A DNA stretch of 49,138 nt from Candidatus Izemoplasma sp. (GCA_029939945.1 JAOZRX010000009.1:1-49138), one strand, 5' to 3'. Positions 1-49,138 are shown, counted from the stretch's first letter. Translations and numbers: made by a program. The notes: a model not told the origin generated them from the letters alone.

Positions 1-94
1 AGCTAACTTTTTTTACGACAATAAAAATATCATTGTTTATATTACAAAATATTTTAATATGATAAAATAAAGATAGAATTGGAGGCTACAAAAT

Positions 95-1852
95 ATGAGA
101 AAATGGAGTTTAGACGCATTATATACCTCTTTTGAATCACTTGAATTTCAAGAAGCAATTGTTGAAATTGAGAAGTTGGTTAAAAAAGGAAATGAATTTG
201 CTTTAAAAGAGTTAAATGATACAACAAATGCTTTGGAAAAAATAAAGAGATATTTACTTGAATCAGAAAAATTACGTACACTTTTCACAAGAACAATAGT
301 TTTTTGTTCGCTAACAATAAGTACTGATGCATTGAATGAAGAAGCTAGAAAATATATGAATAAACTGCAGAAACTTGCTGCGAGTACTACGATTTCAAGT
401 ACTAAATTTTCTAAGTGGCTACCACAAATAAAGAATCTAGATAAACTGATTGAAAGTGATAAACTACTATTTGAGGCTAAATATTATTTAAACAGAATTG
501 TTGATGGAGCAAAATATGTATTGGCTGATGATGTTGAAATGGTAATTGCTAAAATGAAAGCAACATCTTCAACAGCTTGGGGACAACTTCAAGGTGAATT
601 AACTTCAACATTAAAAGTTGATTATAATGGTAAGCAAATCACTTTGTCTGAGGTTAGAAACCTAAGCAGTCATAAAGACCAAAAAGTTAGAAAAGAATCT
701 TATGAAGCAGAACTTGCTGCTTATCCTAAGATTTCTCAATCGATTGCCTATGCAATGAATGGAGTTAAGGGTGAAGTTAATGAGATTTGTGAATTAAGAG
801 GGTTTGCATCTCCACTTGATCAAGCAGTATATGTATCAAAAATGGAAAGAAGTACATTAGATACTTTAATTAGTTCTATGAAAGACTACTTACCTCATTT
901 CCATGCCTACTTAAAAAGAAAAGGTGAATTATTAGGACATGAAAATGGACTTCCTTATTATGATATATTTGCACCAATGGGTGAAAGTTCAAGAGAATTT
1001 AGTATTGATGAAGCAATGGAATTTATCTACGAGAACTTTAGAACATTCAGCCCTGAGTTAGAAAACTTAGCAAGAAGAGCAGTGAAAGAAGAATGGATTG
1101 ATTTCACACCTCGACAAGGTAAAAGAGGTGGAGCATTCTGTTCTAATATCCATCCTATAAAGCAAAGTAGAGTATTAACAAACTTCAGTGGTTCTTTTAG
1201 TAGTGTTATTACACTTGCACATGAATTAGGACATGCGTATCATGGTGATCAAATATTCAGCGAAAGAATCTTTAATTCTCGTTATACAATGCCAGTTGCT
1301 GAAACAGCATCAACGTTTTGTGAAACGATTGTAAAAAAAGCAGCATTAAAAGACGCTGATAAAGATGAAAAAATCTTTATCTTAGAACAATCTTTAAAAG
1401 GATCAACTCAAGTTATAGTAGACATTCTTTCAAGATTTATCTTCGAAAGCAATGTGTTCGATAAACGAAAAACTACTCCGCTTAATACTAGAATGTTAAA
1501 TGAAATGATGACTAATGCTCAAAAAGAGGCTTATGGAGATTCTTTAGATGAAAACTTCTTAATGCCATATGCATGGCTTAATAAACCTCATTACTATAGT
1601 GGTGGACTTAGTTTTTATAACTGGCCATATGCTTTCGGATTATTATTTGCTAAAGGGATATACGCAGAATTCATAAAACAAGGTAAACCTTTTGTAGAAA
1701 AAGTAAATCTTCTACTAAGAAAAACTGGTCAGTCTTCTGTTGAAGAAGTTGCTTCACTTGTTGGAATAGATGTATCTTCAAAAGAATTTTGGAATAGTAG
1801 TTTAGAAGTAATTGTTAAAGAAATTGAGATGTTTTTAGAATTAACTGAATAA
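95..1852 (+). CDS. pepF: M3 family oligoendopeptidase (PepF-like)
   Basis: 585-aa ORF with the HELGH zinc-protease motif (LAHELGHAYHGD) and PepF-like architecture; RBS-like ggagg upstream. Confidence 0.9.
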   Translation: MRKWSLDALYTSFESLEFQEAIVEIEKLVKKGNEFALKELNDTTNALEKIKRYLLESEKLRTLFTRTIVFCSLTISTDALNEEARKYMNKLQKLAASTTISSTKFSKWLPQIKNLDKLIESDKLLFEAKYYLNRIVDGAKYVLADDVEMVIAKMKATSSTAWGQLQGELTSTLKVDYNGKQITLSEVRNLSSHKDQKVRKESYEAELAAYPKISQSIAYAMNGVKGEVNEICELRGFASPLDQAVYVSKMERSTLDTLISSMKDYLPHFHAYLKRKGELLGHENGLPYYDIFAPMGESSREFSIDEAMEFIYENFRTFSPELENLARRAVKEEWIDFTPRQGKRGGAFCSNIHPIKQSRVLTNFSGSFSSVITLAHELGHAYHGDQIFSERIFNSRYTMPVAETASTFCETIVKKAALKDADKDEKIFILEQSLKGSTQVIVDILSRFIFESNVFDKRKTTPLNTRMLNEMMTNAQKEAYGDSLDENFLMPYAWLNKPHYYSGGLSFYNWPYAFGLLFAKGIYAEFIKQGKPFVEKVNLLLRKTGQSSVEEVASLVGIDVSSKEFWNSSLEVIVKEIEMFLELTE

Positions 1853-1877
1853 AAAGTTGGCTTTAGCCAACTTTTTT
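1851..1877 (+). terminator. Rho-independent terminator
   Basis: AAAAAGTTGGC-TTTA-GCCAACTTTTTT directly after the PepF stop. Confidence 0.85.
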
Positions 1878-1924
1878 ATCTGATTCACGCAATTGAATGA
1901 TATAATTAAAACGAGGTGATTTAT

Positions 1925-2941
1925 ATGATTGATTTTAGAAGTGATACAGTAACAAAACCGACAAAAGAAATGAGAGAAGCAATGGCTAATGCAATTGTAG
2001 GGGACGATGTTTATCAAGATGACCCAACAATAATTGAACTTGAGGAATTAGCTGCTAAAATGACAGGGAAAGAAGCTTCTTTATTCGTGACAAGTGGGAC
2101 GATGGGAAATCAATTATCAATTTATACCCAAACATCTCGGGGAGATGAAATAATTGTTGGTAAATCTGCTCATATTAAGAATTATGAAGTAGGAGCTAGT
2201 GCTGTAATTTCTGGAGTAAGTTACCATTTAATTCAAGAGATTGATGGAATGATGCCTCTTAAATATATTGAAAAAGGGATAAGGGGAATCGATGTTCATT
2301 ATCCTGATACTTCTTTAATCTGTTTAGAGAATGCACATGGAAGTGGTAAAGTGTTACCACTGAGTTATATGGAAAGTGTCTATAAACTTGCAAAAGAGAA
2401 CAACTTAAAAGTTCATTTAGATGGAGCAAGACTATTTAATGCTGCTATACATCTAAATGTAGATGCTACTGAGATAACAAAGTATGCTGATAGTGTAACT
2501 TTTTGTTTATCTAAAGGGTTAGCTAGCCCAGTAGGTAGTATGCTTTGTGGGACAAGAGAATTTATTGAAAAAGCAAGACGAGGAAGAAAACTTCTTGGTG
2601 GAGGAATGAGACAAGTTGGAGTACTTGGTGCAACTGGGCTTGTATCACTTAAAAAAATGGTTAAAAGGTTAAAAGAAGATCATGATAATGCACTATATTT
2701 GGCTAATAAATTAGATTTAATTAAAGAATTCGAAGTAGACTTTAATCGTCTAGATATAAATATGGTTTTTGTAAAAACGAATTTTGATTATTCTAATTTA
2801 GTTGAGTTTTTAAGAGAAAAGGATATACTTATAAGTGGATATAAAGGACAATATTTACGTTTGGCTTGCCATAACGATATAGATAAAAATGATATTGATA
2901 AACTAGTAAGTAATTTCAAAGAGTATATTGAGAGAGGTTGA
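1925..2941 (+). CDS. ltaE: low-specificity L-threonine aldolase
   Basis: MIDFRSDTVTKPT...MANAIVGDDVYQDDP and HLDGARLFNAA are typical of PLP-dependent threonine aldolases; RBS gaggtg supports the ATG at 1925 rather than the GTG at 1916. Confidence 0.9.
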   Translation: MIDFRSDTVTKPTKEMREAMANAIVGDDVYQDDPTIIELEELAAKMTGKEASLFVTSGTMGNQLSIYTQTSRGDEIIVGKSAHIKNYEVGASAVISGVSYHLIQEIDGMMPLKYIEKGIRGIDVHYPDTSLICLENAHGSGKVLPLSYMESVYKLAKENNLKVHLDGARLFNAAIHLNVDATEITKYADSVTFCLSKGLASPVGSMLCGTREFIEKARRGRKLLGGGMRQVGVLGATGLVSLKKMVKRLKEDHDNALYLANKLDLIKEFEVDFNRLDINMVFVKTNFDYSNLVEFLREKDILISGYKGQYLRLACHNDIDKNDIDKLVSNFKEYIERG

Positions 2942-2947
2942 TAATTT

Positions 2948-3652
2948 ATGGATGAAAAACTAGGTAGTTTTTATTTTGAAGGAACAAACAACTTAGGAAT
3001 ACTTCTTTGTCATGGACTTACTGGTGCACCTGATGAAATGAAAGAATTAGGGAGATACCTTAATAAATTAGGTTATACAGTTTCAGGACCAGAATATAGG
3101 GGACATGGAACTGATGTTGCTAATTTCCTTGAAACTAGTGTTCAAGATTGGTTTTCTGATTTGGAAAAAGCATTCGAAGAACTTTCTAGTAAAGTAAAAG
3201 GAGTTTATGTTATGGGACTTTCTATGGGAGGATGTTTCACTGTGAAATTAGCAGAAGAAAGAGACATTTTAGGACTAGTTACAATGAACGCACCATTAAT
3301 AGGTCTTCCATTAAAAGAAGAATTCGATAATCTTATTGAAATAGATTCAGATATGGATCATATTCATAAATATCAAAAGTATCGTTCAGGATATAATAAA
3401 TTTGTTGTTGAGACTGGTCAAATTCACAATTTAAAAAAAGTCACAGCGCCATTATTAGTAATTCAAGGTGAACTTGATATTGATCGTTATAAGATAAGTT
3501 CTAGTATGTTAAGTGAATATGTTAGTTCAAAATACAAATCAAGATTAGATTTTGAAAAATCAGGGCATTTAGTAGTACTAGAAGAAGAAAGATATGAACT
3601 ATTTGATTTGATTAGAGATTTCTTAGTAGAATTAGAAAAATTATTCCAATAA
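2948..3652 (+). CDS. alpha/beta hydrolase, carboxylesterase-like
   Basis: LLCHGLTGAPDEM...GYTVSGPEYRGHGTD and nucleophile elbow GLSMGG. Confidence 0.85.
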   Translation: MDEKLGSFYFEGTNNLGILLCHGLTGAPDEMKELGRYLNKLGYTVSGPEYRGHGTDVANFLETSVQDWFSDLEKAFEELSSKVKGVYVMGLSMGGCFTVKLAEERDILGLVTMNAPLIGLPLKEEFDNLIEIDSDMDHIHKYQKYRSGYNKFVVETGQIHNLKKVTAPLLVIQGELDIDRYKISSSMLSEYVSSKYKSRLDFEKSGHLVVLEEERYELFDLIRDFLVELEKLFQ

Positions 3653-3653
3653 A

Positions 3654-3675
3654 AAAAGAGCTATTTGCTCTTTTC
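3654..3675. terminator. bidirectional terminator between convergent genes
   Basis: AAAAGAGC-TATTT-GCTCTTTT hairpin with A- and T-tracts on either side. Confidence 0.7.
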
Positions 3676-4407
3676 TTTATGTTTTTTAAAACTAATAAAT
3701 ATCTTTTCAATTCCTAAATTTAAATCAGGTTCTCCCTTTAACAAAGCAACACTTCTTTTAACTATTCTTTCTTCAAAGAGTGTTAAACTTAAATATAATA
3801 AGAATATAATTACTGTCCAAAAACCCCATAATTCAAAGATTCCAGTATTTCCTAATATAAAAATCAGTCCAACAGAACCTATCCATATTACTGAAGCCCA
3901 TATTTTTATTACTAATCTTAACCTTGGATTTTCTCTAGAAATAAACATCATAAATGGTGCCATACCTAAAGATAAAAACAGTCCATATAATCCAGCTGAA
4001 ATAACATGTATCCATGTCCATACTGGATAAGTTTCAGCTATCGCTGGAGTTATTGCGGATGTAATTAAAAAGATAGTCGCTATATAAATAAAGCGGTAAG
4101 CAATCTTTAAATTATAATGTTCTAATCTGAATAAGGCGATCATTGTTGTCTGAATAGATACACCTGTAAATATTGCCCATACAATAAATAAAGCACGGTT
4201 ATCAAATCTATTTCCGATTTTACTGAAAGTATATTGAAAAGGATCTTGAATTGTACCGTAAATGGTTGTGAATAGTAAAGCACTCAACAGTAAACTCATA
4301 ATAGTGATTCTAATTCGTCTTTCTAAAAGTAATTTTGTTTGAATAGAGACTTCATCACTAGCTAGGGTAACGGTTGTATTCTTTTTTATTTCAGTATTAT
4401 TATTCAT
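3661..4407 (-). CDS. multi-pass membrane protein, DUF998-like
   Basis: 248-aa ORF with about six hydrophobic segments and a QYTFSKIGN motif; family assignment tentative. Confidence 0.6.
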   Translation of the reverse strand: MNNNTEIKKNTTVTLASDEVSIQTKLLLERRIRITIMSLLLSALLFTTIYGTIQDPFQYTFSKIGNRFDNRALFIVWAIFTGVSIQTTMIALFRLEHYNLKIAYRFIYIATIFLITSAITPAIAETYPVWTWIHVISAGLYGLFLSLGMAPFMMFISRENPRLRLVIKIWASVIWIGSVGLIFILGNTGIFELWGFWTVIIFLLYLSLTLFEERIVKRSVALLKGEPDLNLGIEKIFISFKKHKEKSK

Positions 4408-4517
4408 AATTCAACTCCTTCAAAGTATATTATACTAATTAATAGAAAAAGACTCAATATTATAATAAAAAATTATTATTTGTGTTATATTAGTTATAGA
4501 AGAAAAAAGGTGATTAG

Positions 4518-5102
4518 ATGATTATTCATAGTGTTGATTTTAAAGGAAGCCATGTCGAACTAGATAAATGCCCACTGGGTAACTTACCTGAAATAGTAAT
4601 CGCAGGTAGAAGTAATGTTGGAAAGAGTAGTTTCATTAACTCATTTCTAAACAGAAAGAATATTGCCCATACATCAGGCAAGCCTGGTAAAACGCAAACT
4701 CTTAATTTCTATTTAGTTAATGAATTATTTCATTTTGTTGATGTTCCTGGATATGGTTACGCTAAAGTAAGTAAAAAAGATCGTGAAAAATTTGGATTAA
4801 TGATTGAGGATTATTTACTTAATAGGGAAAATTTAAGACTAGTTATTTTATTGGTTGACTTTAGACATGCACCTTCTGAAGATGATTATTTAATGTATAA
4901 TTTCTTAAAGAGTTATAATATACCTTGTTTAGTTGTAGGAACAAAACAAGATAAAGTTTCAAAAAATCAAAGAAATAAGCATGAAAGAATAATAAAAGAT
5001 GAACTAAAACTACATTCTGATGATTACTTTATTGGTTATTCATCAGTCTTGAAAACTAATCTTGATGCTGTATCTAAGGTAATAGAAAACTATATAGAAT
5101 AG
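4518..5102 (+). CDS. engB: ribosome biogenesis GTP-binding protein EngB/YsxC
   Basis: GRSNVGKSSFIN, GKPGKTQTLNFY, DVPGYGYAKV and GTKQDKV motifs. Confidence 0.95.
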   Translation: MIIHSVDFKGSHVELDKCPLGNLPEIVIAGRSNVGKSSFINSFLNRKNIAHTSGKPGKTQTLNFYLVNELFHFVDVPGYGYAKVSKKDREKFGLMIEDYLLNRENLRLVILLVDFRHAPSEDDYLMYNFLKSYNIPCLVVGTKQDKVSKNQRNKHERIIKDELKLHSDDYFIGYSSVLKTNLDAVSKVIENYIE

Positions 5103-5112
5103 GAGAATTCTT

Positions 5113-6108
5113 ATGAGAATATTGTTTATTGGTGGAACAGGCTTAATAAGTACTGCTGTATCTAAACTAGCAATCAAGGAAGACTATGAGTTATATGTTC
5201 TAAATAGAGGTAATAATAATGAAGTATTATCAAGTAAAACAAAGTTTTTAATTGGTGATATGAATAATGAAGAAAGTATTAAAGAACTAATTAAGGATTT
5301 TCATTTTGATGTAGTTGTTCAGTGGATTGCTTATAACGTAGAACAAGTTAAAAGAGATTATCGTATTTTTAAAGGTAAGACTTATCAATATGTATTTATA
5401 AGTAGTGCATCAGCATATATGAAACCTATTCCTAAATATCCGATTACCGAAGATGTTCCTTTAGGAAATGAGTATTGGGAATATTCAGATAATAAAAGAC
5501 TTTGTGAAGAGTATTTAACAACTGTTAATAGCAGTGAATTTAATGTGACAGTTATTAGACCTTCTCACACATATAACGATGAAAAGGTAGTTGCTGTTAT
5601 CAAAAGTTGGGGCGCTCCATACACAATAATTGACCGTTTATTAAAAGGTAAGAAAATCATTATACCAGGGGACGGAACTTCACTGTGGACTTTAACTTAT
5701 AATGTTGACTTTGCACAGGCATTTATTAAAGTTCTAGGGAATCATCGGACTTATGGAGAGGCTTATCACATAACTAGTGATTTTGTATATACGTGGGAAA
5801 GAATAAATGAAATATTATGTGAAAATCTTGGAGTAACTTCAAATATAATTCATATACCTAGTGATTTTATTATTAAACATGCACCATTCTTAGAAGGAGA
5901 ATTACTTGGTGATAAACATTGGAGTTTAATTTTTGATAATTCAAAAATTAAGTCTATTGCCCCAAATTATAAATCAACTACAAGTTATGAAGAAATTGCA
6001 CCAAGTGCTTTAAAAAGAATCTTGGAAAATAAAAACTTACAAAAGGTTGATGAAAAATTCAATTTTTGGTATGATAATATTATTGTAGAGTTTTTGAAAC
6101 TACACTAG
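5113..6108 (+). CDS. NAD-dependent epimerase/dehydratase family protein
   Basis: N-terminal Rossmann motif MRILFIGGTGLIS; SSASAY and an extended SDR architecture. Confidence 0.8.
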   Translation: MRILFIGGTGLISTAVSKLAIKEDYELYVLNRGNNNEVLSSKTKFLIGDMNNEESIKELIKDFHFDVVVQWIAYNVEQVKRDYRIFKGKTYQYVFISSASAYMKPIPKYPITEDVPLGNEYWEYSDNKRLCEEYLTTVNSSEFNVTVIRPSHTYNDEKVVAVIKSWGAPYTIIDRLLKGKKIIIPGDGTSLWTLTYNVDFAQAFIKVLGNHRTYGEAYHITSDFVYTWERINEILCENLGVTSNIIHIPSDFIIKHAPFLEGELLGDKHWSLIFDNSKIKSIAPNYKSTTSYEEIAPSALKRILENKNLQKVDEKFNFWYDNIIVEFLKLH

Positions 6109-6130
6109 TTGTAAACAGTAAACTAAAAAT

Positions 6131-6206
6131 GGAGGATTAGCTCAGTTGGTAGAGCACTTGACTCTTAATCAAGGGGTCGTAGGTTCGAAACCTACATCCT
6201 CTACCA
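6131..6206 (+). tRNA. tRNA-Lys (anticodon CTT)
   Basis: Cloverleaf: acceptor GGAGGAT/ATCCTCT, anticodon stem CTTGA/TCAAG with loop CTCTTAA, T-arm GTAGGTTCGAAACCTAC, encoded CCA. Confidence 0.97.
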
Positions 6207-6237
6207 TTTTTACTGTTTAAAAAAGACAAATACAATT

Positions 6238-6261
6238 AAAGCACTCATCGAGTGCTTTTTT
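6238..6261. terminator. terminator between tRNA-Lys and the convergent PMI gene
   Basis: AAAGCACTC-ATC-GAGTGCTTTTTT hairpin with T-tract. Confidence 0.75.
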
Positions 6262-7132
6262 AGAATCTAGTTCTTTGTAATTTAATATTACCATCAATAT
6301 TATAACTTTCATTAGAAGTAACCATTAAGAAATCACCTTTTTTTATAGTTAAGTCATTAATTGTGCCATGACCTTCTAAAATCGCTAAATAATCTCCGTG
6401 AAGATGTGAAATAAAACTGGTATTATTATGTATTTCGATAATTTCATAATCAAAATATTTATTATTGTGAGTTGTAACTACTTCGTTATCTGGAATCTTG
6501 ATGACTTCAATTGCTTTTTTAATATGTAAGTCTCTTAACTTACCATTGTCAAGGCGATCATAGTCATATAAACGATAAGTAATATCGGAAGATTGTTGAA
6601 CTTCAAGAAGAAGTGTTCCTTTGCATATTGCGTGAACTGTACCGGCTTCAATATAGAAATAATCATTCTTCTTCACATCTATTTTGTTTAATAGATTATT
6701 GTAATCTTTTGAGTTAATCATATTAGTAAGTTCGTCTAACGATTTAGCATTATGTCCAATAATCATTTTTGTATTATCTAATGCATCTAAGATATACCAA
6801 CACTCACTTTTCCCAAATGATCCTAACTTTCTAGCATATGAATCATCAGGATGAACTTGGATACTTAAATCTTTTTGAGCATCAATTATTTTAACTAAAA
6901 TCGGGAATTCATTTTTCGAATAATTTCCAAAATATGATTTATGATTGTCAAATAAATATTTTAAAGTCTTTCCCTTGAATTCAGTATTCTTAATTATGCT
7001 TTCTCCATTTTTGTGAGTACTAATACCCCAACACTCTCCACAAGTATTTGAGACATTAAAGTTAAATTTAGAAGAAAGAAAATTGCCACCCCATACCTTA
7101 TCAAAGAAAACAGGTTCGAAGAAAATTATCAT
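6260..7132 (-). CDS. manA: mannose-6-phosphate isomerase, type I (short form)
   Basis: FFDKVWGGNFL, SIQVHPDDSYA, WYILDA and IEAGTVHAI motifs; RBS gaggtg supports start MIIFFEP at 7132 rather than the longer ORF start at 7288. Confidence 0.88.
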   Translation of the reverse strand: MIIFFEPVFFDKVWGGNFLSSKFNFNVSNTCGECWGISTHKNGESIIKNTEFKGKTLKYLFDNHKSYFGNYSKNEFPILVKIIDAQKDLSIQVHPDDSYARKLGSFGKSECWYILDALDNTKMIIGHNAKSLDELTNMINSKDYNNLLNKIDVKKNDYFYIEAGTVHAICKGTLLLEVQQSSDITYRLYDYDRLDNGKLRDLHIKKAIEVIKIPDNEVVTTHNNKYFDYEIIEIHNNTSFISHLHGDYLAILEGHGTINDLTIKKGDFLMVTSNESYNIDGNIKLQRTRF

Positions 7133-7335
7133 TTTAACACCTCGTTTGCATAAGAAAATTAATGTATCTATAAGTATTATATCATTTTGTAATGCAAATT
7201 TGTTAGCTTTATTAATTTTATCAAAAAACATTAGAATATACTGTTGATTACTTGAATAAGGACATATTATTGGGAAAAGCAAAAACATATGAATATTGCT
7301 ATATATAATTTATGTTGTTGAATTGTATTTTTTTA

Positions 7336-7365
7336 TTGATAAAGTACAAGGTTGTCGTTTATACT
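7336..7365 (+). promoter_or_regulatory. candidate sigma-A promoter for the DUF1638-activator operon
   Basis: TTGATA-N18-TATACT. Confidence 0.5.
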
Positions 7366-7404
7366 GAACCAGAAGAAGATATATGAGCTAAGAAGGTGCC
7401 AAAA

Positions 7405-8067
7405 ATGAAAGTGCATATTATTTCGTGTAAAGTTTATGAAGAAGGAATCAATAATATTATAAAGCAATATTCTTTAGATTATTCTAAGGAATTTTTTGAG
7501 ATACATAAGCATAATGAACCGAATCTTTTAAGATTAGAGTTACAAGAAAGAATTGATAAAATCAATGATGTTGATAAAATTATTATCTTATACGGTATAT
7601 GTGGTAATTCAATTTGTGGGTTAAAAGCAAATAATGTTGAACTGTATATTCCTAAAATTCATGATTGTTCCGCCATGCTTATTGGTGGAAAAGAATTATA
7701 TAAAGAGCATTTTGGACATCGTCCATCTCAAGCTTATTCTGCTTATAGCTATATGAAAGAAAGCTATGATGATCAGTTAGACTATTTACTTAAAAAATAT
7801 GATGAAGAAACAGCATATTACTTATATGAAACAATGTATCCTAAAAGTTCAAGTCTAGTGTATATTGCTTTAAATCATCCAAAGGATAAAGAAAATATTG
7901 AAGCATATAAGAGAAATTACGAAACAGTTGAAGTTATTAAAGGAAGCATGAATTTCTTAGAGCGAGTTATCTTGTTTAATGGAAGCGATGAAGAAGTATT
8001 AAAAGTTGAACCACATAAAAATGTAAAATGTGTTTACGATTTTGAAGAGGTGATCAAGGCAGAATGA
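7405..8067 (+). CDS. DUF1638 family protein
   Basis: KVHIISCKVYEEG, ILYGICGNSICGL and IPKIHDCSAMLIG fit the DUF1638 family, which neighbours corrinoid methyltransferase genes; ATG at 7405 is preceded by aaggtg. Confidence 0.75.
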   Translation: MKVHIISCKVYEEGINNIIKQYSLDYSKEFFEIHKHNEPNLLRLELQERIDKINDVDKIIILYGICGNSICGLKANNVELYIPKIHDCSAMLIGGKELYKEHFGHRPSQAYSAYSYMKESYDDQLDYLLKKYDEETAYYLYETMYPKSSSLVYIALNHPKDKENIEAYKRNYETVEVIKGSMNFLERVILFNGSDEEVLKVEPHKNVKCVYDFEEVIKAE

Positions 8068-9617
8068 AATATCAAATTGAAAAAGGAAAAAGTATAAAAG
8101 ATTTTTTAATTAAAGAAGATAATAATGTTGAGTTTTTATGTAATGGGAATGGTATTTGTGGTAAATGCTTAATTAAAGTTACTAGGGGAGATTTAGTTCC
8201 TAACGATTACGATAGACAATTTATTTGTGAAGAAGATTTAGAGAATGGAATTAGATTATCATGCAAACACGAAACAACAGAAGATATCGAGTTTGAATGG
8301 TTGAATTCACTTAATAGTGCCTACATTGAAGCTAAAACAATTGTAAAATATGAGAATAATTTCAATATTAAAGAAATTGATAATAGATTTATTTTATTAG
8401 AAAAAGACGAAGAGATATTTTCAAATGACCTAGGTTACTTTGTTGGAATAGCTGTTGATATTGGTACAACAACTATTGCTTTAAGAGTAATTGACTTAGT
8501 AAAAGACAAAGTAATTGGCGAGAAGAACATATTAAATTCACAAAAGAAATATGGTGCTGATGTTATCTCGAGAATTAAATTCGCATCAGAAGGCGGATTA
8601 AATGAACTAAAGAATTTAGTAGTTAACGATATTGAGAAAAGTATCTTATCAGTCTTTAAGAAGAAATCTTTATCACTAGATTCATTAGTGAGAATAACAA
8701 TTTCAGGGAATAATGTAATGAATCATATCTTTTTAGGAGTAAATCCAAAGAAAATGGGACAAATCCCATTTGAACCAGAGTTTATTAACCCTGTTATAAA
8801 AGATGCAAATAGTATTTTTAACTTTAAATCTAAAGCTATTGTTAGTGTAATAGGAAGTTTCACAAGTTTTGTTGGTGGAGATATAATGAGTGGTATTTTA
8901 TCACTTGGAGAATTGCCAGAAAAGTGGTTCTTGTTACTTGATCTTGGAACTAATGGAGAAATAGTTTTAGGAAACTCTAAACAACTACTTGTAACTTCAA
9001 CTGCAGTAGGACCAGCTTTAGAAGGTGGTAATATTAGTAGTGGTATTGGTTGTGTTGAGGGTGCAATAAGTAATATCAAGATAAATGGAAGTAAAATTGA
9101 ATACAAGACAATAAACAACTTAGAACCTATCGGAATTTGCGGTAGTGGAATAATTGATTTGAGCGCAGAATTAGTTGGTAATAAACTAATTATTCCTAAT
9201 GGAAAATTCACTGAAAAGAAAGATATTGAAATATATAAAAATATTTCATTTACTCAAAAAGATATTAGACAAATCCAATATGCAAAGAGTGCTGTAAGAA
9301 GTGGAATTGAAATACTTGTTAAAGTTGCAAAAATAGAATATGAGGATATTGATAATGTTTACTTAAGTGGTGGACTAGGTAATAATGCAAATATTCAAAA
9401 TGTTATTAAACTAGGAATGATTCCATCAGTATTAAAAGATAGAAGTATTCCTAGTGGGAATACATCTCTCGCTGGTGCAATTCTTAATCTATTTGCTTTA
9501 AAAGATACGACAGAAAAGATGTTACATTTTCAAAGTATTGCCAAAGAAATTAATTTAGGAGAAAGAAAAGATTTTAATGAAATCTATGTCTCAAATTTTG
9601 ATTTAGAAGAAAGTTAA
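8064..9617 (+). CDS. ferredoxin/ASKHA-domain protein (DUF4445-like), reductive activator of corrinoid proteins
   Basis: N-terminal 2Fe-2S cysteines CNGNGICGKC...C followed by ASKHA motifs VGIAVDIGTTTIALRVID, LLLDLGTNGEIVLG and VYLSGGLGNN. Confidence 0.88.
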   Translation: MKYQIEKGKSIKDFLIKEDNNVEFLCNGNGICGKCLIKVTRGDLVPNDYDRQFICEEDLENGIRLSCKHETTEDIEFEWLNSLNSAYIEAKTIVKYENNFNIKEIDNRFILLEKDEEIFSNDLGYFVGIAVDIGTTTIALRVIDLVKDKVIGEKNILNSQKKYGADVISRIKFASEGGLNELKNLVVNDIEKSILSVFKKKSLSLDSLVRITISGNNVMNHIFLGVNPKKMGQIPFEPEFINPVIKDANSIFNFKSKAIVSVIGSFTSFVGGDIMSGILSLGELPEKWFLLLDLGTNGEIVLGNSKQLLVTSTAVGPALEGGNISSGIGCVEGAISNIKINGSKIEYKTINNLEPIGICGSGIIDLSAELVGNKLIIPNGKFTEKKDIEIYKNISFTQKDIRQIQYAKSAVRSGIEILVKVAKIEYEDIDNVYLSGGLGNNANIQNVIKLGMIPSVLKDRSIPSGNTSLAGAILNLFALKDTTEKMLHFQSIAKEINLGERKDFNEIYVSNFDLEES

Positions 9618-10438
9618 TGATTATAAGCAACCCTGATTTGGCAATAATCACTGAAACGTATTTTAACTTTGATTCAAAAAGTCAAAAAGATTATAGTATT
9701 TGCAATGAATTTATACATACATCAATAAATGTTCAGCACTTTTTAACATATTCAACACCAACAATCGGGTACTTAGTTTTCTATATAACTAAAGGTCAAG
9801 GTATGGTGTATTCTGAATATGAATTAAAGGGACTTAAGAAGAATGATTTATGTATTATTGACTTATCTGAGCCGTTTTATATATCGAGTAATGATTGGGA
9901 GTATATTGCTACTCACATAAGTGGAGACTCAGTAAAGGCAATCATAAATGATTTTTATGAAAATAAACTCGTTAGTATTGAAGATTCGTTTTATATTGAA
10001 AGACAATTTTATCTAATAAACCATTTTATGAAGAAAAAGGATGTTATAATGGTATCTTCATCAGTTCAGAAACTGTTGTCAGATATCAAGAAAAATGCTT
10101 GTTTTAAAGAAGAAAATGAGAATTATACTACACCAATAAATCAAGCAGTTAACTATATAGAAGAGAACTTCAAAGAAAAAGTAACAATTGATGAATTAGC
10201 TAACCATGTTGGATTTTCTAAATTCTACTTTATTAGATTATTCCAAAGTAAAACAAATAAAACACCATACAAGTATCTAATGGATGTTAGATTAGATTAT
10301 TCTAAGTTTTTACTTAAAATATCAAATCTAAGTATTAAAGAAATCGCAGTAAGTAGTGGTTTTACAAGTGAAATGAATTTTTATCAAAACTTTATCAAAG
10401 ATGAAGGTATATCTCCAAGTAGATATAGAAAATTATAA
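9617..10438 (+). CDS. AraC family transcriptional regulator
   Basis: C-terminal double HTH: AVNYIEENFKEKVTIDELANHVGFSKFYFIRLFQSKTNKTPYKYLMDVRLD...GFTSEMNFYQNFIKDEGISPSRYR. Confidence 0.92.
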   Translation: MIISNPDLAIITETYFNFDSKSQKDYSICNEFIHTSINVQHFLTYSTPTIGYLVFYITKGQGMVYSEYELKGLKKNDLCIIDLSEPFYISSNDWEYIATHISGDSVKAIINDFYENKLVSIEDSFYIERQFYLINHFMKKKDVIMVSSSVQKLLSDIKKNACFKEENENYTTPINQAVNYIEENFKEKVTIDELANHVGFSKFYFIRLFQSKTNKTPYKYLMDVRLDYSKFLLKISNLSIKEIAVSSGFTSEMNFYQNFIKDEGISPSRYRKL

Positions 10439-10457
10439 AAAATATGAGGTGAATTAA

Positions 10458-11816
10458 ATGGGTAAAGAATTAGTATTTAAGACATTGAAACATGAAGAAA
10501 CAAGTCGACCTCCATGGGTGCCATTTGCGGGAATACATGCAGGTAAGTTGCTAGGATATAATGCAATCGAATTATTGACAGATGAAGATAAACTAGTTGA
10601 ATCATTACTAGAAGTTAACAAACTATATAAACCAGACGGACAACCAGTTTTATTTGATTTACAAATTGAAGCTGAAATTCTTGGTTGTGATTTATTTTGG
10701 TCTTCTATGACTCCTCCAACAGTAAAAACTCATCCACTTGAAATAGATAAGACGATACCTTCTTTAGATAAAATTCCTACTAAAGAATCAGGGAGATTAC
10801 CAATGATTCTTTCAGCAATGCGACGAATGAAAAAGGAGGTTGGGGATACAACAGCACTATATGGATTAGTTGTTGGACCATTTACTTTAGCTTCACATTT
10901 ACGAGGTACTGATATCTTTATGGATATGGTTGATGAACCTGAGTATGTAAAAGAACTACTTGAATACTGTGCATTAGTTACAAAAAAAGTTTCATTGTTA
11001 TATATTGAAGCTGGAATGGATGTAATCGCAGTAGTGGATCCACTTGTGTCAATGATTTCACCAAGACATTTTAGGAAGTTTATGAGTGAACCTTTTTCAG
11101 ATATATTTGCATATTTGAGAAAAGAAAATACTTTCTCTTCATTCTTTGTTTGTGGAGATGCAACTAAAAATATTCCTGGAATGTGTTTAACAAATCCTGA
11201 CTCTATTTCAGTTGATGAAAATATTGATCTAGCAGCTGCAAAACTTGTAACAGATGAACATAATATTACTTTAGGTGGAAATATTCCTCTAACAACAGTA
11301 ATGTTACATGGTTCACAACAAGATAATATGAAATTTGTTATTGAGATGATTGAATCACTTGATAATCTTAAGAACTTTATAGCTGCACCAGGATGTGATA
11401 TGCCTTATGATGTACCGATTGAGAATGCAATAGGTGCTGCACAAGCAATACTAGAATTTGAACAAACAAAAGAGTTGATTAAAAATTACGAAGCAACAGA
11501 TTTCTCTAAATTTGAAGTTGAATTACCAGACTATGAAAACCTAGAAAGACCGTTTGTTGAAACGTTTACTCTTGATTCGGATAGTTGCGCTGCATGTACA
11601 TATATGTGGGGAGTGTCACAAGACATGAAAGAACATTTTGGTGATAAAATTGATGTTATTGAATATAAATATACTGAACTTAAAAATATTGCAAGGTGTA
11701 TTAAGATTGGGGTAGCAAATTTACCATCACTTTATATTAATGGTAAATTAAAATATTCATCCTTAATTCCTAGTCCTGAAAAGCTTATTGCTGATATTGA
11801 GAAATTATTAGATTAA
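10458..11816 (+). CDS. UroD-fold methyltransferase (MtaA/CmuA-like) with C-terminal thioredoxin-like domain
   Basis: UroD-family features (LYGLVVGPFTLASHLRG, IEAGMDVIAVVDP, GGNIPLTT) and a C-terminal ~85 aa with CAAC active-site-like motif and LPSLYINGKL cis-Pro-like segment. Confidence 0.8.
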   Translation: MGKELVFKTLKHEETSRPPWVPFAGIHAGKLLGYNAIELLTDEDKLVESLLEVNKLYKPDGQPVLFDLQIEAEILGCDLFWSSMTPPTVKTHPLEIDKTIPSLDKIPTKESGRLPMILSAMRRMKKEVGDTTALYGLVVGPFTLASHLRGTDIFMDMVDEPEYVKELLEYCALVTKKVSLLYIEAGMDVIAVVDPLVSMISPRHFRKFMSEPFSDIFAYLRKENTFSSFFVCGDATKNIPGMCLTNPDSISVDENIDLAAAKLVTDEHNITLGGNIPLTTVMLHGSQQDNMKFVIEMIESLDNLKNFIAAPGCDMPYDVPIENAIGAAQAILEFEQTKELIKNYEATDFSKFEVELPDYENLERPFVETFTLDSDSCAACTYMWGVSQDMKEHFGDKIDVIEYKYTELKNIARCIKIGVANLPSLYINGKLKYSSLIPSPEKLIADIEKLLD

Positions 11817-12736
11817 TGAAAAAGATAGACTTATATTTTATAGTTGGATTTCTAGGTAGTGGTAAAACAACTTTCTTAAAACATTTTTTACAAGATTTTC
11901 AAGATAAAAAAATTGCAGTTGTGATTAATGATTTTGGTAAAACAGATATTGATGCAAAACTACTTGCAGATAAAATTGAATCATTAAAAGAGATACATGA
12001 TGGATCAGTATTTTGTTCATGTAAAAGTGATCAGTTTGTACAGGGAGTAACTGAACTTTCAAAAGAAGATGTTGATATTATTATTGTTGAAAGTTCAGGA
12101 TTTGCTAATCCAAATACTCTGATTAATGTTGTAGATTTGATAAAAAAATTAGCTCATAATCCAATGGAATTTAAAGGTACAATTGGGATTGTAGATGCAA
12201 GTAAAGTTGCAAAACTTATTAATGTAGCAGCAATGATTGAACTTCAAATCTATTATAGTGATTTAATATTAATCAATAAAATAGATTTAGTTGATAAATT
12301 TAATTTATCTGTTGTTAATGACTTAGTTACTCATATTAATAATGAGGCAGCAATTCACTTAGTAACTAATGCTTATGTAAAACGAGTTGAAATTGAGAGT
12401 ATGAAGATGTCAATTAAACCTGGGATTGAGAAACAATACGTTAACCCTAGTTCACAAAAATTAATGTTATCTCTCGATGAGATTGACAGCAAAGAAGATT
12501 TTGAAATTTTCTTACTAGCAATTGAGAAGGATGTACTAAGAATCAAAGGTTTTATTACTTTTGATAATCAATGTTACTTTGTTGAAGCAATAGATGGTGA
12601 GATTAGGTATCAGAAACATCCGAATATTAATCAAGAACCAGTGATTGTGATTTTAGCAATTATGAAAAGATTTTTAGAAAGATATATTATTCAAAAATGG
12701 GAAAAGTATATTGATTCACCAATAGACATTCTATAA
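11816..12736 (+). CDS. CobW/P47K family G3E GTPase
   Basis: GFLGSGKTTFLKHFL Walker A, VINDFG, VESSGFANP and NKIDLVD; start overlaps the UroD stop. Confidence 0.88.
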   Translation: MKKIDLYFIVGFLGSGKTTFLKHFLQDFQDKKIAVVINDFGKTDIDAKLLADKIESLKEIHDGSVFCSCKSDQFVQGVTELSKEDVDIIIVESSGFANPNTLINVVDLIKKLAHNPMEFKGTIGIVDASKVAKLINVAAMIELQIYYSDLILINKIDLVDKFNLSVVNDLVTHINNEAAIHLVTNAYVKRVEIESMKMSIKPGIEKQYVNPSSQKLMLSLDEIDSKEDFEIFLLAIEKDVLRIKGFITFDNQCYFVEAIDGEIRYQKHPNINQEPVIVILAIMKRFLERYIIQKWEKYIDSPIDIL

Positions 12737-12741
12737 AAAGA

Positions 12742-12772
12742 GCAGTTAAGAATTCATTTCTTAACTGCTTTT
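12742..12772. terminator. bidirectional terminator
   Basis: GCAGTTAAGAA-TTCAT-TTCTTAACTGC followed by TTTT, between convergent genes. Confidence 0.85.
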
Positions 12773-12780
12773 AATTTTGT

Positions 12781-13743
12781 CTATATTTTCTTTAATTTAT
12801 TTAGTTTTTCATCACTTAAGACAATATCAACATTCTTTAAACCTAATATACAAGCCCCAATAGATGGATCAAGAAGACTTTCATGTATTATAAATGTTTT
12901 ATCGATTTTTAGAACTTTTTCAATAAATTTCTTTTTAAAAATTGTATTTGCATTTCCAAGTGAACCAATAATTGCAAGTTCTTTATTAGATAAGTTTATA
13001 GAGTTATTGACAGCCTGAACCATTAGTGCTAAATCATCTGTTGCTTCCTCAACTATTTTTAATGCATGAATATCTCCCATATCAGCATGTAAGGTTACTA
13101 GTTTTGATAGAGATGCAGTGAGAGTACGGTCTTCATAAAACTCATCAAACATTTTAACTGCTTCACTAAAAGTATGAACACTTAATTCTTTCTTAACTTC
13201 TTCAATAAATAGCGAAGTGGGGTAACGATTATCAAGAACTTTGGCTAGAGTTTTTAGGGTTTTTCTTCCTAAATCATAACTACTACCTGGATCTCCTTCT
13301 TTATAAGAATATCCACCAGATCTAAAACTATTTTCTTCTTCATCTATTCCAAAAGCTACACTACCTGTTCCTATAACTATTGCAATGCTTGGTTTACCCA
13401 TAGTTCCACCAGCAAAGGCGTTATATATATCATTCTCACTATGAATAACTGTTTCTCTTGTACAGTTTTTAATTTTATGAAGGTAAGAATTTACTAATGA
13501 CTTGTCTTCTTCAGATGAAATACCACCAAGTCCTGCAAACACAGAACTAATACGAATATCTTCTATATCATTTTCTCTTAAAATCTGTTGTAATCCATCT
13601 TGAATATTTTTAAGCGAAATTTCTGAACTTACTGTATCAATACTTGAAGGTCCACTTATTGCACTACCAATATAAACTCCTAAATCAGTAATTAAAGAAA
13701 CTTTTGTTTTAGTGCCACCACCATCAACTCCGAGAATATACAT
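12781..13743 (-). CDS. BadF/BadG/BcrA/BcrD-type ATPase, N-acetylglucosamine kinase-like sugar kinase
   Basis: MYILGVDGGGTKTKVSLI, VIGTGSVAFG and GSLGNA motifs. Confidence 0.85.
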   Translation of the reverse strand: MYILGVDGGGTKTKVSLITDLGVYIGSAISGPSSIDTVSSEISLKNIQDGLQQILRENDIEDIRISSVFAGLGGISSEEDKSLVNSYLHKIKNCTRETVIHSENDIYNAFAGGTMGKPSIAIVIGTGSVAFGIDEEENSFRSGGYSYKEGDPGSSYDLGRKTLKTLAKVLDNRYPTSLFIEEVKKELSVHTFSEAVKMFDEFYEDRTLTASLSKLVTLHADMGDIHALKIVEEATDDLALMVQAVNNSINLSNKELAIIGSLGNANTIFKKKFIEKVLKIDKTFIIHESLLDPSIGACILGLKNVDIVLSDEKLNKLKKI

Positions 13744-13979
13744 AAAATACCTCCACGATTGCTAATATAATATTAATTATACACTAAAACTGAAAAAAAC
13801 AAATATTATAAGATGTTATAAGTATATTTTATATTGCTGTTAAAACTTATAACTAGCATGAATTAGATAGTAACAAAAAAATCAATAATTCGCTAATTAA
13901 TAATATTCTTCTAATGCTAGCGATTTCATAAATTAATAACTAACTTTTCTAAAACTATTAAATCTTGCCTGTAATTGAG

Positions 13980-13997
13980 TAAATATTGCAATATTTA
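13980..13997. promoter_or_regulatory. 18-bp perfect palindrome, candidate operator
   Basis: TAAATATTGCAATATTTA equals its own reverse complement; 40 bp upstream of the AraC-type gene. Confidence 0.45.
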
Positions 13998-14036
13998 ATA
14001 ATGTATTATAAAATAAACTTGAATTGAGGTGGTACT

Positions 14037-14885
14037 ATCTTTCAATCAGAAAATGTAGAAATTGTTTTATTTAGCGAATGCTACCCAACAACCTTTGCGA
14101 AAAAATCACTATTTTATTACAAAAAATTCTATCAACTAAAATTTAATAATGAGTATTCACTTAACTACACAAATAATGATAGTTATTATTTTTATTATGT
14201 TAATAGTGGAAGTATATTTATAACTTTAGATAAAACTATATTTACACTAACTAAAAGTGATTTACTAGTTGTAAAAAAAGGAACAAATGTAACATTATCA
14301 TCAAGTAATGCAAATATATATGTTGTTGAGTTTGACGGTAAGCTTACACCTGACTATATTAATGAAATCGTTGATACTAATAAGAGTGGAGTATCAATGG
14401 CTGATTTTTCAGGAATTGTTATGTTCTTTGTTAAGTTAAAAGAATTAAGTCTTTATGAAGTTATAAACGATGTTTATGTGTCACTTAACTTAGAAGCAAT
14501 ATTAGTTGAAATATATACTAAGAAGTTTTATGGGAATGATGAAGTAAAACCAAGAGAAAATGCTATAATACAGGCCTTATTTTATATTGAACAAAATATA
14601 AGTAATAAGATAACTTTAGAAGGTTTATGTAAATTTGTAGGATATAGTGTTTTCCATTTTTCAAGATTATTTAAAAAAGAAGTTGGGATTCCACCATATG
14701 AATATATTATTAAGTTTAGACTAGATTTAGCTAAACATTTACTTATAACAACTAACTTAGCAGTTAGAGAGATAGCTAAGCAATGTGGTTATACAAGTGA
14801 AGTTAATTTTTATAATGTATTTAAAAAGAATGTGCATGTAACTCCCAAACAATTTAGATTATTGAATATAAACAAAGGAGAATAG
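14037..14885 (+). CDS. AraC family transcriptional regulator (N-terminally extended relative to the ORF track)
   Basis: C-terminal HTH (ISNKITLEGLCKFVGYSVFHFSRLFKKEVGIPPYEYI...GYTSEVNFYNVFKKNVHVTPKQFR). The frame stays open upstream of the ATG at 14397 to a stop at 14025, encoding a cupin-like N-terminus; RBS gaggtg precedes an ATC codon at 14037. Start is inferred. Confidence 0.75.
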   Translation: MFQSENVEIVLFSECYPTTFAKKSLFYYKKFYQLKFNNEYSLNYTNNDSYYFYYVNSGSIFITLDKTIFTLTKSDLLVVKKGTNVTLSSSNANIYVVEFDGKLTPDYINEIVDTNKSGVSMADFSGIVMFFVKLKELSLYEVINDVYVSLNLEAILVEIYTKKFYGNDEVKPRENAIIQALFYIEQNISNKITLEGLCKFVGYSVFHFSRLFKKEVGIPPYEYIIKFRLDLAKHLLITTNLAVREIAKQCGYTSEVNFYNVFKKNVHVTPKQFRLLNINKGE

Positions 14886-14887
14886 AT

Positions 14888-17329
14888 ATGAAAGTTTATT
14901 TGATGCATCAAACACACACTGATATTGGATACACAGATCGTCAAGAGAAAATTGTAAAGTATCATATTGATTATTTAAAACAAGCTATAAGAATATCTGA
15001 GGCAATCAGAAATAACGAACGTCCTGAATGGGAAGGTTTTGTTTGGAATAATGAAACTTTTTGGATTTTAGATACATTCGTAAAACATGTTAGTGAAGAA
15101 TGGAAACAAAGACTCCAAGAAGCAATTGCTGCAGGTCACATTCAAATCACAGGTAATTATTTGAATGTAACTGATTTAGTTGATAATAATGTCTTAAGAA
15201 AATACTTAAGAAACGCAACTAAATTTGGAGAAGAATCAGGTGTTAAAGTAAATAGTGCAATATCAATGGATATAAATGGATGGGGACATGGATATTCTCA
15301 AGCTTTCTTTGATGCTGGGATTACAAGATTTTATACATGTATTCATAACCATCATGGTTTTGTTCCTTTTAGAAGAAAACATAATGTATTTTATTGGGAA
15401 ACACCTAAAAAAGATAAAATCCTTGTTTGGAACGGTGATGTATATAATCAAGGAAATGTATCAAGGTTAGTTCCAAATGTTATTGGTGTATTTGAAGATG
15501 GTAAATATTTAACAAAAGGTATAATCGATGATGATCGATTAACTTACGCAAAAGAATGGTTGGATGATTATATCGCGAGTGTTAAAACTCAGGAATATGA
15601 TTATGATTTTATTCCTTTGTTTGCTAAAGGATTACTTGTAGATAATGCTCCACCAAATCCGCATTTGATGGAAGCAATTACTCGTTTTAATAAACTATTT
15701 GGATCTGAAATAGAAATAGAAATGATAGGAATAAATGATTTCTTTGATAAAGTAGAAAAAATGGATTTAGATATTCCTACATATAGTGGAGACTGGACTG
15801 ATTGGTGGAGTGATGGGTATATGTCAAGTCCTAAAGCAGTACTTCTTTATCGTGAAGCTCAAAGAAATTACCATAAAATATTATCATTAAAAGAAAATGG
15901 TTTTAAATTTGATGAGATTAAATTTGATGATTTAGAATATAATTTAATGATGTTTTCAGAACACACTTGGGGATATTTCACAAGTGTATCTGAACCATGG
16001 AATAAAATGACTGTTAAACTTGATTCAAGAAATGAATTATTCGCATCTCTTGCTAACAAGTATGCTGATGAGTTAATTGATGATTATACTCAAGCACATG
16101 GTGAAATGATGAAAGCGGCAGGTAGACCAATGCGTTATAGAGTTGCGAACCCATATGACGTTGAAAGAACTGAATTAGTAAAAATATATATTAACTGGTG
16201 GGAAGGATTTATTATCTCTAAGGGATATGAATTATTCGATGCAGTTACTTTAGAAACAATCGAACATCAAGAGATAAGAGTAGATCAAAAAGCTAGAATA
16301 GAAGTAAGAGCGTATGTTGCTCTTGCACCATTTGAATCCAAAGTATTAGAGATTAGAGGAGTAGATAAACCAGTCCGTAAAATGCCTCTTGATCCATTAT
16401 TCACAAGAGATGAAAGATATGATTTCTTGTCTCCATATCTCGATAATACAGTTAGTGCTACTCAGTTTGGGCTTGAAACACCATACGTTAAGATAACTTG
16501 GGAAAAAGATACCGGTATTACTAGTTTTATTGATAAAGAAAGCAAAAAGAATTTACTAAGAGAAGATTCTGAAGTTGCATGTTTCTCTCCAGTATATGAA
16601 GTAGCTAAAGTTGAATATAAATATCAATTTGCTCCAGAGGAAATTGCGAGTACTAGAAGAGACTTTGGACGTAATAGAAAACTATTTAGTAGTGAAAGAT
16701 ATATTGGTAGATTAATTAACTCTAGAGTAATGGCTAATGGACCTATGTTTGTAAGAGTAGAATTAAAATATGAACTTGAAGGTACTCTTTATTCAGTTGT
16801 AGAAATAACTGCATATAGAGATAAACCTCAAGTAGATGTATCATATATTATTGGAAAAGATACTGTTTGGGAACCTGAGAGTGTTTATCTTTCTTTACCT
16901 TTAACTTACGATAAAGATGAAGTTCTATGGATTGAAAAAACAGGTGTTAGTTTAAGACCAAGAGTTGATCAATTACCGGATACTTTAACTAAGTTTTATA
17001 CATTACAAAGTGGATATGCTTTAGTAAGTAATAAAGGATCTATGGTAGTTGCTACTCCTGATGCACCTTTACTATATTTAGGAACATTAAAACCTGGTGA
17101 AATTAAACTTCATGGTGATGAAGGATTAACAAATACAGAAATTCAATATTCATGGATAATGAATAATTACTGGGAAACTAACTTTGCTACATCACTTGGT
17201 GGATTCTATCGTTTTGATTATAGTTTTTATTTCTCAGACAAAATAAAAGATCACAAAGCTGCTATTAACAAATCACGTGATTTAGGATCATCATTTATTA
17301 TTTCACAAGTAGGCTATGATGAAGAATAA
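14888..17329 (+). CDS. divergent GH38-type glycoside hydrolase (alpha-mannosidase-like)
   Basis: N-terminal MHQTHTDIGYTDRQ, candidate nucleophile region SMDINGWGHGY, FSEHTWG; C-terminal SWIMNNYWETNFATSLGGFYRFDYSF. Confidence 0.75.
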   Translation: MKVYLMHQTHTDIGYTDRQEKIVKYHIDYLKQAIRISEAIRNNERPEWEGFVWNNETFWILDTFVKHVSEEWKQRLQEAIAAGHIQITGNYLNVTDLVDNNVLRKYLRNATKFGEESGVKVNSAISMDINGWGHGYSQAFFDAGITRFYTCIHNHHGFVPFRRKHNVFYWETPKKDKILVWNGDVYNQGNVSRLVPNVIGVFEDGKYLTKGIIDDDRLTYAKEWLDDYIASVKTQEYDYDFIPLFAKGLLVDNAPPNPHLMEAITRFNKLFGSEIEIEMIGINDFFDKVEKMDLDIPTYSGDWTDWWSDGYMSSPKAVLLYREAQRNYHKILSLKENGFKFDEIKFDDLEYNLMMFSEHTWGYFTSVSEPWNKMTVKLDSRNELFASLANKYADELIDDYTQAHGEMMKAAGRPMRYRVANPYDVERTELVKIYINWWEGFIISKGYELFDAVTLETIEHQEIRVDQKARIEVRAYVALAPFESKVLEIRGVDKPVRKMPLDPLFTRDERYDFLSPYLDNTVSATQFGLETPYVKITWEKDTGITSFIDKESKKNLLREDSEVACFSPVYEVAKVEYKYQFAPEEIASTRRDFGRNRKLFSSERYIGRLINSRVMANGPMFVRVELKYELEGTLYSVVEITAYRDKPQVDVSYIIGKDTVWEPESVYLSLPLTYDKDEVLWIEKTGVSLRPRVDQLPDTLTKFYTLQSGYALVSNKGSMVVATPDAPLLYLGTLKPGEIKLHGDEGLTNTEIQYSWIMNNYWETNFATSLGGFYRFDYSFYFSDKIKDHKAAINKSRDLGSSFIISQVGYDEE

Positions 17330-19487
17330 ACTATTATTAGTAATACTTACATTACTATTTACAATGAGTTTAGCAGCTTGTAAAGAAGATGAAATACCTG
17401 TAATAGTAGATAACTTTAATTATGATTTATTTACACCTACAGATATTTTAGATTGTGGTTATGAAATGGAAAACTACTATGGTGATGAAATAGAAATGAC
17501 TAATTTTGTTGTTGAAAATGCAATTGTTTTTGGAGATTCAGATAATTTCATTAACATTTGTAAAGATCCAACAAATAATCCAATTGTATTAAAAGACAAT
17601 CTAATAAGATCATTTAAGATTGAAGTCGGATTTGATAATATTTATCCAATCAAAGAGATGATTTTAACTAATTTCTTAATAGATCCAGACATGGCTTTAA
17701 AAGAAATAGATATTGAAATCTCACTGGATGGATATGCTTATACCAAATTGTTTGATGACTATAGTTTAATTAATACAGGTGATTCAGTAAATGTAATAGA
17801 TTTTGAAGATACACCTGCAAAATCTATAAAGATTTCATTTTCTGCAACTCCTGGAACTGGTAACTATGGAAGTGAGTTTTTCGGACTAAATGATTTAAGT
17901 TTCTTCTTGGGCGATGGATTAATCGTCATAGAAGATGAAGAATGGACTAATACTTTTGAAAGATATTCAGGATGGACTGGAGCTGACGGTGTATTTTCAT
18001 TTAACTTAACTAATGGTAATGATTATATTGGAGCTGATTACGATACAACTGGATTTATCTTTAGTGATACATTTATAGGTGAAATAAATACTGATACAAT
18101 TAGAAGAATTAATCCAGTTATGGTAAATAATACTCTTGGATACTATGATGGAAGTACTAATATATTTGATGGTACATCGTTCGACTATAAAATAGGGCTT
18201 AGTGATGTTCCTGTAAGTGTCTTTGCACCTGATGAATATATTGGATATCATGAAAGCAACCTAATAAACATGGTTGGATTAGACAATTACAGTGGACCTT
18301 TAGCTTTGTTTACCAATCAAGGTGAAGGTAACATGTGGCTTAGTGAAGATTATGATAATCAAGAAATTGTAATTGATTTGCTTGATTCTTATGATTTAGG
18401 AGATATTTATTTTTGGAATTATAATGATAATACAAGTTTAGGTATTAAAGATTTTGGTCTATATACTTCAACTGATAATGTTATTTGGGAAAAAGTTGAC
18501 GACTTCCAGCTTGATGAAGCCTCAGGTGAGGACTTGGTTGAATTTACAAATACATTAGATTTAACTGGTAATACAGCTAGATATATTAAAATAATTATTC
18601 ACACTAATTATCAACTTATACCTACTCAAGTAGGACTTGGGAAAATAATGATTTTTAATAGTGATGATGAATATCTCTTTGGAAAAGTTAGTACAACTTC
18701 AACAGATGATGAATTAGTTGGATTAGAAAACACATCTAGACTGTGGCTTCAAGATGGAGTAGTACTTGGGGATTTCCTTTATGTATATCCAATCTTAGTT
18801 AAAGATTTTGAAGGATTTTTCAAAGTATTTAAAGTTGATATGTTAAAAATACCAATAGTTGATGAAACTCTTGACTATGAAAATGTTGTTTATTTTGATA
18901 CACCTTTACAACATACAACTAGTGATGGTGGAACTATTTACTATGGTGCAGGATTATTAAACTTATCTGCTTCAAGTGGATATGATAATCCAGATGGATA
19001 TGTCTATCTTTATGGTTATAAGGATTTAAACGGAAGAAAATTAACAGTTGCTAGATTCCTTCCTGAAAATATTGAAGATTTTAATAAGTATGAATTTTAC
19101 GATGGAACAACTTGGTCTAATGACATAAATGATTCATTTGGAATGATAGACAAAGTATCACCAGAGTTAAGTGTATCTTATATCCAAGAAGGAATGTTTG
19201 CAGGTAAATATATGTTAGTTGTAATGGAAAATACAACAAGTGGTAATGTAACATATGCGCTCAGTGATAATCCTTATGGACCTTTTAGTGACTATACATT
19301 GCTATACCAAACTTATGAAAATGAGTATTTAGATTGCTTTACATATAATGCAAAAATGCATCCTCATCTAACTGAACCTGGTGAATTTTTAATTTCTTAC
19401 AATGTTAATACATATAACTGGACCCAGCTTTCAGATGCAAGAATATACCGTCCAAGATTCTTAAGGTTAATTGAAGTAAAACATTGA
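17316..19487 (+). CDS. lipoprotein with DUF4185-like domain and F5/8C-like segment
   Basis: Lipobox signal LLLVILTLLFTMSLAAC; conserved SGWTGADGVFSFNL...FIFSDTFIGE and YNAKMHPHL...SYNVNTYNW...YRPRFLRLIE shared with the 35628 and 37475 products. Confidence 0.6.
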   Translation: MMKNKLLLVILTLLFTMSLAACKEDEIPVIVDNFNYDLFTPTDILDCGYEMENYYGDEIEMTNFVVENAIVFGDSDNFINICKDPTNNPIVLKDNLIRSFKIEVGFDNIYPIKEMILTNFLIDPDMALKEIDIEISLDGYAYTKLFDDYSLINTGDSVNVIDFEDTPAKSIKISFSATPGTGNYGSEFFGLNDLSFFLGDGLIVIEDEEWTNTFERYSGWTGADGVFSFNLTNGNDYIGADYDTTGFIFSDTFIGEINTDTIRRINPVMVNNTLGYYDGSTNIFDGTSFDYKIGLSDVPVSVFAPDEYIGYHESNLINMVGLDNYSGPLALFTNQGEGNMWLSEDYDNQEIVIDLLDSYDLGDIYFWNYNDNTSLGIKDFGLYTSTDNVIWEKVDDFQLDEASGEDLVEFTNTLDLTGNTARYIKIIIHTNYQLIPTQVGLGKIMIFNSDDEYLFGKVSTTSTDDELVGLENTSRLWLQDGVVLGDFLYVYPILVKDFEGFFKVFKVDMLKIPIVDETLDYENVVYFDTPLQHTTSDGGTIYYGAGLLNLSASSGYDNPDGYVYLYGYKDLNGRKLTVARFLPENIEDFNKYEFYDGTTWSNDINDSFGMIDKVSPELSVSYIQEGMFAGKYMLVVMENTTSGNVTYALSDNPYGPFSDYTLLYQTYENEYLDCFTYNAKMHPHLTEPGEFLISYNVNTYNWTQLSDARIYRPRFLRLIEVKH

Positions 19488-19494
19488 TAATAAA

Positions 19495-19529
19495 AAAAGT
19501 TTGGATAGGTTTTCTATCTAAACTTTTTA
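19495..19529. terminator. bidirectional terminator
   Basis: AAAAAGTTTGGATAG-GTTTT-CTATCTAAACTTTTT hairpin between convergent genes. Confidence 0.8.
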
Positions 19530-20515
19530 ATACTAATATTTAAGTTAAACTCCTTCTTTTCAAATGGTTCTATATATTTTAGTAAATTATCTTTTTTAGC
19601 TTGCATTCTACCTAGAGGATAATTAGTTGAAGGCTCGATACCTAAAACGTAATCTCCTTCACCCATCATTTTCCATTCGAGTAAAATTGGTAATTCTGAT
19701 TTATTGAATGTAATTCTAGTTCCGAATCCTAACTCTTTATTAACTATTTCACCATATACTTTTTCTTCTTCAAAGAATTCATGGTAAAAAACTTGTTCAT
19801 TATAGCTATGAATTGGGTCTTCAAAGGAATTATATGTTTTTATTCTTTTTAAAGCCTCTTCATCTCTAGCTGTAATAGTAGAAGTAGACTTTTTAAAAAT
19901 AGAATTCTTACTAAGTAGTGGATATCCGAAATTGAAATGATAAAGCAACATTAATGGAACTTTCTGAAAACCAAGATTTTCTACTTCATCATGGATATCT
20001 ATATCGAGTGAATTAAGTTTTGTAGTTATTGTTCTTTTTAAGATGATATTTTCACCAAATAGTTTAGTTTCACTAATTTTACCAGTGATTTTTATAACAA
20101 ATTCATCATTAATCCATTCCTTTGTAATGTTGACATCACTTGCTGGAGTATTAGAATATCTTCCATGCATTCCTAAATAGTTTCCTTTTTCAGTACTATC
20201 TGCACCCATATACGTTAATCCGCAAGTAGTTAACAATCCTCCAGTGAAGTTTCTTAAGAACCCTTTATTTGCTTCTTCATATAAATGAGGAGATACAATT
20301 CCGTTATTTGAGATATAAGAAATAGCATTTCCATTATAACTTGCTTGAGCTATATCTAGACCTCTACTTGGAACAACAGTAAAGGTTAAACCTGAACCTG
20401 TATAAACATTGATGATAATAACACCATCATCTTTTCCACCAATTATCCTCGACATCAATGCATCACAAATTTGGCTAATATTTCCGGTATGTTTAAGTGT
20501 ATCTAACTTATTCAT
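19514..20515 (-). CDS. DUF4432-like / aldose 1-epimerase-fold protein
   Basis: VVPSRGLDIAQASYNG, GGLLTTCGLTYMGA, HGRYSNTPA, LLYHFNFGYPLL. Start MNKLDTL at 20515 overlaps the DeoR stop (cATGAATAA) and is preferred over 20551. Confidence 0.75.
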   Translation of the reverse strand: MNKLDTLKHTGNISQICDALMSRIIGGKDDGVIIINVYTGSGLTFTVVPSRGLDIAQASYNGNAISYISNNGIVSPHLYEEANKGFLRNFTGGLLTTCGLTYMGADSTEKGNYLGMHGRYSNTPASDVNITKEWINDEFVIKITGKISETKLFGENIILKRTITTKLNSLDIDIHDEVENLGFQKVPLMLLYHFNFGYPLLSKNSIFKKSTSTITARDEEALKRIKTYNSFEDPIHSYNEQVFYHEFFEEEKVYGEIVNKELGFGTRITFNKSELPILLEWKMMGEGDYVLGIEPSTNYPLGRMQAKKDNLLKYIEPFEKKEFNLNISIKKFR

Positions 20516-21266
20516 GAGTAACGCCAACATCATTTTTAACGCAAAATTCATAATATTCTTTAGATAGTTGTTGATCGGTAATTATCATGTCTACTTGGCT
20601 TATTTTACCGTATTTAACAAGTGATGATTGACCGAATTTTGAATTATCTACAAGTAAGAACGTTTTATTACTTGTTTCAAGACAGTGTCTCTTAATTTCA
20701 GCTTCAATAACCGTATAGTTAGTTAGTCCACTATCTAGAGAAATCCCAGAACTTGCGATAAATGACTTAGTAATATTTAAGTTTTGTAAGAAGTTTATAG
20801 CGTGGTATCCAGTAATAGAATTTGTTCGTTTATCTACTTCTCCACCTAATACAATTAAATTAATATTTTCAACATTAAATAATTTAAATATTACATAAAT
20901 GTTATTTGTAACAACTGTGATATTTTTATCCTTAATATATTCAGGCATATACATTGTTGTAGTACCTGCATCTATAAAGATAATATCGTTATCCTCAACA
21001 AAAGAAGCAGCTAAACGAGAAATTTTTTGTTTTTCAGCTTTTCTAATAGTATTTCTATCTTCGAATCCAATTAGTGTGTTAGATGATTTATTATTGATTG
21101 AAACACCACCATAGTGTTTAACAATAATTCCTCTAGCAACTAATTCGTCAATATCTCTTCTTATTGTGAAAATTGAAACATTAAATTTACTAGCTAAATC
21201 CTTTATAGACACGTTATTATGCTTCCCGACATAGTCAGCAACTTCATTTACTCTGTTTTCCTTCAT
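20508..21266 (-). CDS. DeoR family transcriptional regulator of sugar metabolism
   Basis: N-terminal HTH (VSIKDLASKFNVSIFTIRRDIDELVARGIIVKHYGGV) and DeoR C-terminal domain IFIDAGTTTMYMPEYI. Confidence 0.93.
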   Translation of the reverse strand: MKENRVNEVADYVGKHNNVSIKDLASKFNVSIFTIRRDIDELVARGIIVKHYGGVSINNKSSNTLIGFEDRNTIRKAEKQKISRLAASFVEDNDIIFIDAGTTTMYMPEYIKDKNITVVTNNIYVIFKLFNVENINLIVLGGEVDKRTNSITGYHAINFLQNLNITKSFIASSGISLDSGLTNYTVIEAEIKRHCLETSNKTFLLVDNSKFGQSSLVKYGKISQVDMIITDQQLSKEYYEFCVKNDVGVTHE

Positions 21267-21283
21267 ATGATCACCTCTTCAAT

Positions 21284-21318
21284 GTTATCATAATAACATA
21301 CTTTTGCAATAGTTTCAA
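21284..21318 (-). promoter_or_regulatory. promoter of the DeoR gene with overlapping dyad
   Basis: Minus strand TTGAAA-N17-TATTAT (21318 to 21290); the -10 is overlapped by GTTAT-CATA-ATAAC (21284-21297). Confidence 0.5.
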
Positions 21319-21357
21319 TCAATATCTGGTTATTTTATTATTAAATTATGCTTATTT

Positions 21358-21397
21358 TGATAATATCATTGCAAGAATTTTGCTTATATTGTATAAT
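21358..21397 (+). promoter_or_regulatory. promoter of the aldolase operon with adjacent dyad
   Basis: TTGCAA-N17-TATAAT (21369-21397) abutted by the dyad TGATA-A-TATCA (21358-21368). Confidence 0.6.
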
Positions 21398-21422
21398 TTA
21401 ACCATAGAAGTGAGGTATATAT

Positions 21423-22265
21423 ATGACACTAGTAAGTTTAAAAGAAATACTTAAAAATGCCCAAGATGGTAAGTACGCAGTTATCGCAGGAAATTTAATT
21501 AATCTAGAAATGATCAAAGCTGGAATAAATACAGCTGAAAGATTAAAATCACCTTTGATCCTGCAAATTGCACCTGTGCAATTTGAAGCTGCTCCTTTAA
21601 AGTTTATTGGACCTATGATGGTTTCAATTGCTAAAAGAGCAAGTGTACCTGTGTGTGTTCATTTAGATCATGGATTTAAATTATCAGAGATTCAAGAAGC
21701 AATTGAACTCGGATTTTCATCTGTCATGATTGACGCATCAGCTTATGATTTTGAAGAAAATATAAGATTAACAAAAGAAGTTGTAGATTGTGCTAAAAAG
21801 CATGGTGTTTCTGTTGAAGCAGAACTTGGATGTGTTGGAGACGAGGGGGTAGCTGTTGATATGGAGAAAATTAAAGATAAATTGACAGTACCCTCTCTTG
21901 CAAAAGAGTTTGTTGAAAGAACTGGGTGTGATGCTTTAGCTGTTGCTATCGGTAATGCACATGGTCCATATATAAAAACTCCTAACCTTGACTTCCAGCG
22001 TTTAGAAGATATAAATAGTGCAGTAGATGTTCCTTTAGTACTTCATGGAGGTTCTGGAATAAGCAAAGAAGATTTCAGAAAATCAATTAGTTTAGGAATT
22101 ACGAAAGTCAATGTTGCAACTGCGATTCACCAAGCAGTTGGTAATGGAATAGCTTCTATTAATTATAAAGATTTCTTTAAGGCTAGTAAAGTAATTGAGA
22201 AAGAGGTAAGTGAAGTTATTGAAGCACACATGGATAACTTCATGAGCATTGGTAAAGCAAAATGA
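21423..22265 (+). CDS. class II fructose-bisphosphate/ketose aldolase
   Basis: VCVHLDHGFKLSEI, SVMIDAS, VEAELG, VAIGNAHGPY and LVLHGGSGI motifs. Confidence 0.93.
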   Translation: MTLVSLKEILKNAQDGKYAVIAGNLINLEMIKAGINTAERLKSPLILQIAPVQFEAAPLKFIGPMMVSIAKRASVPVCVHLDHGFKLSEIQEAIELGFSSVMIDASAYDFEENIRLTKEVVDCAKKHGVSVEAELGCVGDEGVAVDMEKIKDKLTVPSLAKEFVERTGCDALAVAIGNAHGPYIKTPNLDFQRLEDINSAVDVPLVLHGGSGISKEDFRKSISLGITKVNVATAIHQAVGNGIASINYKDFFKASKVIEKEVSEVIEAHMDNFMSIGKAK

Positions 22266-23137
22266 AAAAAATATTTTATGATGTAGAAAGTGATTTAAAT
22301 TTAGCTATGAATTATCGTTGGGTTCAACCACCACAAATTGCGTACTTTGTTACAACTATGGATGAATTTGGAAATCTAAATTCAACACCAGTAACACTAG
22401 GTACTATGAATGCTGCAAGTTATTCAGAAAACTCACAACCTGCTGAATTCTATTACACATTTGCATTAAATAAAAAGGCTGTATTAACTGAAGGAAATAA
22501 AAATCATGTTCGTGATGGATTTGTTAATTTATTATCTTCAAATGAATGTGTGATTAGTTATATTGGCGTAGACAATATGCGTGAAAGTATTATTGCAAAT
22601 ATGCCTATTCCTAGAGGAATTAGTGAAATAGATGTTGCTGGACTTCATACGGTTCCAAGTAAAAATATAAGTGTTCCAAGCATATTAGAATGTCCTGTGA
22701 ATATCGAATGCAAAATCGTAAATAAAGTAGATATTGGAAGTCAATATCAGTTATATGTGGCCAAAGTAGTTGGAGTAAGTGTTGATGAAGAATATGTAAA
22801 AAAGGATACAAATTGGTTAGGAGTAGCACTTATTGATCCGTTATTTGAGATTAATATTACCGAAACAAAAGATGGGAATAAAAGATTAAATTATGGGCAA
22901 TTAGATTTCAATAAAATCAGTATTCCCGGTAATGATTTTGGTTCACATGTTGACTGGGTTGGTACCTTTGATCATTGGATTGAATCAGAAATGGAAAGAG
23001 GGAAAATTACCCAAGAAGAAGTAAATGAAATATTAGAATTAAGAAACAACTGGAAGAAATCTAGAAATCCAGTTAAGAATAAAGAAGTTAAAGATTTGTT
23101 AACTACCAAATTGAAAAAACTTGTTAGGAGGATATAA
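22262..23137 (+). CDS. flavin reductase-like (FMN-binding split-barrel) protein
   Basis: QPPQIAYFVTTMDEFGNLNSTPVTLGTMNAAS and NECVISYIG resemble the flavin reductase-like fold. Confidence 0.65.
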   Translation: MKKIFYDVESDLNLAMNYRWVQPPQIAYFVTTMDEFGNLNSTPVTLGTMNAASYSENSQPAEFYYTFALNKKAVLTEGNKNHVRDGFVNLLSSNECVISYIGVDNMRESIIANMPIPRGISEIDVAGLHTVPSKNISVPSILECPVNIECKIVNKVDIGSQYQLYVAKVVGVSVDEEYVKKDTNWLGVALIDPLFEINITETKDGNKRLNYGQLDFNKISIPGNDFGSHVDWVGTFDHWIESEMERGKITQEEVNEILELRNNWKKSRNPVKNKEVKDLLTTKLKKLVRRI

Positions 23138-24231
23138 TGGTTTATCCGTTAAAGAATCCAAAGCCAGATATTAATTACTTTTTGGATGTAGTACATGGTA
23201 AAATAGAACCAGATAGAGTATTGCTTGGAGAACTTAAAGTAGATGACGAATTACTTGAAGTTATCTGTAAGGAAGTATTACATCGAGAATGGTTCCCAAG
23301 ACAAAAAAAGGATTTAATTAAAAGAGCACAATATTGGGATAATGTAATTGAAGTGTATTATCGCTTAGGTTATGATTTTGTAAGAGTAGGAAGAGCTATC
23401 ACTTTTCCAACCAAAGAATTTATCACACAAGAACTTGCAGTCGCAGGGATGACACAAAGAAAATGGGTTACTGAGGGTGATGGTGTAGTAACTGACAAAG
23501 AAAGCTTTGAGAGTTATGCCTGGCCTAAAGTAGAAGAAATTGATACTTGGGATTTCAGATATGTAGATGAACATTTACCTGAGGGTATGGGACTTGTTAT
23601 TGGACCTGCTAAAGGGATACTTGAAGTAGTAACTGAAATCATATTAGGGTTTACTGGAATGAGTTATATGTTATATGACGATCCTGATCTTGTTGAAGAA
23701 GTTTTTATTAAAACTGGAGATTTACTTTACGCAGTATATGAAAAAGCTGTGAAAGAAACCAACTGTGTTGGATTCTTTCAGGGGGATGATATGGGTTATA
23801 AAACAGGATTAATGTTTTCTAAAAAATTCTTGAAAAAATATGTTTTATCATGGCATAAGAGATTAGCGGATTTAGCTCATGAAAATGGACTTATCTATAT
23901 TATGCATTCTTGTGGTAACTTAAGAAAAATTGGAGACGAGATACTTGAACTAGGCGCAGATGTTAAACATTCATTTGAAGATAGCGCTTGGAGTGTATTT
24001 GATTATAAATTGGAATATGGAGAAAAAATTACCTTAATGGGTGGAGTTGATGTTGATAAACTAGCACGTTATGAGGAAAAAGCGCTAAAGGAATATTGTA
24101 ATAAAGTATTAGACGCATGTATGCCTGGAGGAAGATATATTTATGGTTCAGGAAACAGTGTTACTAATTATGTACCATTAAAAAATTATTTAACGATGTT
24201 AGAAGTTGGACTAAATTGGAAAAGAAAATAG
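23137..24231 (+). CDS. UroD-fold methyltransferase (MtaA/CmuA-like)
   Basis: UroD-family scaffold with HxC metal-ligand-type motif IMHSCGNLRKIGDEI, GGVDVDKL and GNSVTNYVP. Confidence 0.85.
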   Translation: MVYPLKNPKPDINYFLDVVHGKIEPDRVLLGELKVDDELLEVICKEVLHREWFPRQKKDLIKRAQYWDNVIEVYYRLGYDFVRVGRAITFPTKEFITQELAVAGMTQRKWVTEGDGVVTDKESFESYAWPKVEEIDTWDFRYVDEHLPEGMGLVIGPAKGILEVVTEIILGFTGMSYMLYDDPDLVEEVFIKTGDLLYAVYEKAVKETNCVGFFQGDDMGYKTGLMFSKKFLKKYVLSWHKRLADLAHENGLIYIMHSCGNLRKIGDEILELGADVKHSFEDSAWSVFDYKLEYGEKITLMGGVDVDKLARYEEKALKEYCNKVLDACMPGGRYIYGSGNSVTNYVPLKNYLTMLEVGLNWKRK

Positions 24232-24243
24232 GAGGAAATTATT

Positions 24244-24876
24244 ATGACTTTATTAGAGCAAATCTCAGAAGCATTAGTTGATGGGAATATGAAAAAAGTG
24301 ATTTTATTAGTTGAACAAGGATTAGAAGAAGGTGTTAGTGCACTTGATTTATTGAATAATGGATTAATTTTAGGAATGGATGAAATCGGAAAATTATGGA
24401 ACGAAGGAGAAATCTTTATTCCTGAAGTATTAGTTTCAGCAAGAGCAATGAACGCTGGGTCTAAAATACTTGAAAAAGTATTAGTATCTGATGGGTTTGA
24501 ACCTATTAGTAAAGTAGCCATTGGAACAGTAAAAGGAGATTTGCATGACATTGGTAAAAATCTAGTTGGAATGATGTTGAAAGGTAAAGGATTTGACGTT
24601 ATTGACTTAGGAGTAGACGTTAAGGCTGACCAATATATTGATGCAGTTAAAAATCAAGGAGCTGAATATATTGTTTGTTCATCATTGTTAACAACTACAA
24701 TGATGTACATGAAAGATATCGTTAAAGAATTTGAAAGCCAAGGACTAAGAAACGACGTTGTTATAGCATGTGGTGGAGCACCAGTTACTCAAGAATTTGC
24801 AACAGAAGTTGGCGCAGATGTTTATACAGATGACGCTGTTACTTTAGCACAAACATTTTTACAAATGTCACAATAG
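24244..24876 (+). CDS. corrinoid (B12-binding) methyltransferase protein, MtaC/MtbC-like
   Basis: Cobalamin-binding motif GDLHDIGKNLVGMMLKGKGFDVIDLGVDV plus N-terminal helical cap; VCSSLLTTTM and ACGGAPVTQEFA. Confidence 0.95.
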   Translation: MTLLEQISEALVDGNMKKVILLVEQGLEEGVSALDLLNNGLILGMDEIGKLWNEGEIFIPEVLVSARAMNAGSKILEKVLVSDGFEPISKVAIGTVKGDLHDIGKNLVGMMLKGKGFDVIDLGVDVKADQYIDAVKNQGAEYIVCSSLLTTTMMYMKDIVKEFESQGLRNDVVIACGGAPVTQEFATEVGADVYTDDAVTLAQTFLQMSQ

Positions 24877-24888
24877 GAGGTAACAAAT

Positions 24889-26106
24889 ATGGGATTAACT
24901 TCAAGAGAAAGAGTAAGATTAGCTCTCGAACATAAAGAAGCAGATAGAGTACCTATTGATTTTGGAGGAATGAGATCTACAGGTATTATGGCAATGGGAT
25001 ACAACAAACTTAAAGAATATTTAGGTATGAAAGATGGAGTTACTAAACTATATGATATTTACCAACAACTTGCTGAACCTGAAATGCAAATGGTTGATAG
25101 ATTTCATGGTGATGTAGTTCAACTTCATCGTCTTGAACCTGCTTTTGGTGTAAACATAAAAGAATGGAAAGACGGATTATTACCTGATGGGTCTAAATGT
25201 TTAGTACCTAAAGATTTTACAACTGTAATCAATGAATTTGGTGATCATGAATTCTATATCGGAGACATTTTATTTGCTAAAATGCCTGAAGGTGGATTCT
25301 ATTTTGATGTTGTCCATTTTCCTTATGCAGAGTGTAAAACAAAAGAGGATATAGATAAAATACCTTTACCATATATCACTGATGAAGAACTAGTCTTCTT
25401 AACTAAAGAAGCTAAAAGATTATATTATGAAACAGATAAAGCAATACTCGCTTCATTTGGGGGAAATATAATTGAAGCAGGAGAAGCTGATTGGGGATTT
25501 GAAAATTTCTTAATTAACGCAGTTGCTGAACCTGAGTTAATTCATCACTATCTTCAAAGGTTAACTGATTGTTATATGAGTAATCTGGAAAAATATATGA
25601 AAGCAGTAGGACAATATATTGATACAGTACAATTTGGTGATGATTTAGGAATGCAAGATTCAACACTCATCTCAAAAAGAATGTATCGTAAAATGATAAA
25701 ACCTTATCATTCTGTACAGTTTCAATATGTTAAGAAAAACTATCCTAAAGTAAAAGTATTCTTCCATTCATGTGGAGCAGTATATGATCTAATTCCTGAC
25801 TTAATCGAAGCAGGAGTTGAAGTATTAAATCCAATTCAACTCTCAGCAAAAGGAATGGACCCTGTTTTACTTAAAGAGAATTTTGGAGACGACCTTGTTT
25901 TTTGGGGTGGAGGAATCGATACACAACAAACATTAACTCATTGTAAAGTTGAAGAAATAGAAGATGAAGTAAAAAGATTGATTGATATTTTTGGAAAAGG
26001 TGGAGGTTTTGTTTTCACTCAAGTTCATAACATTCAATCGAATATATCACCACAAAAAGTTGTTGCTGTATATGATTCGGCATACAAACATGGTTGGTAC
26101 AAGTGA
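24889..26106 (+). CDS. UroD-fold methyltransferase (MtaA/CmuA-like)
   Basis: RVRLALEHKEADRVPIDFGG, FGDDLGMQ, FFHSCGAVYDLIPDLIEAGVEVLNPIQ and FWGGGIDTQ. Confidence 0.87.
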   Translation: MGLTSRERVRLALEHKEADRVPIDFGGMRSTGIMAMGYNKLKEYLGMKDGVTKLYDIYQQLAEPEMQMVDRFHGDVVQLHRLEPAFGVNIKEWKDGLLPDGSKCLVPKDFTTVINEFGDHEFYIGDILFAKMPEGGFYFDVVHFPYAECKTKEDIDKIPLPYITDEELVFLTKEAKRLYYETDKAILASFGGNIIEAGEADWGFENFLINAVAEPELIHHYLQRLTDCYMSNLEKYMKAVGQYIDTVQFGDDLGMQDSTLISKRMYRKMIKPYHSVQFQYVKKNYPKVKVFFHSCGAVYDLIPDLIEAGVEVLNPIQLSAKGMDPVLLKENFGDDLVFWGGGIDTQQTLTHCKVEEIEDEVKRLIDIFGKGGGFVFTQVHNIQSNISPQKVVAVYDSAYKHGWYK

Positions 26107-27050
26107 TAATGAAAAAGATTACTATCCTTGGTATGTCGTGTGCAGACATGATTGTATCGAGTGTTGATAAATTCCCGAAAACTGGAAGTCTAGATTTAGT
26201 TGATTCAATTGAGATGCATCCAGGGGGATGCGCAACAAACACAGCAATTGATCTATCTAAAATTGGAATACCTTGTCAGATAATCACCTCTTTAGGAAGT
26301 GATTCTTTTGGTATTTTCCTAGAGACACAGTTAAATAAATATAATGTTAATACGAAATATATTATTAAATCAGAAGATTATGAAACTAGCTCATCAATCG
26401 TTTTATTGAATAAAAATAGTGAAAGAAGTTTTCTACATAATCCAGGAATTAACAATTATTTCTCAAAGGATGATATTAATTTTGAAGGAATAAATAATGC
26501 TGATATCTTATTTATTGCTGGATCATTAATTATGAAGAAATTTGATGGTAAAGAGACAATGGAAACATTAAGAATTGCTAAAGAAAATAATGTTTATACA
26601 GTTTTGGATACAGCTTGGGATCCGACAAATCAATGGTCAAAATTGATTTATCCAGTTCTTCCATATTTGGATCTATTTGTTCCTAGTTTTGAGGAAGCAT
26701 CAATGATTTCAGGAACTACTAGCGAATCTGAAATGGCTAAGATATTCAAGTCTCAAGGTGCTAAAGATATTATTATTAAAATGGGACATAATGGTGCATT
26801 TGCTAATATTAATAACGAAGAATTTTATGTTAAACCATATTTAATAGATAACCCAAAAGATACAACTGGAGCTGGAGATTCATTTATGGCTGGTATCCTT
26901 ACAGGGTTATATCACACATGGGATATGAAAAAAACAATTAAATTTGCAAACGCTGTTGGAGCATTTTGTGTTCAAAGTGTTGGTGCATCAAGTGGGATAA
27001 AACCAATGAGTAAAATTTTAGAGTTTATGGAAAAGAGGGATTCTAAATGA
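26103..27050 (+). CDS. PfkB family carbohydrate kinase
   Basis: HPGGCATNTAIDLSKIG and DNPKDTTGAGDSFMAGIL; start MKKITILGMSCAD preferred. Confidence 0.88.
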   Translation: MIMKKITILGMSCADMIVSSVDKFPKTGSLDLVDSIEMHPGGCATNTAIDLSKIGIPCQIITSLGSDSFGIFLETQLNKYNVNTKYIIKSEDYETSSSIVLLNKNSERSFLHNPGINNYFSKDDINFEGINNADILFIAGSLIMKKFDGKETMETLRIAKENNVYTVLDTAWDPTNQWSKLIYPVLPYLDLFVPSFEEASMISGTTSESEMAKIFKSQGAKDIIIKMGHNGAFANINNEEFYVKPYLIDNPKDTTGAGDSFMAGILTGLYHTWDMKKTIKFANAVGAFCVQSVGASSGIKPMSKILEFMEKRDSK

Positions 27051-27583
27051 AAAGAGCAGAGTTGAAAAAATGGCAAGATATTGTAACAACTTACTTTGAA
27101 AAAGCTAAAGTAGTTATCACTGAAAATGAGAGGCACAATATAGAAATAGCTGATTTAGGACTAAACGAGTTTGAAACAACAGGTTTAGGTATTTTAACAT
27201 ATGTAAATACAAAAAGAGTATGTGCAAAAGAGTTAGTTTTACTTCCTATGCAAACATGCCCTGAACATTTACATCCTGATGTAGATGGATCACCTGGAAA
27301 AGAAGAAACTTTTAGATGTCGTTACGGAACTGTTTATTTATATGTTCCAGGAACTCCTACAAAGAATATCAAAGGAATAATTCCAGAAGGTGGAAAATAT
27401 ACAGTCTTTAATGAAATAGTATTAAACCCAGGAGAACAATATACACTAACTCCTAATACACTACACTGGTTCCAAGCAGGTAGTGAAGGTGCAGTGATTT
27501 CTGAATTTTCAACAAGATCAAGAGACGAATCTGATTTTTTTACTGATAAAAGAATTAATCGCATGCCAGAAATAGAGGACTAA
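27047..27583 (+). CDS. D-lyxose ketol-isomerase-like cupin sugar isomerase
   Basis: LLPMQTCPEHLHPDVDGSPGKEETFRCRYGTVYLYVPG and TLTPNTLHWFQAG metal-binding cupin motifs. Confidence 0.82.
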   Translation: MKRAELKKWQDIVTTYFEKAKVVITENERHNIEIADLGLNEFETTGLGILTYVNTKRVCAKELVLLPMQTCPEHLHPDVDGSPGKEETFRCRYGTVYLYVPGTPTKNIKGIIPEGGKYTVFNEIVLNPGEQYTLTPNTLHWFQAGSEGAVISEFSTRSRDESDFFTDKRINRMPEIED

Positions 27584-27587
27584 GCAA

Positions 27588-28487
27588 GTGATTTATACAT
27601 GCACATTGAATCCTTCAATCGATTACTATATTAATTTACCTGAATTAAATAAGGGTCAAATTAATCGTGGTAATACGATTAATTATTTCCCTGGAGGAAA
27701 AGGAATTAATGTTTCAGTAGTATTAAATGAATTAAATGTTGAAAGTACAATATTGAGCTTGGTTGGAGGAGAATTTGGCAATTTATTAACTAAGAAACTT
27801 AACCAACTAGGGATTAATAAAGACTTAATTACAATTCAAGGTGAAACAAGACAAAATATTAAAATAAGAGGAATTGATGAAACAGATATTAATACATCTG
27901 GACCAACAATTACATTAGATGAATTTTCAATTTTATTAAACAAAATTCAAGAATTAGATAATGACTATTTAGTAGTTGCTGGTAAATCAATATTAGTTGA
28001 AGGAACTAATTCATATGACGAAATTGGGAAGGTTATAGACAATACAAACATCAAATTAGTTGTAGATGCATATGGAGAAGACTTAAAAACTTTGATCAAA
28101 TATAAACCATTCTTAATTAAACCAAACTTAGAAGAATTAGAAGAACTACTTAACCAAAAAATTACTTCAAATGCATCAGCAGTATCACTTTCTAAGGAAT
28201 TGATTGATAAATATAACATTGAATACGTATTATTGTCACTTGGAGAAGAAGGAGCAATAATCACATCAAAAACTGATAGTTTTTATGTCCAAGCACCTTC
28301 TAAAAAAGTAGTCAATACTGTTGGGTCAGGAGATTCACTATTAGCTGGATTTATAGCTGAATATACTATTTCAAAAGATATTCAAAAGTCATTAAAACTA
28401 GCTGTTGCTGCAGGAAGTGCTACTACATTTTCCAAAGGACTAGCAACTTTCGAAGAAATAATAAAAATACATGGAGAGTTGGAATAA
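27588..28487 (+). CDS. 1-phosphofructokinase-type PfkB kinase
   Basis: MIYTCTLNPSIDYYINLPELNKGQINR, FPGGKGINVSVVL, KPNLEELEELL and NTVGSGDSLLAGF; GTG start. Confidence 0.85.
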   Translation: MIYTCTLNPSIDYYINLPELNKGQINRGNTINYFPGGKGINVSVVLNELNVESTILSLVGGEFGNLLTKKLNQLGINKDLITIQGETRQNIKIRGIDETDINTSGPTITLDEFSILLNKIQELDNDYLVVAGKSILVEGTNSYDEIGKVIDNTNIKLVVDAYGEDLKTLIKYKPFLIKPNLEELEELLNQKITSNASAVSLSKELIDKYNIEYVLLSLGEEGAIITSKTDSFYVQAPSKKVVNTVGSGDSLLAGFIAEYTISKDIQKSLKLAVAAGSATTFSKGLATFEEIIKIHGELE

Positions 28488-28490
28488 ATA

Positions 28491-29597
28491 ATGGATTTTA
28501 CTAAACTTAATCACGATGTTGTATTTAAAAGAACAAACGGGAAAATAATATGGCAGCCTAGAATAATTTCTTGGTATTATGATAGAAAGCATGCCGGATC
28601 TAACCGTTTACCAGAGAAATACAAAGATATGAGTTTAAAAGAAATATATATTGATTTAGGTTGTTCAAATCGTGTATATGACTATAATGCATGTTTTACA
28701 AAAATAGAAGATAAAAGAGTTAAAAGAACAAGAATCCAACATGAGAAACATCTTTATGAAGAAATTTGTGAAACTCCTGTTGGAACAATTAATCAAATTG
28801 TTCAAACTAACTCTTCTAACTATGGTACTTATCCACAAAAATGGTGGTTAGAAACTGCTGAGGATGTGGAAGTTATGATTTGGCTAGAGGAACACTCTCA
28901 TATCGAATTTTCACAAGAAAAATTTGATGAAGTTGAAGCTATATGGGGCGACTTAGGTGCTCCACAAATATTTTTTGATTATGTGAGTATCCAAAAGCTA
29001 TATATTCAATTAATGGGAGTAACCAATACAATATATGCGTTAAGTGATTTCCCTGAAGTAATTGAAAAATATTTTGATGTACTTCATCGTAAACAAATGG
29101 AAAGCATTCCAGTATATGCTGCTTCACCTGTCTTAATAATTAATTATGGAGACAATGTTCATAACGGAACTCTTTCACCTAGGTTATTCAAAAAATACGT
29201 TATGAAATGTTACCAAGAAAGAAGCGATGAATTTCATAAATATGGACGTTTTGTAAATGCTCATTGGGATGGAGATACAAAATATATCTTAAAATATGCC
29301 CAAGAAACAAGAATGGATGGAATTGAAGCTATCACTCCTAAACCTCAAGGTGATGTTACTCTTGAAGAAATGAAAGAAGGACTTGGAGATATGATATTAA
29401 TGGATGGTATTCCAGCAGTATTATTTGATAAAACATTCCCAGTAGAACAGTTAATAGAAACAACTCATAGAGTAATTGAACTATTTGCTCCAAATTTAGT
29501 GCTGGGAATTAGTGATGAGATGTCGAGTACAGGTGACATCGAAAGAGTTAGAATAGTAGGAAAAATCGTTGACGAATATAACAAACAATTTGATTAA
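28491..29597 (+). CDS. divergent UroD-fold protein
   Basis: UroD-family pattern FVNAHWDGDTKYILKYAQETRMDGIEAITPKPQGDVTLEEMKEGLGDMILMDGI; the HxC motif is replaced by HWD. Confidence 0.75.
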   Translation: MDFTKLNHDVVFKRTNGKIIWQPRIISWYYDRKHAGSNRLPEKYKDMSLKEIYIDLGCSNRVYDYNACFTKIEDKRVKRTRIQHEKHLYEEICETPVGTINQIVQTNSSNYGTYPQKWWLETAEDVEVMIWLEEHSHIEFSQEKFDEVEAIWGDLGAPQIFFDYVSIQKLYIQLMGVTNTIYALSDFPEVIEKYFDVLHRKQMESIPVYAASPVLIINYGDNVHNGTLSPRLFKKYVMKCYQERSDEFHKYGRFVNAHWDGDTKYILKYAQETRMDGIEAITPKPQGDVTLEEMKEGLGDMILMDGIPAVLFDKTFPVEQLIETTHRVIELFAPNLVLGISDEMSSTGDIERVRIVGKIVDEYNKQFD

Positions 29598-29609
29598 AGA
29601 GGTGTAGAT

Positions 29610-32477
29610 ATGACTTATTTCGCGAAAATTATTAAATTAGATAAGTTTGAATATACAAACTGGGCTTTTCAAGCATGGAGTTCAACTAAAGAACAATCAA
29701 AAGGAAATTACTGGGTTCACCGAATTGTTTCTGAATTATCTTTTTTGAAGGAAGTATCAAAATTCAATCAAGGTAAGTATGATGATTTAATTGAAGAAAC
29801 TTCTAAAAAGCTTCACGTTCAATATATTGAAAATGGGGCAATATCAAAACAAGATTGTTTAAATGCTGAAGAGAGTTTATTAGTTGCAAAAGAAGATATT
29901 TCAAAATATGAAATATCGTTTGCTTCGCATGCTCATATTGATATTAATTGGCTTTGGGGGTTTCACGAAACTGTTCAAATAACAATTGATACTTTTAGAA
30001 CAATGCTTGATATTATGAAAGAAAACGAGAACTTCATATACAGCCAATCTCAAGGTGTTCTTTATAAGATTATCGAAGATTACCATCCAGCAATGCTTGA
30101 AGAAATAAAGGCCAGAGTTGCTGAAAAGAGATGGGAAATTACTGCTTCAACTTGGGTTGAAGGAGATAAAAATCTGGCTAATGGAGAAAGCCAAGCCAGA
30201 CAAATCTTATATACAAAGAATTACTTAAATGAGATTTTTAATGTCTTACCTGAAGACTTGATTATCGATTTTGAACCTGATACTTTTGGTCATGTAGAAT
30301 CAATTCCTGAAATACTTGATGATGGACTTGTTAAGTTTTATTACCATGTTCGTGGTAACAACGTCACTACAGCTTATCGATGGATTTCTCCATCTAATAA
30401 AGAAGTTATTGTTTATCGTGATCCTAAAGTTTATACAATGGCAATTAATGGACATATCGCAAAAAACGTTGTTGAGTTTGCAGACAAGAATAGATTGTTT
30501 AATATACTCGCAGTATATGGTGTTAGTAACCACGGTGGTGGACCAACAAGAAAAGATATTGAAATGATAGAAGACATGAAACATTGGCCTATTTATCCTA
30601 AAGTTAAGTTCTCAAGCTACCGTGAATACTATGAATATCTAGAAGAAAATAAAGATGTTTTATCTGTTGAAAAAAGAGAATTAAACGCAGTGTTCAACGG
30701 ATGTTATACATCTCAATCAAGAATCAAACTAGCTAATAGATTTGGAGAAAATGTGTTATATGATGCTGAAACAGCTAATGTTATAGCAACTATCAATAAT
30801 GGGTTCCCGTATTCTTCAAAAAAATATAAAGATGCATGGTTAAATATTTTAACTAATCAATTCCATGATATCTTACCAGGTTCTGGAATAACTTATACGA
30901 GAGAGTATGCTTTAGGAAAATTCCAAGAATCAATGGCTTTGGCTCTAACTAATAAGAAACTAAGTCTAGAGAATTTATCAAAAGATATTGACACTTCAAT
31001 GTATCAAAATGATTTAGAAGATTATTATGATACGTCTTATGGTGCTGGTGTTGGATTTAACTCTGAAACTTTTAAAGTATCGAAAGTTAGCCGTGGAAGA
31101 GGAACTACTAGAGTTTACCATGTTTGGAATACTCTACCTTATGAAAGAACTGAACAGATTCAAATCTATTTATGGAATTATGAAGATGAAATTTCGAAAA
31201 TTAAAATAGTAAATTCAAATAACGAACCACTTAAATTTCAAAAAACAGTAAACCCTAAAATAGTAATTGGAGGGTTTGATGGAGTTTACGAAACAGATAT
31301 TTATTGGGGACACTGGTATAAAACATTCACAGTTGAAGTTAATGTACCTGCTTTTGGGTATGAAACAATTGTCTTAATGCAAGATGATGAACTTGAGAAT
31401 AGTTTTCCTAACTATTTAGTTATTGAAGATGATATACCAAGAGTCCATCCTGAGAAGTTATACATTTTAGAAAATGATTTAGTGAAAGTAACTTTTGATC
31501 CTATAACATTAAGAGTTTCATCATATTACGACAAAGAGTTAAAACAAGAATTGACTAAATTAAATGGAGCAGGATTCAATTATATTCTTGAAGACGGAAC
31601 AATGGGAATGGATTCATGGGTTGTAGGAAGAACAATTTCTTCAAAGGAAATTGTTAGTTCAGATGCAACTTTGTATCAAGGAATCGTAAATGATATATTA
31701 ACTTACGAAGCTAAAGTAGCTGAATCAAACTTCAGTGTACTTATTACTCTACCAAAGAATTCTAAACTACTTAATTACGTTGTAAATGTAGCTTGGAATG
31801 AAATAGGGGAATATCATAAAACTATTAAAACACTGAACTATAACTTCCCACTTAAAAAAGAAATCAAGGAATATAAATATGACATAGCATTTGGAGTTAC
31901 TTCAAGAGTTCCTTCAAATATTGATGTATCAGGAAATAGTTTTGCTAGTGCAATGTTTGAAGAAGGAGCATTTATTATTACAACAGATTCTAAATATGGT
32001 TTTTACGGACAAACTGATTCTATTGGAGTATCTTTAATTAGAAGTTCGACAGATCCAGACAGATATCCAGAAGTTGGAAATCATCACTTTAAATTCCAAG
32101 TAGGAGTTGTAAATGATAAAGCAAACAACTCTTTAATTAAAACTTCTAAATTATTAAATCATCCACTAGATGTAATAATGGGTGAAGTTCATAAAGGAAA
32201 TGAGCCATTGCGTAATTCATTTATTAGTGTAGATAAACAAAACGTTATAGTATCATCTTTTAAACTTAGTGAAGATAAAACAAATGATTTAATCGTTCGT
32301 TTCTATGAATCAGATGGAGTAGATACTGAGTTTGTTGTTGATATTAATAAAGAAATAAAGAAAGCAAATTATTCTAATCTATTAGAACAGTCTCTAGCAG
32401 AAATAGATGTAAGAAACAACATACTAAAAGCTAAAGTAAAAGGTAATAGTATGTGTAGTATTCGTCTAGAGGTGTAG
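29610..32477 (+). CDS. GH38 alpha-mannosidase
   Basis: SHAHIDINWLWGFHET, ASTWVEGDKNLANGES, IDFEPDTFGHVESIPEIL (nucleophile D) and LTNQFHDILPGSGI. Confidence 0.93.
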   Translation: MTYFAKIIKLDKFEYTNWAFQAWSSTKEQSKGNYWVHRIVSELSFLKEVSKFNQGKYDDLIEETSKKLHVQYIENGAISKQDCLNAEESLLVAKEDISKYEISFASHAHIDINWLWGFHETVQITIDTFRTMLDIMKENENFIYSQSQGVLYKIIEDYHPAMLEEIKARVAEKRWEITASTWVEGDKNLANGESQARQILYTKNYLNEIFNVLPEDLIIDFEPDTFGHVESIPEILDDGLVKFYYHVRGNNVTTAYRWISPSNKEVIVYRDPKVYTMAINGHIAKNVVEFADKNRLFNILAVYGVSNHGGGPTRKDIEMIEDMKHWPIYPKVKFSSYREYYEYLEENKDVLSVEKRELNAVFNGCYTSQSRIKLANRFGENVLYDAETANVIATINNGFPYSSKKYKDAWLNILTNQFHDILPGSGITYTREYALGKFQESMALALTNKKLSLENLSKDIDTSMYQNDLEDYYDTSYGAGVGFNSETFKVSKVSRGRGTTRVYHVWNTLPYERTEQIQIYLWNYEDEISKIKIVNSNNEPLKFQKTVNPKIVIGGFDGVYETDIYWGHWYKTFTVEVNVPAFGYETIVLMQDDELENSFPNYLVIEDDIPRVHPEKLYILENDLVKVTFDPITLRVSSYYDKELKQELTKLNGAGFNYILEDGTMGMDSWVVGRTISSKEIVSSDATLYQGIVNDILTYEAKVAESNFSVLITLPKNSKLLNYVVNVAWNEIGEYHKTIKTLNYNFPLKKEIKEYKYDIAFGVTSRVPSNIDVSGNSFASAMFEEGAFIITTDSKYGFYGQTDSIGVSLIRSSTDPDRYPEVGNHHFKFQVGVVNDKANNSLIKTSKLLNHPLDVIMGEVHKGNEPLRNSFISVDKQNVIVSSFKLSEDKTNDLIVRFYESDGVDTEFVVDINKEIKKANYSNLLEQSLAEIDVRNNILKAKVKGNSMCSIRLEV

Positions 32478-32479
32478 TA

Positions 32480-33220
32480 ATGGATAGTTTATTTGAATTA
32501 AACACAAAATATGGAATTGTAAGAGGAATATATTCAAAGCCTAGTTTAGATAAATTCCCCGTAGTACTTGTTTTACATGGATTTTCTGGAGAAAGCATTG
32601 GACCAAAATATTTACTAAGAACATTTCAAAAAAAAGTAGTAGAAAACAATATTGGTGTATTGCGCTTTGATTATAATGGCTGTGGAAATAGTGATGGAGA
32701 ATTTATAAATAACACTGTTACAAATTCAATAGAACAAGGACAAGAAGTTCTTGAATTCTTAAAACTTCAACCTGAAGTTTCTAAGATTTATGCTGTTGGA
32801 TTTAGTATGGGAGGATTAGTTGCATCTGAATTAGCAAAGAAGAATCCTGATACCATTGAAAAACTATTATTATGGTCTCCTGCAGGTAATTTAGGTGACT
32901 TATTACAACTGTTTTACGACTCATTAAAAGATGAAGGAAAAGATTATCGTGATTTTGGAGCTCTAGACTTATCATTAACTACTGTGAATGACGCATTAAG
33001 TTATGATGCATTTAGTGGACTTGATGCTTATAAGAAAGAAGTATGCATAGTACATGGTTCCTTAGATTCTGCAGTTCCTATTGAAGTAGGTAGAAAATAT
33101 TATGATGCATTTACTTGTAAGAAATCTTTTATAGAAGTTACAGGTAGTGAACATACATATGAACAAAACGACTGGAGAGAACTTCTTTATACCTCATCAA
33201 TAAACTTTTTAGTGGAGTGA
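32480..33220 (+). CDS. alpha/beta hydrolase
   Basis: VLVLHGFSGESIGP, VGFSMGGLVASELAK and VHGSLDSAVP. Confidence 0.88.
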   Translation: MDSLFELNTKYGIVRGIYSKPSLDKFPVVLVLHGFSGESIGPKYLLRTFQKKVVENNIGVLRFDYNGCGNSDGEFINNTVTNSIEQGQEVLEFLKLQPEVSKIYAVGFSMGGLVASELAKKNPDTIEKLLLWSPAGNLGDLLQLFYDSLKDEGKDYRDFGALDLSLTTVNDALSYDAFSGLDAYKKEVCIVHGSLDSAVPIEVGRKYYDAFTCKKSFIEVTGSEHTYEQNDWRELLYTSSINFLVE

Positions 33221-33225
33221 TTAAA

Positions 33226-35505
33226 TTGGAAAAAACTTTTAAGATTTTTGTTATTCATCATTCTCATACTGATATCGGATATACCGATATGCAGTCAGTA
33301 ATACAAGATAATCATTTTGATTACATTAGACAAGCTATTAACATTATTGAAGAAGATAATTCATTTCTTTGGACACTTGAAAACTTTTGGCAAGTCGAAA
33401 ACTTCAGTAATAGTGCTAGTGAAACTGAATATGTGAAATTCATTAAATATATAAAAACAGGTAATATTATTATCACTGCTAATTATTTAAATATGACTGA
33501 TCTAATTGATTATGAGATTTACAACAAAAAGATAAAAGAGTTTTCTGATTTTGCAAACTTAATAAAAGTGACATCACAAAGTGCTTTAACATGTGATGTT
33601 AATGGCTACAAAAAAGACTATATGAGAGCGTTATTAAATAACGGAATAAATAATCTAATGACAAGCGTACATCCACATCATGGAGTTGCGCCTACATTTA
33701 AAGTAAATAATCCTTACTATATTGAAGTTGATTCAAAACGACTATTAGTTTGGAATAACCAGCATTACCTCTATGGAAACGATTTAGGAATTGTTCCAAA
33801 GACATTATTTTCTTACACTATAAAAGATGAATTTAATGAACCACTTGGAACATATAATAATGATGAAGAATTAAGAATATCTACAACTAGAATTAAAAGA
33901 TTTATCAAATCTTTAAGAGAAGACGAAACATATAAGTACGACTTTGTACCTATTCTTGTGTCTGGTCAAAGAATTGATAATGCTGCGCCTAATAAGGATA
34001 TAATTTCTAGAATAAAGGATTTGAATCTTCAATTAGAAGATGATTCTATTCAACTTGAATTTGCATCTTTGGATGATATTTTCCAGAAAATAAAATTAGA
34101 CAAAACTATTCCAGTTTATAAAGGTGAATTTCCAGACTTTTGGGTTGATGGAATTATATCTACACCTAAAGTAACTAAACTATTCTTACAAGTTCAAAGA
34201 GATTACATTGATTTTATTAAATTTAGTAATACTGATAAATATCATGTTGAATTATCAAAAATAGAACAATTATTATTACTTTATGGTGAACATACTTGGG
34301 GTCATTCAGATTCAGTAAAGAATCCATATAATGATTTTGTTTACAATATCCAAGTAATTAAGGAAAACTATGTATATCAAGCATATAAATTACTTACTGA
34401 AATAACAGAAGACTACAAACATTGTTATCTTGGAGCTAGTTATAACAATGCAAATCGAGTATTAGATTATCAATTAATTAATAATAATGATTACGATATA
34501 GAAGATATTTATTCTTTAAAAATGGATCACTTTGAAAGAACACAATTTAGTCAAGGAATTAAAGTGATTGATACTTTAGGTAAAAATATAGAATTAGATA
34601 TAGATTTTACAAAAGATGTGAAGAGAGTCGATATTTACACGAATATACCAGCAAATACATCTATAGAACTTAAAATAGTTTCAGGAAAAATAGAGGAACT
34701 TAAAAAAGATACTCTAAATAAGGGAGTATTTGAAAACAACTGGATTAAAATTGATTTAAATGAGATGTCAATGTATCACAAAGAGACAAAAACATATTTA
34801 ACTACAGGAGAACATTTCGGGATTACTCATCAGATAAGTGATGTTGTAGGAAAACCGGTATTAAAAAGAGGATTTCTAGGGTTAAATAAGATGTTTGAAG
34901 ATACATTAAATAACTACGGTATAATTATTGGTGTATCAAAAAAGATGGAAAGTGATATCTCAAGTGAAATAGAAGTTACATATGATATGGATACATTAGA
35001 AGAATTAATTGTTACTTACAAAGTGTTTAAGAACATTGAAAGAATTGATATAGATGTTCAGTTCTTGAAAAAAGCAACATTCAATATTGAAAACATCTTC
35101 TTCGAATTATCTTTTGTTAATCAAGAAATTAAACTTCTAAATAAATTTGAAGAAGTAGTACCTTGGGTAGATCAAATAGAGGGTTCATTAATCGATTATT
35201 ATTATATTGATCAAGGTGTTAAATTTGAAAGTATCGATTTAAATATTTTTGTAATAACAAAAGATAATCCGATTGTGTATATGAGAGAGTTAAAGCATCA
35301 TGAAAACTCTGTAAAAATAGGTAATCTTGATTTAGAAAAACGTCATGTAAGTTCATGGATAATGAATAACATTTGGGAAACAAATTTTAACTTAGATTTA
35401 GGTGGTTTCTATAATTTCGGGTATTCAATTATAATAAGTGACAAAAATAATGAAAATGTAACACCTTATAAAACGCTTCAAAAGGCAATAATAATTCGCA
35501 AATGA
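33226..35505 (+). CDS. divergent GH38-type glycoside hydrolase, paralogue of the 14888 product
   Basis: IHHSHTDIGYTDMQ, LTCDVNGYKKDYM, YGEHTWGHSD, SWIMNNIWETNFNLDLGGFYNFGYSI; TTG start at 33226 with ggagtg RBS preferred. Confidence 0.7.
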   Translation: MEKTFKIFVIHHSHTDIGYTDMQSVIQDNHFDYIRQAINIIEEDNSFLWTLENFWQVENFSNSASETEYVKFIKYIKTGNIIITANYLNMTDLIDYEIYNKKIKEFSDFANLIKVTSQSALTCDVNGYKKDYMRALLNNGINNLMTSVHPHHGVAPTFKVNNPYYIEVDSKRLLVWNNQHYLYGNDLGIVPKTLFSYTIKDEFNEPLGTYNNDEELRISTTRIKRFIKSLREDETYKYDFVPILVSGQRIDNAAPNKDIISRIKDLNLQLEDDSIQLEFASLDDIFQKIKLDKTIPVYKGEFPDFWVDGIISTPKVTKLFLQVQRDYIDFIKFSNTDKYHVELSKIEQLLLLYGEHTWGHSDSVKNPYNDFVYNIQVIKENYVYQAYKLLTEITEDYKHCYLGASYNNANRVLDYQLINNNDYDIEDIYSLKMDHFERTQFSQGIKVIDTLGKNIELDIDFTKDVKRVDIYTNIPANTSIELKIVSGKIEELKKDTLNKGVFENNWIKIDLNEMSMYHKETKTYLTTGEHFGITHQISDVVGKPVLKRGFLGLNKMFEDTLNNYGIIIGVSKKMESDISSEIEVTYDMDTLEELIVTYKVFKNIERIDIDVQFLKKATFNIENIFFELSFVNQEIKLLNKFEEVVPWVDQIEGSLIDYYYIDQGVKFESIDLNIFVITKDNPIVYMRELKHHENSVKIGNLDLEKRHVSSWIMNNIWETNFNLDLGGFYNFGYSIIISDKNNENVTPYKTLQKAIIIRK

Positions 35506-35627
35506 AGTAAATGATGCTCAATATATATTAAATATTGCTTTTGTGCTTATCTTTTGATGATATTTGATAAATTTATTGATATACTTGTAAGTGTGAAAGC
35601 GGGTTACATATATATTGAGGTGAAATT

Positions 35628-37472
35628 ATGAAAAATCATGAATTGCTCATTAGTGCTGAAGTTAAGGCATTAACTGAAAAAGAGATCGATTTAGGGAAAA
35701 TATTGCCACTCGGTGAAATTAAGTGCAAACATATTAGCAAAGTAATGTATAAGTCTAGTAAAAATTGGAAAAACTTAACTAATTTGGTAAGTTTTGAAAA
35801 TAAAACCGCAAGATATATAAAAGTTACAGTTAAAGAAGACACTTCTTTTGAATTATATGTTGGATTAGGGTATTACGCAGAGGAAGATGATAAATGGACT
35901 AGTGCGTTTAATCGTAAGAGTGGATGGTCTGGTGGAGATGGAATCTTCTCGTTCAATATTAAAAATGGAAATGATTCATTCAATCAGAAGAATGCAAAGA
36001 CATTATTTGTATTTGGTGATACATTAGTTGGAAAATCTGATCCTATATCACATAAAAGACTATCACCATTATTGATGCCTAATAATTCACTAGCGTATCT
36101 TAAAGGAAACGGAACTAATAATCTAGATGTAGATTTTAGAATTAATACAGATAAATATGATACAGTGAAGAGTTTCTTTGAACCAAATAACTGTTCGATG
36201 TATAACGGAACATTGCCGTCACATTTAGTTAAATACGACTTATCAAAAGAATATTCACCATATTTAAGTGGGTATAATCCTAAAAAAGTAGAATTAGTAT
36301 TTGATTTATTAAGTGATTACTATATAGAATACGTAGATTTCTATAATTACTTCCTAGAAGAATATTCAGGATTTGATTTAGAAAATAGAGGAATCTATAA
36401 ATTTGAGTTATATAGCACTAATAAAATTGGAGTTGACAAGAAAATTGGTAATTTTGAATTAGAAAAAGCAACAAGCATTGATTCTTTCACAAGAATACCA
36501 GTTGATTATAAAACAAGATATATCAAAATAGTAGTGAACCCAGTTCAAGGTATTGGTAACCACTATGATAAAGATGATTTAGTTGAAGTAATGTTTGGAC
36601 TTAATAAAGTTAAAATATTTGGAGAAGAATCATACTTCAAGGAAGTTCAAGTAACAGCTACTTCAGTTTTATCAAAAGAAAAAGAAGTTACTTGGTTTTG
36701 GTTACAAGATGGAGTAGTAATTGATAAGAATTTATTCTTCTTACCATTACTTGTTGGACCAGATTTAACTCAACCAGAAGGACTACAGTTCACAGTCAAA
36801 GGTATTTCGTTAATAAAAGTACCAATTGTTAAGGGTGAACTAGATATCGAAGCTCAATCACAAAAAGAAACACCACTCTGTTATGAAGAAAATGGTGTAC
36901 AGTGGTTGTTTGGAAACGCAATAATGGCAAATACTAAACAATCTGGGTCGCAAAATCCAGATGGATATGTATATATTTATGGATACACTTCAAACCTAGG
37001 CCTTAGACAACTACGAATTGCTCGAGTTCTAGCCGAGCATTTTGAATTGATAAATGAATGGGAATTCTTTAGTGATTCAAAGTGGGTAAAAGAACTGTCT
37101 AAGGCCACTCCTATTTTGGAACATACCTCATGTGAAATGAGTGTATCACCAATTACAAGTGGAGAAAATATTGGTAAATACTTAGCAGTGTTTCAATATG
37201 ATACAAATTCTAATATTATTGCTTACAGCATAGGCGAAAGACCAGAAGGTCCATTCACAGAACCAAGAGATGTTTTTAGCACAGAAGAAGTAATAAGTAA
37301 TTTAGGAAGAACAGCTTATGCTTATAATGCTAAAGCTCATCCGCATCTATCTAAAAGCAATGAAATATTAGTTACTTATAACGTTAATACTTACGATATG
37401 GTACACAACACAGACGACTGTGAAGTGTATCGACCAAGATTCATTAAAATTATTGATACTTCGGAGGAATAA
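35628..37472 (+). CDS. DUF4185-like protein, no signal peptide
   Basis: KSGWSGGDGIFSFNIKNGN...LFVFGDTLVGKSDPIS and YNAKAHPHLSKSNEILVTYNVNTYD...YRPRFIKIID, paralogous to 17316. Confidence 0.6.
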   Translation: MKNHELLISAEVKALTEKEIDLGKILPLGEIKCKHISKVMYKSSKNWKNLTNLVSFENKTARYIKVTVKEDTSFELYVGLGYYAEEDDKWTSAFNRKSGWSGGDGIFSFNIKNGNDSFNQKNAKTLFVFGDTLVGKSDPISHKRLSPLLMPNNSLAYLKGNGTNNLDVDFRINTDKYDTVKSFFEPNNCSMYNGTLPSHLVKYDLSKEYSPYLSGYNPKKVELVFDLLSDYYIEYVDFYNYFLEEYSGFDLENRGIYKFELYSTNKIGVDKKIGNFELEKATSIDSFTRIPVDYKTRYIKIVVNPVQGIGNHYDKDDLVEVMFGLNKVKIFGEESYFKEVQVTATSVLSKEKEVTWFWLQDGVVIDKNLFFLPLLVGPDLTQPEGLQFTVKGISLIKVPIVKGELDIEAQSQKETPLCYEENGVQWLFGNAIMANTKQSGSQNPDGYVYIYGYTSNLGLRQLRIARVLAEHFELINEWEFFSDSKWVKELSKATPILEHTSCEMSVSPITSGENIGKYLAVFQYDTNSNIIAYSIGERPEGPFTEPRDVFSTEEVISNLGRTAYAYNAKAHPHLSKSNEILVTYNVNTYDMVHNTDDCEVYRPRFIKIIDTSEE

Positions 37473-37474
37473 CT

Positions 37475-38728
37475 ATGAAACATACTACAGAGTTCCTTAA
37501 CGGAAATACGGTAATTAGTTTTGATAAAATTTATCCTATTGATTCAATTGTCTTTAATAAAGAAGTAATTGAATTAGAATGGGCAATTAATAAAAAAGTA
37601 TACAATCAGTCTAATTATCATATTTTCAATAATGTTGTTACATTTCATAACATTTACTTAAGAACTTTGAAAATTAAAGGTCAAATAGAAGTTGTTAATG
37701 TAACAATAGGAAAAGGATATGTAGTTGAAGAAGCATCTAAAGAAACTGATGTTTTCAGAAGAAACAGCCATTGGGCTGGAGCTGATGGAGTGTTTCAACA
37801 CAGAATAGGGAATAAACTTCACTGGTATTTTAGTGATACATTCGTTGGAGACGTTGATCCAGTTACTAGATTACGTAAAGAAGGATTTGTGATGGTAAAT
37901 AATACTGTTGCTGTATCAGAAATTGGTAGTGAATTTGATTTAACATTTAAAGTTAATGAAAAAGATGGAAAATTCAAAGCATTTTACGAGCCTACTGGAA
38001 AAGGACACTTGTGGATTCAAGATGGTATTTATTTAGATGGAGCTTTATATATAACATGTTTGAATATCTCTAACAGTGATAATCCAAAAGTTTGGTTTAA
38101 TGTTGATGGAACTTCTTTACTAAAAGTACCTAGTCATGAAGATGACTTGTTATACGATGAATATTCAATCTTAGAGAGTAATTTCTATGTTAAAGATGAA
38201 GAAGTAACATATATCTTTGGAAATGCAATCTTAAATGATTTAGATAGAACTGGATATGTTTATGTGTTTGGTTATGGGAATCAAAAGGAAAGACGTGGAG
38301 TTATGTCTAGAACTAAAGATTTCATAAATCCTAATTCATATGAATATTTAAGTAATAATGGATGGACTAAAGAGCCTCATGATTTATTTGAAGTAGCTCC
38401 TGATTTTGCTTGTGAACTAAAGGTTATTTATGATGATGGATTATACAAAATGGCCTATACAAAGGGAAGTATGAGTCCAACAATTATGATGGGTGAAACA
38501 GACAGTTTAGAAAAAGGATTTAAAGATTTATCATTAATTTATCAATGTCCTGAACCAAAATTAAAAAAAGGACAAATAAGTTATAATTCTAAACTACAGA
38601 AATTTGATAATATTGATGATTTATATATTAGTTATAATGTAAATACATTGAATAACGACGATCATGTCGATGCAGAAATTTATTATCCAAGATGGATAAA
38701 ATTACGGAAAGTCAGTGATGTTTTATGA
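37475..38728 (+). CDS. DUF4185-like protein (short paralogue), no signal peptide
   Basis: NSHWAGADGVFQHRIGNKLHWYFSDTFVGDVDPVTR...FVMVNNTVAV and LYISYNVNTLNN...YYPRWIKLRK. Confidence 0.6.
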   Translation: MKHTTEFLNGNTVISFDKIYPIDSIVFNKEVIELEWAINKKVYNQSNYHIFNNVVTFHNIYLRTLKIKGQIEVVNVTIGKGYVVEEASKETDVFRRNSHWAGADGVFQHRIGNKLHWYFSDTFVGDVDPVTRLRKEGFVMVNNTVAVSEIGSEFDLTFKVNEKDGKFKAFYEPTGKGHLWIQDGIYLDGALYITCLNISNSDNPKVWFNVDGTSLLKVPSHEDDLLYDEYSILESNFYVKDEEVTYIFGNAILNDLDRTGYVYVFGYGNQKERRGVMSRTKDFINPNSYEYLSNNGWTKEPHDLFEVAPDFACELKVIYDDGLYKMAYTKGSMSPTIMMGETDSLEKGFKDLSLIYQCPEPKLKKGQISYNSKLQKFDNIDDLYISYNVNTLNNDDHVDAEIYYPRWIKLRKVSDVL

Positions 38729-39609
38729 AAAGAGTAGAAGTTGATCAAGTAATTAAACAACCAAGATTTACCAAAAAACAAAGAATGATAATTAAGGAAG
38801 CTATAATGCATGTGATTTTAATTACTATAGCTACATTCTTTATCTTCCCATTCCTTTGGATGGTAATGACGGCCTTGAAAACTCCTCAAGAGTTACTTGC
38901 TGGGACAGATGTTTTCTTCCCACAAGATCCTCAATGGGATAATTTTAAATTAGCAGTAACTGCAGTTCCATTCTTTTTATACTTAAAGAATAGTTTAATC
39001 TTAGTTATTTTCGCAGTAACAGGAACGTTAATCTCGGCAACACTTACAGCCTATGCCTTTGCGAAACTGCAATGGCCAGGTAGAGATACTTTCTTTATTG
39101 TAATGCTTGCAACTATGATGATACCTATTCAAGTTATATTAATACCTACATACATCATGTATTCAAAAATAGGATGGTTAGGGACAAGATTACCATTGAC
39201 AGTACCTTATTTCTTTGGTGGTGGATCTGCATTCTTTATATTTATGTTAAGACAATTTTTCAAAGGAACTCCAAAAGAATTGACAGAAAGCGCAATTGTT
39301 GATGGAGCAACACATTTTAAGATTTTCCTTAAAATAATGTTGCCTTTATCAAAACCAGCTTTAATAACTGTTGCACTATTTACATTCATGATGGTTTGGA
39401 ATGATTACTTCGGTCCACTTATTTACTTAAGTGACCCAGATATGATGACTTTAGCTTTAGGTTTACGAGGGTTCCAAACTCAGTTTAGTGGAAGATTTGA
39501 TTTAATGATGGCAGCATCACTTCTAGTAATGACTCCAACATTAATTATTTTCTTCTTAGCACAAAAGCAATTCATCGAGGGAATTACTTTTTCAGGAATA
39601 AAAGGATAA
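38725..39609 (+). CDS. carbohydrate ABC transporter permease (MalG/UgpE-type)
   Basis: Six TM segments and the EAA-loop variant ELTESAIVDGATHFKIFLKIMLPLSKPAL. Confidence 0.93.
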   Translation: MKRVEVDQVIKQPRFTKKQRMIIKEAIMHVILITIATFFIFPFLWMVMTALKTPQELLAGTDVFFPQDPQWDNFKLAVTAVPFFLYLKNSLILVIFAVTGTLISATLTAYAFAKLQWPGRDTFFIVMLATMMIPIQVILIPTYIMYSKIGWLGTRLPLTVPYFFGGGSAFFIFMLRQFFKGTPKELTESAIVDGATHFKIFLKIMLPLSKPALITVALFTFMMVWNDYFGPLIYLSDPDMMTLALGLRGFQTQFSGRFDLMMAASLLVMTPTLIIFFLAQKQFIEGITFSGIKG

Positions 39610-39622
39610 AGGAGAGAAGATT

Positions 39623-40939
39623 ATGAAAAAAGTTTTATTATTAGTTTTAATGTTTACTAGTGTTTTCGTATTAACAGCTTGTAACAAAGATGAGGCCGCA
39701 GAAGGTAAAATTGAAATTATTTACTGGCACCAGTCACCTGTAGCAAGTGATAGTTTCTCTGCAACAAAGAACCTCATTACTGAATTTAATGAGTCTCAAG
39801 ATGTTTATTATGTTAGAGGAATCGGAATTAACTTCTGGGATTATTGGGATAAAATAAATATCGCAATAGCCTCTAAAACAGCTCCAGATATTGGATTGCA
39901 CACAATTGATAACGTTCAATTGAGAGCGAGTGGTGGAGTGTTACATAACTTATCTGATTTAATTGCTGGAGATGTAGCTGCTGGAATTGATGAATTAGAT
40001 ATGACTGTATTTTATGAAAACCAAATAAAATACACAACTTACGATGGTAGTTTATATGCTTTACCATTTTCAGCAAACACAAGAGTTTTATATTACAATC
40101 TTGATATGTTTGAAGCTGCAGGATTAACTGAAGCAGATGTTCCTACTACTTGGGAAGAACTTGGCGAAATAGCTCCATTATTAAATATTACTGATGGTGA
40201 CGAAATTGTTCAAATTGGATTCGATCCGACTTACGGACAAGGGACTTACATGGGATACTTATGGCAAGCAGGTCTTGATTTTTTTGATGAAAATCAACAA
40301 CCTACATTAAATACTCAAAAACATATTGATATCCTTGATTGGATGGTATCGTTTAATGATGATACATTTACAAGAACTCAACGTAATGCATTTGGTGAAG
40401 CAAATCAAATGTTAGGAATTGATCCATTCGCAGCAGGACGTGTTGCAATGATGATTTCTACTGATGCACTTTATGAAACAATGGAAACTTATGGTTCAAC
40501 AATTAACTATGGAGTTTCAATGATTCCTGTTCCTGAAGATGGAGGGATTAGAGTTAGTTGGGGAAGTGGATTTAGTTTAGAATTGTTTGATAACGGAGAC
40601 GACGATCCTGTAAAATTAGAAGGTGCTTGGCAATTCATGAAATTTATTATGAGTAAAGACACTCAAATAGCATTAGCTGACGCACTAGGTTGGATTATGG
40701 GTAACAAAGATGCAATGGAAGTTGTTGTTGCAGGTAACCCAATTAAAATGAAATTACTAGAAGAAGTACAATATGCAACTGACAAAGTTTATATTGATTA
40801 TGCTCCAAACTGGCATGCAGCAGACTGGCAAACATATTATGACGAAGTACTAGAAGGTACAATGACACCAGCTGAAACCTTAGCTGCAGCACGAGCAAAT
40901 TACTTACAGAAACAAGAAAATTACGAAGATATAAACTAA
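39623..40939 (+). CDS. ABC transporter sugar-binding lipoprotein
   Basis: Lipobox LLVLMFTSVFVLTAC, family 1 extracellular SBP features (IIYWHQSP, YALPFSANTRVLYYNLDMFEAAGL). Confidence 0.93.
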   Translation: MKKVLLLVLMFTSVFVLTACNKDEAAEGKIEIIYWHQSPVASDSFSATKNLITEFNESQDVYYVRGIGINFWDYWDKINIAIASKTAPDIGLHTIDNVQLRASGGVLHNLSDLIAGDVAAGIDELDMTVFYENQIKYTTYDGSLYALPFSANTRVLYYNLDMFEAAGLTEADVPTTWEELGEIAPLLNITDGDEIVQIGFDPTYGQGTYMGYLWQAGLDFFDENQQPTLNTQKHIDILDWMVSFNDDTFTRTQRNAFGEANQMLGIDPFAAGRVAMMISTDALYETMETYGSTINYGVSMIPVPEDGGIRVSWGSGFSLELFDNGDDDPVKLEGAWQFMKFIMSKDTQIALADALGWIMGNKDAMEVVVAGNPIKMKLLEEVQYATDKVYIDYAPNWHAADWQTYYDEVLEGTMTPAETLAAARANYLQKQENYEDIN

Positions 40940-40969
40940 ACTACAAAATATAATTAACAAGGTGATTTT

Positions 40970-41920
40970 ATGAAAGAGAACAAAAGTGCAATTCTAAAAA
41001 AAGGTAAAAATAAAAACGGATTAAAAGGATTAAAATCAGAAGAAAAAAGATTAGGGTATATGTTTGCTTCACCATGGCTTATAGGTCTATTCGTATTTGG
41101 TCTTTTCCCTTTAAGTATGTCTTTATTTCTTAGTTTTACAAGATATGATATGGTTTCTAGTCCTGTTTTTGTAGGAGTTACTAACTATCGTATCTTATTA
41201 ACTAATGATAACTTGTTTTGGAAGAGCTTATACAACACGATTTACCATGTAGTATTATCAGTTCCATTAGGAATTACAGTCGGTGTTGCTCTAGCTTTAC
41301 TATTAAACAGCAAAGTAAGAGGAATGGGTATTTATCGTACGTTATACTATTTACCAAATGTAACTAGTATCGTAGCAATGTCATTACTTTGGCTATGGTT
41401 ATTTCAGCCTAGTTTTGGTATAATAAATCAAATGCTTGAACCGATTTATGATTTATTTAAAATGGAACCACTAACCTGGTACAAAAGTGCCGACTTATCA
41501 AAACTTACTTTGATAATCATGGGACTATGGAGTGCTGGGGGATCAATGGTAATATACTTAGCACAAATGCAAGATATACCTGGCGAGCTTTACGAAGCCG
41601 CGGATATTGATGGAGCAAATGGACTCCAAAAAATAATTAGAATTACACTTCCGTTAATGACCCCTTCAATCTTCTTTAATTTCATAATGGGGTTAATAGG
41701 AGGATTCCAAGTATTTGCAACAGCTTATATTATGACAAATGGTGGACCTTCTAAATCAACATATTACTACTCTTATTATCTATTTGATAAAATGATTTAT
41801 GACAATGCAATGGGAAGTGCCAGTGCAATGGCATGGATGCTTTTGGTTATCACATTAGTAATAACAATGTTTGCACTAATGTTAAACAAATATGTTTTCT
41901 ATTTAGGAGAACAACAATAA
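40970..41920 (+). CDS. carbohydrate ABC transporter permease (MalF/UgpA-type)
   Basis: TM segments and EAA loop ELYEAADIDGANGLQKIIRITLPLMTPSIFF. Confidence 0.93.
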   Translation: MKENKSAILKKGKNKNGLKGLKSEEKRLGYMFASPWLIGLFVFGLFPLSMSLFLSFTRYDMVSSPVFVGVTNYRILLTNDNLFWKSLYNTIYHVVLSVPLGITVGVALALLLNSKVRGMGIYRTLYYLPNVTSIVAMSLLWLWLFQPSFGIINQMLEPIYDLFKMEPLTWYKSADLSKLTLIIMGLWSAGGSMVIYLAQMQDIPGELYEAADIDGANGLQKIIRITLPLMTPSIFFNFIMGLIGGFQVFATAYIMTNGGPSKSTYYYSYYLFDKMIYDNAMGSASAMAWMLLVITLVITMFALMLNKYVFYLGEQQ

Positions 41921-41938
41921 AAAATATGGAGGAAGAAA

Positions 41939-42760
41939 ATGAAAAAATTATTATCATTATTAGTAGTTGTTGCTTTAGTACTAACACTATCTGGATGCTG
42001 GTCTGGGGAAATTGCAGTAGACACAGTAATCAATGAAGATGGTTCTGGTACTAGAACAATTGTATTAGCAGTTATGGATGACACATTATCTACAGATCCT
42101 ATTACTAATCCTGACGATCCTGATGGAACTGAAGGAAAAGGTGCAGTAATTAATAATCAACATATTACTGGTGGACTTCCTGAAATTCAAACTTGGCTTG
42201 AAGCTAATTCTCCAACTTGGATGACAGTTGAAGAAATGGAAACTGATGGAATCTACAGAAACTTTACTTTAACTTATGATTTCACTGATTTCGATGATTT
42301 CTTAGCTAAATACGAAGAATTAGTAGACTTATCTCCAAATCTTGCTTGGACAGACTTTGCAGAAGATGAACAACCTACATTAGTATGCGATGGTACTTAT
42401 AAAGTTAATTGTACATTCAATGAATCAATTGATTTAGTTAACGCATCTCTTGACTGGGCAGTTGACGGAATTTGGAATGACATTTACGACGAAGCTACTT
42501 TAGCTGGTTGGGTTGGTAAAGGGGATATCTCTGTACTTGCTAACTATACAGTTACTTTAGGTGATCAAACAGTTGAAGAATTACAATTCTATGATCCAGA
42601 TGCAATTGATGGAGAAGGAACTGGAGCTACAGTTTACCCTCAAGGTAACTGGGAAGTTGCAGCTGAATTCACTGGTGTTACAGCGATTACATTAACAGTA
42701 CTTGGTGCTGCAGTTGTAGTTGGTGGAGCAGTATTTGCAGTAATTAAATTTAAAAAATAA
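41939..42760 (+). CDS. lipoprotein with C-terminal transmembrane anchor (LppM-like?)
   Basis: Lipobox VLTLSGC, VDTVINEDGSGTRTIVL, and C-terminal TM ITLTVLGAAVVVGGAVFAVIKFKK; family tentative. Confidence 0.55.
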   Translation: MKKLLSLLVVVALVLTLSGCWSGEIAVDTVINEDGSGTRTIVLAVMDDTLSTDPITNPDDPDGTEGKGAVINNQHITGGLPEIQTWLEANSPTWMTVEEMETDGIYRNFTLTYDFTDFDDFLAKYEELVDLSPNLAWTDFAEDEQPTLVCDGTYKVNCTFNESIDLVNASLDWAVDGIWNDIYDEATLAGWVGKGDISVLANYTVTLGDQTVEELQFYDPDAIDGEGTGATVYPQGNWEVAAEFTGVTAITLTVLGAAVVVGGAVFAVIKFKK

Positions 42761-42828
42761 TTATAGATTTAACTAACAAGAAAAGATAGCACTAAATACT
42801 AGTGCTATCTTTAACAATGTAAAAAAGG

Positions 42829-43461
42829 ATGATAAATATGAAGGATAATATTATTAAGGATAGCTTTATCCTTTTAACAGATTTAGTTTTGCTAAACTTC
42901 TTATGGCTAGTAGTTTCAGGACTCGGTATTTTTTTAAGTGCTGGTGCTGCAACAACGGCTATGTTTAGTGTGTCTTTTAAACTTGTACAAAGTAAAAAAC
43001 ACACTTACATTGTTAAGGATTTTTTCGATAGCTTTCTAAAGAATTTAGTACCAAGCACAATAGCTTGGGGACTTATTTTACTAATTTCATTCCCACTTTA
43101 TTTGATATATAATTACTCCATTAATACTGGTAACACTGTTTTAATGGTTTCAGTCTTTATTGCTGCATTTGAAGTATTAATATTCACAGTCTATATATTT
43201 CCTATAATCGCCAGATTTGAAGGTAAGACAGTTACTTTAATGAAAAACGCTATCTTACTTGGACATATTCATTTCTTTACTACATTCAAAGTATTGGGAT
43301 CTTTAGCTTTGGTATTGTTGCTAGTTGTTAGAGTGAATTCTTTCTTCTTATTAGTAATGGTAGGAATATATGCAGGACTTTCAACTTTTCACTTAAAACA
43401 AATATTCAATATATATATTCAAAAAATAGTAGGTGAAGATAATGAGCTACCTGACTTTTAA
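42829..43461 (+). CDS. YesL-like (DUF624) membrane protein
   Basis: ILLTDLVLLNFLWLVVSGLGIFLSAGAATTAMFSV and several TM segments. Confidence 0.8.
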   Translation: MINMKDNIIKDSFILLTDLVLLNFLWLVVSGLGIFLSAGAATTAMFSVSFKLVQSKKHTYIVKDFFDSFLKNLVPSTIAWGLILLISFPLYLIYNYSINTGNTVLMVSVFIAAFEVLIFTVYIFPIIARFEGKTVTLMKNAILLGHIHFFTTFKVLGSLALVLLLVVRVNSFFLLVMVGIYAGLSTFHLKQIFNIYIQKIVGEDNELPDF

Positions 43462-45193
43462 ATCGAAATACAACAAATTCCCTAAAATAAAAGTAACGGA
43501 TGAAAATTCTGTTGTTTTAGGATATAAAGATATTATAAATACAATATTTAAAGGTATGAAAACAGATAAAAAGGTGTTGGTTCTAGAATGTTTTCCTGGA
43601 GTTCGATACAGTGAACTGATGGAAAATCTAATTTCACCTTTAAATCCAAACTTAATTATCAAATCAGATGATCTTGCATTGGATAAAGATGATATCACAA
43701 AGAAGATATACTCTAACCTAACAAAAGACCGTGTATTTGGGGTTATTTCAGAGATGGAAATTAAAGATCTATATATTGAAAAGAAAGTAATAGAGGCAAG
43801 AAAAGCTATTAATAACGCAAAAGGATTAGTAGTAATTTATGGATTTGGAGCAAGTCACATTACATTAGGCGATACATTAGTCTATTTCGATTTGGCTAGA
43901 TGGGAAATTCAACAAAGATTTAGATCAGGTGAATTAACTAACTGGAAAATGGACAACTATGATCTTGATATTTTAAGAAAATATAAAAGAGCCTATTTTG
44001 TAGAATGGAGAATTGCTGATAGAATTAAGAAGTCTTTGTTTGAAGAACTAGATTACTATATTGATACAAATGGAGTTAATAATCCCAAAATGATAACTGG
44101 TAAGGACTTTTTAAAGGGACTTATTCAATCAGTCAAAACACCATTCAGATTAGTACCATATTTCGATCCTGGTATTTGGGGTGGTCAGTGGATGAAAGAA
44201 GTATGCGATTTAGATAAAAGCAAAGATAACTTTGCTTGGAGTTTTGATGGAGTTCCTGAAGAGAATTCAGTCTACATGGAGTATGGCAATTCGTATATTG
44301 AGATGCCTGCATTAAATATTGTTTTTTATCAGCCAATTGAACTTCTAGGGAAAAACGTATTTGATAGATTCGGAAAAGAATTTCCAATCAGATTTGATTT
44401 TCTTGATACAGTAAAAGGAGGAAACCTTTCACTTCAGGTTCATCCGTTAACTCCATATATAAAGAAGCAATTTGGTATGAAATATACTCAAGATGAGAGT
44501 TATTATATATTACACGCTGAAAAAGGTTCATCAGTCTTTCTTGGAGTAAAAGAGAATGTTGATAAAAGTGAGATGTTTAAAGATTTGAGAAAAGCTAAAA
44601 AAGGGAACTACCGATTCCCTCATGAAAAATATATTAATGAATTTCCTGCGAAAACGCATGATCATTTCTTAATACCAGCAGGTACAATTCATTGCTCAGG
44701 ATCAGAAACAATGGTTTTAGAAATAAGCGCAACTCCATATATATTTACATTCAAATTATGGGATTGGGGACGTCTTGGACTTGATGGAATACCTCGCCCA
44801 GTTCATCTGGACCATGGTGAAAAAGTAATCCAATGGAATAGAACAACTAAGTGGGTAAAAGACAACTTAGTTGACCAGTCTGTTCTTCTTGAAAAAAATG
44901 ATAATTTTACTGAAGAAAGAACTGGTCTTCATGAACTCGAATTCATTGAAACAAGAAGACATTTCTTCACAGGAATAGTAAAACATAAAGCAAATGATTC
45001 TGTCCATGTATTGAATTTAATACATGGACAAGAAGCAATCATTAAGAGTATCAACAACTCGTTTGAGCCATATATAGTGCATTATGCTGAAACATTCATT
45101 ATCCCAGCTAATGTTGGAAATTATACTATTGAACCACATGGACCAAGTGTTGGGAAAAAAATTGGGACAATAAAAGCTTATATTAGAAATTAA
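43442..45193 (+). CDS. long phosphomannose isomerase-like protein with N-terminal P-loop/kinase-like extension
   Basis: C-terminal PMI motifs LSLQVHPLTPYIKKQFG, IPAGTIHCSG and PRPVHLDHG; ~200-aa N-terminal extension; RBS aggtga supports ATG at 43442. Confidence 0.75.
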   Translation: MSYLTFKSKYNKFPKIKVTDENSVVLGYKDIINTIFKGMKTDKKVLVLECFPGVRYSELMENLISPLNPNLIIKSDDLALDKDDITKKIYSNLTKDRVFGVISEMEIKDLYIEKKVIEARKAINNAKGLVVIYGFGASHITLGDTLVYFDLARWEIQQRFRSGELTNWKMDNYDLDILRKYKRAYFVEWRIADRIKKSLFEELDYYIDTNGVNNPKMITGKDFLKGLIQSVKTPFRLVPYFDPGIWGGQWMKEVCDLDKSKDNFAWSFDGVPEENSVYMEYGNSYIEMPALNIVFYQPIELLGKNVFDRFGKEFPIRFDFLDTVKGGNLSLQVHPLTPYIKKQFGMKYTQDESYYILHAEKGSSVFLGVKENVDKSEMFKDLRKAKKGNYRFPHEKYINEFPAKTHDHFLIPAGTIHCSGSETMVLEISATPYIFTFKLWDWGRLGLDGIPRPVHLDHGEKVIQWNRTTKWVKDNLVDQSVLLEKNDNFTEERTGLHELEFIETRRHFFTGIVKHKANDSVHVLNLIHGQEAIIKSINNSFEPYIVHYAETFIIPANVGNYTIEPHGPSVGKKIGTIKAYIRN

Positions 45194-45204
45194 GGAGTGA
45201 TTTT

Positions 45205-45924
45205 TTGGAATATTTAATTGGATTAGTAGTTATATTGGTAATAATAATTGGATATTTACTTTACAAAAATAGAATTGCAAAAAAAGAAGCAATTGAAGAA
45301 ATATTCAATTTCTTCTTACTGAATGCATATGAAGAAAGAGTTAAATGGTTTAGAACATTGAATAAATATGTAAAAGGGAGACCAAGTGTATTTGTGGGGG
45401 ACTCTATTACACAAGAATTTCTACTCTCAGAAATATATGCAGGACTCAATGTTTGTAATAGAGGAATTGGTGGAGACACAACTGAAGGTGTTTTAAAAAG
45501 AATGAATGAGAGTATCTTTGATGTAAATCCATCTCAATTGTTTTTAATGATTGGAACTAATGATTTAGTCTTGAGTGATTTATCATCTATTCAAATTGTT
45601 GAAAATATAAAAAAAATCTGTGTTCAGAGTTTAGAGAAACTACCAGATTTAAAAATTCATGTAGTTTCTATCTTCCCAGTTTCAGAACAAAAGGACCCAA
45701 AAGTTGACCCAAATACTGTTGGAGATAGAACGAACATAACAATAAATGAAATCAATAAAATGTTAGAAGAATATGCCAAAGAAGTTGGAATTAATTACTT
45801 AGATATTAGTAGTTTACTAATAGATGAAACAGGAAATTTGAACGTTTTATATACTCGTGAAGGGCTACATTTATCGCAAACTGGATATGAGAAAATCGAA
45901 AGTATTTACCGTAAACATCTATGA
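45205..45924 (+). CDS. SGNH/GDSL hydrolase with N-terminal TM anchor
   Basis: VFVGDSITQEFL, NRGIGGDTTEGVLKR, LMIGTNDL and GLHLSQTGYEKI motifs; TTG start. Confidence 0.9.
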   Translation: MEYLIGLVVILVIIIGYLLYKNRIAKKEAIEEIFNFFLLNAYEERVKWFRTLNKYVKGRPSVFVGDSITQEFLLSEIYAGLNVCNRGIGGDTTEGVLKRMNESIFDVNPSQLFLMIGTNDLVLSDLSSIQIVENIKKICVQSLEKLPDLKIHVVSIFPVSEQKDPKVDPNTVGDRTNITINEINKMLEEYAKEVGINYLDISSLLIDETGNLNVLYTREGLHLSQTGYEKIESIYRKHL

Positions 45925-45925
45925 T

Positions 45926-45953
45926 AATGAATCGTTAATTCGATTCATTTTTT
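45926..45953 (+). terminator. Rho-independent terminator
   Basis: AATGAATCG-TTAATT-CGATTCATT followed by T-tract. Confidence 0.8.
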
Positions 45954-46077
45954 TATGAATAATTTTTTACATGGTCAACTAAAATTTCATGTGTATACAT
46001 ATGATGTGATTTAATAATATTATATGTAAATATAATGCACTCTGTGGTATCATAGATTTAGTTAGTATAAATAATTA

Positions 46078-47190
46078 GTGAGAGGTACTTATATGATAAG
46101 AGAAGTTAAAACAAAAAAAGATTTAAAGGCTTTTGTTTATTTTATTAAGGACTTATATAAAACTGAGGAACATTACGTTTTTCCTATTTTTTATGTCTTA
46201 AAGAAGGAATTAAAACAAGAAATTTTAGTGCAAGAGAATTATAAAGCTATTTTATCACTTAAAAATGGAGTCGTTAATGGTAGATTGATGTTTACTTATT
46301 CTGAATCTAAGAAAAAAGGGAAAGAGATTTGTTATTTCTCATTCTTTGACACAATAAATGATAAATTGGTTGTTAAAGAGTTGTTTGACTATATGGAAGA
46401 AGATATGAAAAAGAATAAAATAGATTACTGCGAGGGAACTTACACTCCATATGATCAAGAAACAAGAAGAGGAGTATTAGTAAGTGGGTTTGATATTGAC
46501 CCAACTCTCTTTACTTCTTATAATTATGAGTATTATGGAACATTATTAGAAGAATATGGATTTTATAAGGCAATAGATACAGTTTCATTAAATGCTGATG
46601 TGAATGCAAAATCTAAAAAAAGGTTAAATACTTTTTCTAAATATTTTAATAGAAGTCATGACGTTAGAGTTGATTCTTTAAACTATAAACAAATAGAAAA
46701 AGATTTAGAAGATGTTCACTTAATATTTGAAGAAGCAACAAATGAAGTAATATACCAAGACGCTCCTAGTATAGATATATTAAGAGAGGCAGCACTTAAT
46801 ATGAAAATGTTTATCAATCCTAATCTAATTAAGATTGCTAGAGAAAATAAAACTAATAAACCAGTTGGATTTTGTGTTGTGTTTCCTGACTTTAACCAAG
46901 TATTTAAAAAGACAAAAGGAAAACTAAAACCAATTGCTTTACTAAGAGGAAAGAAAAAAATAACTAAAGCAAGAGGAACGTTACAATATATTACCTCTGA
47001 TTATCAAAATACAGGACTAATTGGTCATATCTTTAAATGTATTTTTGATGAGCTAGAAGCAATAGGCATCACAGATTTTGAAGCTGGGACAATGATGGAA
47101 GATAATGATAAACCAATAACTGCTTTTAAGAAATTCGGTGGAGAAATAATTAAAGTTTACCGAATATTTGGAAAGGATATTAAATTATGA
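46078..47190 (+). CDS. GNAT-like acyltransferase (YghO-like)
   Basis: 370-aa protein with C-terminal GNAT-like region ITSDYQNTGLIGHIFKCIFDELEAIGITDFEAGTMMEDN. Confidence 0.65.
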   Translation: MRGTYMIREVKTKKDLKAFVYFIKDLYKTEEHYVFPIFYVLKKELKQEILVQENYKAILSLKNGVVNGRLMFTYSESKKKGKEICYFSFFDTINDKLVVKELFDYMEEDMKKNKIDYCEGTYTPYDQETRRGVLVSGFDIDPTLFTSYNYEYYGTLLEEYGFYKAIDTVSLNADVNAKSKKRLNTFSKYFNRSHDVRVDSLNYKQIEKDLEDVHLIFEEATNEVIYQDAPSIDILREAALNMKMFINPNLIKIARENKTNKPVGFCVVFPDFNQVFKKTKGKLKPIALLRGKKKITKARGTLQYITSDYQNTGLIGHIFKCIFDELEAIGITDFEAGTMMEDNDKPITAFKKFGGEIIKVYRIFGKDIKL

Positions 47191-48374
47191 TTTTTACAAT
47201 AATACAACTTATCTCAATCTTTTTAGTCCCTATCTTCATTATTAAGTACAATAAATTCATTATTACAAAATGGTTAGGTACAATTGGTACAGCTTATTTC
47301 CTAGGGATCTTAGTTGCTTTGTTAGTATATGGACTCCAGATTATTGGAATAGATATAGTCCCTAATGCTGATATAGGAGAAATAGGGAGTCATTTAGCTA
47401 TAAGTATCGCAATACCATTATTAATGTTTAGTGCTAATTTAAAAGAAGCAAGAAAATTATCTAAGACAGTTTTAAAATCATTCTTATCATTAATAGTTTC
47501 CGCAGTAGCTGTATCTTCAATTACTTTTTATCTATATGGAAGAACTATTGAGTTTGGAGCTGAACTGTCAGGTATGGCTGTAGGGTTATATACTGGAGGA
47601 ACTCCTAATTTAAATGCTATAGGTAATATCTTTCAGTTAGGATCAACTGTAATAGGTGTAGCTAACTTATCAGATATGATAATAGGTGCAATATTTTATA
47701 TGTTCTTATTATTACTATGTAAACCATTATTATTGAAATTCTTAAGACCTTCAGATAAAGATGTTTACTTAAAAGAAGAATCTAATGTTGTAAATACTGA
47801 GGATATTGATATTAATGAGTTTAAAATAACTAAGAAATTAATTAATAGATTTTTATTGGCATTTGGAATAGCTCTTACTGGAGCTGGGCTTGGTATACTA
47901 TTATGGATAATAATGGGAAGTGTTGAAGGTAGAATGACTGATTTACTTGTTCCTGTGATGATGATTACTGTAACTGTGCTTGGTATCGTAATGTCATTCA
48001 ATGAAAAAATAAGAGAAACAAAAGGAATGAATGTCTTAGGACAATACTTTATTTTAGTATTCTCATTTGCACTAGCTTCATCACTAGATTTTACAAAGAT
48101 GCAAGGATTATTTGGTAATATATTAGTATTATATGGAGTAATTACTGTTGGAGTATTTGTTGTTCATGTTGTAATTAGTAAGTTTATGAATATTGATGCT
48201 GACTGTACAATTGTAACTTTAACTGCTGGAGTATATGGACCAGCCTTTGTACCAGCAATTACGAAACAAATAAAAAATGATGATCTTACAATTCCTGGAT
48301 TAATTATTGGATCACTTGGATATGCAATTGGAACTTTTCTTGGAGTAATATTAGCGTTGCTATTCTTATTGTAA
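47187..48374 (+). CDS. DUF819 family multi-pass membrane protein
   Basis: Multiple TM segments, LAISIAIPLLMFSANLKEARKL, GLYTGGTPNLNAIG; C-terminal LTAGVYGPAFVPAITKQI. Confidence 0.75.
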   Translation: MIFTIIQLISIFLVPIFIIKYNKFIITKWLGTIGTAYFLGILVALLVYGLQIIGIDIVPNADIGEIGSHLAISIAIPLLMFSANLKEARKLSKTVLKSFLSLIVSAVAVSSITFYLYGRTIEFGAELSGMAVGLYTGGTPNLNAIGNIFQLGSTVIGVANLSDMIIGAIFYMFLLLLCKPLLLKFLRPSDKDVYLKEESNVVNTEDIDINEFKITKKLINRFLLAFGIALTGAGLGILLWIIMGSVEGRMTDLLVPVMMITVTVLGIVMSFNEKIRETKGMNVLGQYFILVFSFALASSLDFTKMQGLFGNILVLYGVITVGVFVVHVVISKFMNIDADCTIVTLTAGVYGPAFVPAITKQIKNDDLTIPGLIIGSLGYAIGTFLGVILALLFLL

Positions 48375-48480
48375 AAATACACATAAATTAAGAAAAAGGA
48401 AATTTTTGAAAAAAAGTTTCTTTTTTAATTGGCTTTAAATAGCCGTTTAAAAATTATTTTGATTTATTTTCAAAAAGTTA

Positions 48481-48509
48481 TTGTGTTCTACACAGTAACG
48501 TGCTATTAT
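48481..48509 (+). promoter_or_regulatory. candidate promoter of the small-peptide gene array
   Basis: TTGTGT-N17-TATTAT. Confidence 0.5.
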
Positions 48510-48567
48510 TTAAGTGTGCAGTGCACAGTAATATTTTTTTAAGAGTTATATGTGTGTAACACAATAA
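48482..48567. repeat. three iterated 17-bp elements TGTG-N5-CACA(G/A)TAA
   Basis: 48482-48498 TGTGTTCTACACAGTAA; 48515-48531 TGTGCAGTGCACAGTAA; 48551-48567 TGTGTGTAACACAATAA. Confidence 0.75.
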
Positions 48568-48586
48568 AGGTAAAGGAGTGAATCTT

Positions 48587-48724
48587 ATGAAAAGACGATT
48601 ACTTAAAAAAGAAACATCTATAAAAGGATATGAAAGAAAAATTGATTGTAATACAATCGGGACTAGCACAATGTTTTCTGAGTTAAAATTCATTTATAAT
48701 AACAGACATTTAATGTTGATTTAA
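48587..48724 (+). CDS. small peptide 1 of a tandem family (45 aa), unknown function
   Basis: MKRRLLKKETSIKGYERKIDCNTIGTSTMFSELKFIYNNRHLMLI*; aaaggagtg RBS; 28/45 residues identical to peptide 2. Confidence 0.8.
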   Translation: MKRRLLKKETSIKGYERKIDCNTIGTSTMFSELKFIYNNRHLMLI

Positions 48725-48930
48725 TATAAACGATTTAGAAAAAGACTTAACAAAGCCTATTATATAATTGTGTTAAATCTCAACTACAGGTTGCTTGAAC
48801 ATCTTATATATGAAAGGTAAAATTAAGTATAATCATATTGTATTATGCAGTAGGTTTGTATAATTGCACTATTGATTAATACCGACAATTAGGACGCAAA
48901 AATGTATATTATTTTTAAGGAGTGAAAGAA

Positions 48931-49068
48931 ATGAGAAGACGATTTATTAAAAATGAATTACCTATTAGAGGATGTGAAGGTAAAATTGACTGTAACACAA
49001 TTGGGATTAGTACAATGTTTACTGAGTCAAAGTTCATTTACGACAATAGATATTTGACGATACTTTGA
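48931..49068 (+). CDS. small peptide 2 of a tandem family (45 aa), unknown function
   Basis: MRRRFIKNELPIRGCEGKIDCNTIGISTMFTESKFIYDNRYLTIL*; aaggagtg RBS; same length as peptide 1 with no gaps. Confidence 0.8.
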   Translation: MRRRFIKNELPIRGCEGKIDCNTIGISTMFTESKFIYDNRYLTIL

Positions 49069-49096
49069 TATAAATTAATAGCAAGGAGTGATCATC

Positions 49097-49138
49097 ATGA
49101 AAAAACGATTTACAAAAAAACAACACCATAATGAAAAT
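49097..49138 (+). CDS. small peptide 3 of a tandem family (truncated by window end)
   Basis: MKKRFTKKQQHHNEN... with caaggagtg RBS; shares the basic MxxRF.KK N-terminus. Confidence 0.55.
   Translation, partial: MKKRFTKKQHHNEN

Follow-up and report, generated by a model that had tools for sequence, protein, structure and literature searches.

Gene content of the locus

The window (the whole stretch of 49,138 nucleotides from Candidatus Izemoplasma sp. that was analysed) had been read, from its sequence only, as holding a candidate corrinoid-dependent pathway for the demethylation of O-methylated mannose glycans. All of the genes named in that sequence-only reading are present, and the locus consists of three things: a core glycan locus and two further blocks, module A and module B. 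The core comprises ManA, a GlcNAc-kinase-like BadF protein, an AraC regulator, GH38N and DUF4185/GH183 proteins, an ABC importer and a PMI-like protein.

6260..7288, − strand: mannose-6-phosphate isomerase ManA (1qwr, E 4e-71); left border of module A
12781..13743, − strand: BadF/NAGK-type sugar kinase (PF01869, 4e-28), matching the MurNAc/GlcNAc kinase 8zo3 (E 4e-27); right border of module A
14037..14885, + strand: AraC regulator of the core locus (frame open from 14037), 71% identical over 282 aa to its homolog in L188
14888..17329, + strand: GH38N-type glycosidase a (PF01074, 5e-15), 56–64% in five relatives
17316..19487, + strand: DUF4185 (GH183-like) lipoprotein with F5/8C domain (PF13810, 1.6e-13), kept in relatives; left border of module B
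35628..38728, + strand: two more DUF4185 proteins (PF13810, 1.3e-16 and 6e-7, the second below the cut-off); right border of module B
38725..41920, + strand: sugar ABC importer (permease, binding lipoprotein, permease), 55–81% in relatives
41939..45193, + strand: lipoprotein with no assigned function, DUF624 protein (this order kept in relatives) and long PMI-like protein (43433)

The glycosidases of the core locus fall into the GH38 alpha-mannosidase family and, putatively, the DUF4185/GH183 family of endo-D-arabinanases (PMC10115798). Unlike typical members, the DUF4185 proteins here are divergent, with the domain above the cut-off in two of the three, and two of the three GH38 proteins of the window have the N-domain only. 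Degradation of D-arabinan as the main role of the DUF4185 proteins was considered and set aside; it is possible, yet no D-arabinose genes were seen in the window. The long phosphomannose isomerase of the sequence-only reading (43433) proved to be a weak match to ManA, the clear ManA lying instead at 6260.

Module A occupies 7.4–12.7 kb.

7396..8067, + strand: DUF1638 protein (PF07796, 1.8e-25)
8064..9617, + strand: RACo-type ATP-dependent corrinoid activator, 2Fe-2S ferredoxin plus ASKHA (PF14574, 1e-58; PF17651, 4e-44; PF00111, 2e-5)
9617..10438, + strand: AraC regulator of module A (PF00165, PF12833)
10458..11816, + strand: UroD1, an MtaA/CmuA-like URO-D protein fused to a thioredoxin-like CAAC domain (PF01208, 3.5e-53)
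11816..12736, + strand: CobW-type GTPase (PF02492, 2e-40)

Module B occupies 19.5–35.5 kb, between two DUF4185 genes.

19514..20551, − strand: DUF4432 protein (PF14486, 4e-96)
20508..21266, − strand: DeoR regulator, divergent from the operon (PF00455, 7e-51)
21423..22265, + strand: class II ketose-bisphosphate aldolase (PF01116, 1.8e-94)
22262..23137, + strand: flavin-reductase-like protein (PF01613, 2.5e-10), possibly an electron donor
23137..24231, + strand: UroD2, candidate substrate-specific O-demethylase (MT1; URO-D, 1.8e-14)
24244..24876, + strand: MtaC/MtgC-type corrinoid protein (B12-binding, 5e-23; B12-binding_2, 5e-22)
24889..26106, + strand: UroD3, candidate MT1 (URO-D, 1e-22)
26094..27050, + strand: PfkB sugar kinase 1, ribokinase/fructokinase-like (PF00294, 7e-56)
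27047..27583, + strand: D-lyxose/D-mannose isomerase (7nzo, E 2e-63; 2y0o, E 2e-55)
27588..28487, + strand: PfkB sugar kinase 2, 1-phosphofructokinase-like (TIGR03168, 275 bits, cut-off 216)
28491..29597, + strand: UroD4, divergent URO-D protein, candidate MT1 (URO-D, 7e-6; 25.7 bits, cut-off 23.9)
29610..32477, + strand: full-length GH38 alpha-mannosidase (four GH38 domains, N-domain 3.5e-45)
32480..33220, + strand: alpha/beta hydrolase (PF12146, 3e-14)
33217..35505, + strand: GH38N-type glycosidase b (PF01074, 6e-11), last gene of the module

The 12 genes from 21423 to 35505 form a packed operon, as the sequence-only reading had held; its 11 internal junctions range from −13 to +12 bp, and 122 bp separate it from the next gene. 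Three URO-D genes and the corrinoid protein gene are interleaved in it with those for the D-lyxose/mannose isomerase, for which the strong match to 7nzo bears out the earlier assignment, two PfkB kinases, the aldolase and two GH38 proteins. By family assignment the isomerase, the two kinases and the aldolase are predicted to be a closed mannose route. Some of the genes were qualified by the scan: UroD4 is a marginal URO-D protein, and of the three GH38 proteins 29610 alone has the N, middle and C domains, 14888 and 33217 having the N-domain alone (with its H-x-D kept). GH38N b is about 33% identical to other GH38N proteins, and no signal peptide was seen on the 29610 protein.

Modules A and B are additions to a conserved core

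Five relatives belonging to the same family have the core glycan locus too, there without corrinoid genes. In all five, DUF4185_b follows directly after DUF4185_a, which is the module B site without module B. In one relative (G012/L188; ManA homolog 57%), the borders of module A, ManA and BadF, are direct neighbours. Module B is thus extra relative to five genomes and module A relative to one.

Corrinoid proteins and the URO-D metal sites

The corrinoid set is complete, and the profiles matched every member of it: the activator (8064), the corrinoid protein (24244), which carries the motifs DLHDIG (DxHxxG), SLLT and GGAP, and the four URO-D proteins (10458, 23137, 24889 and 28491). No further URO-D gene was found in the genome, which is 85% complete. 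A search of genome contigs with UroD3 alone gave no match. The AlphaFold model of UroD2 (pLDDT 81) has MtaA (4ay8/4ay7) and UROD as its best PDB folds; the structure prediction for UroD4 failed (pLDDT 35).

Judged by site residues, the His-Cys-Cys site is found in none of the four. UroD2 and UroD3 keep H-x-C and lack the second Cys, and UroD4 has H-x-D and an Asp. By the published rule that separates O-type from S/Se-type URO-D methyltransferases (PMC10418091), the residues of these three match O-demethylases. By profile UroD1 comes nearest to the methylcobalamin:thiol methyltransferases MtaA, MtbA and CmuA (TIGR01463, E 3e-38), and like them it has both Cys residues. It differs from them in scoring below the cut-off (131.8 against 235.4 bits), in having Phe in place of the His ligand (84 of 84 homologs), in its fused CAAC domain and in its CobW partner. 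F-x-C, the further Cys and CAAC are found in all 84 homologs, and in 76 of 80 loci a UroD1 homolog has CobW as its neighbour. UroD1 is a candidate second methyltransferase to a thiol, with CobW possibly acting as its metal chaperone. Among the wider neighbours of the URO-D genes AraC/PocR regulators predominate and MtaB occurs in two cases, so that the UroD1–CobW pair also works for other corrinoid systems; acetogens, e.g. Acetobacterium bakii, have UroD1-type loci.

Signature first-step methyltransferases of other methyl systems had been named as what would count against a sugar substrate. Neither MtaB (PF12176) nor MTTB was matched among the 40 window proteins scanned (6260, outside the scan, is ManA), and MTTB was not found in the genome; a methanol, methylamine or glycine-betaine system was therefore rejected. 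The known acceptor enzymes (PF00809, the type that passes methyl to tetrahydrofolate, and PF02574) were likewise not found in the 85%-complete genome, nor was the pterin-binding second methyltransferase PF00809 found in the window.

As in the corrinoid O-demethylases known from acetogens and Methermicoccus (OdmABCD, VdmABCD, MtvABC, MtoABCD), the locus combines URO-D-fold MT1 candidates lacking the Cys-Cys thiol site with an MtaC-like protein carrying DxHxxG and a RACo-type activator. Unlike the OdmABCD/MtvABC type, it has three MT1 candidates in a mannose operon and no PF00809 methyltransferase to tetrahydrofolate was found; the second methyltransferase would be the MtaA–thioredoxin fusion. 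The CdmBCA chloromethane system of Acetobacterium dehalogenans also has a URO-D-type MT1 (zinc-independent), a corrinoid protein and an activator, but differs in its haloalkane substrate, folate MTII and lack of sugar genes (PMC13222342). Type 1 mlp gene clusters (Kountz and Balskus, PMC10418091) resemble the locus in having several MtaA-like URO-D proteins, a corrinoid protein and an activator in anaerobic Firmicutes, but have His-Cys-Cys sites (Mlp2/Mlp3) and methyl-S/Se substrates; UroD1 differs from the mlp proteins in its Phe for His and its thioredoxin-like domain.

URO-D relatives in other glycan loci

The sister of UroD2 (48% identity, tree support 100/100) is found in a clostridium (G476, locus L224), where a GH38 gene starts 153 bp after it (chance of a GH38 this close ~0.5%) and sugar ABC permeases and another URO-D gene lie upstream. 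This clostridium belongs to another class than the present genome. UroD3 homologs (66–70%) lie beside a corrinoid protein gene in G014 and G025, in both with a DeoR regulator, and in G025 UroD3 (62–66%) adjoins a galactitol-type PTS accompanied by transketolase/transaldolase; another homolog (60%) is inside a UxaA/UxaB operon (L233). UroD4 homologs (48–55%) occur in clostridial corrinoid clusters (L212/L214). URO-D relatives also accompany GH13 and a maltose-type importer (G037/G040, and again G686) and GH39/GH51/GH28/GH29 (L213), and three URO-D genes accompany GH130 and GH2 in Haloplasma (L027), GH38 and DUF4185 in G708, and GH78/apiosidase in Caldicoprobacter oshimai (L237); pectin-type and uronate loci are thus among them, and part of these examples (G476, G708, L213, L233 and L237) were picked by eye.

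Counting gave a different picture from that expected of a general linkage between methyltransferase and GH38 genes. UroD2 homologs were gathered by single-sequence searches. In a case-control count for the UroD2 clade (gene families fixed beforehand), glycosidases stood at 4 against 1 (p 0.11, not significant) and sugar ABC genes were not enriched. GH38–UroD2 pairs within 2 kb numbered 2 against 0.81 expected (p 0.19, near chance), and many members of the clade adjoin housekeeping genes. The general linkage is not borne out by these numbers. It is seen for the UroD2 sister beside GH38; in relatives the core GH38/DUF4185/importer set stands without corrinoid genes.

GH67, the family that releases 4-O-methylglucuronate, was also considered. 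An adjacent URO-D gene is rare (1 in 40 GH67 loci from 391 Clostridia); a URO-D gene 5.7 kb away and a corrinoid protein gene 1.7 kb away occur once each, and because of this count GH67 linkage was dropped as a general proof. An adjacent URO-D is found in L046.

A proposed corrinoid route for sugar O-demethylation

We give about an even chance to the reading that modules A and B jointly encode corrinoid-dependent removal of O-methyl groups from sugars, within a mannose-glycan locus, with mannose the likely methylated sugar. The importer would take up oligosaccharides from which cytosolic GH38 enzymes would free mannose, including O-methylated mannose. Methyl transfer onto Co(I) of the 24244 protein would be the task of UroD2, UroD3 and UroD4, each of which may deal with one methyl position or sugar form, and RACo would re-reduce Co(II) at the expense of ATP. 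UroD1, perhaps metallated by CobW and helped by its CAAC domain, would move the methyl group from cobalt to a thiol. Freed mannose would go to fructose (27047), fructose-1-phosphate (26094), fructose-1,6-bisphosphate (27588) and trioses (21423). There is a natural substrate: in Chlorella, oligomannose N-glycans end in 3-O-methyl and 3,6-di-O-methyl mannose, which makes them resistant to alpha-mannosidase (PMC6344472). For the original proposal of corrinoid demethylation of O-methyl mannose, the gene set, the O-type sites, the interleaving with mannose genes, the placing of two blocks in a mannose-glycan locus, the lack of MtaB and MTTB matches in the window and the sister beside GH38 speak in favour; the general GH38/URO-D link and a tetrahydrofolate acceptor did not bear it out, and the core genes of relatives do without corrinoid genes. 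Against it also stands that Co(I) attack is harder on an aliphatic than on a phenyl ether.

The donor could instead be a methoxylated aromatic or some other small methylated molecule, such as the aglycone of a glycoside that the cell takes up; the operon would then couple sugar and methyl use because one glycoside, or one plant material, supplies both. Those URO-D MT1s for ethers that have been characterised use phenyl methyl ethers as substrates (PMC10418091, PMC13222342), an aromatic donor would give the same metal-site pattern, and the acetogen loci with UroD1-type genes would suit it. We nevertheless regard this as unlikely, since the window has no aromatic-handling gene, no PF00809 second methyltransferase was found in the 85%-complete genome, and mannose genes alternate with the corrinoid genes, whose relatives recur in glycan and uronate loci.

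That the methylated compound is a sugar or sugar acid outside the mannose series (pentose, 6-deoxyhexose or uronate), the isomerase acting on D-lyxose and the DUF4185 proteins on D-arabinan-like chains, we consider decidedly unlikely. The isomerase family does also take D-lyxose, the DUF4185 family and the UxaA/UxaB and galactitol-type PTS neighbourhoods of UroD3 homologs point the same way, but GH38, ManA, the PMI-like protein, the mannose isomerase, 1-phosphofructokinase and aldolase indicate a mannose-series hexose, and D-arabinose genes were not seen in the window.

The existence of the glycan locus without the modules in relatives, and of many UroD2-clade and UroD1 genes outside glycan loci, would be explained if the modules were mobile blocks that arrived by chance, with an unrelated methyl donor and no joint function. 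This is improbable, as chance would have had to bring two complementary blocks into one locus, module B alternates URO-D and corrinoid genes with mannose genes, their ends overlapping or nearly touching, and the UroD2 sister adjoins GH38 in another class. Action on methyl-sulfur or methyl-selenium compounds, as in the type 1 mlp clusters with which the locus shares its superfamily, corrinoid protein and activator, is very improbable, for while UroD1 keeps two Cys the other three URO-D proteins lack the His-Cys-Cys site and the window has no sulfur or selenium genes.

Returning to sugar O-demethylation, two corrinoid gene blocks in a mannan locus suggest that anaerobes may be able to strip methyl groups from sugars without oxygen. 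A search of open-access papers found no corrinoid route for methyl sugars. The only removal route it found is oxidative, the P450 demethylation of 6-O-methyl-galactose, which likewise lies within a glycan utilisation locus but requires oxygen, yields formaldehyde and involves no corrinoid (PMC10033563). If true, the corrinoid route would fill a gap on the anaerobic handling of O-methyl sugars in guts and sediments, connect the degradation of polysaccharides with one-carbon metabolism and give large groups of so far unassigned URO-D proteins a possible function. More tentatively, and short of an even chance, corrinoid methyl transfer may be a general anaerobic O-demethylation route for polysaccharide sugars, with URO-D lineages in Bacilli and Clostridia serving glycan loci for mannans, alpha-glucans, pectin/RG-II-like chains and uronates, and the methyl group passing to a thiol through the MtaA–thioredoxin fusion. 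Sugars with O-methyl groups are found in the N-glycans of algae, mosses and molluscs and in porphyran, as well as in RG-II, the side chains of xylan and polysaccharides of mycobacteria; sugar methylation can block glycosidases.

Gene content and arrangement of the locus

All of the genes named in the sequence-only reading were found in the window by Pfam, and the tight packing it described is real (12 genes from 21423 to 35505, gaps −13 to +12 bp), with two assignments holding in part: UroD4 matches the URO-D methyltransferase fold family only marginally, and two of the GH38-type enzymes, GH38N_a and GH38N_b, match in the N-domain only. The features used below are:

7.4–12.7 kb, module A, including the RACo activator (8064), UroD1 (10458) and CobW
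14037–14885, regulator AraC2
14888, GH38N_a; 17316, DUF4185_a
19.5–35.5 kb, module B, including UroD2 (23137), corrinoid protein (24244), UroD3 (24889), isomerase (27047), UroD4 (28491), full GH38 (29610) and GH38N_b (33217)
35628–38728, region of DUF4185_b and DUF4185_c

The corrinoid protein carries the motifs DLHDIG and SLLT, the isomerase closely resembles solved D-lyxose/D-mannose isomerases, and the only URO-D genes found in the genome (1.72 Mb, 85%-complete) are the four in the window. By eye, no signal peptide was seen on GH38 or DUF4185_b/c, and DUF4185_a and the binding protein are lipoprotein-like. AraC2 was listed from 14397 yet is longer, its frame being open from 14037 and 71% identical to a relative's protein; no ATG, GTG or TTG was found there.

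Five other genomes from this bacterial family (loci L187, L188, L189, L191 and L193) have AraC2, GH38N_a, DUF4185_a, DUF4185_b, the ABC importer and the next genes in one continuous run, with no corrinoid gene among them; the DUF4185 genes there are ~130–210 bp apart, where the window has the 16-kb module B. At L188 BadF directly adjoins the ManA homolog; the window has the 5.3-kb module A separating the two. We read modules A and B as probable insertions into a core locus, the alternative being that the relatives lost both blocks. For UroD2 and UroD4 the other sampled genomes of the family contain no close homolog, and module B (G+C ~31%) is not distinct in base composition. One mannose-glycan locus, so labelled from ManA, the GlcNAc-kinase-like BadF and GH38N, holds at two points blocks with complementary parts of one methyl-transfer chemistry. 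In other Bacilli (L190 and L192) GH38N_a homologs occur with full GH38 and NagA/NagB-like genes (by eye), and at L190 also with PMI and GDSL homologs, which suggests N-glycan use by this GH38N family there.

Metal-site residues and a possible pathway

The UroD2 model has the URO-D fold (pLDDT 81), its best matches being the Methanosarcina mazei methyltransferase 4ay8/4ay7 and UROD. In this superfamily S-methyltransferases keep His-Cys-Cys and O-methyltransferases have lost one or both Cys (Kountz and Balskus, PMC10418091). The residues (METHYLTRANSFERASES) are H-S-C plus S-G-N in UroD2, H-S-C plus V-H-N in UroD3 and H-W-D plus D in UroD4, so by this rule, which has few characterised enzymes behind it, these three look O-type and UroD1 does not.

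In the pathway we propose, the glycan would be imported and cleaved by cytosolic GH38, UroD2/3/4 would demethylate the substrate and pass the methyl group to the corrinoid protein, RACo would reactivate the latter and UroD1 would hand the methyl group to a thiol; the sugar would run from mannose through fructose, fructose-1-phosphate and FBP to trioses. The methyl acceptor is the weakest step of this chain; PF00809 and PF02574 are absent from the genome, 15% of which may be missing. The demethylation proposed earlier, by a system working like a corrinoid O-demethylase, is the best available, if unproven, interpretation of the genes. Lacking the folate methyltransferase, the system falls short of full membership in the known acetogen type. 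The microbial route known for taking an O-methyl group off a sugar, P450 demethylation of 6-O-methyl-galactose, is oxidative (PMC10033563). O-methylated oligomannose is a plausible natural substrate: Chlorella vulgaris N-glycans end in 3-O-methyl and 3,6-di-O-methyl mannose and resisted jack bean alpha-mannosidase (PMC6344472), and moss and mollusc glycans are reported to be methylated as well (PMC8773788, PMC8699351).

URO-D genes in glycan loci of other genomes

Of 391 clostridial genomes, 40 carry a total of 67 UroD2-family members. UroD2 of the window pairs with full support with a protein of genome G476 (48% identity), where a full GH38 lies 153 bp after the gene and an MGH1-like glycosidase, sugar permeases and a UroD3-like gene lie upstream. 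Further examples, the whole set being selected in part by eye, are G708 (UroD2, GH38, two further URO-Ds and a DUF4185-GDSL protein), G037/G040 and, independently placed, G686 (GH13, importer and UroD2), Haloplasma L027 (three URO-Ds with GH130 and GH2), L213 (UroD2- and UroD3-like genes with GH39, GH51, GH28 and GH29), L233 (a UroD3 homolog, 60%, inside a UxaA/UxaB operon) and Caldicoprobacter L237 (three URO-Ds with GH78 and apiosidase). UroD4 relatives (48–55%) at L212 and L214 lie inside multi-URO-D corrinoid clusters. At L237:1-19901, from the cultured species Caldicoprobacter oshimai, a GH78 rhamnosidase, an apiosidase-type GH, PfkB and a homocysteine S-methyltransferase/pterin-binding protein stand beside the URO-Ds; GH78 and apiosidase together with three URO-Ds recall RG-II, in which 2-O-methyl sugars are present.

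A case-control comparison, its gene families fixed before the result was known, gave glycosidases 4 vs 1 (p 0.11) and no sugar-transporter excess; the GH38/URO-D linkage across genomes was not significant, GH38 lying ≤2 kb from UroD2-family genes twice against an expectation of 0.81 (p 0.19), and the genomes concerned are rich in GH38; and GH67 has no general link to URO-D. The sugar link is thus strong in the operon of the window and among its nearest relatives, suggestive in several other cases and missing from much of the family. At L046:16290-19427 a URO-D gene lies ~60 bp after a GH67 alpha-glucuronidase gene, and the locus also encodes UroD1, CobW and a corrinoid protein; the GH67 linkage, although rare, could concern 4-O-methylglucuronate.

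The UroD1-CobW family

In G014, of the same genus, the module A genes adjoin a short module B of DeoR, corrinoid protein and UroD3 (70%), and in G025 the same three lie next to a galactitol-type PTS and transketolase/transaldolase. Among the best 80 of 480 loci fetched with UroD1, CobW is present in 76, the corrinoid protein in 44 and RACo in 33. In UroD1 loci the genes next to the other URO-Ds chiefly encode AraC/PocR regulators, MtaB occurring twice, and UroD1-CobW is therefore a general partner of corrinoid systems, not in itself a sugar gene. F-x-C, a second Cys and CAAC are present in 84/84 aligned UroD1 proteins. This widespread family (window 10458-12736, L031-L110; 480 loci) is an MtaA-like URO-D with a fused CAAC thioredoxin-like domain, accompanied by CobW, in Clostridia, Anaerolineae and Halanaerobiales, and its zinc-ligand His is replaced by Phe. 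A BioB-like radical SAM protein is encoded nearby in 21 of the best 80 of 480 loci, often directly after CobW (L101:12305-13294 and 20 other loci). Four clostridial genomes of 2–4.5 Mb (G506, G523, G626 and G705) have ~40 first-look URO-D-type methyltransferase candidates.
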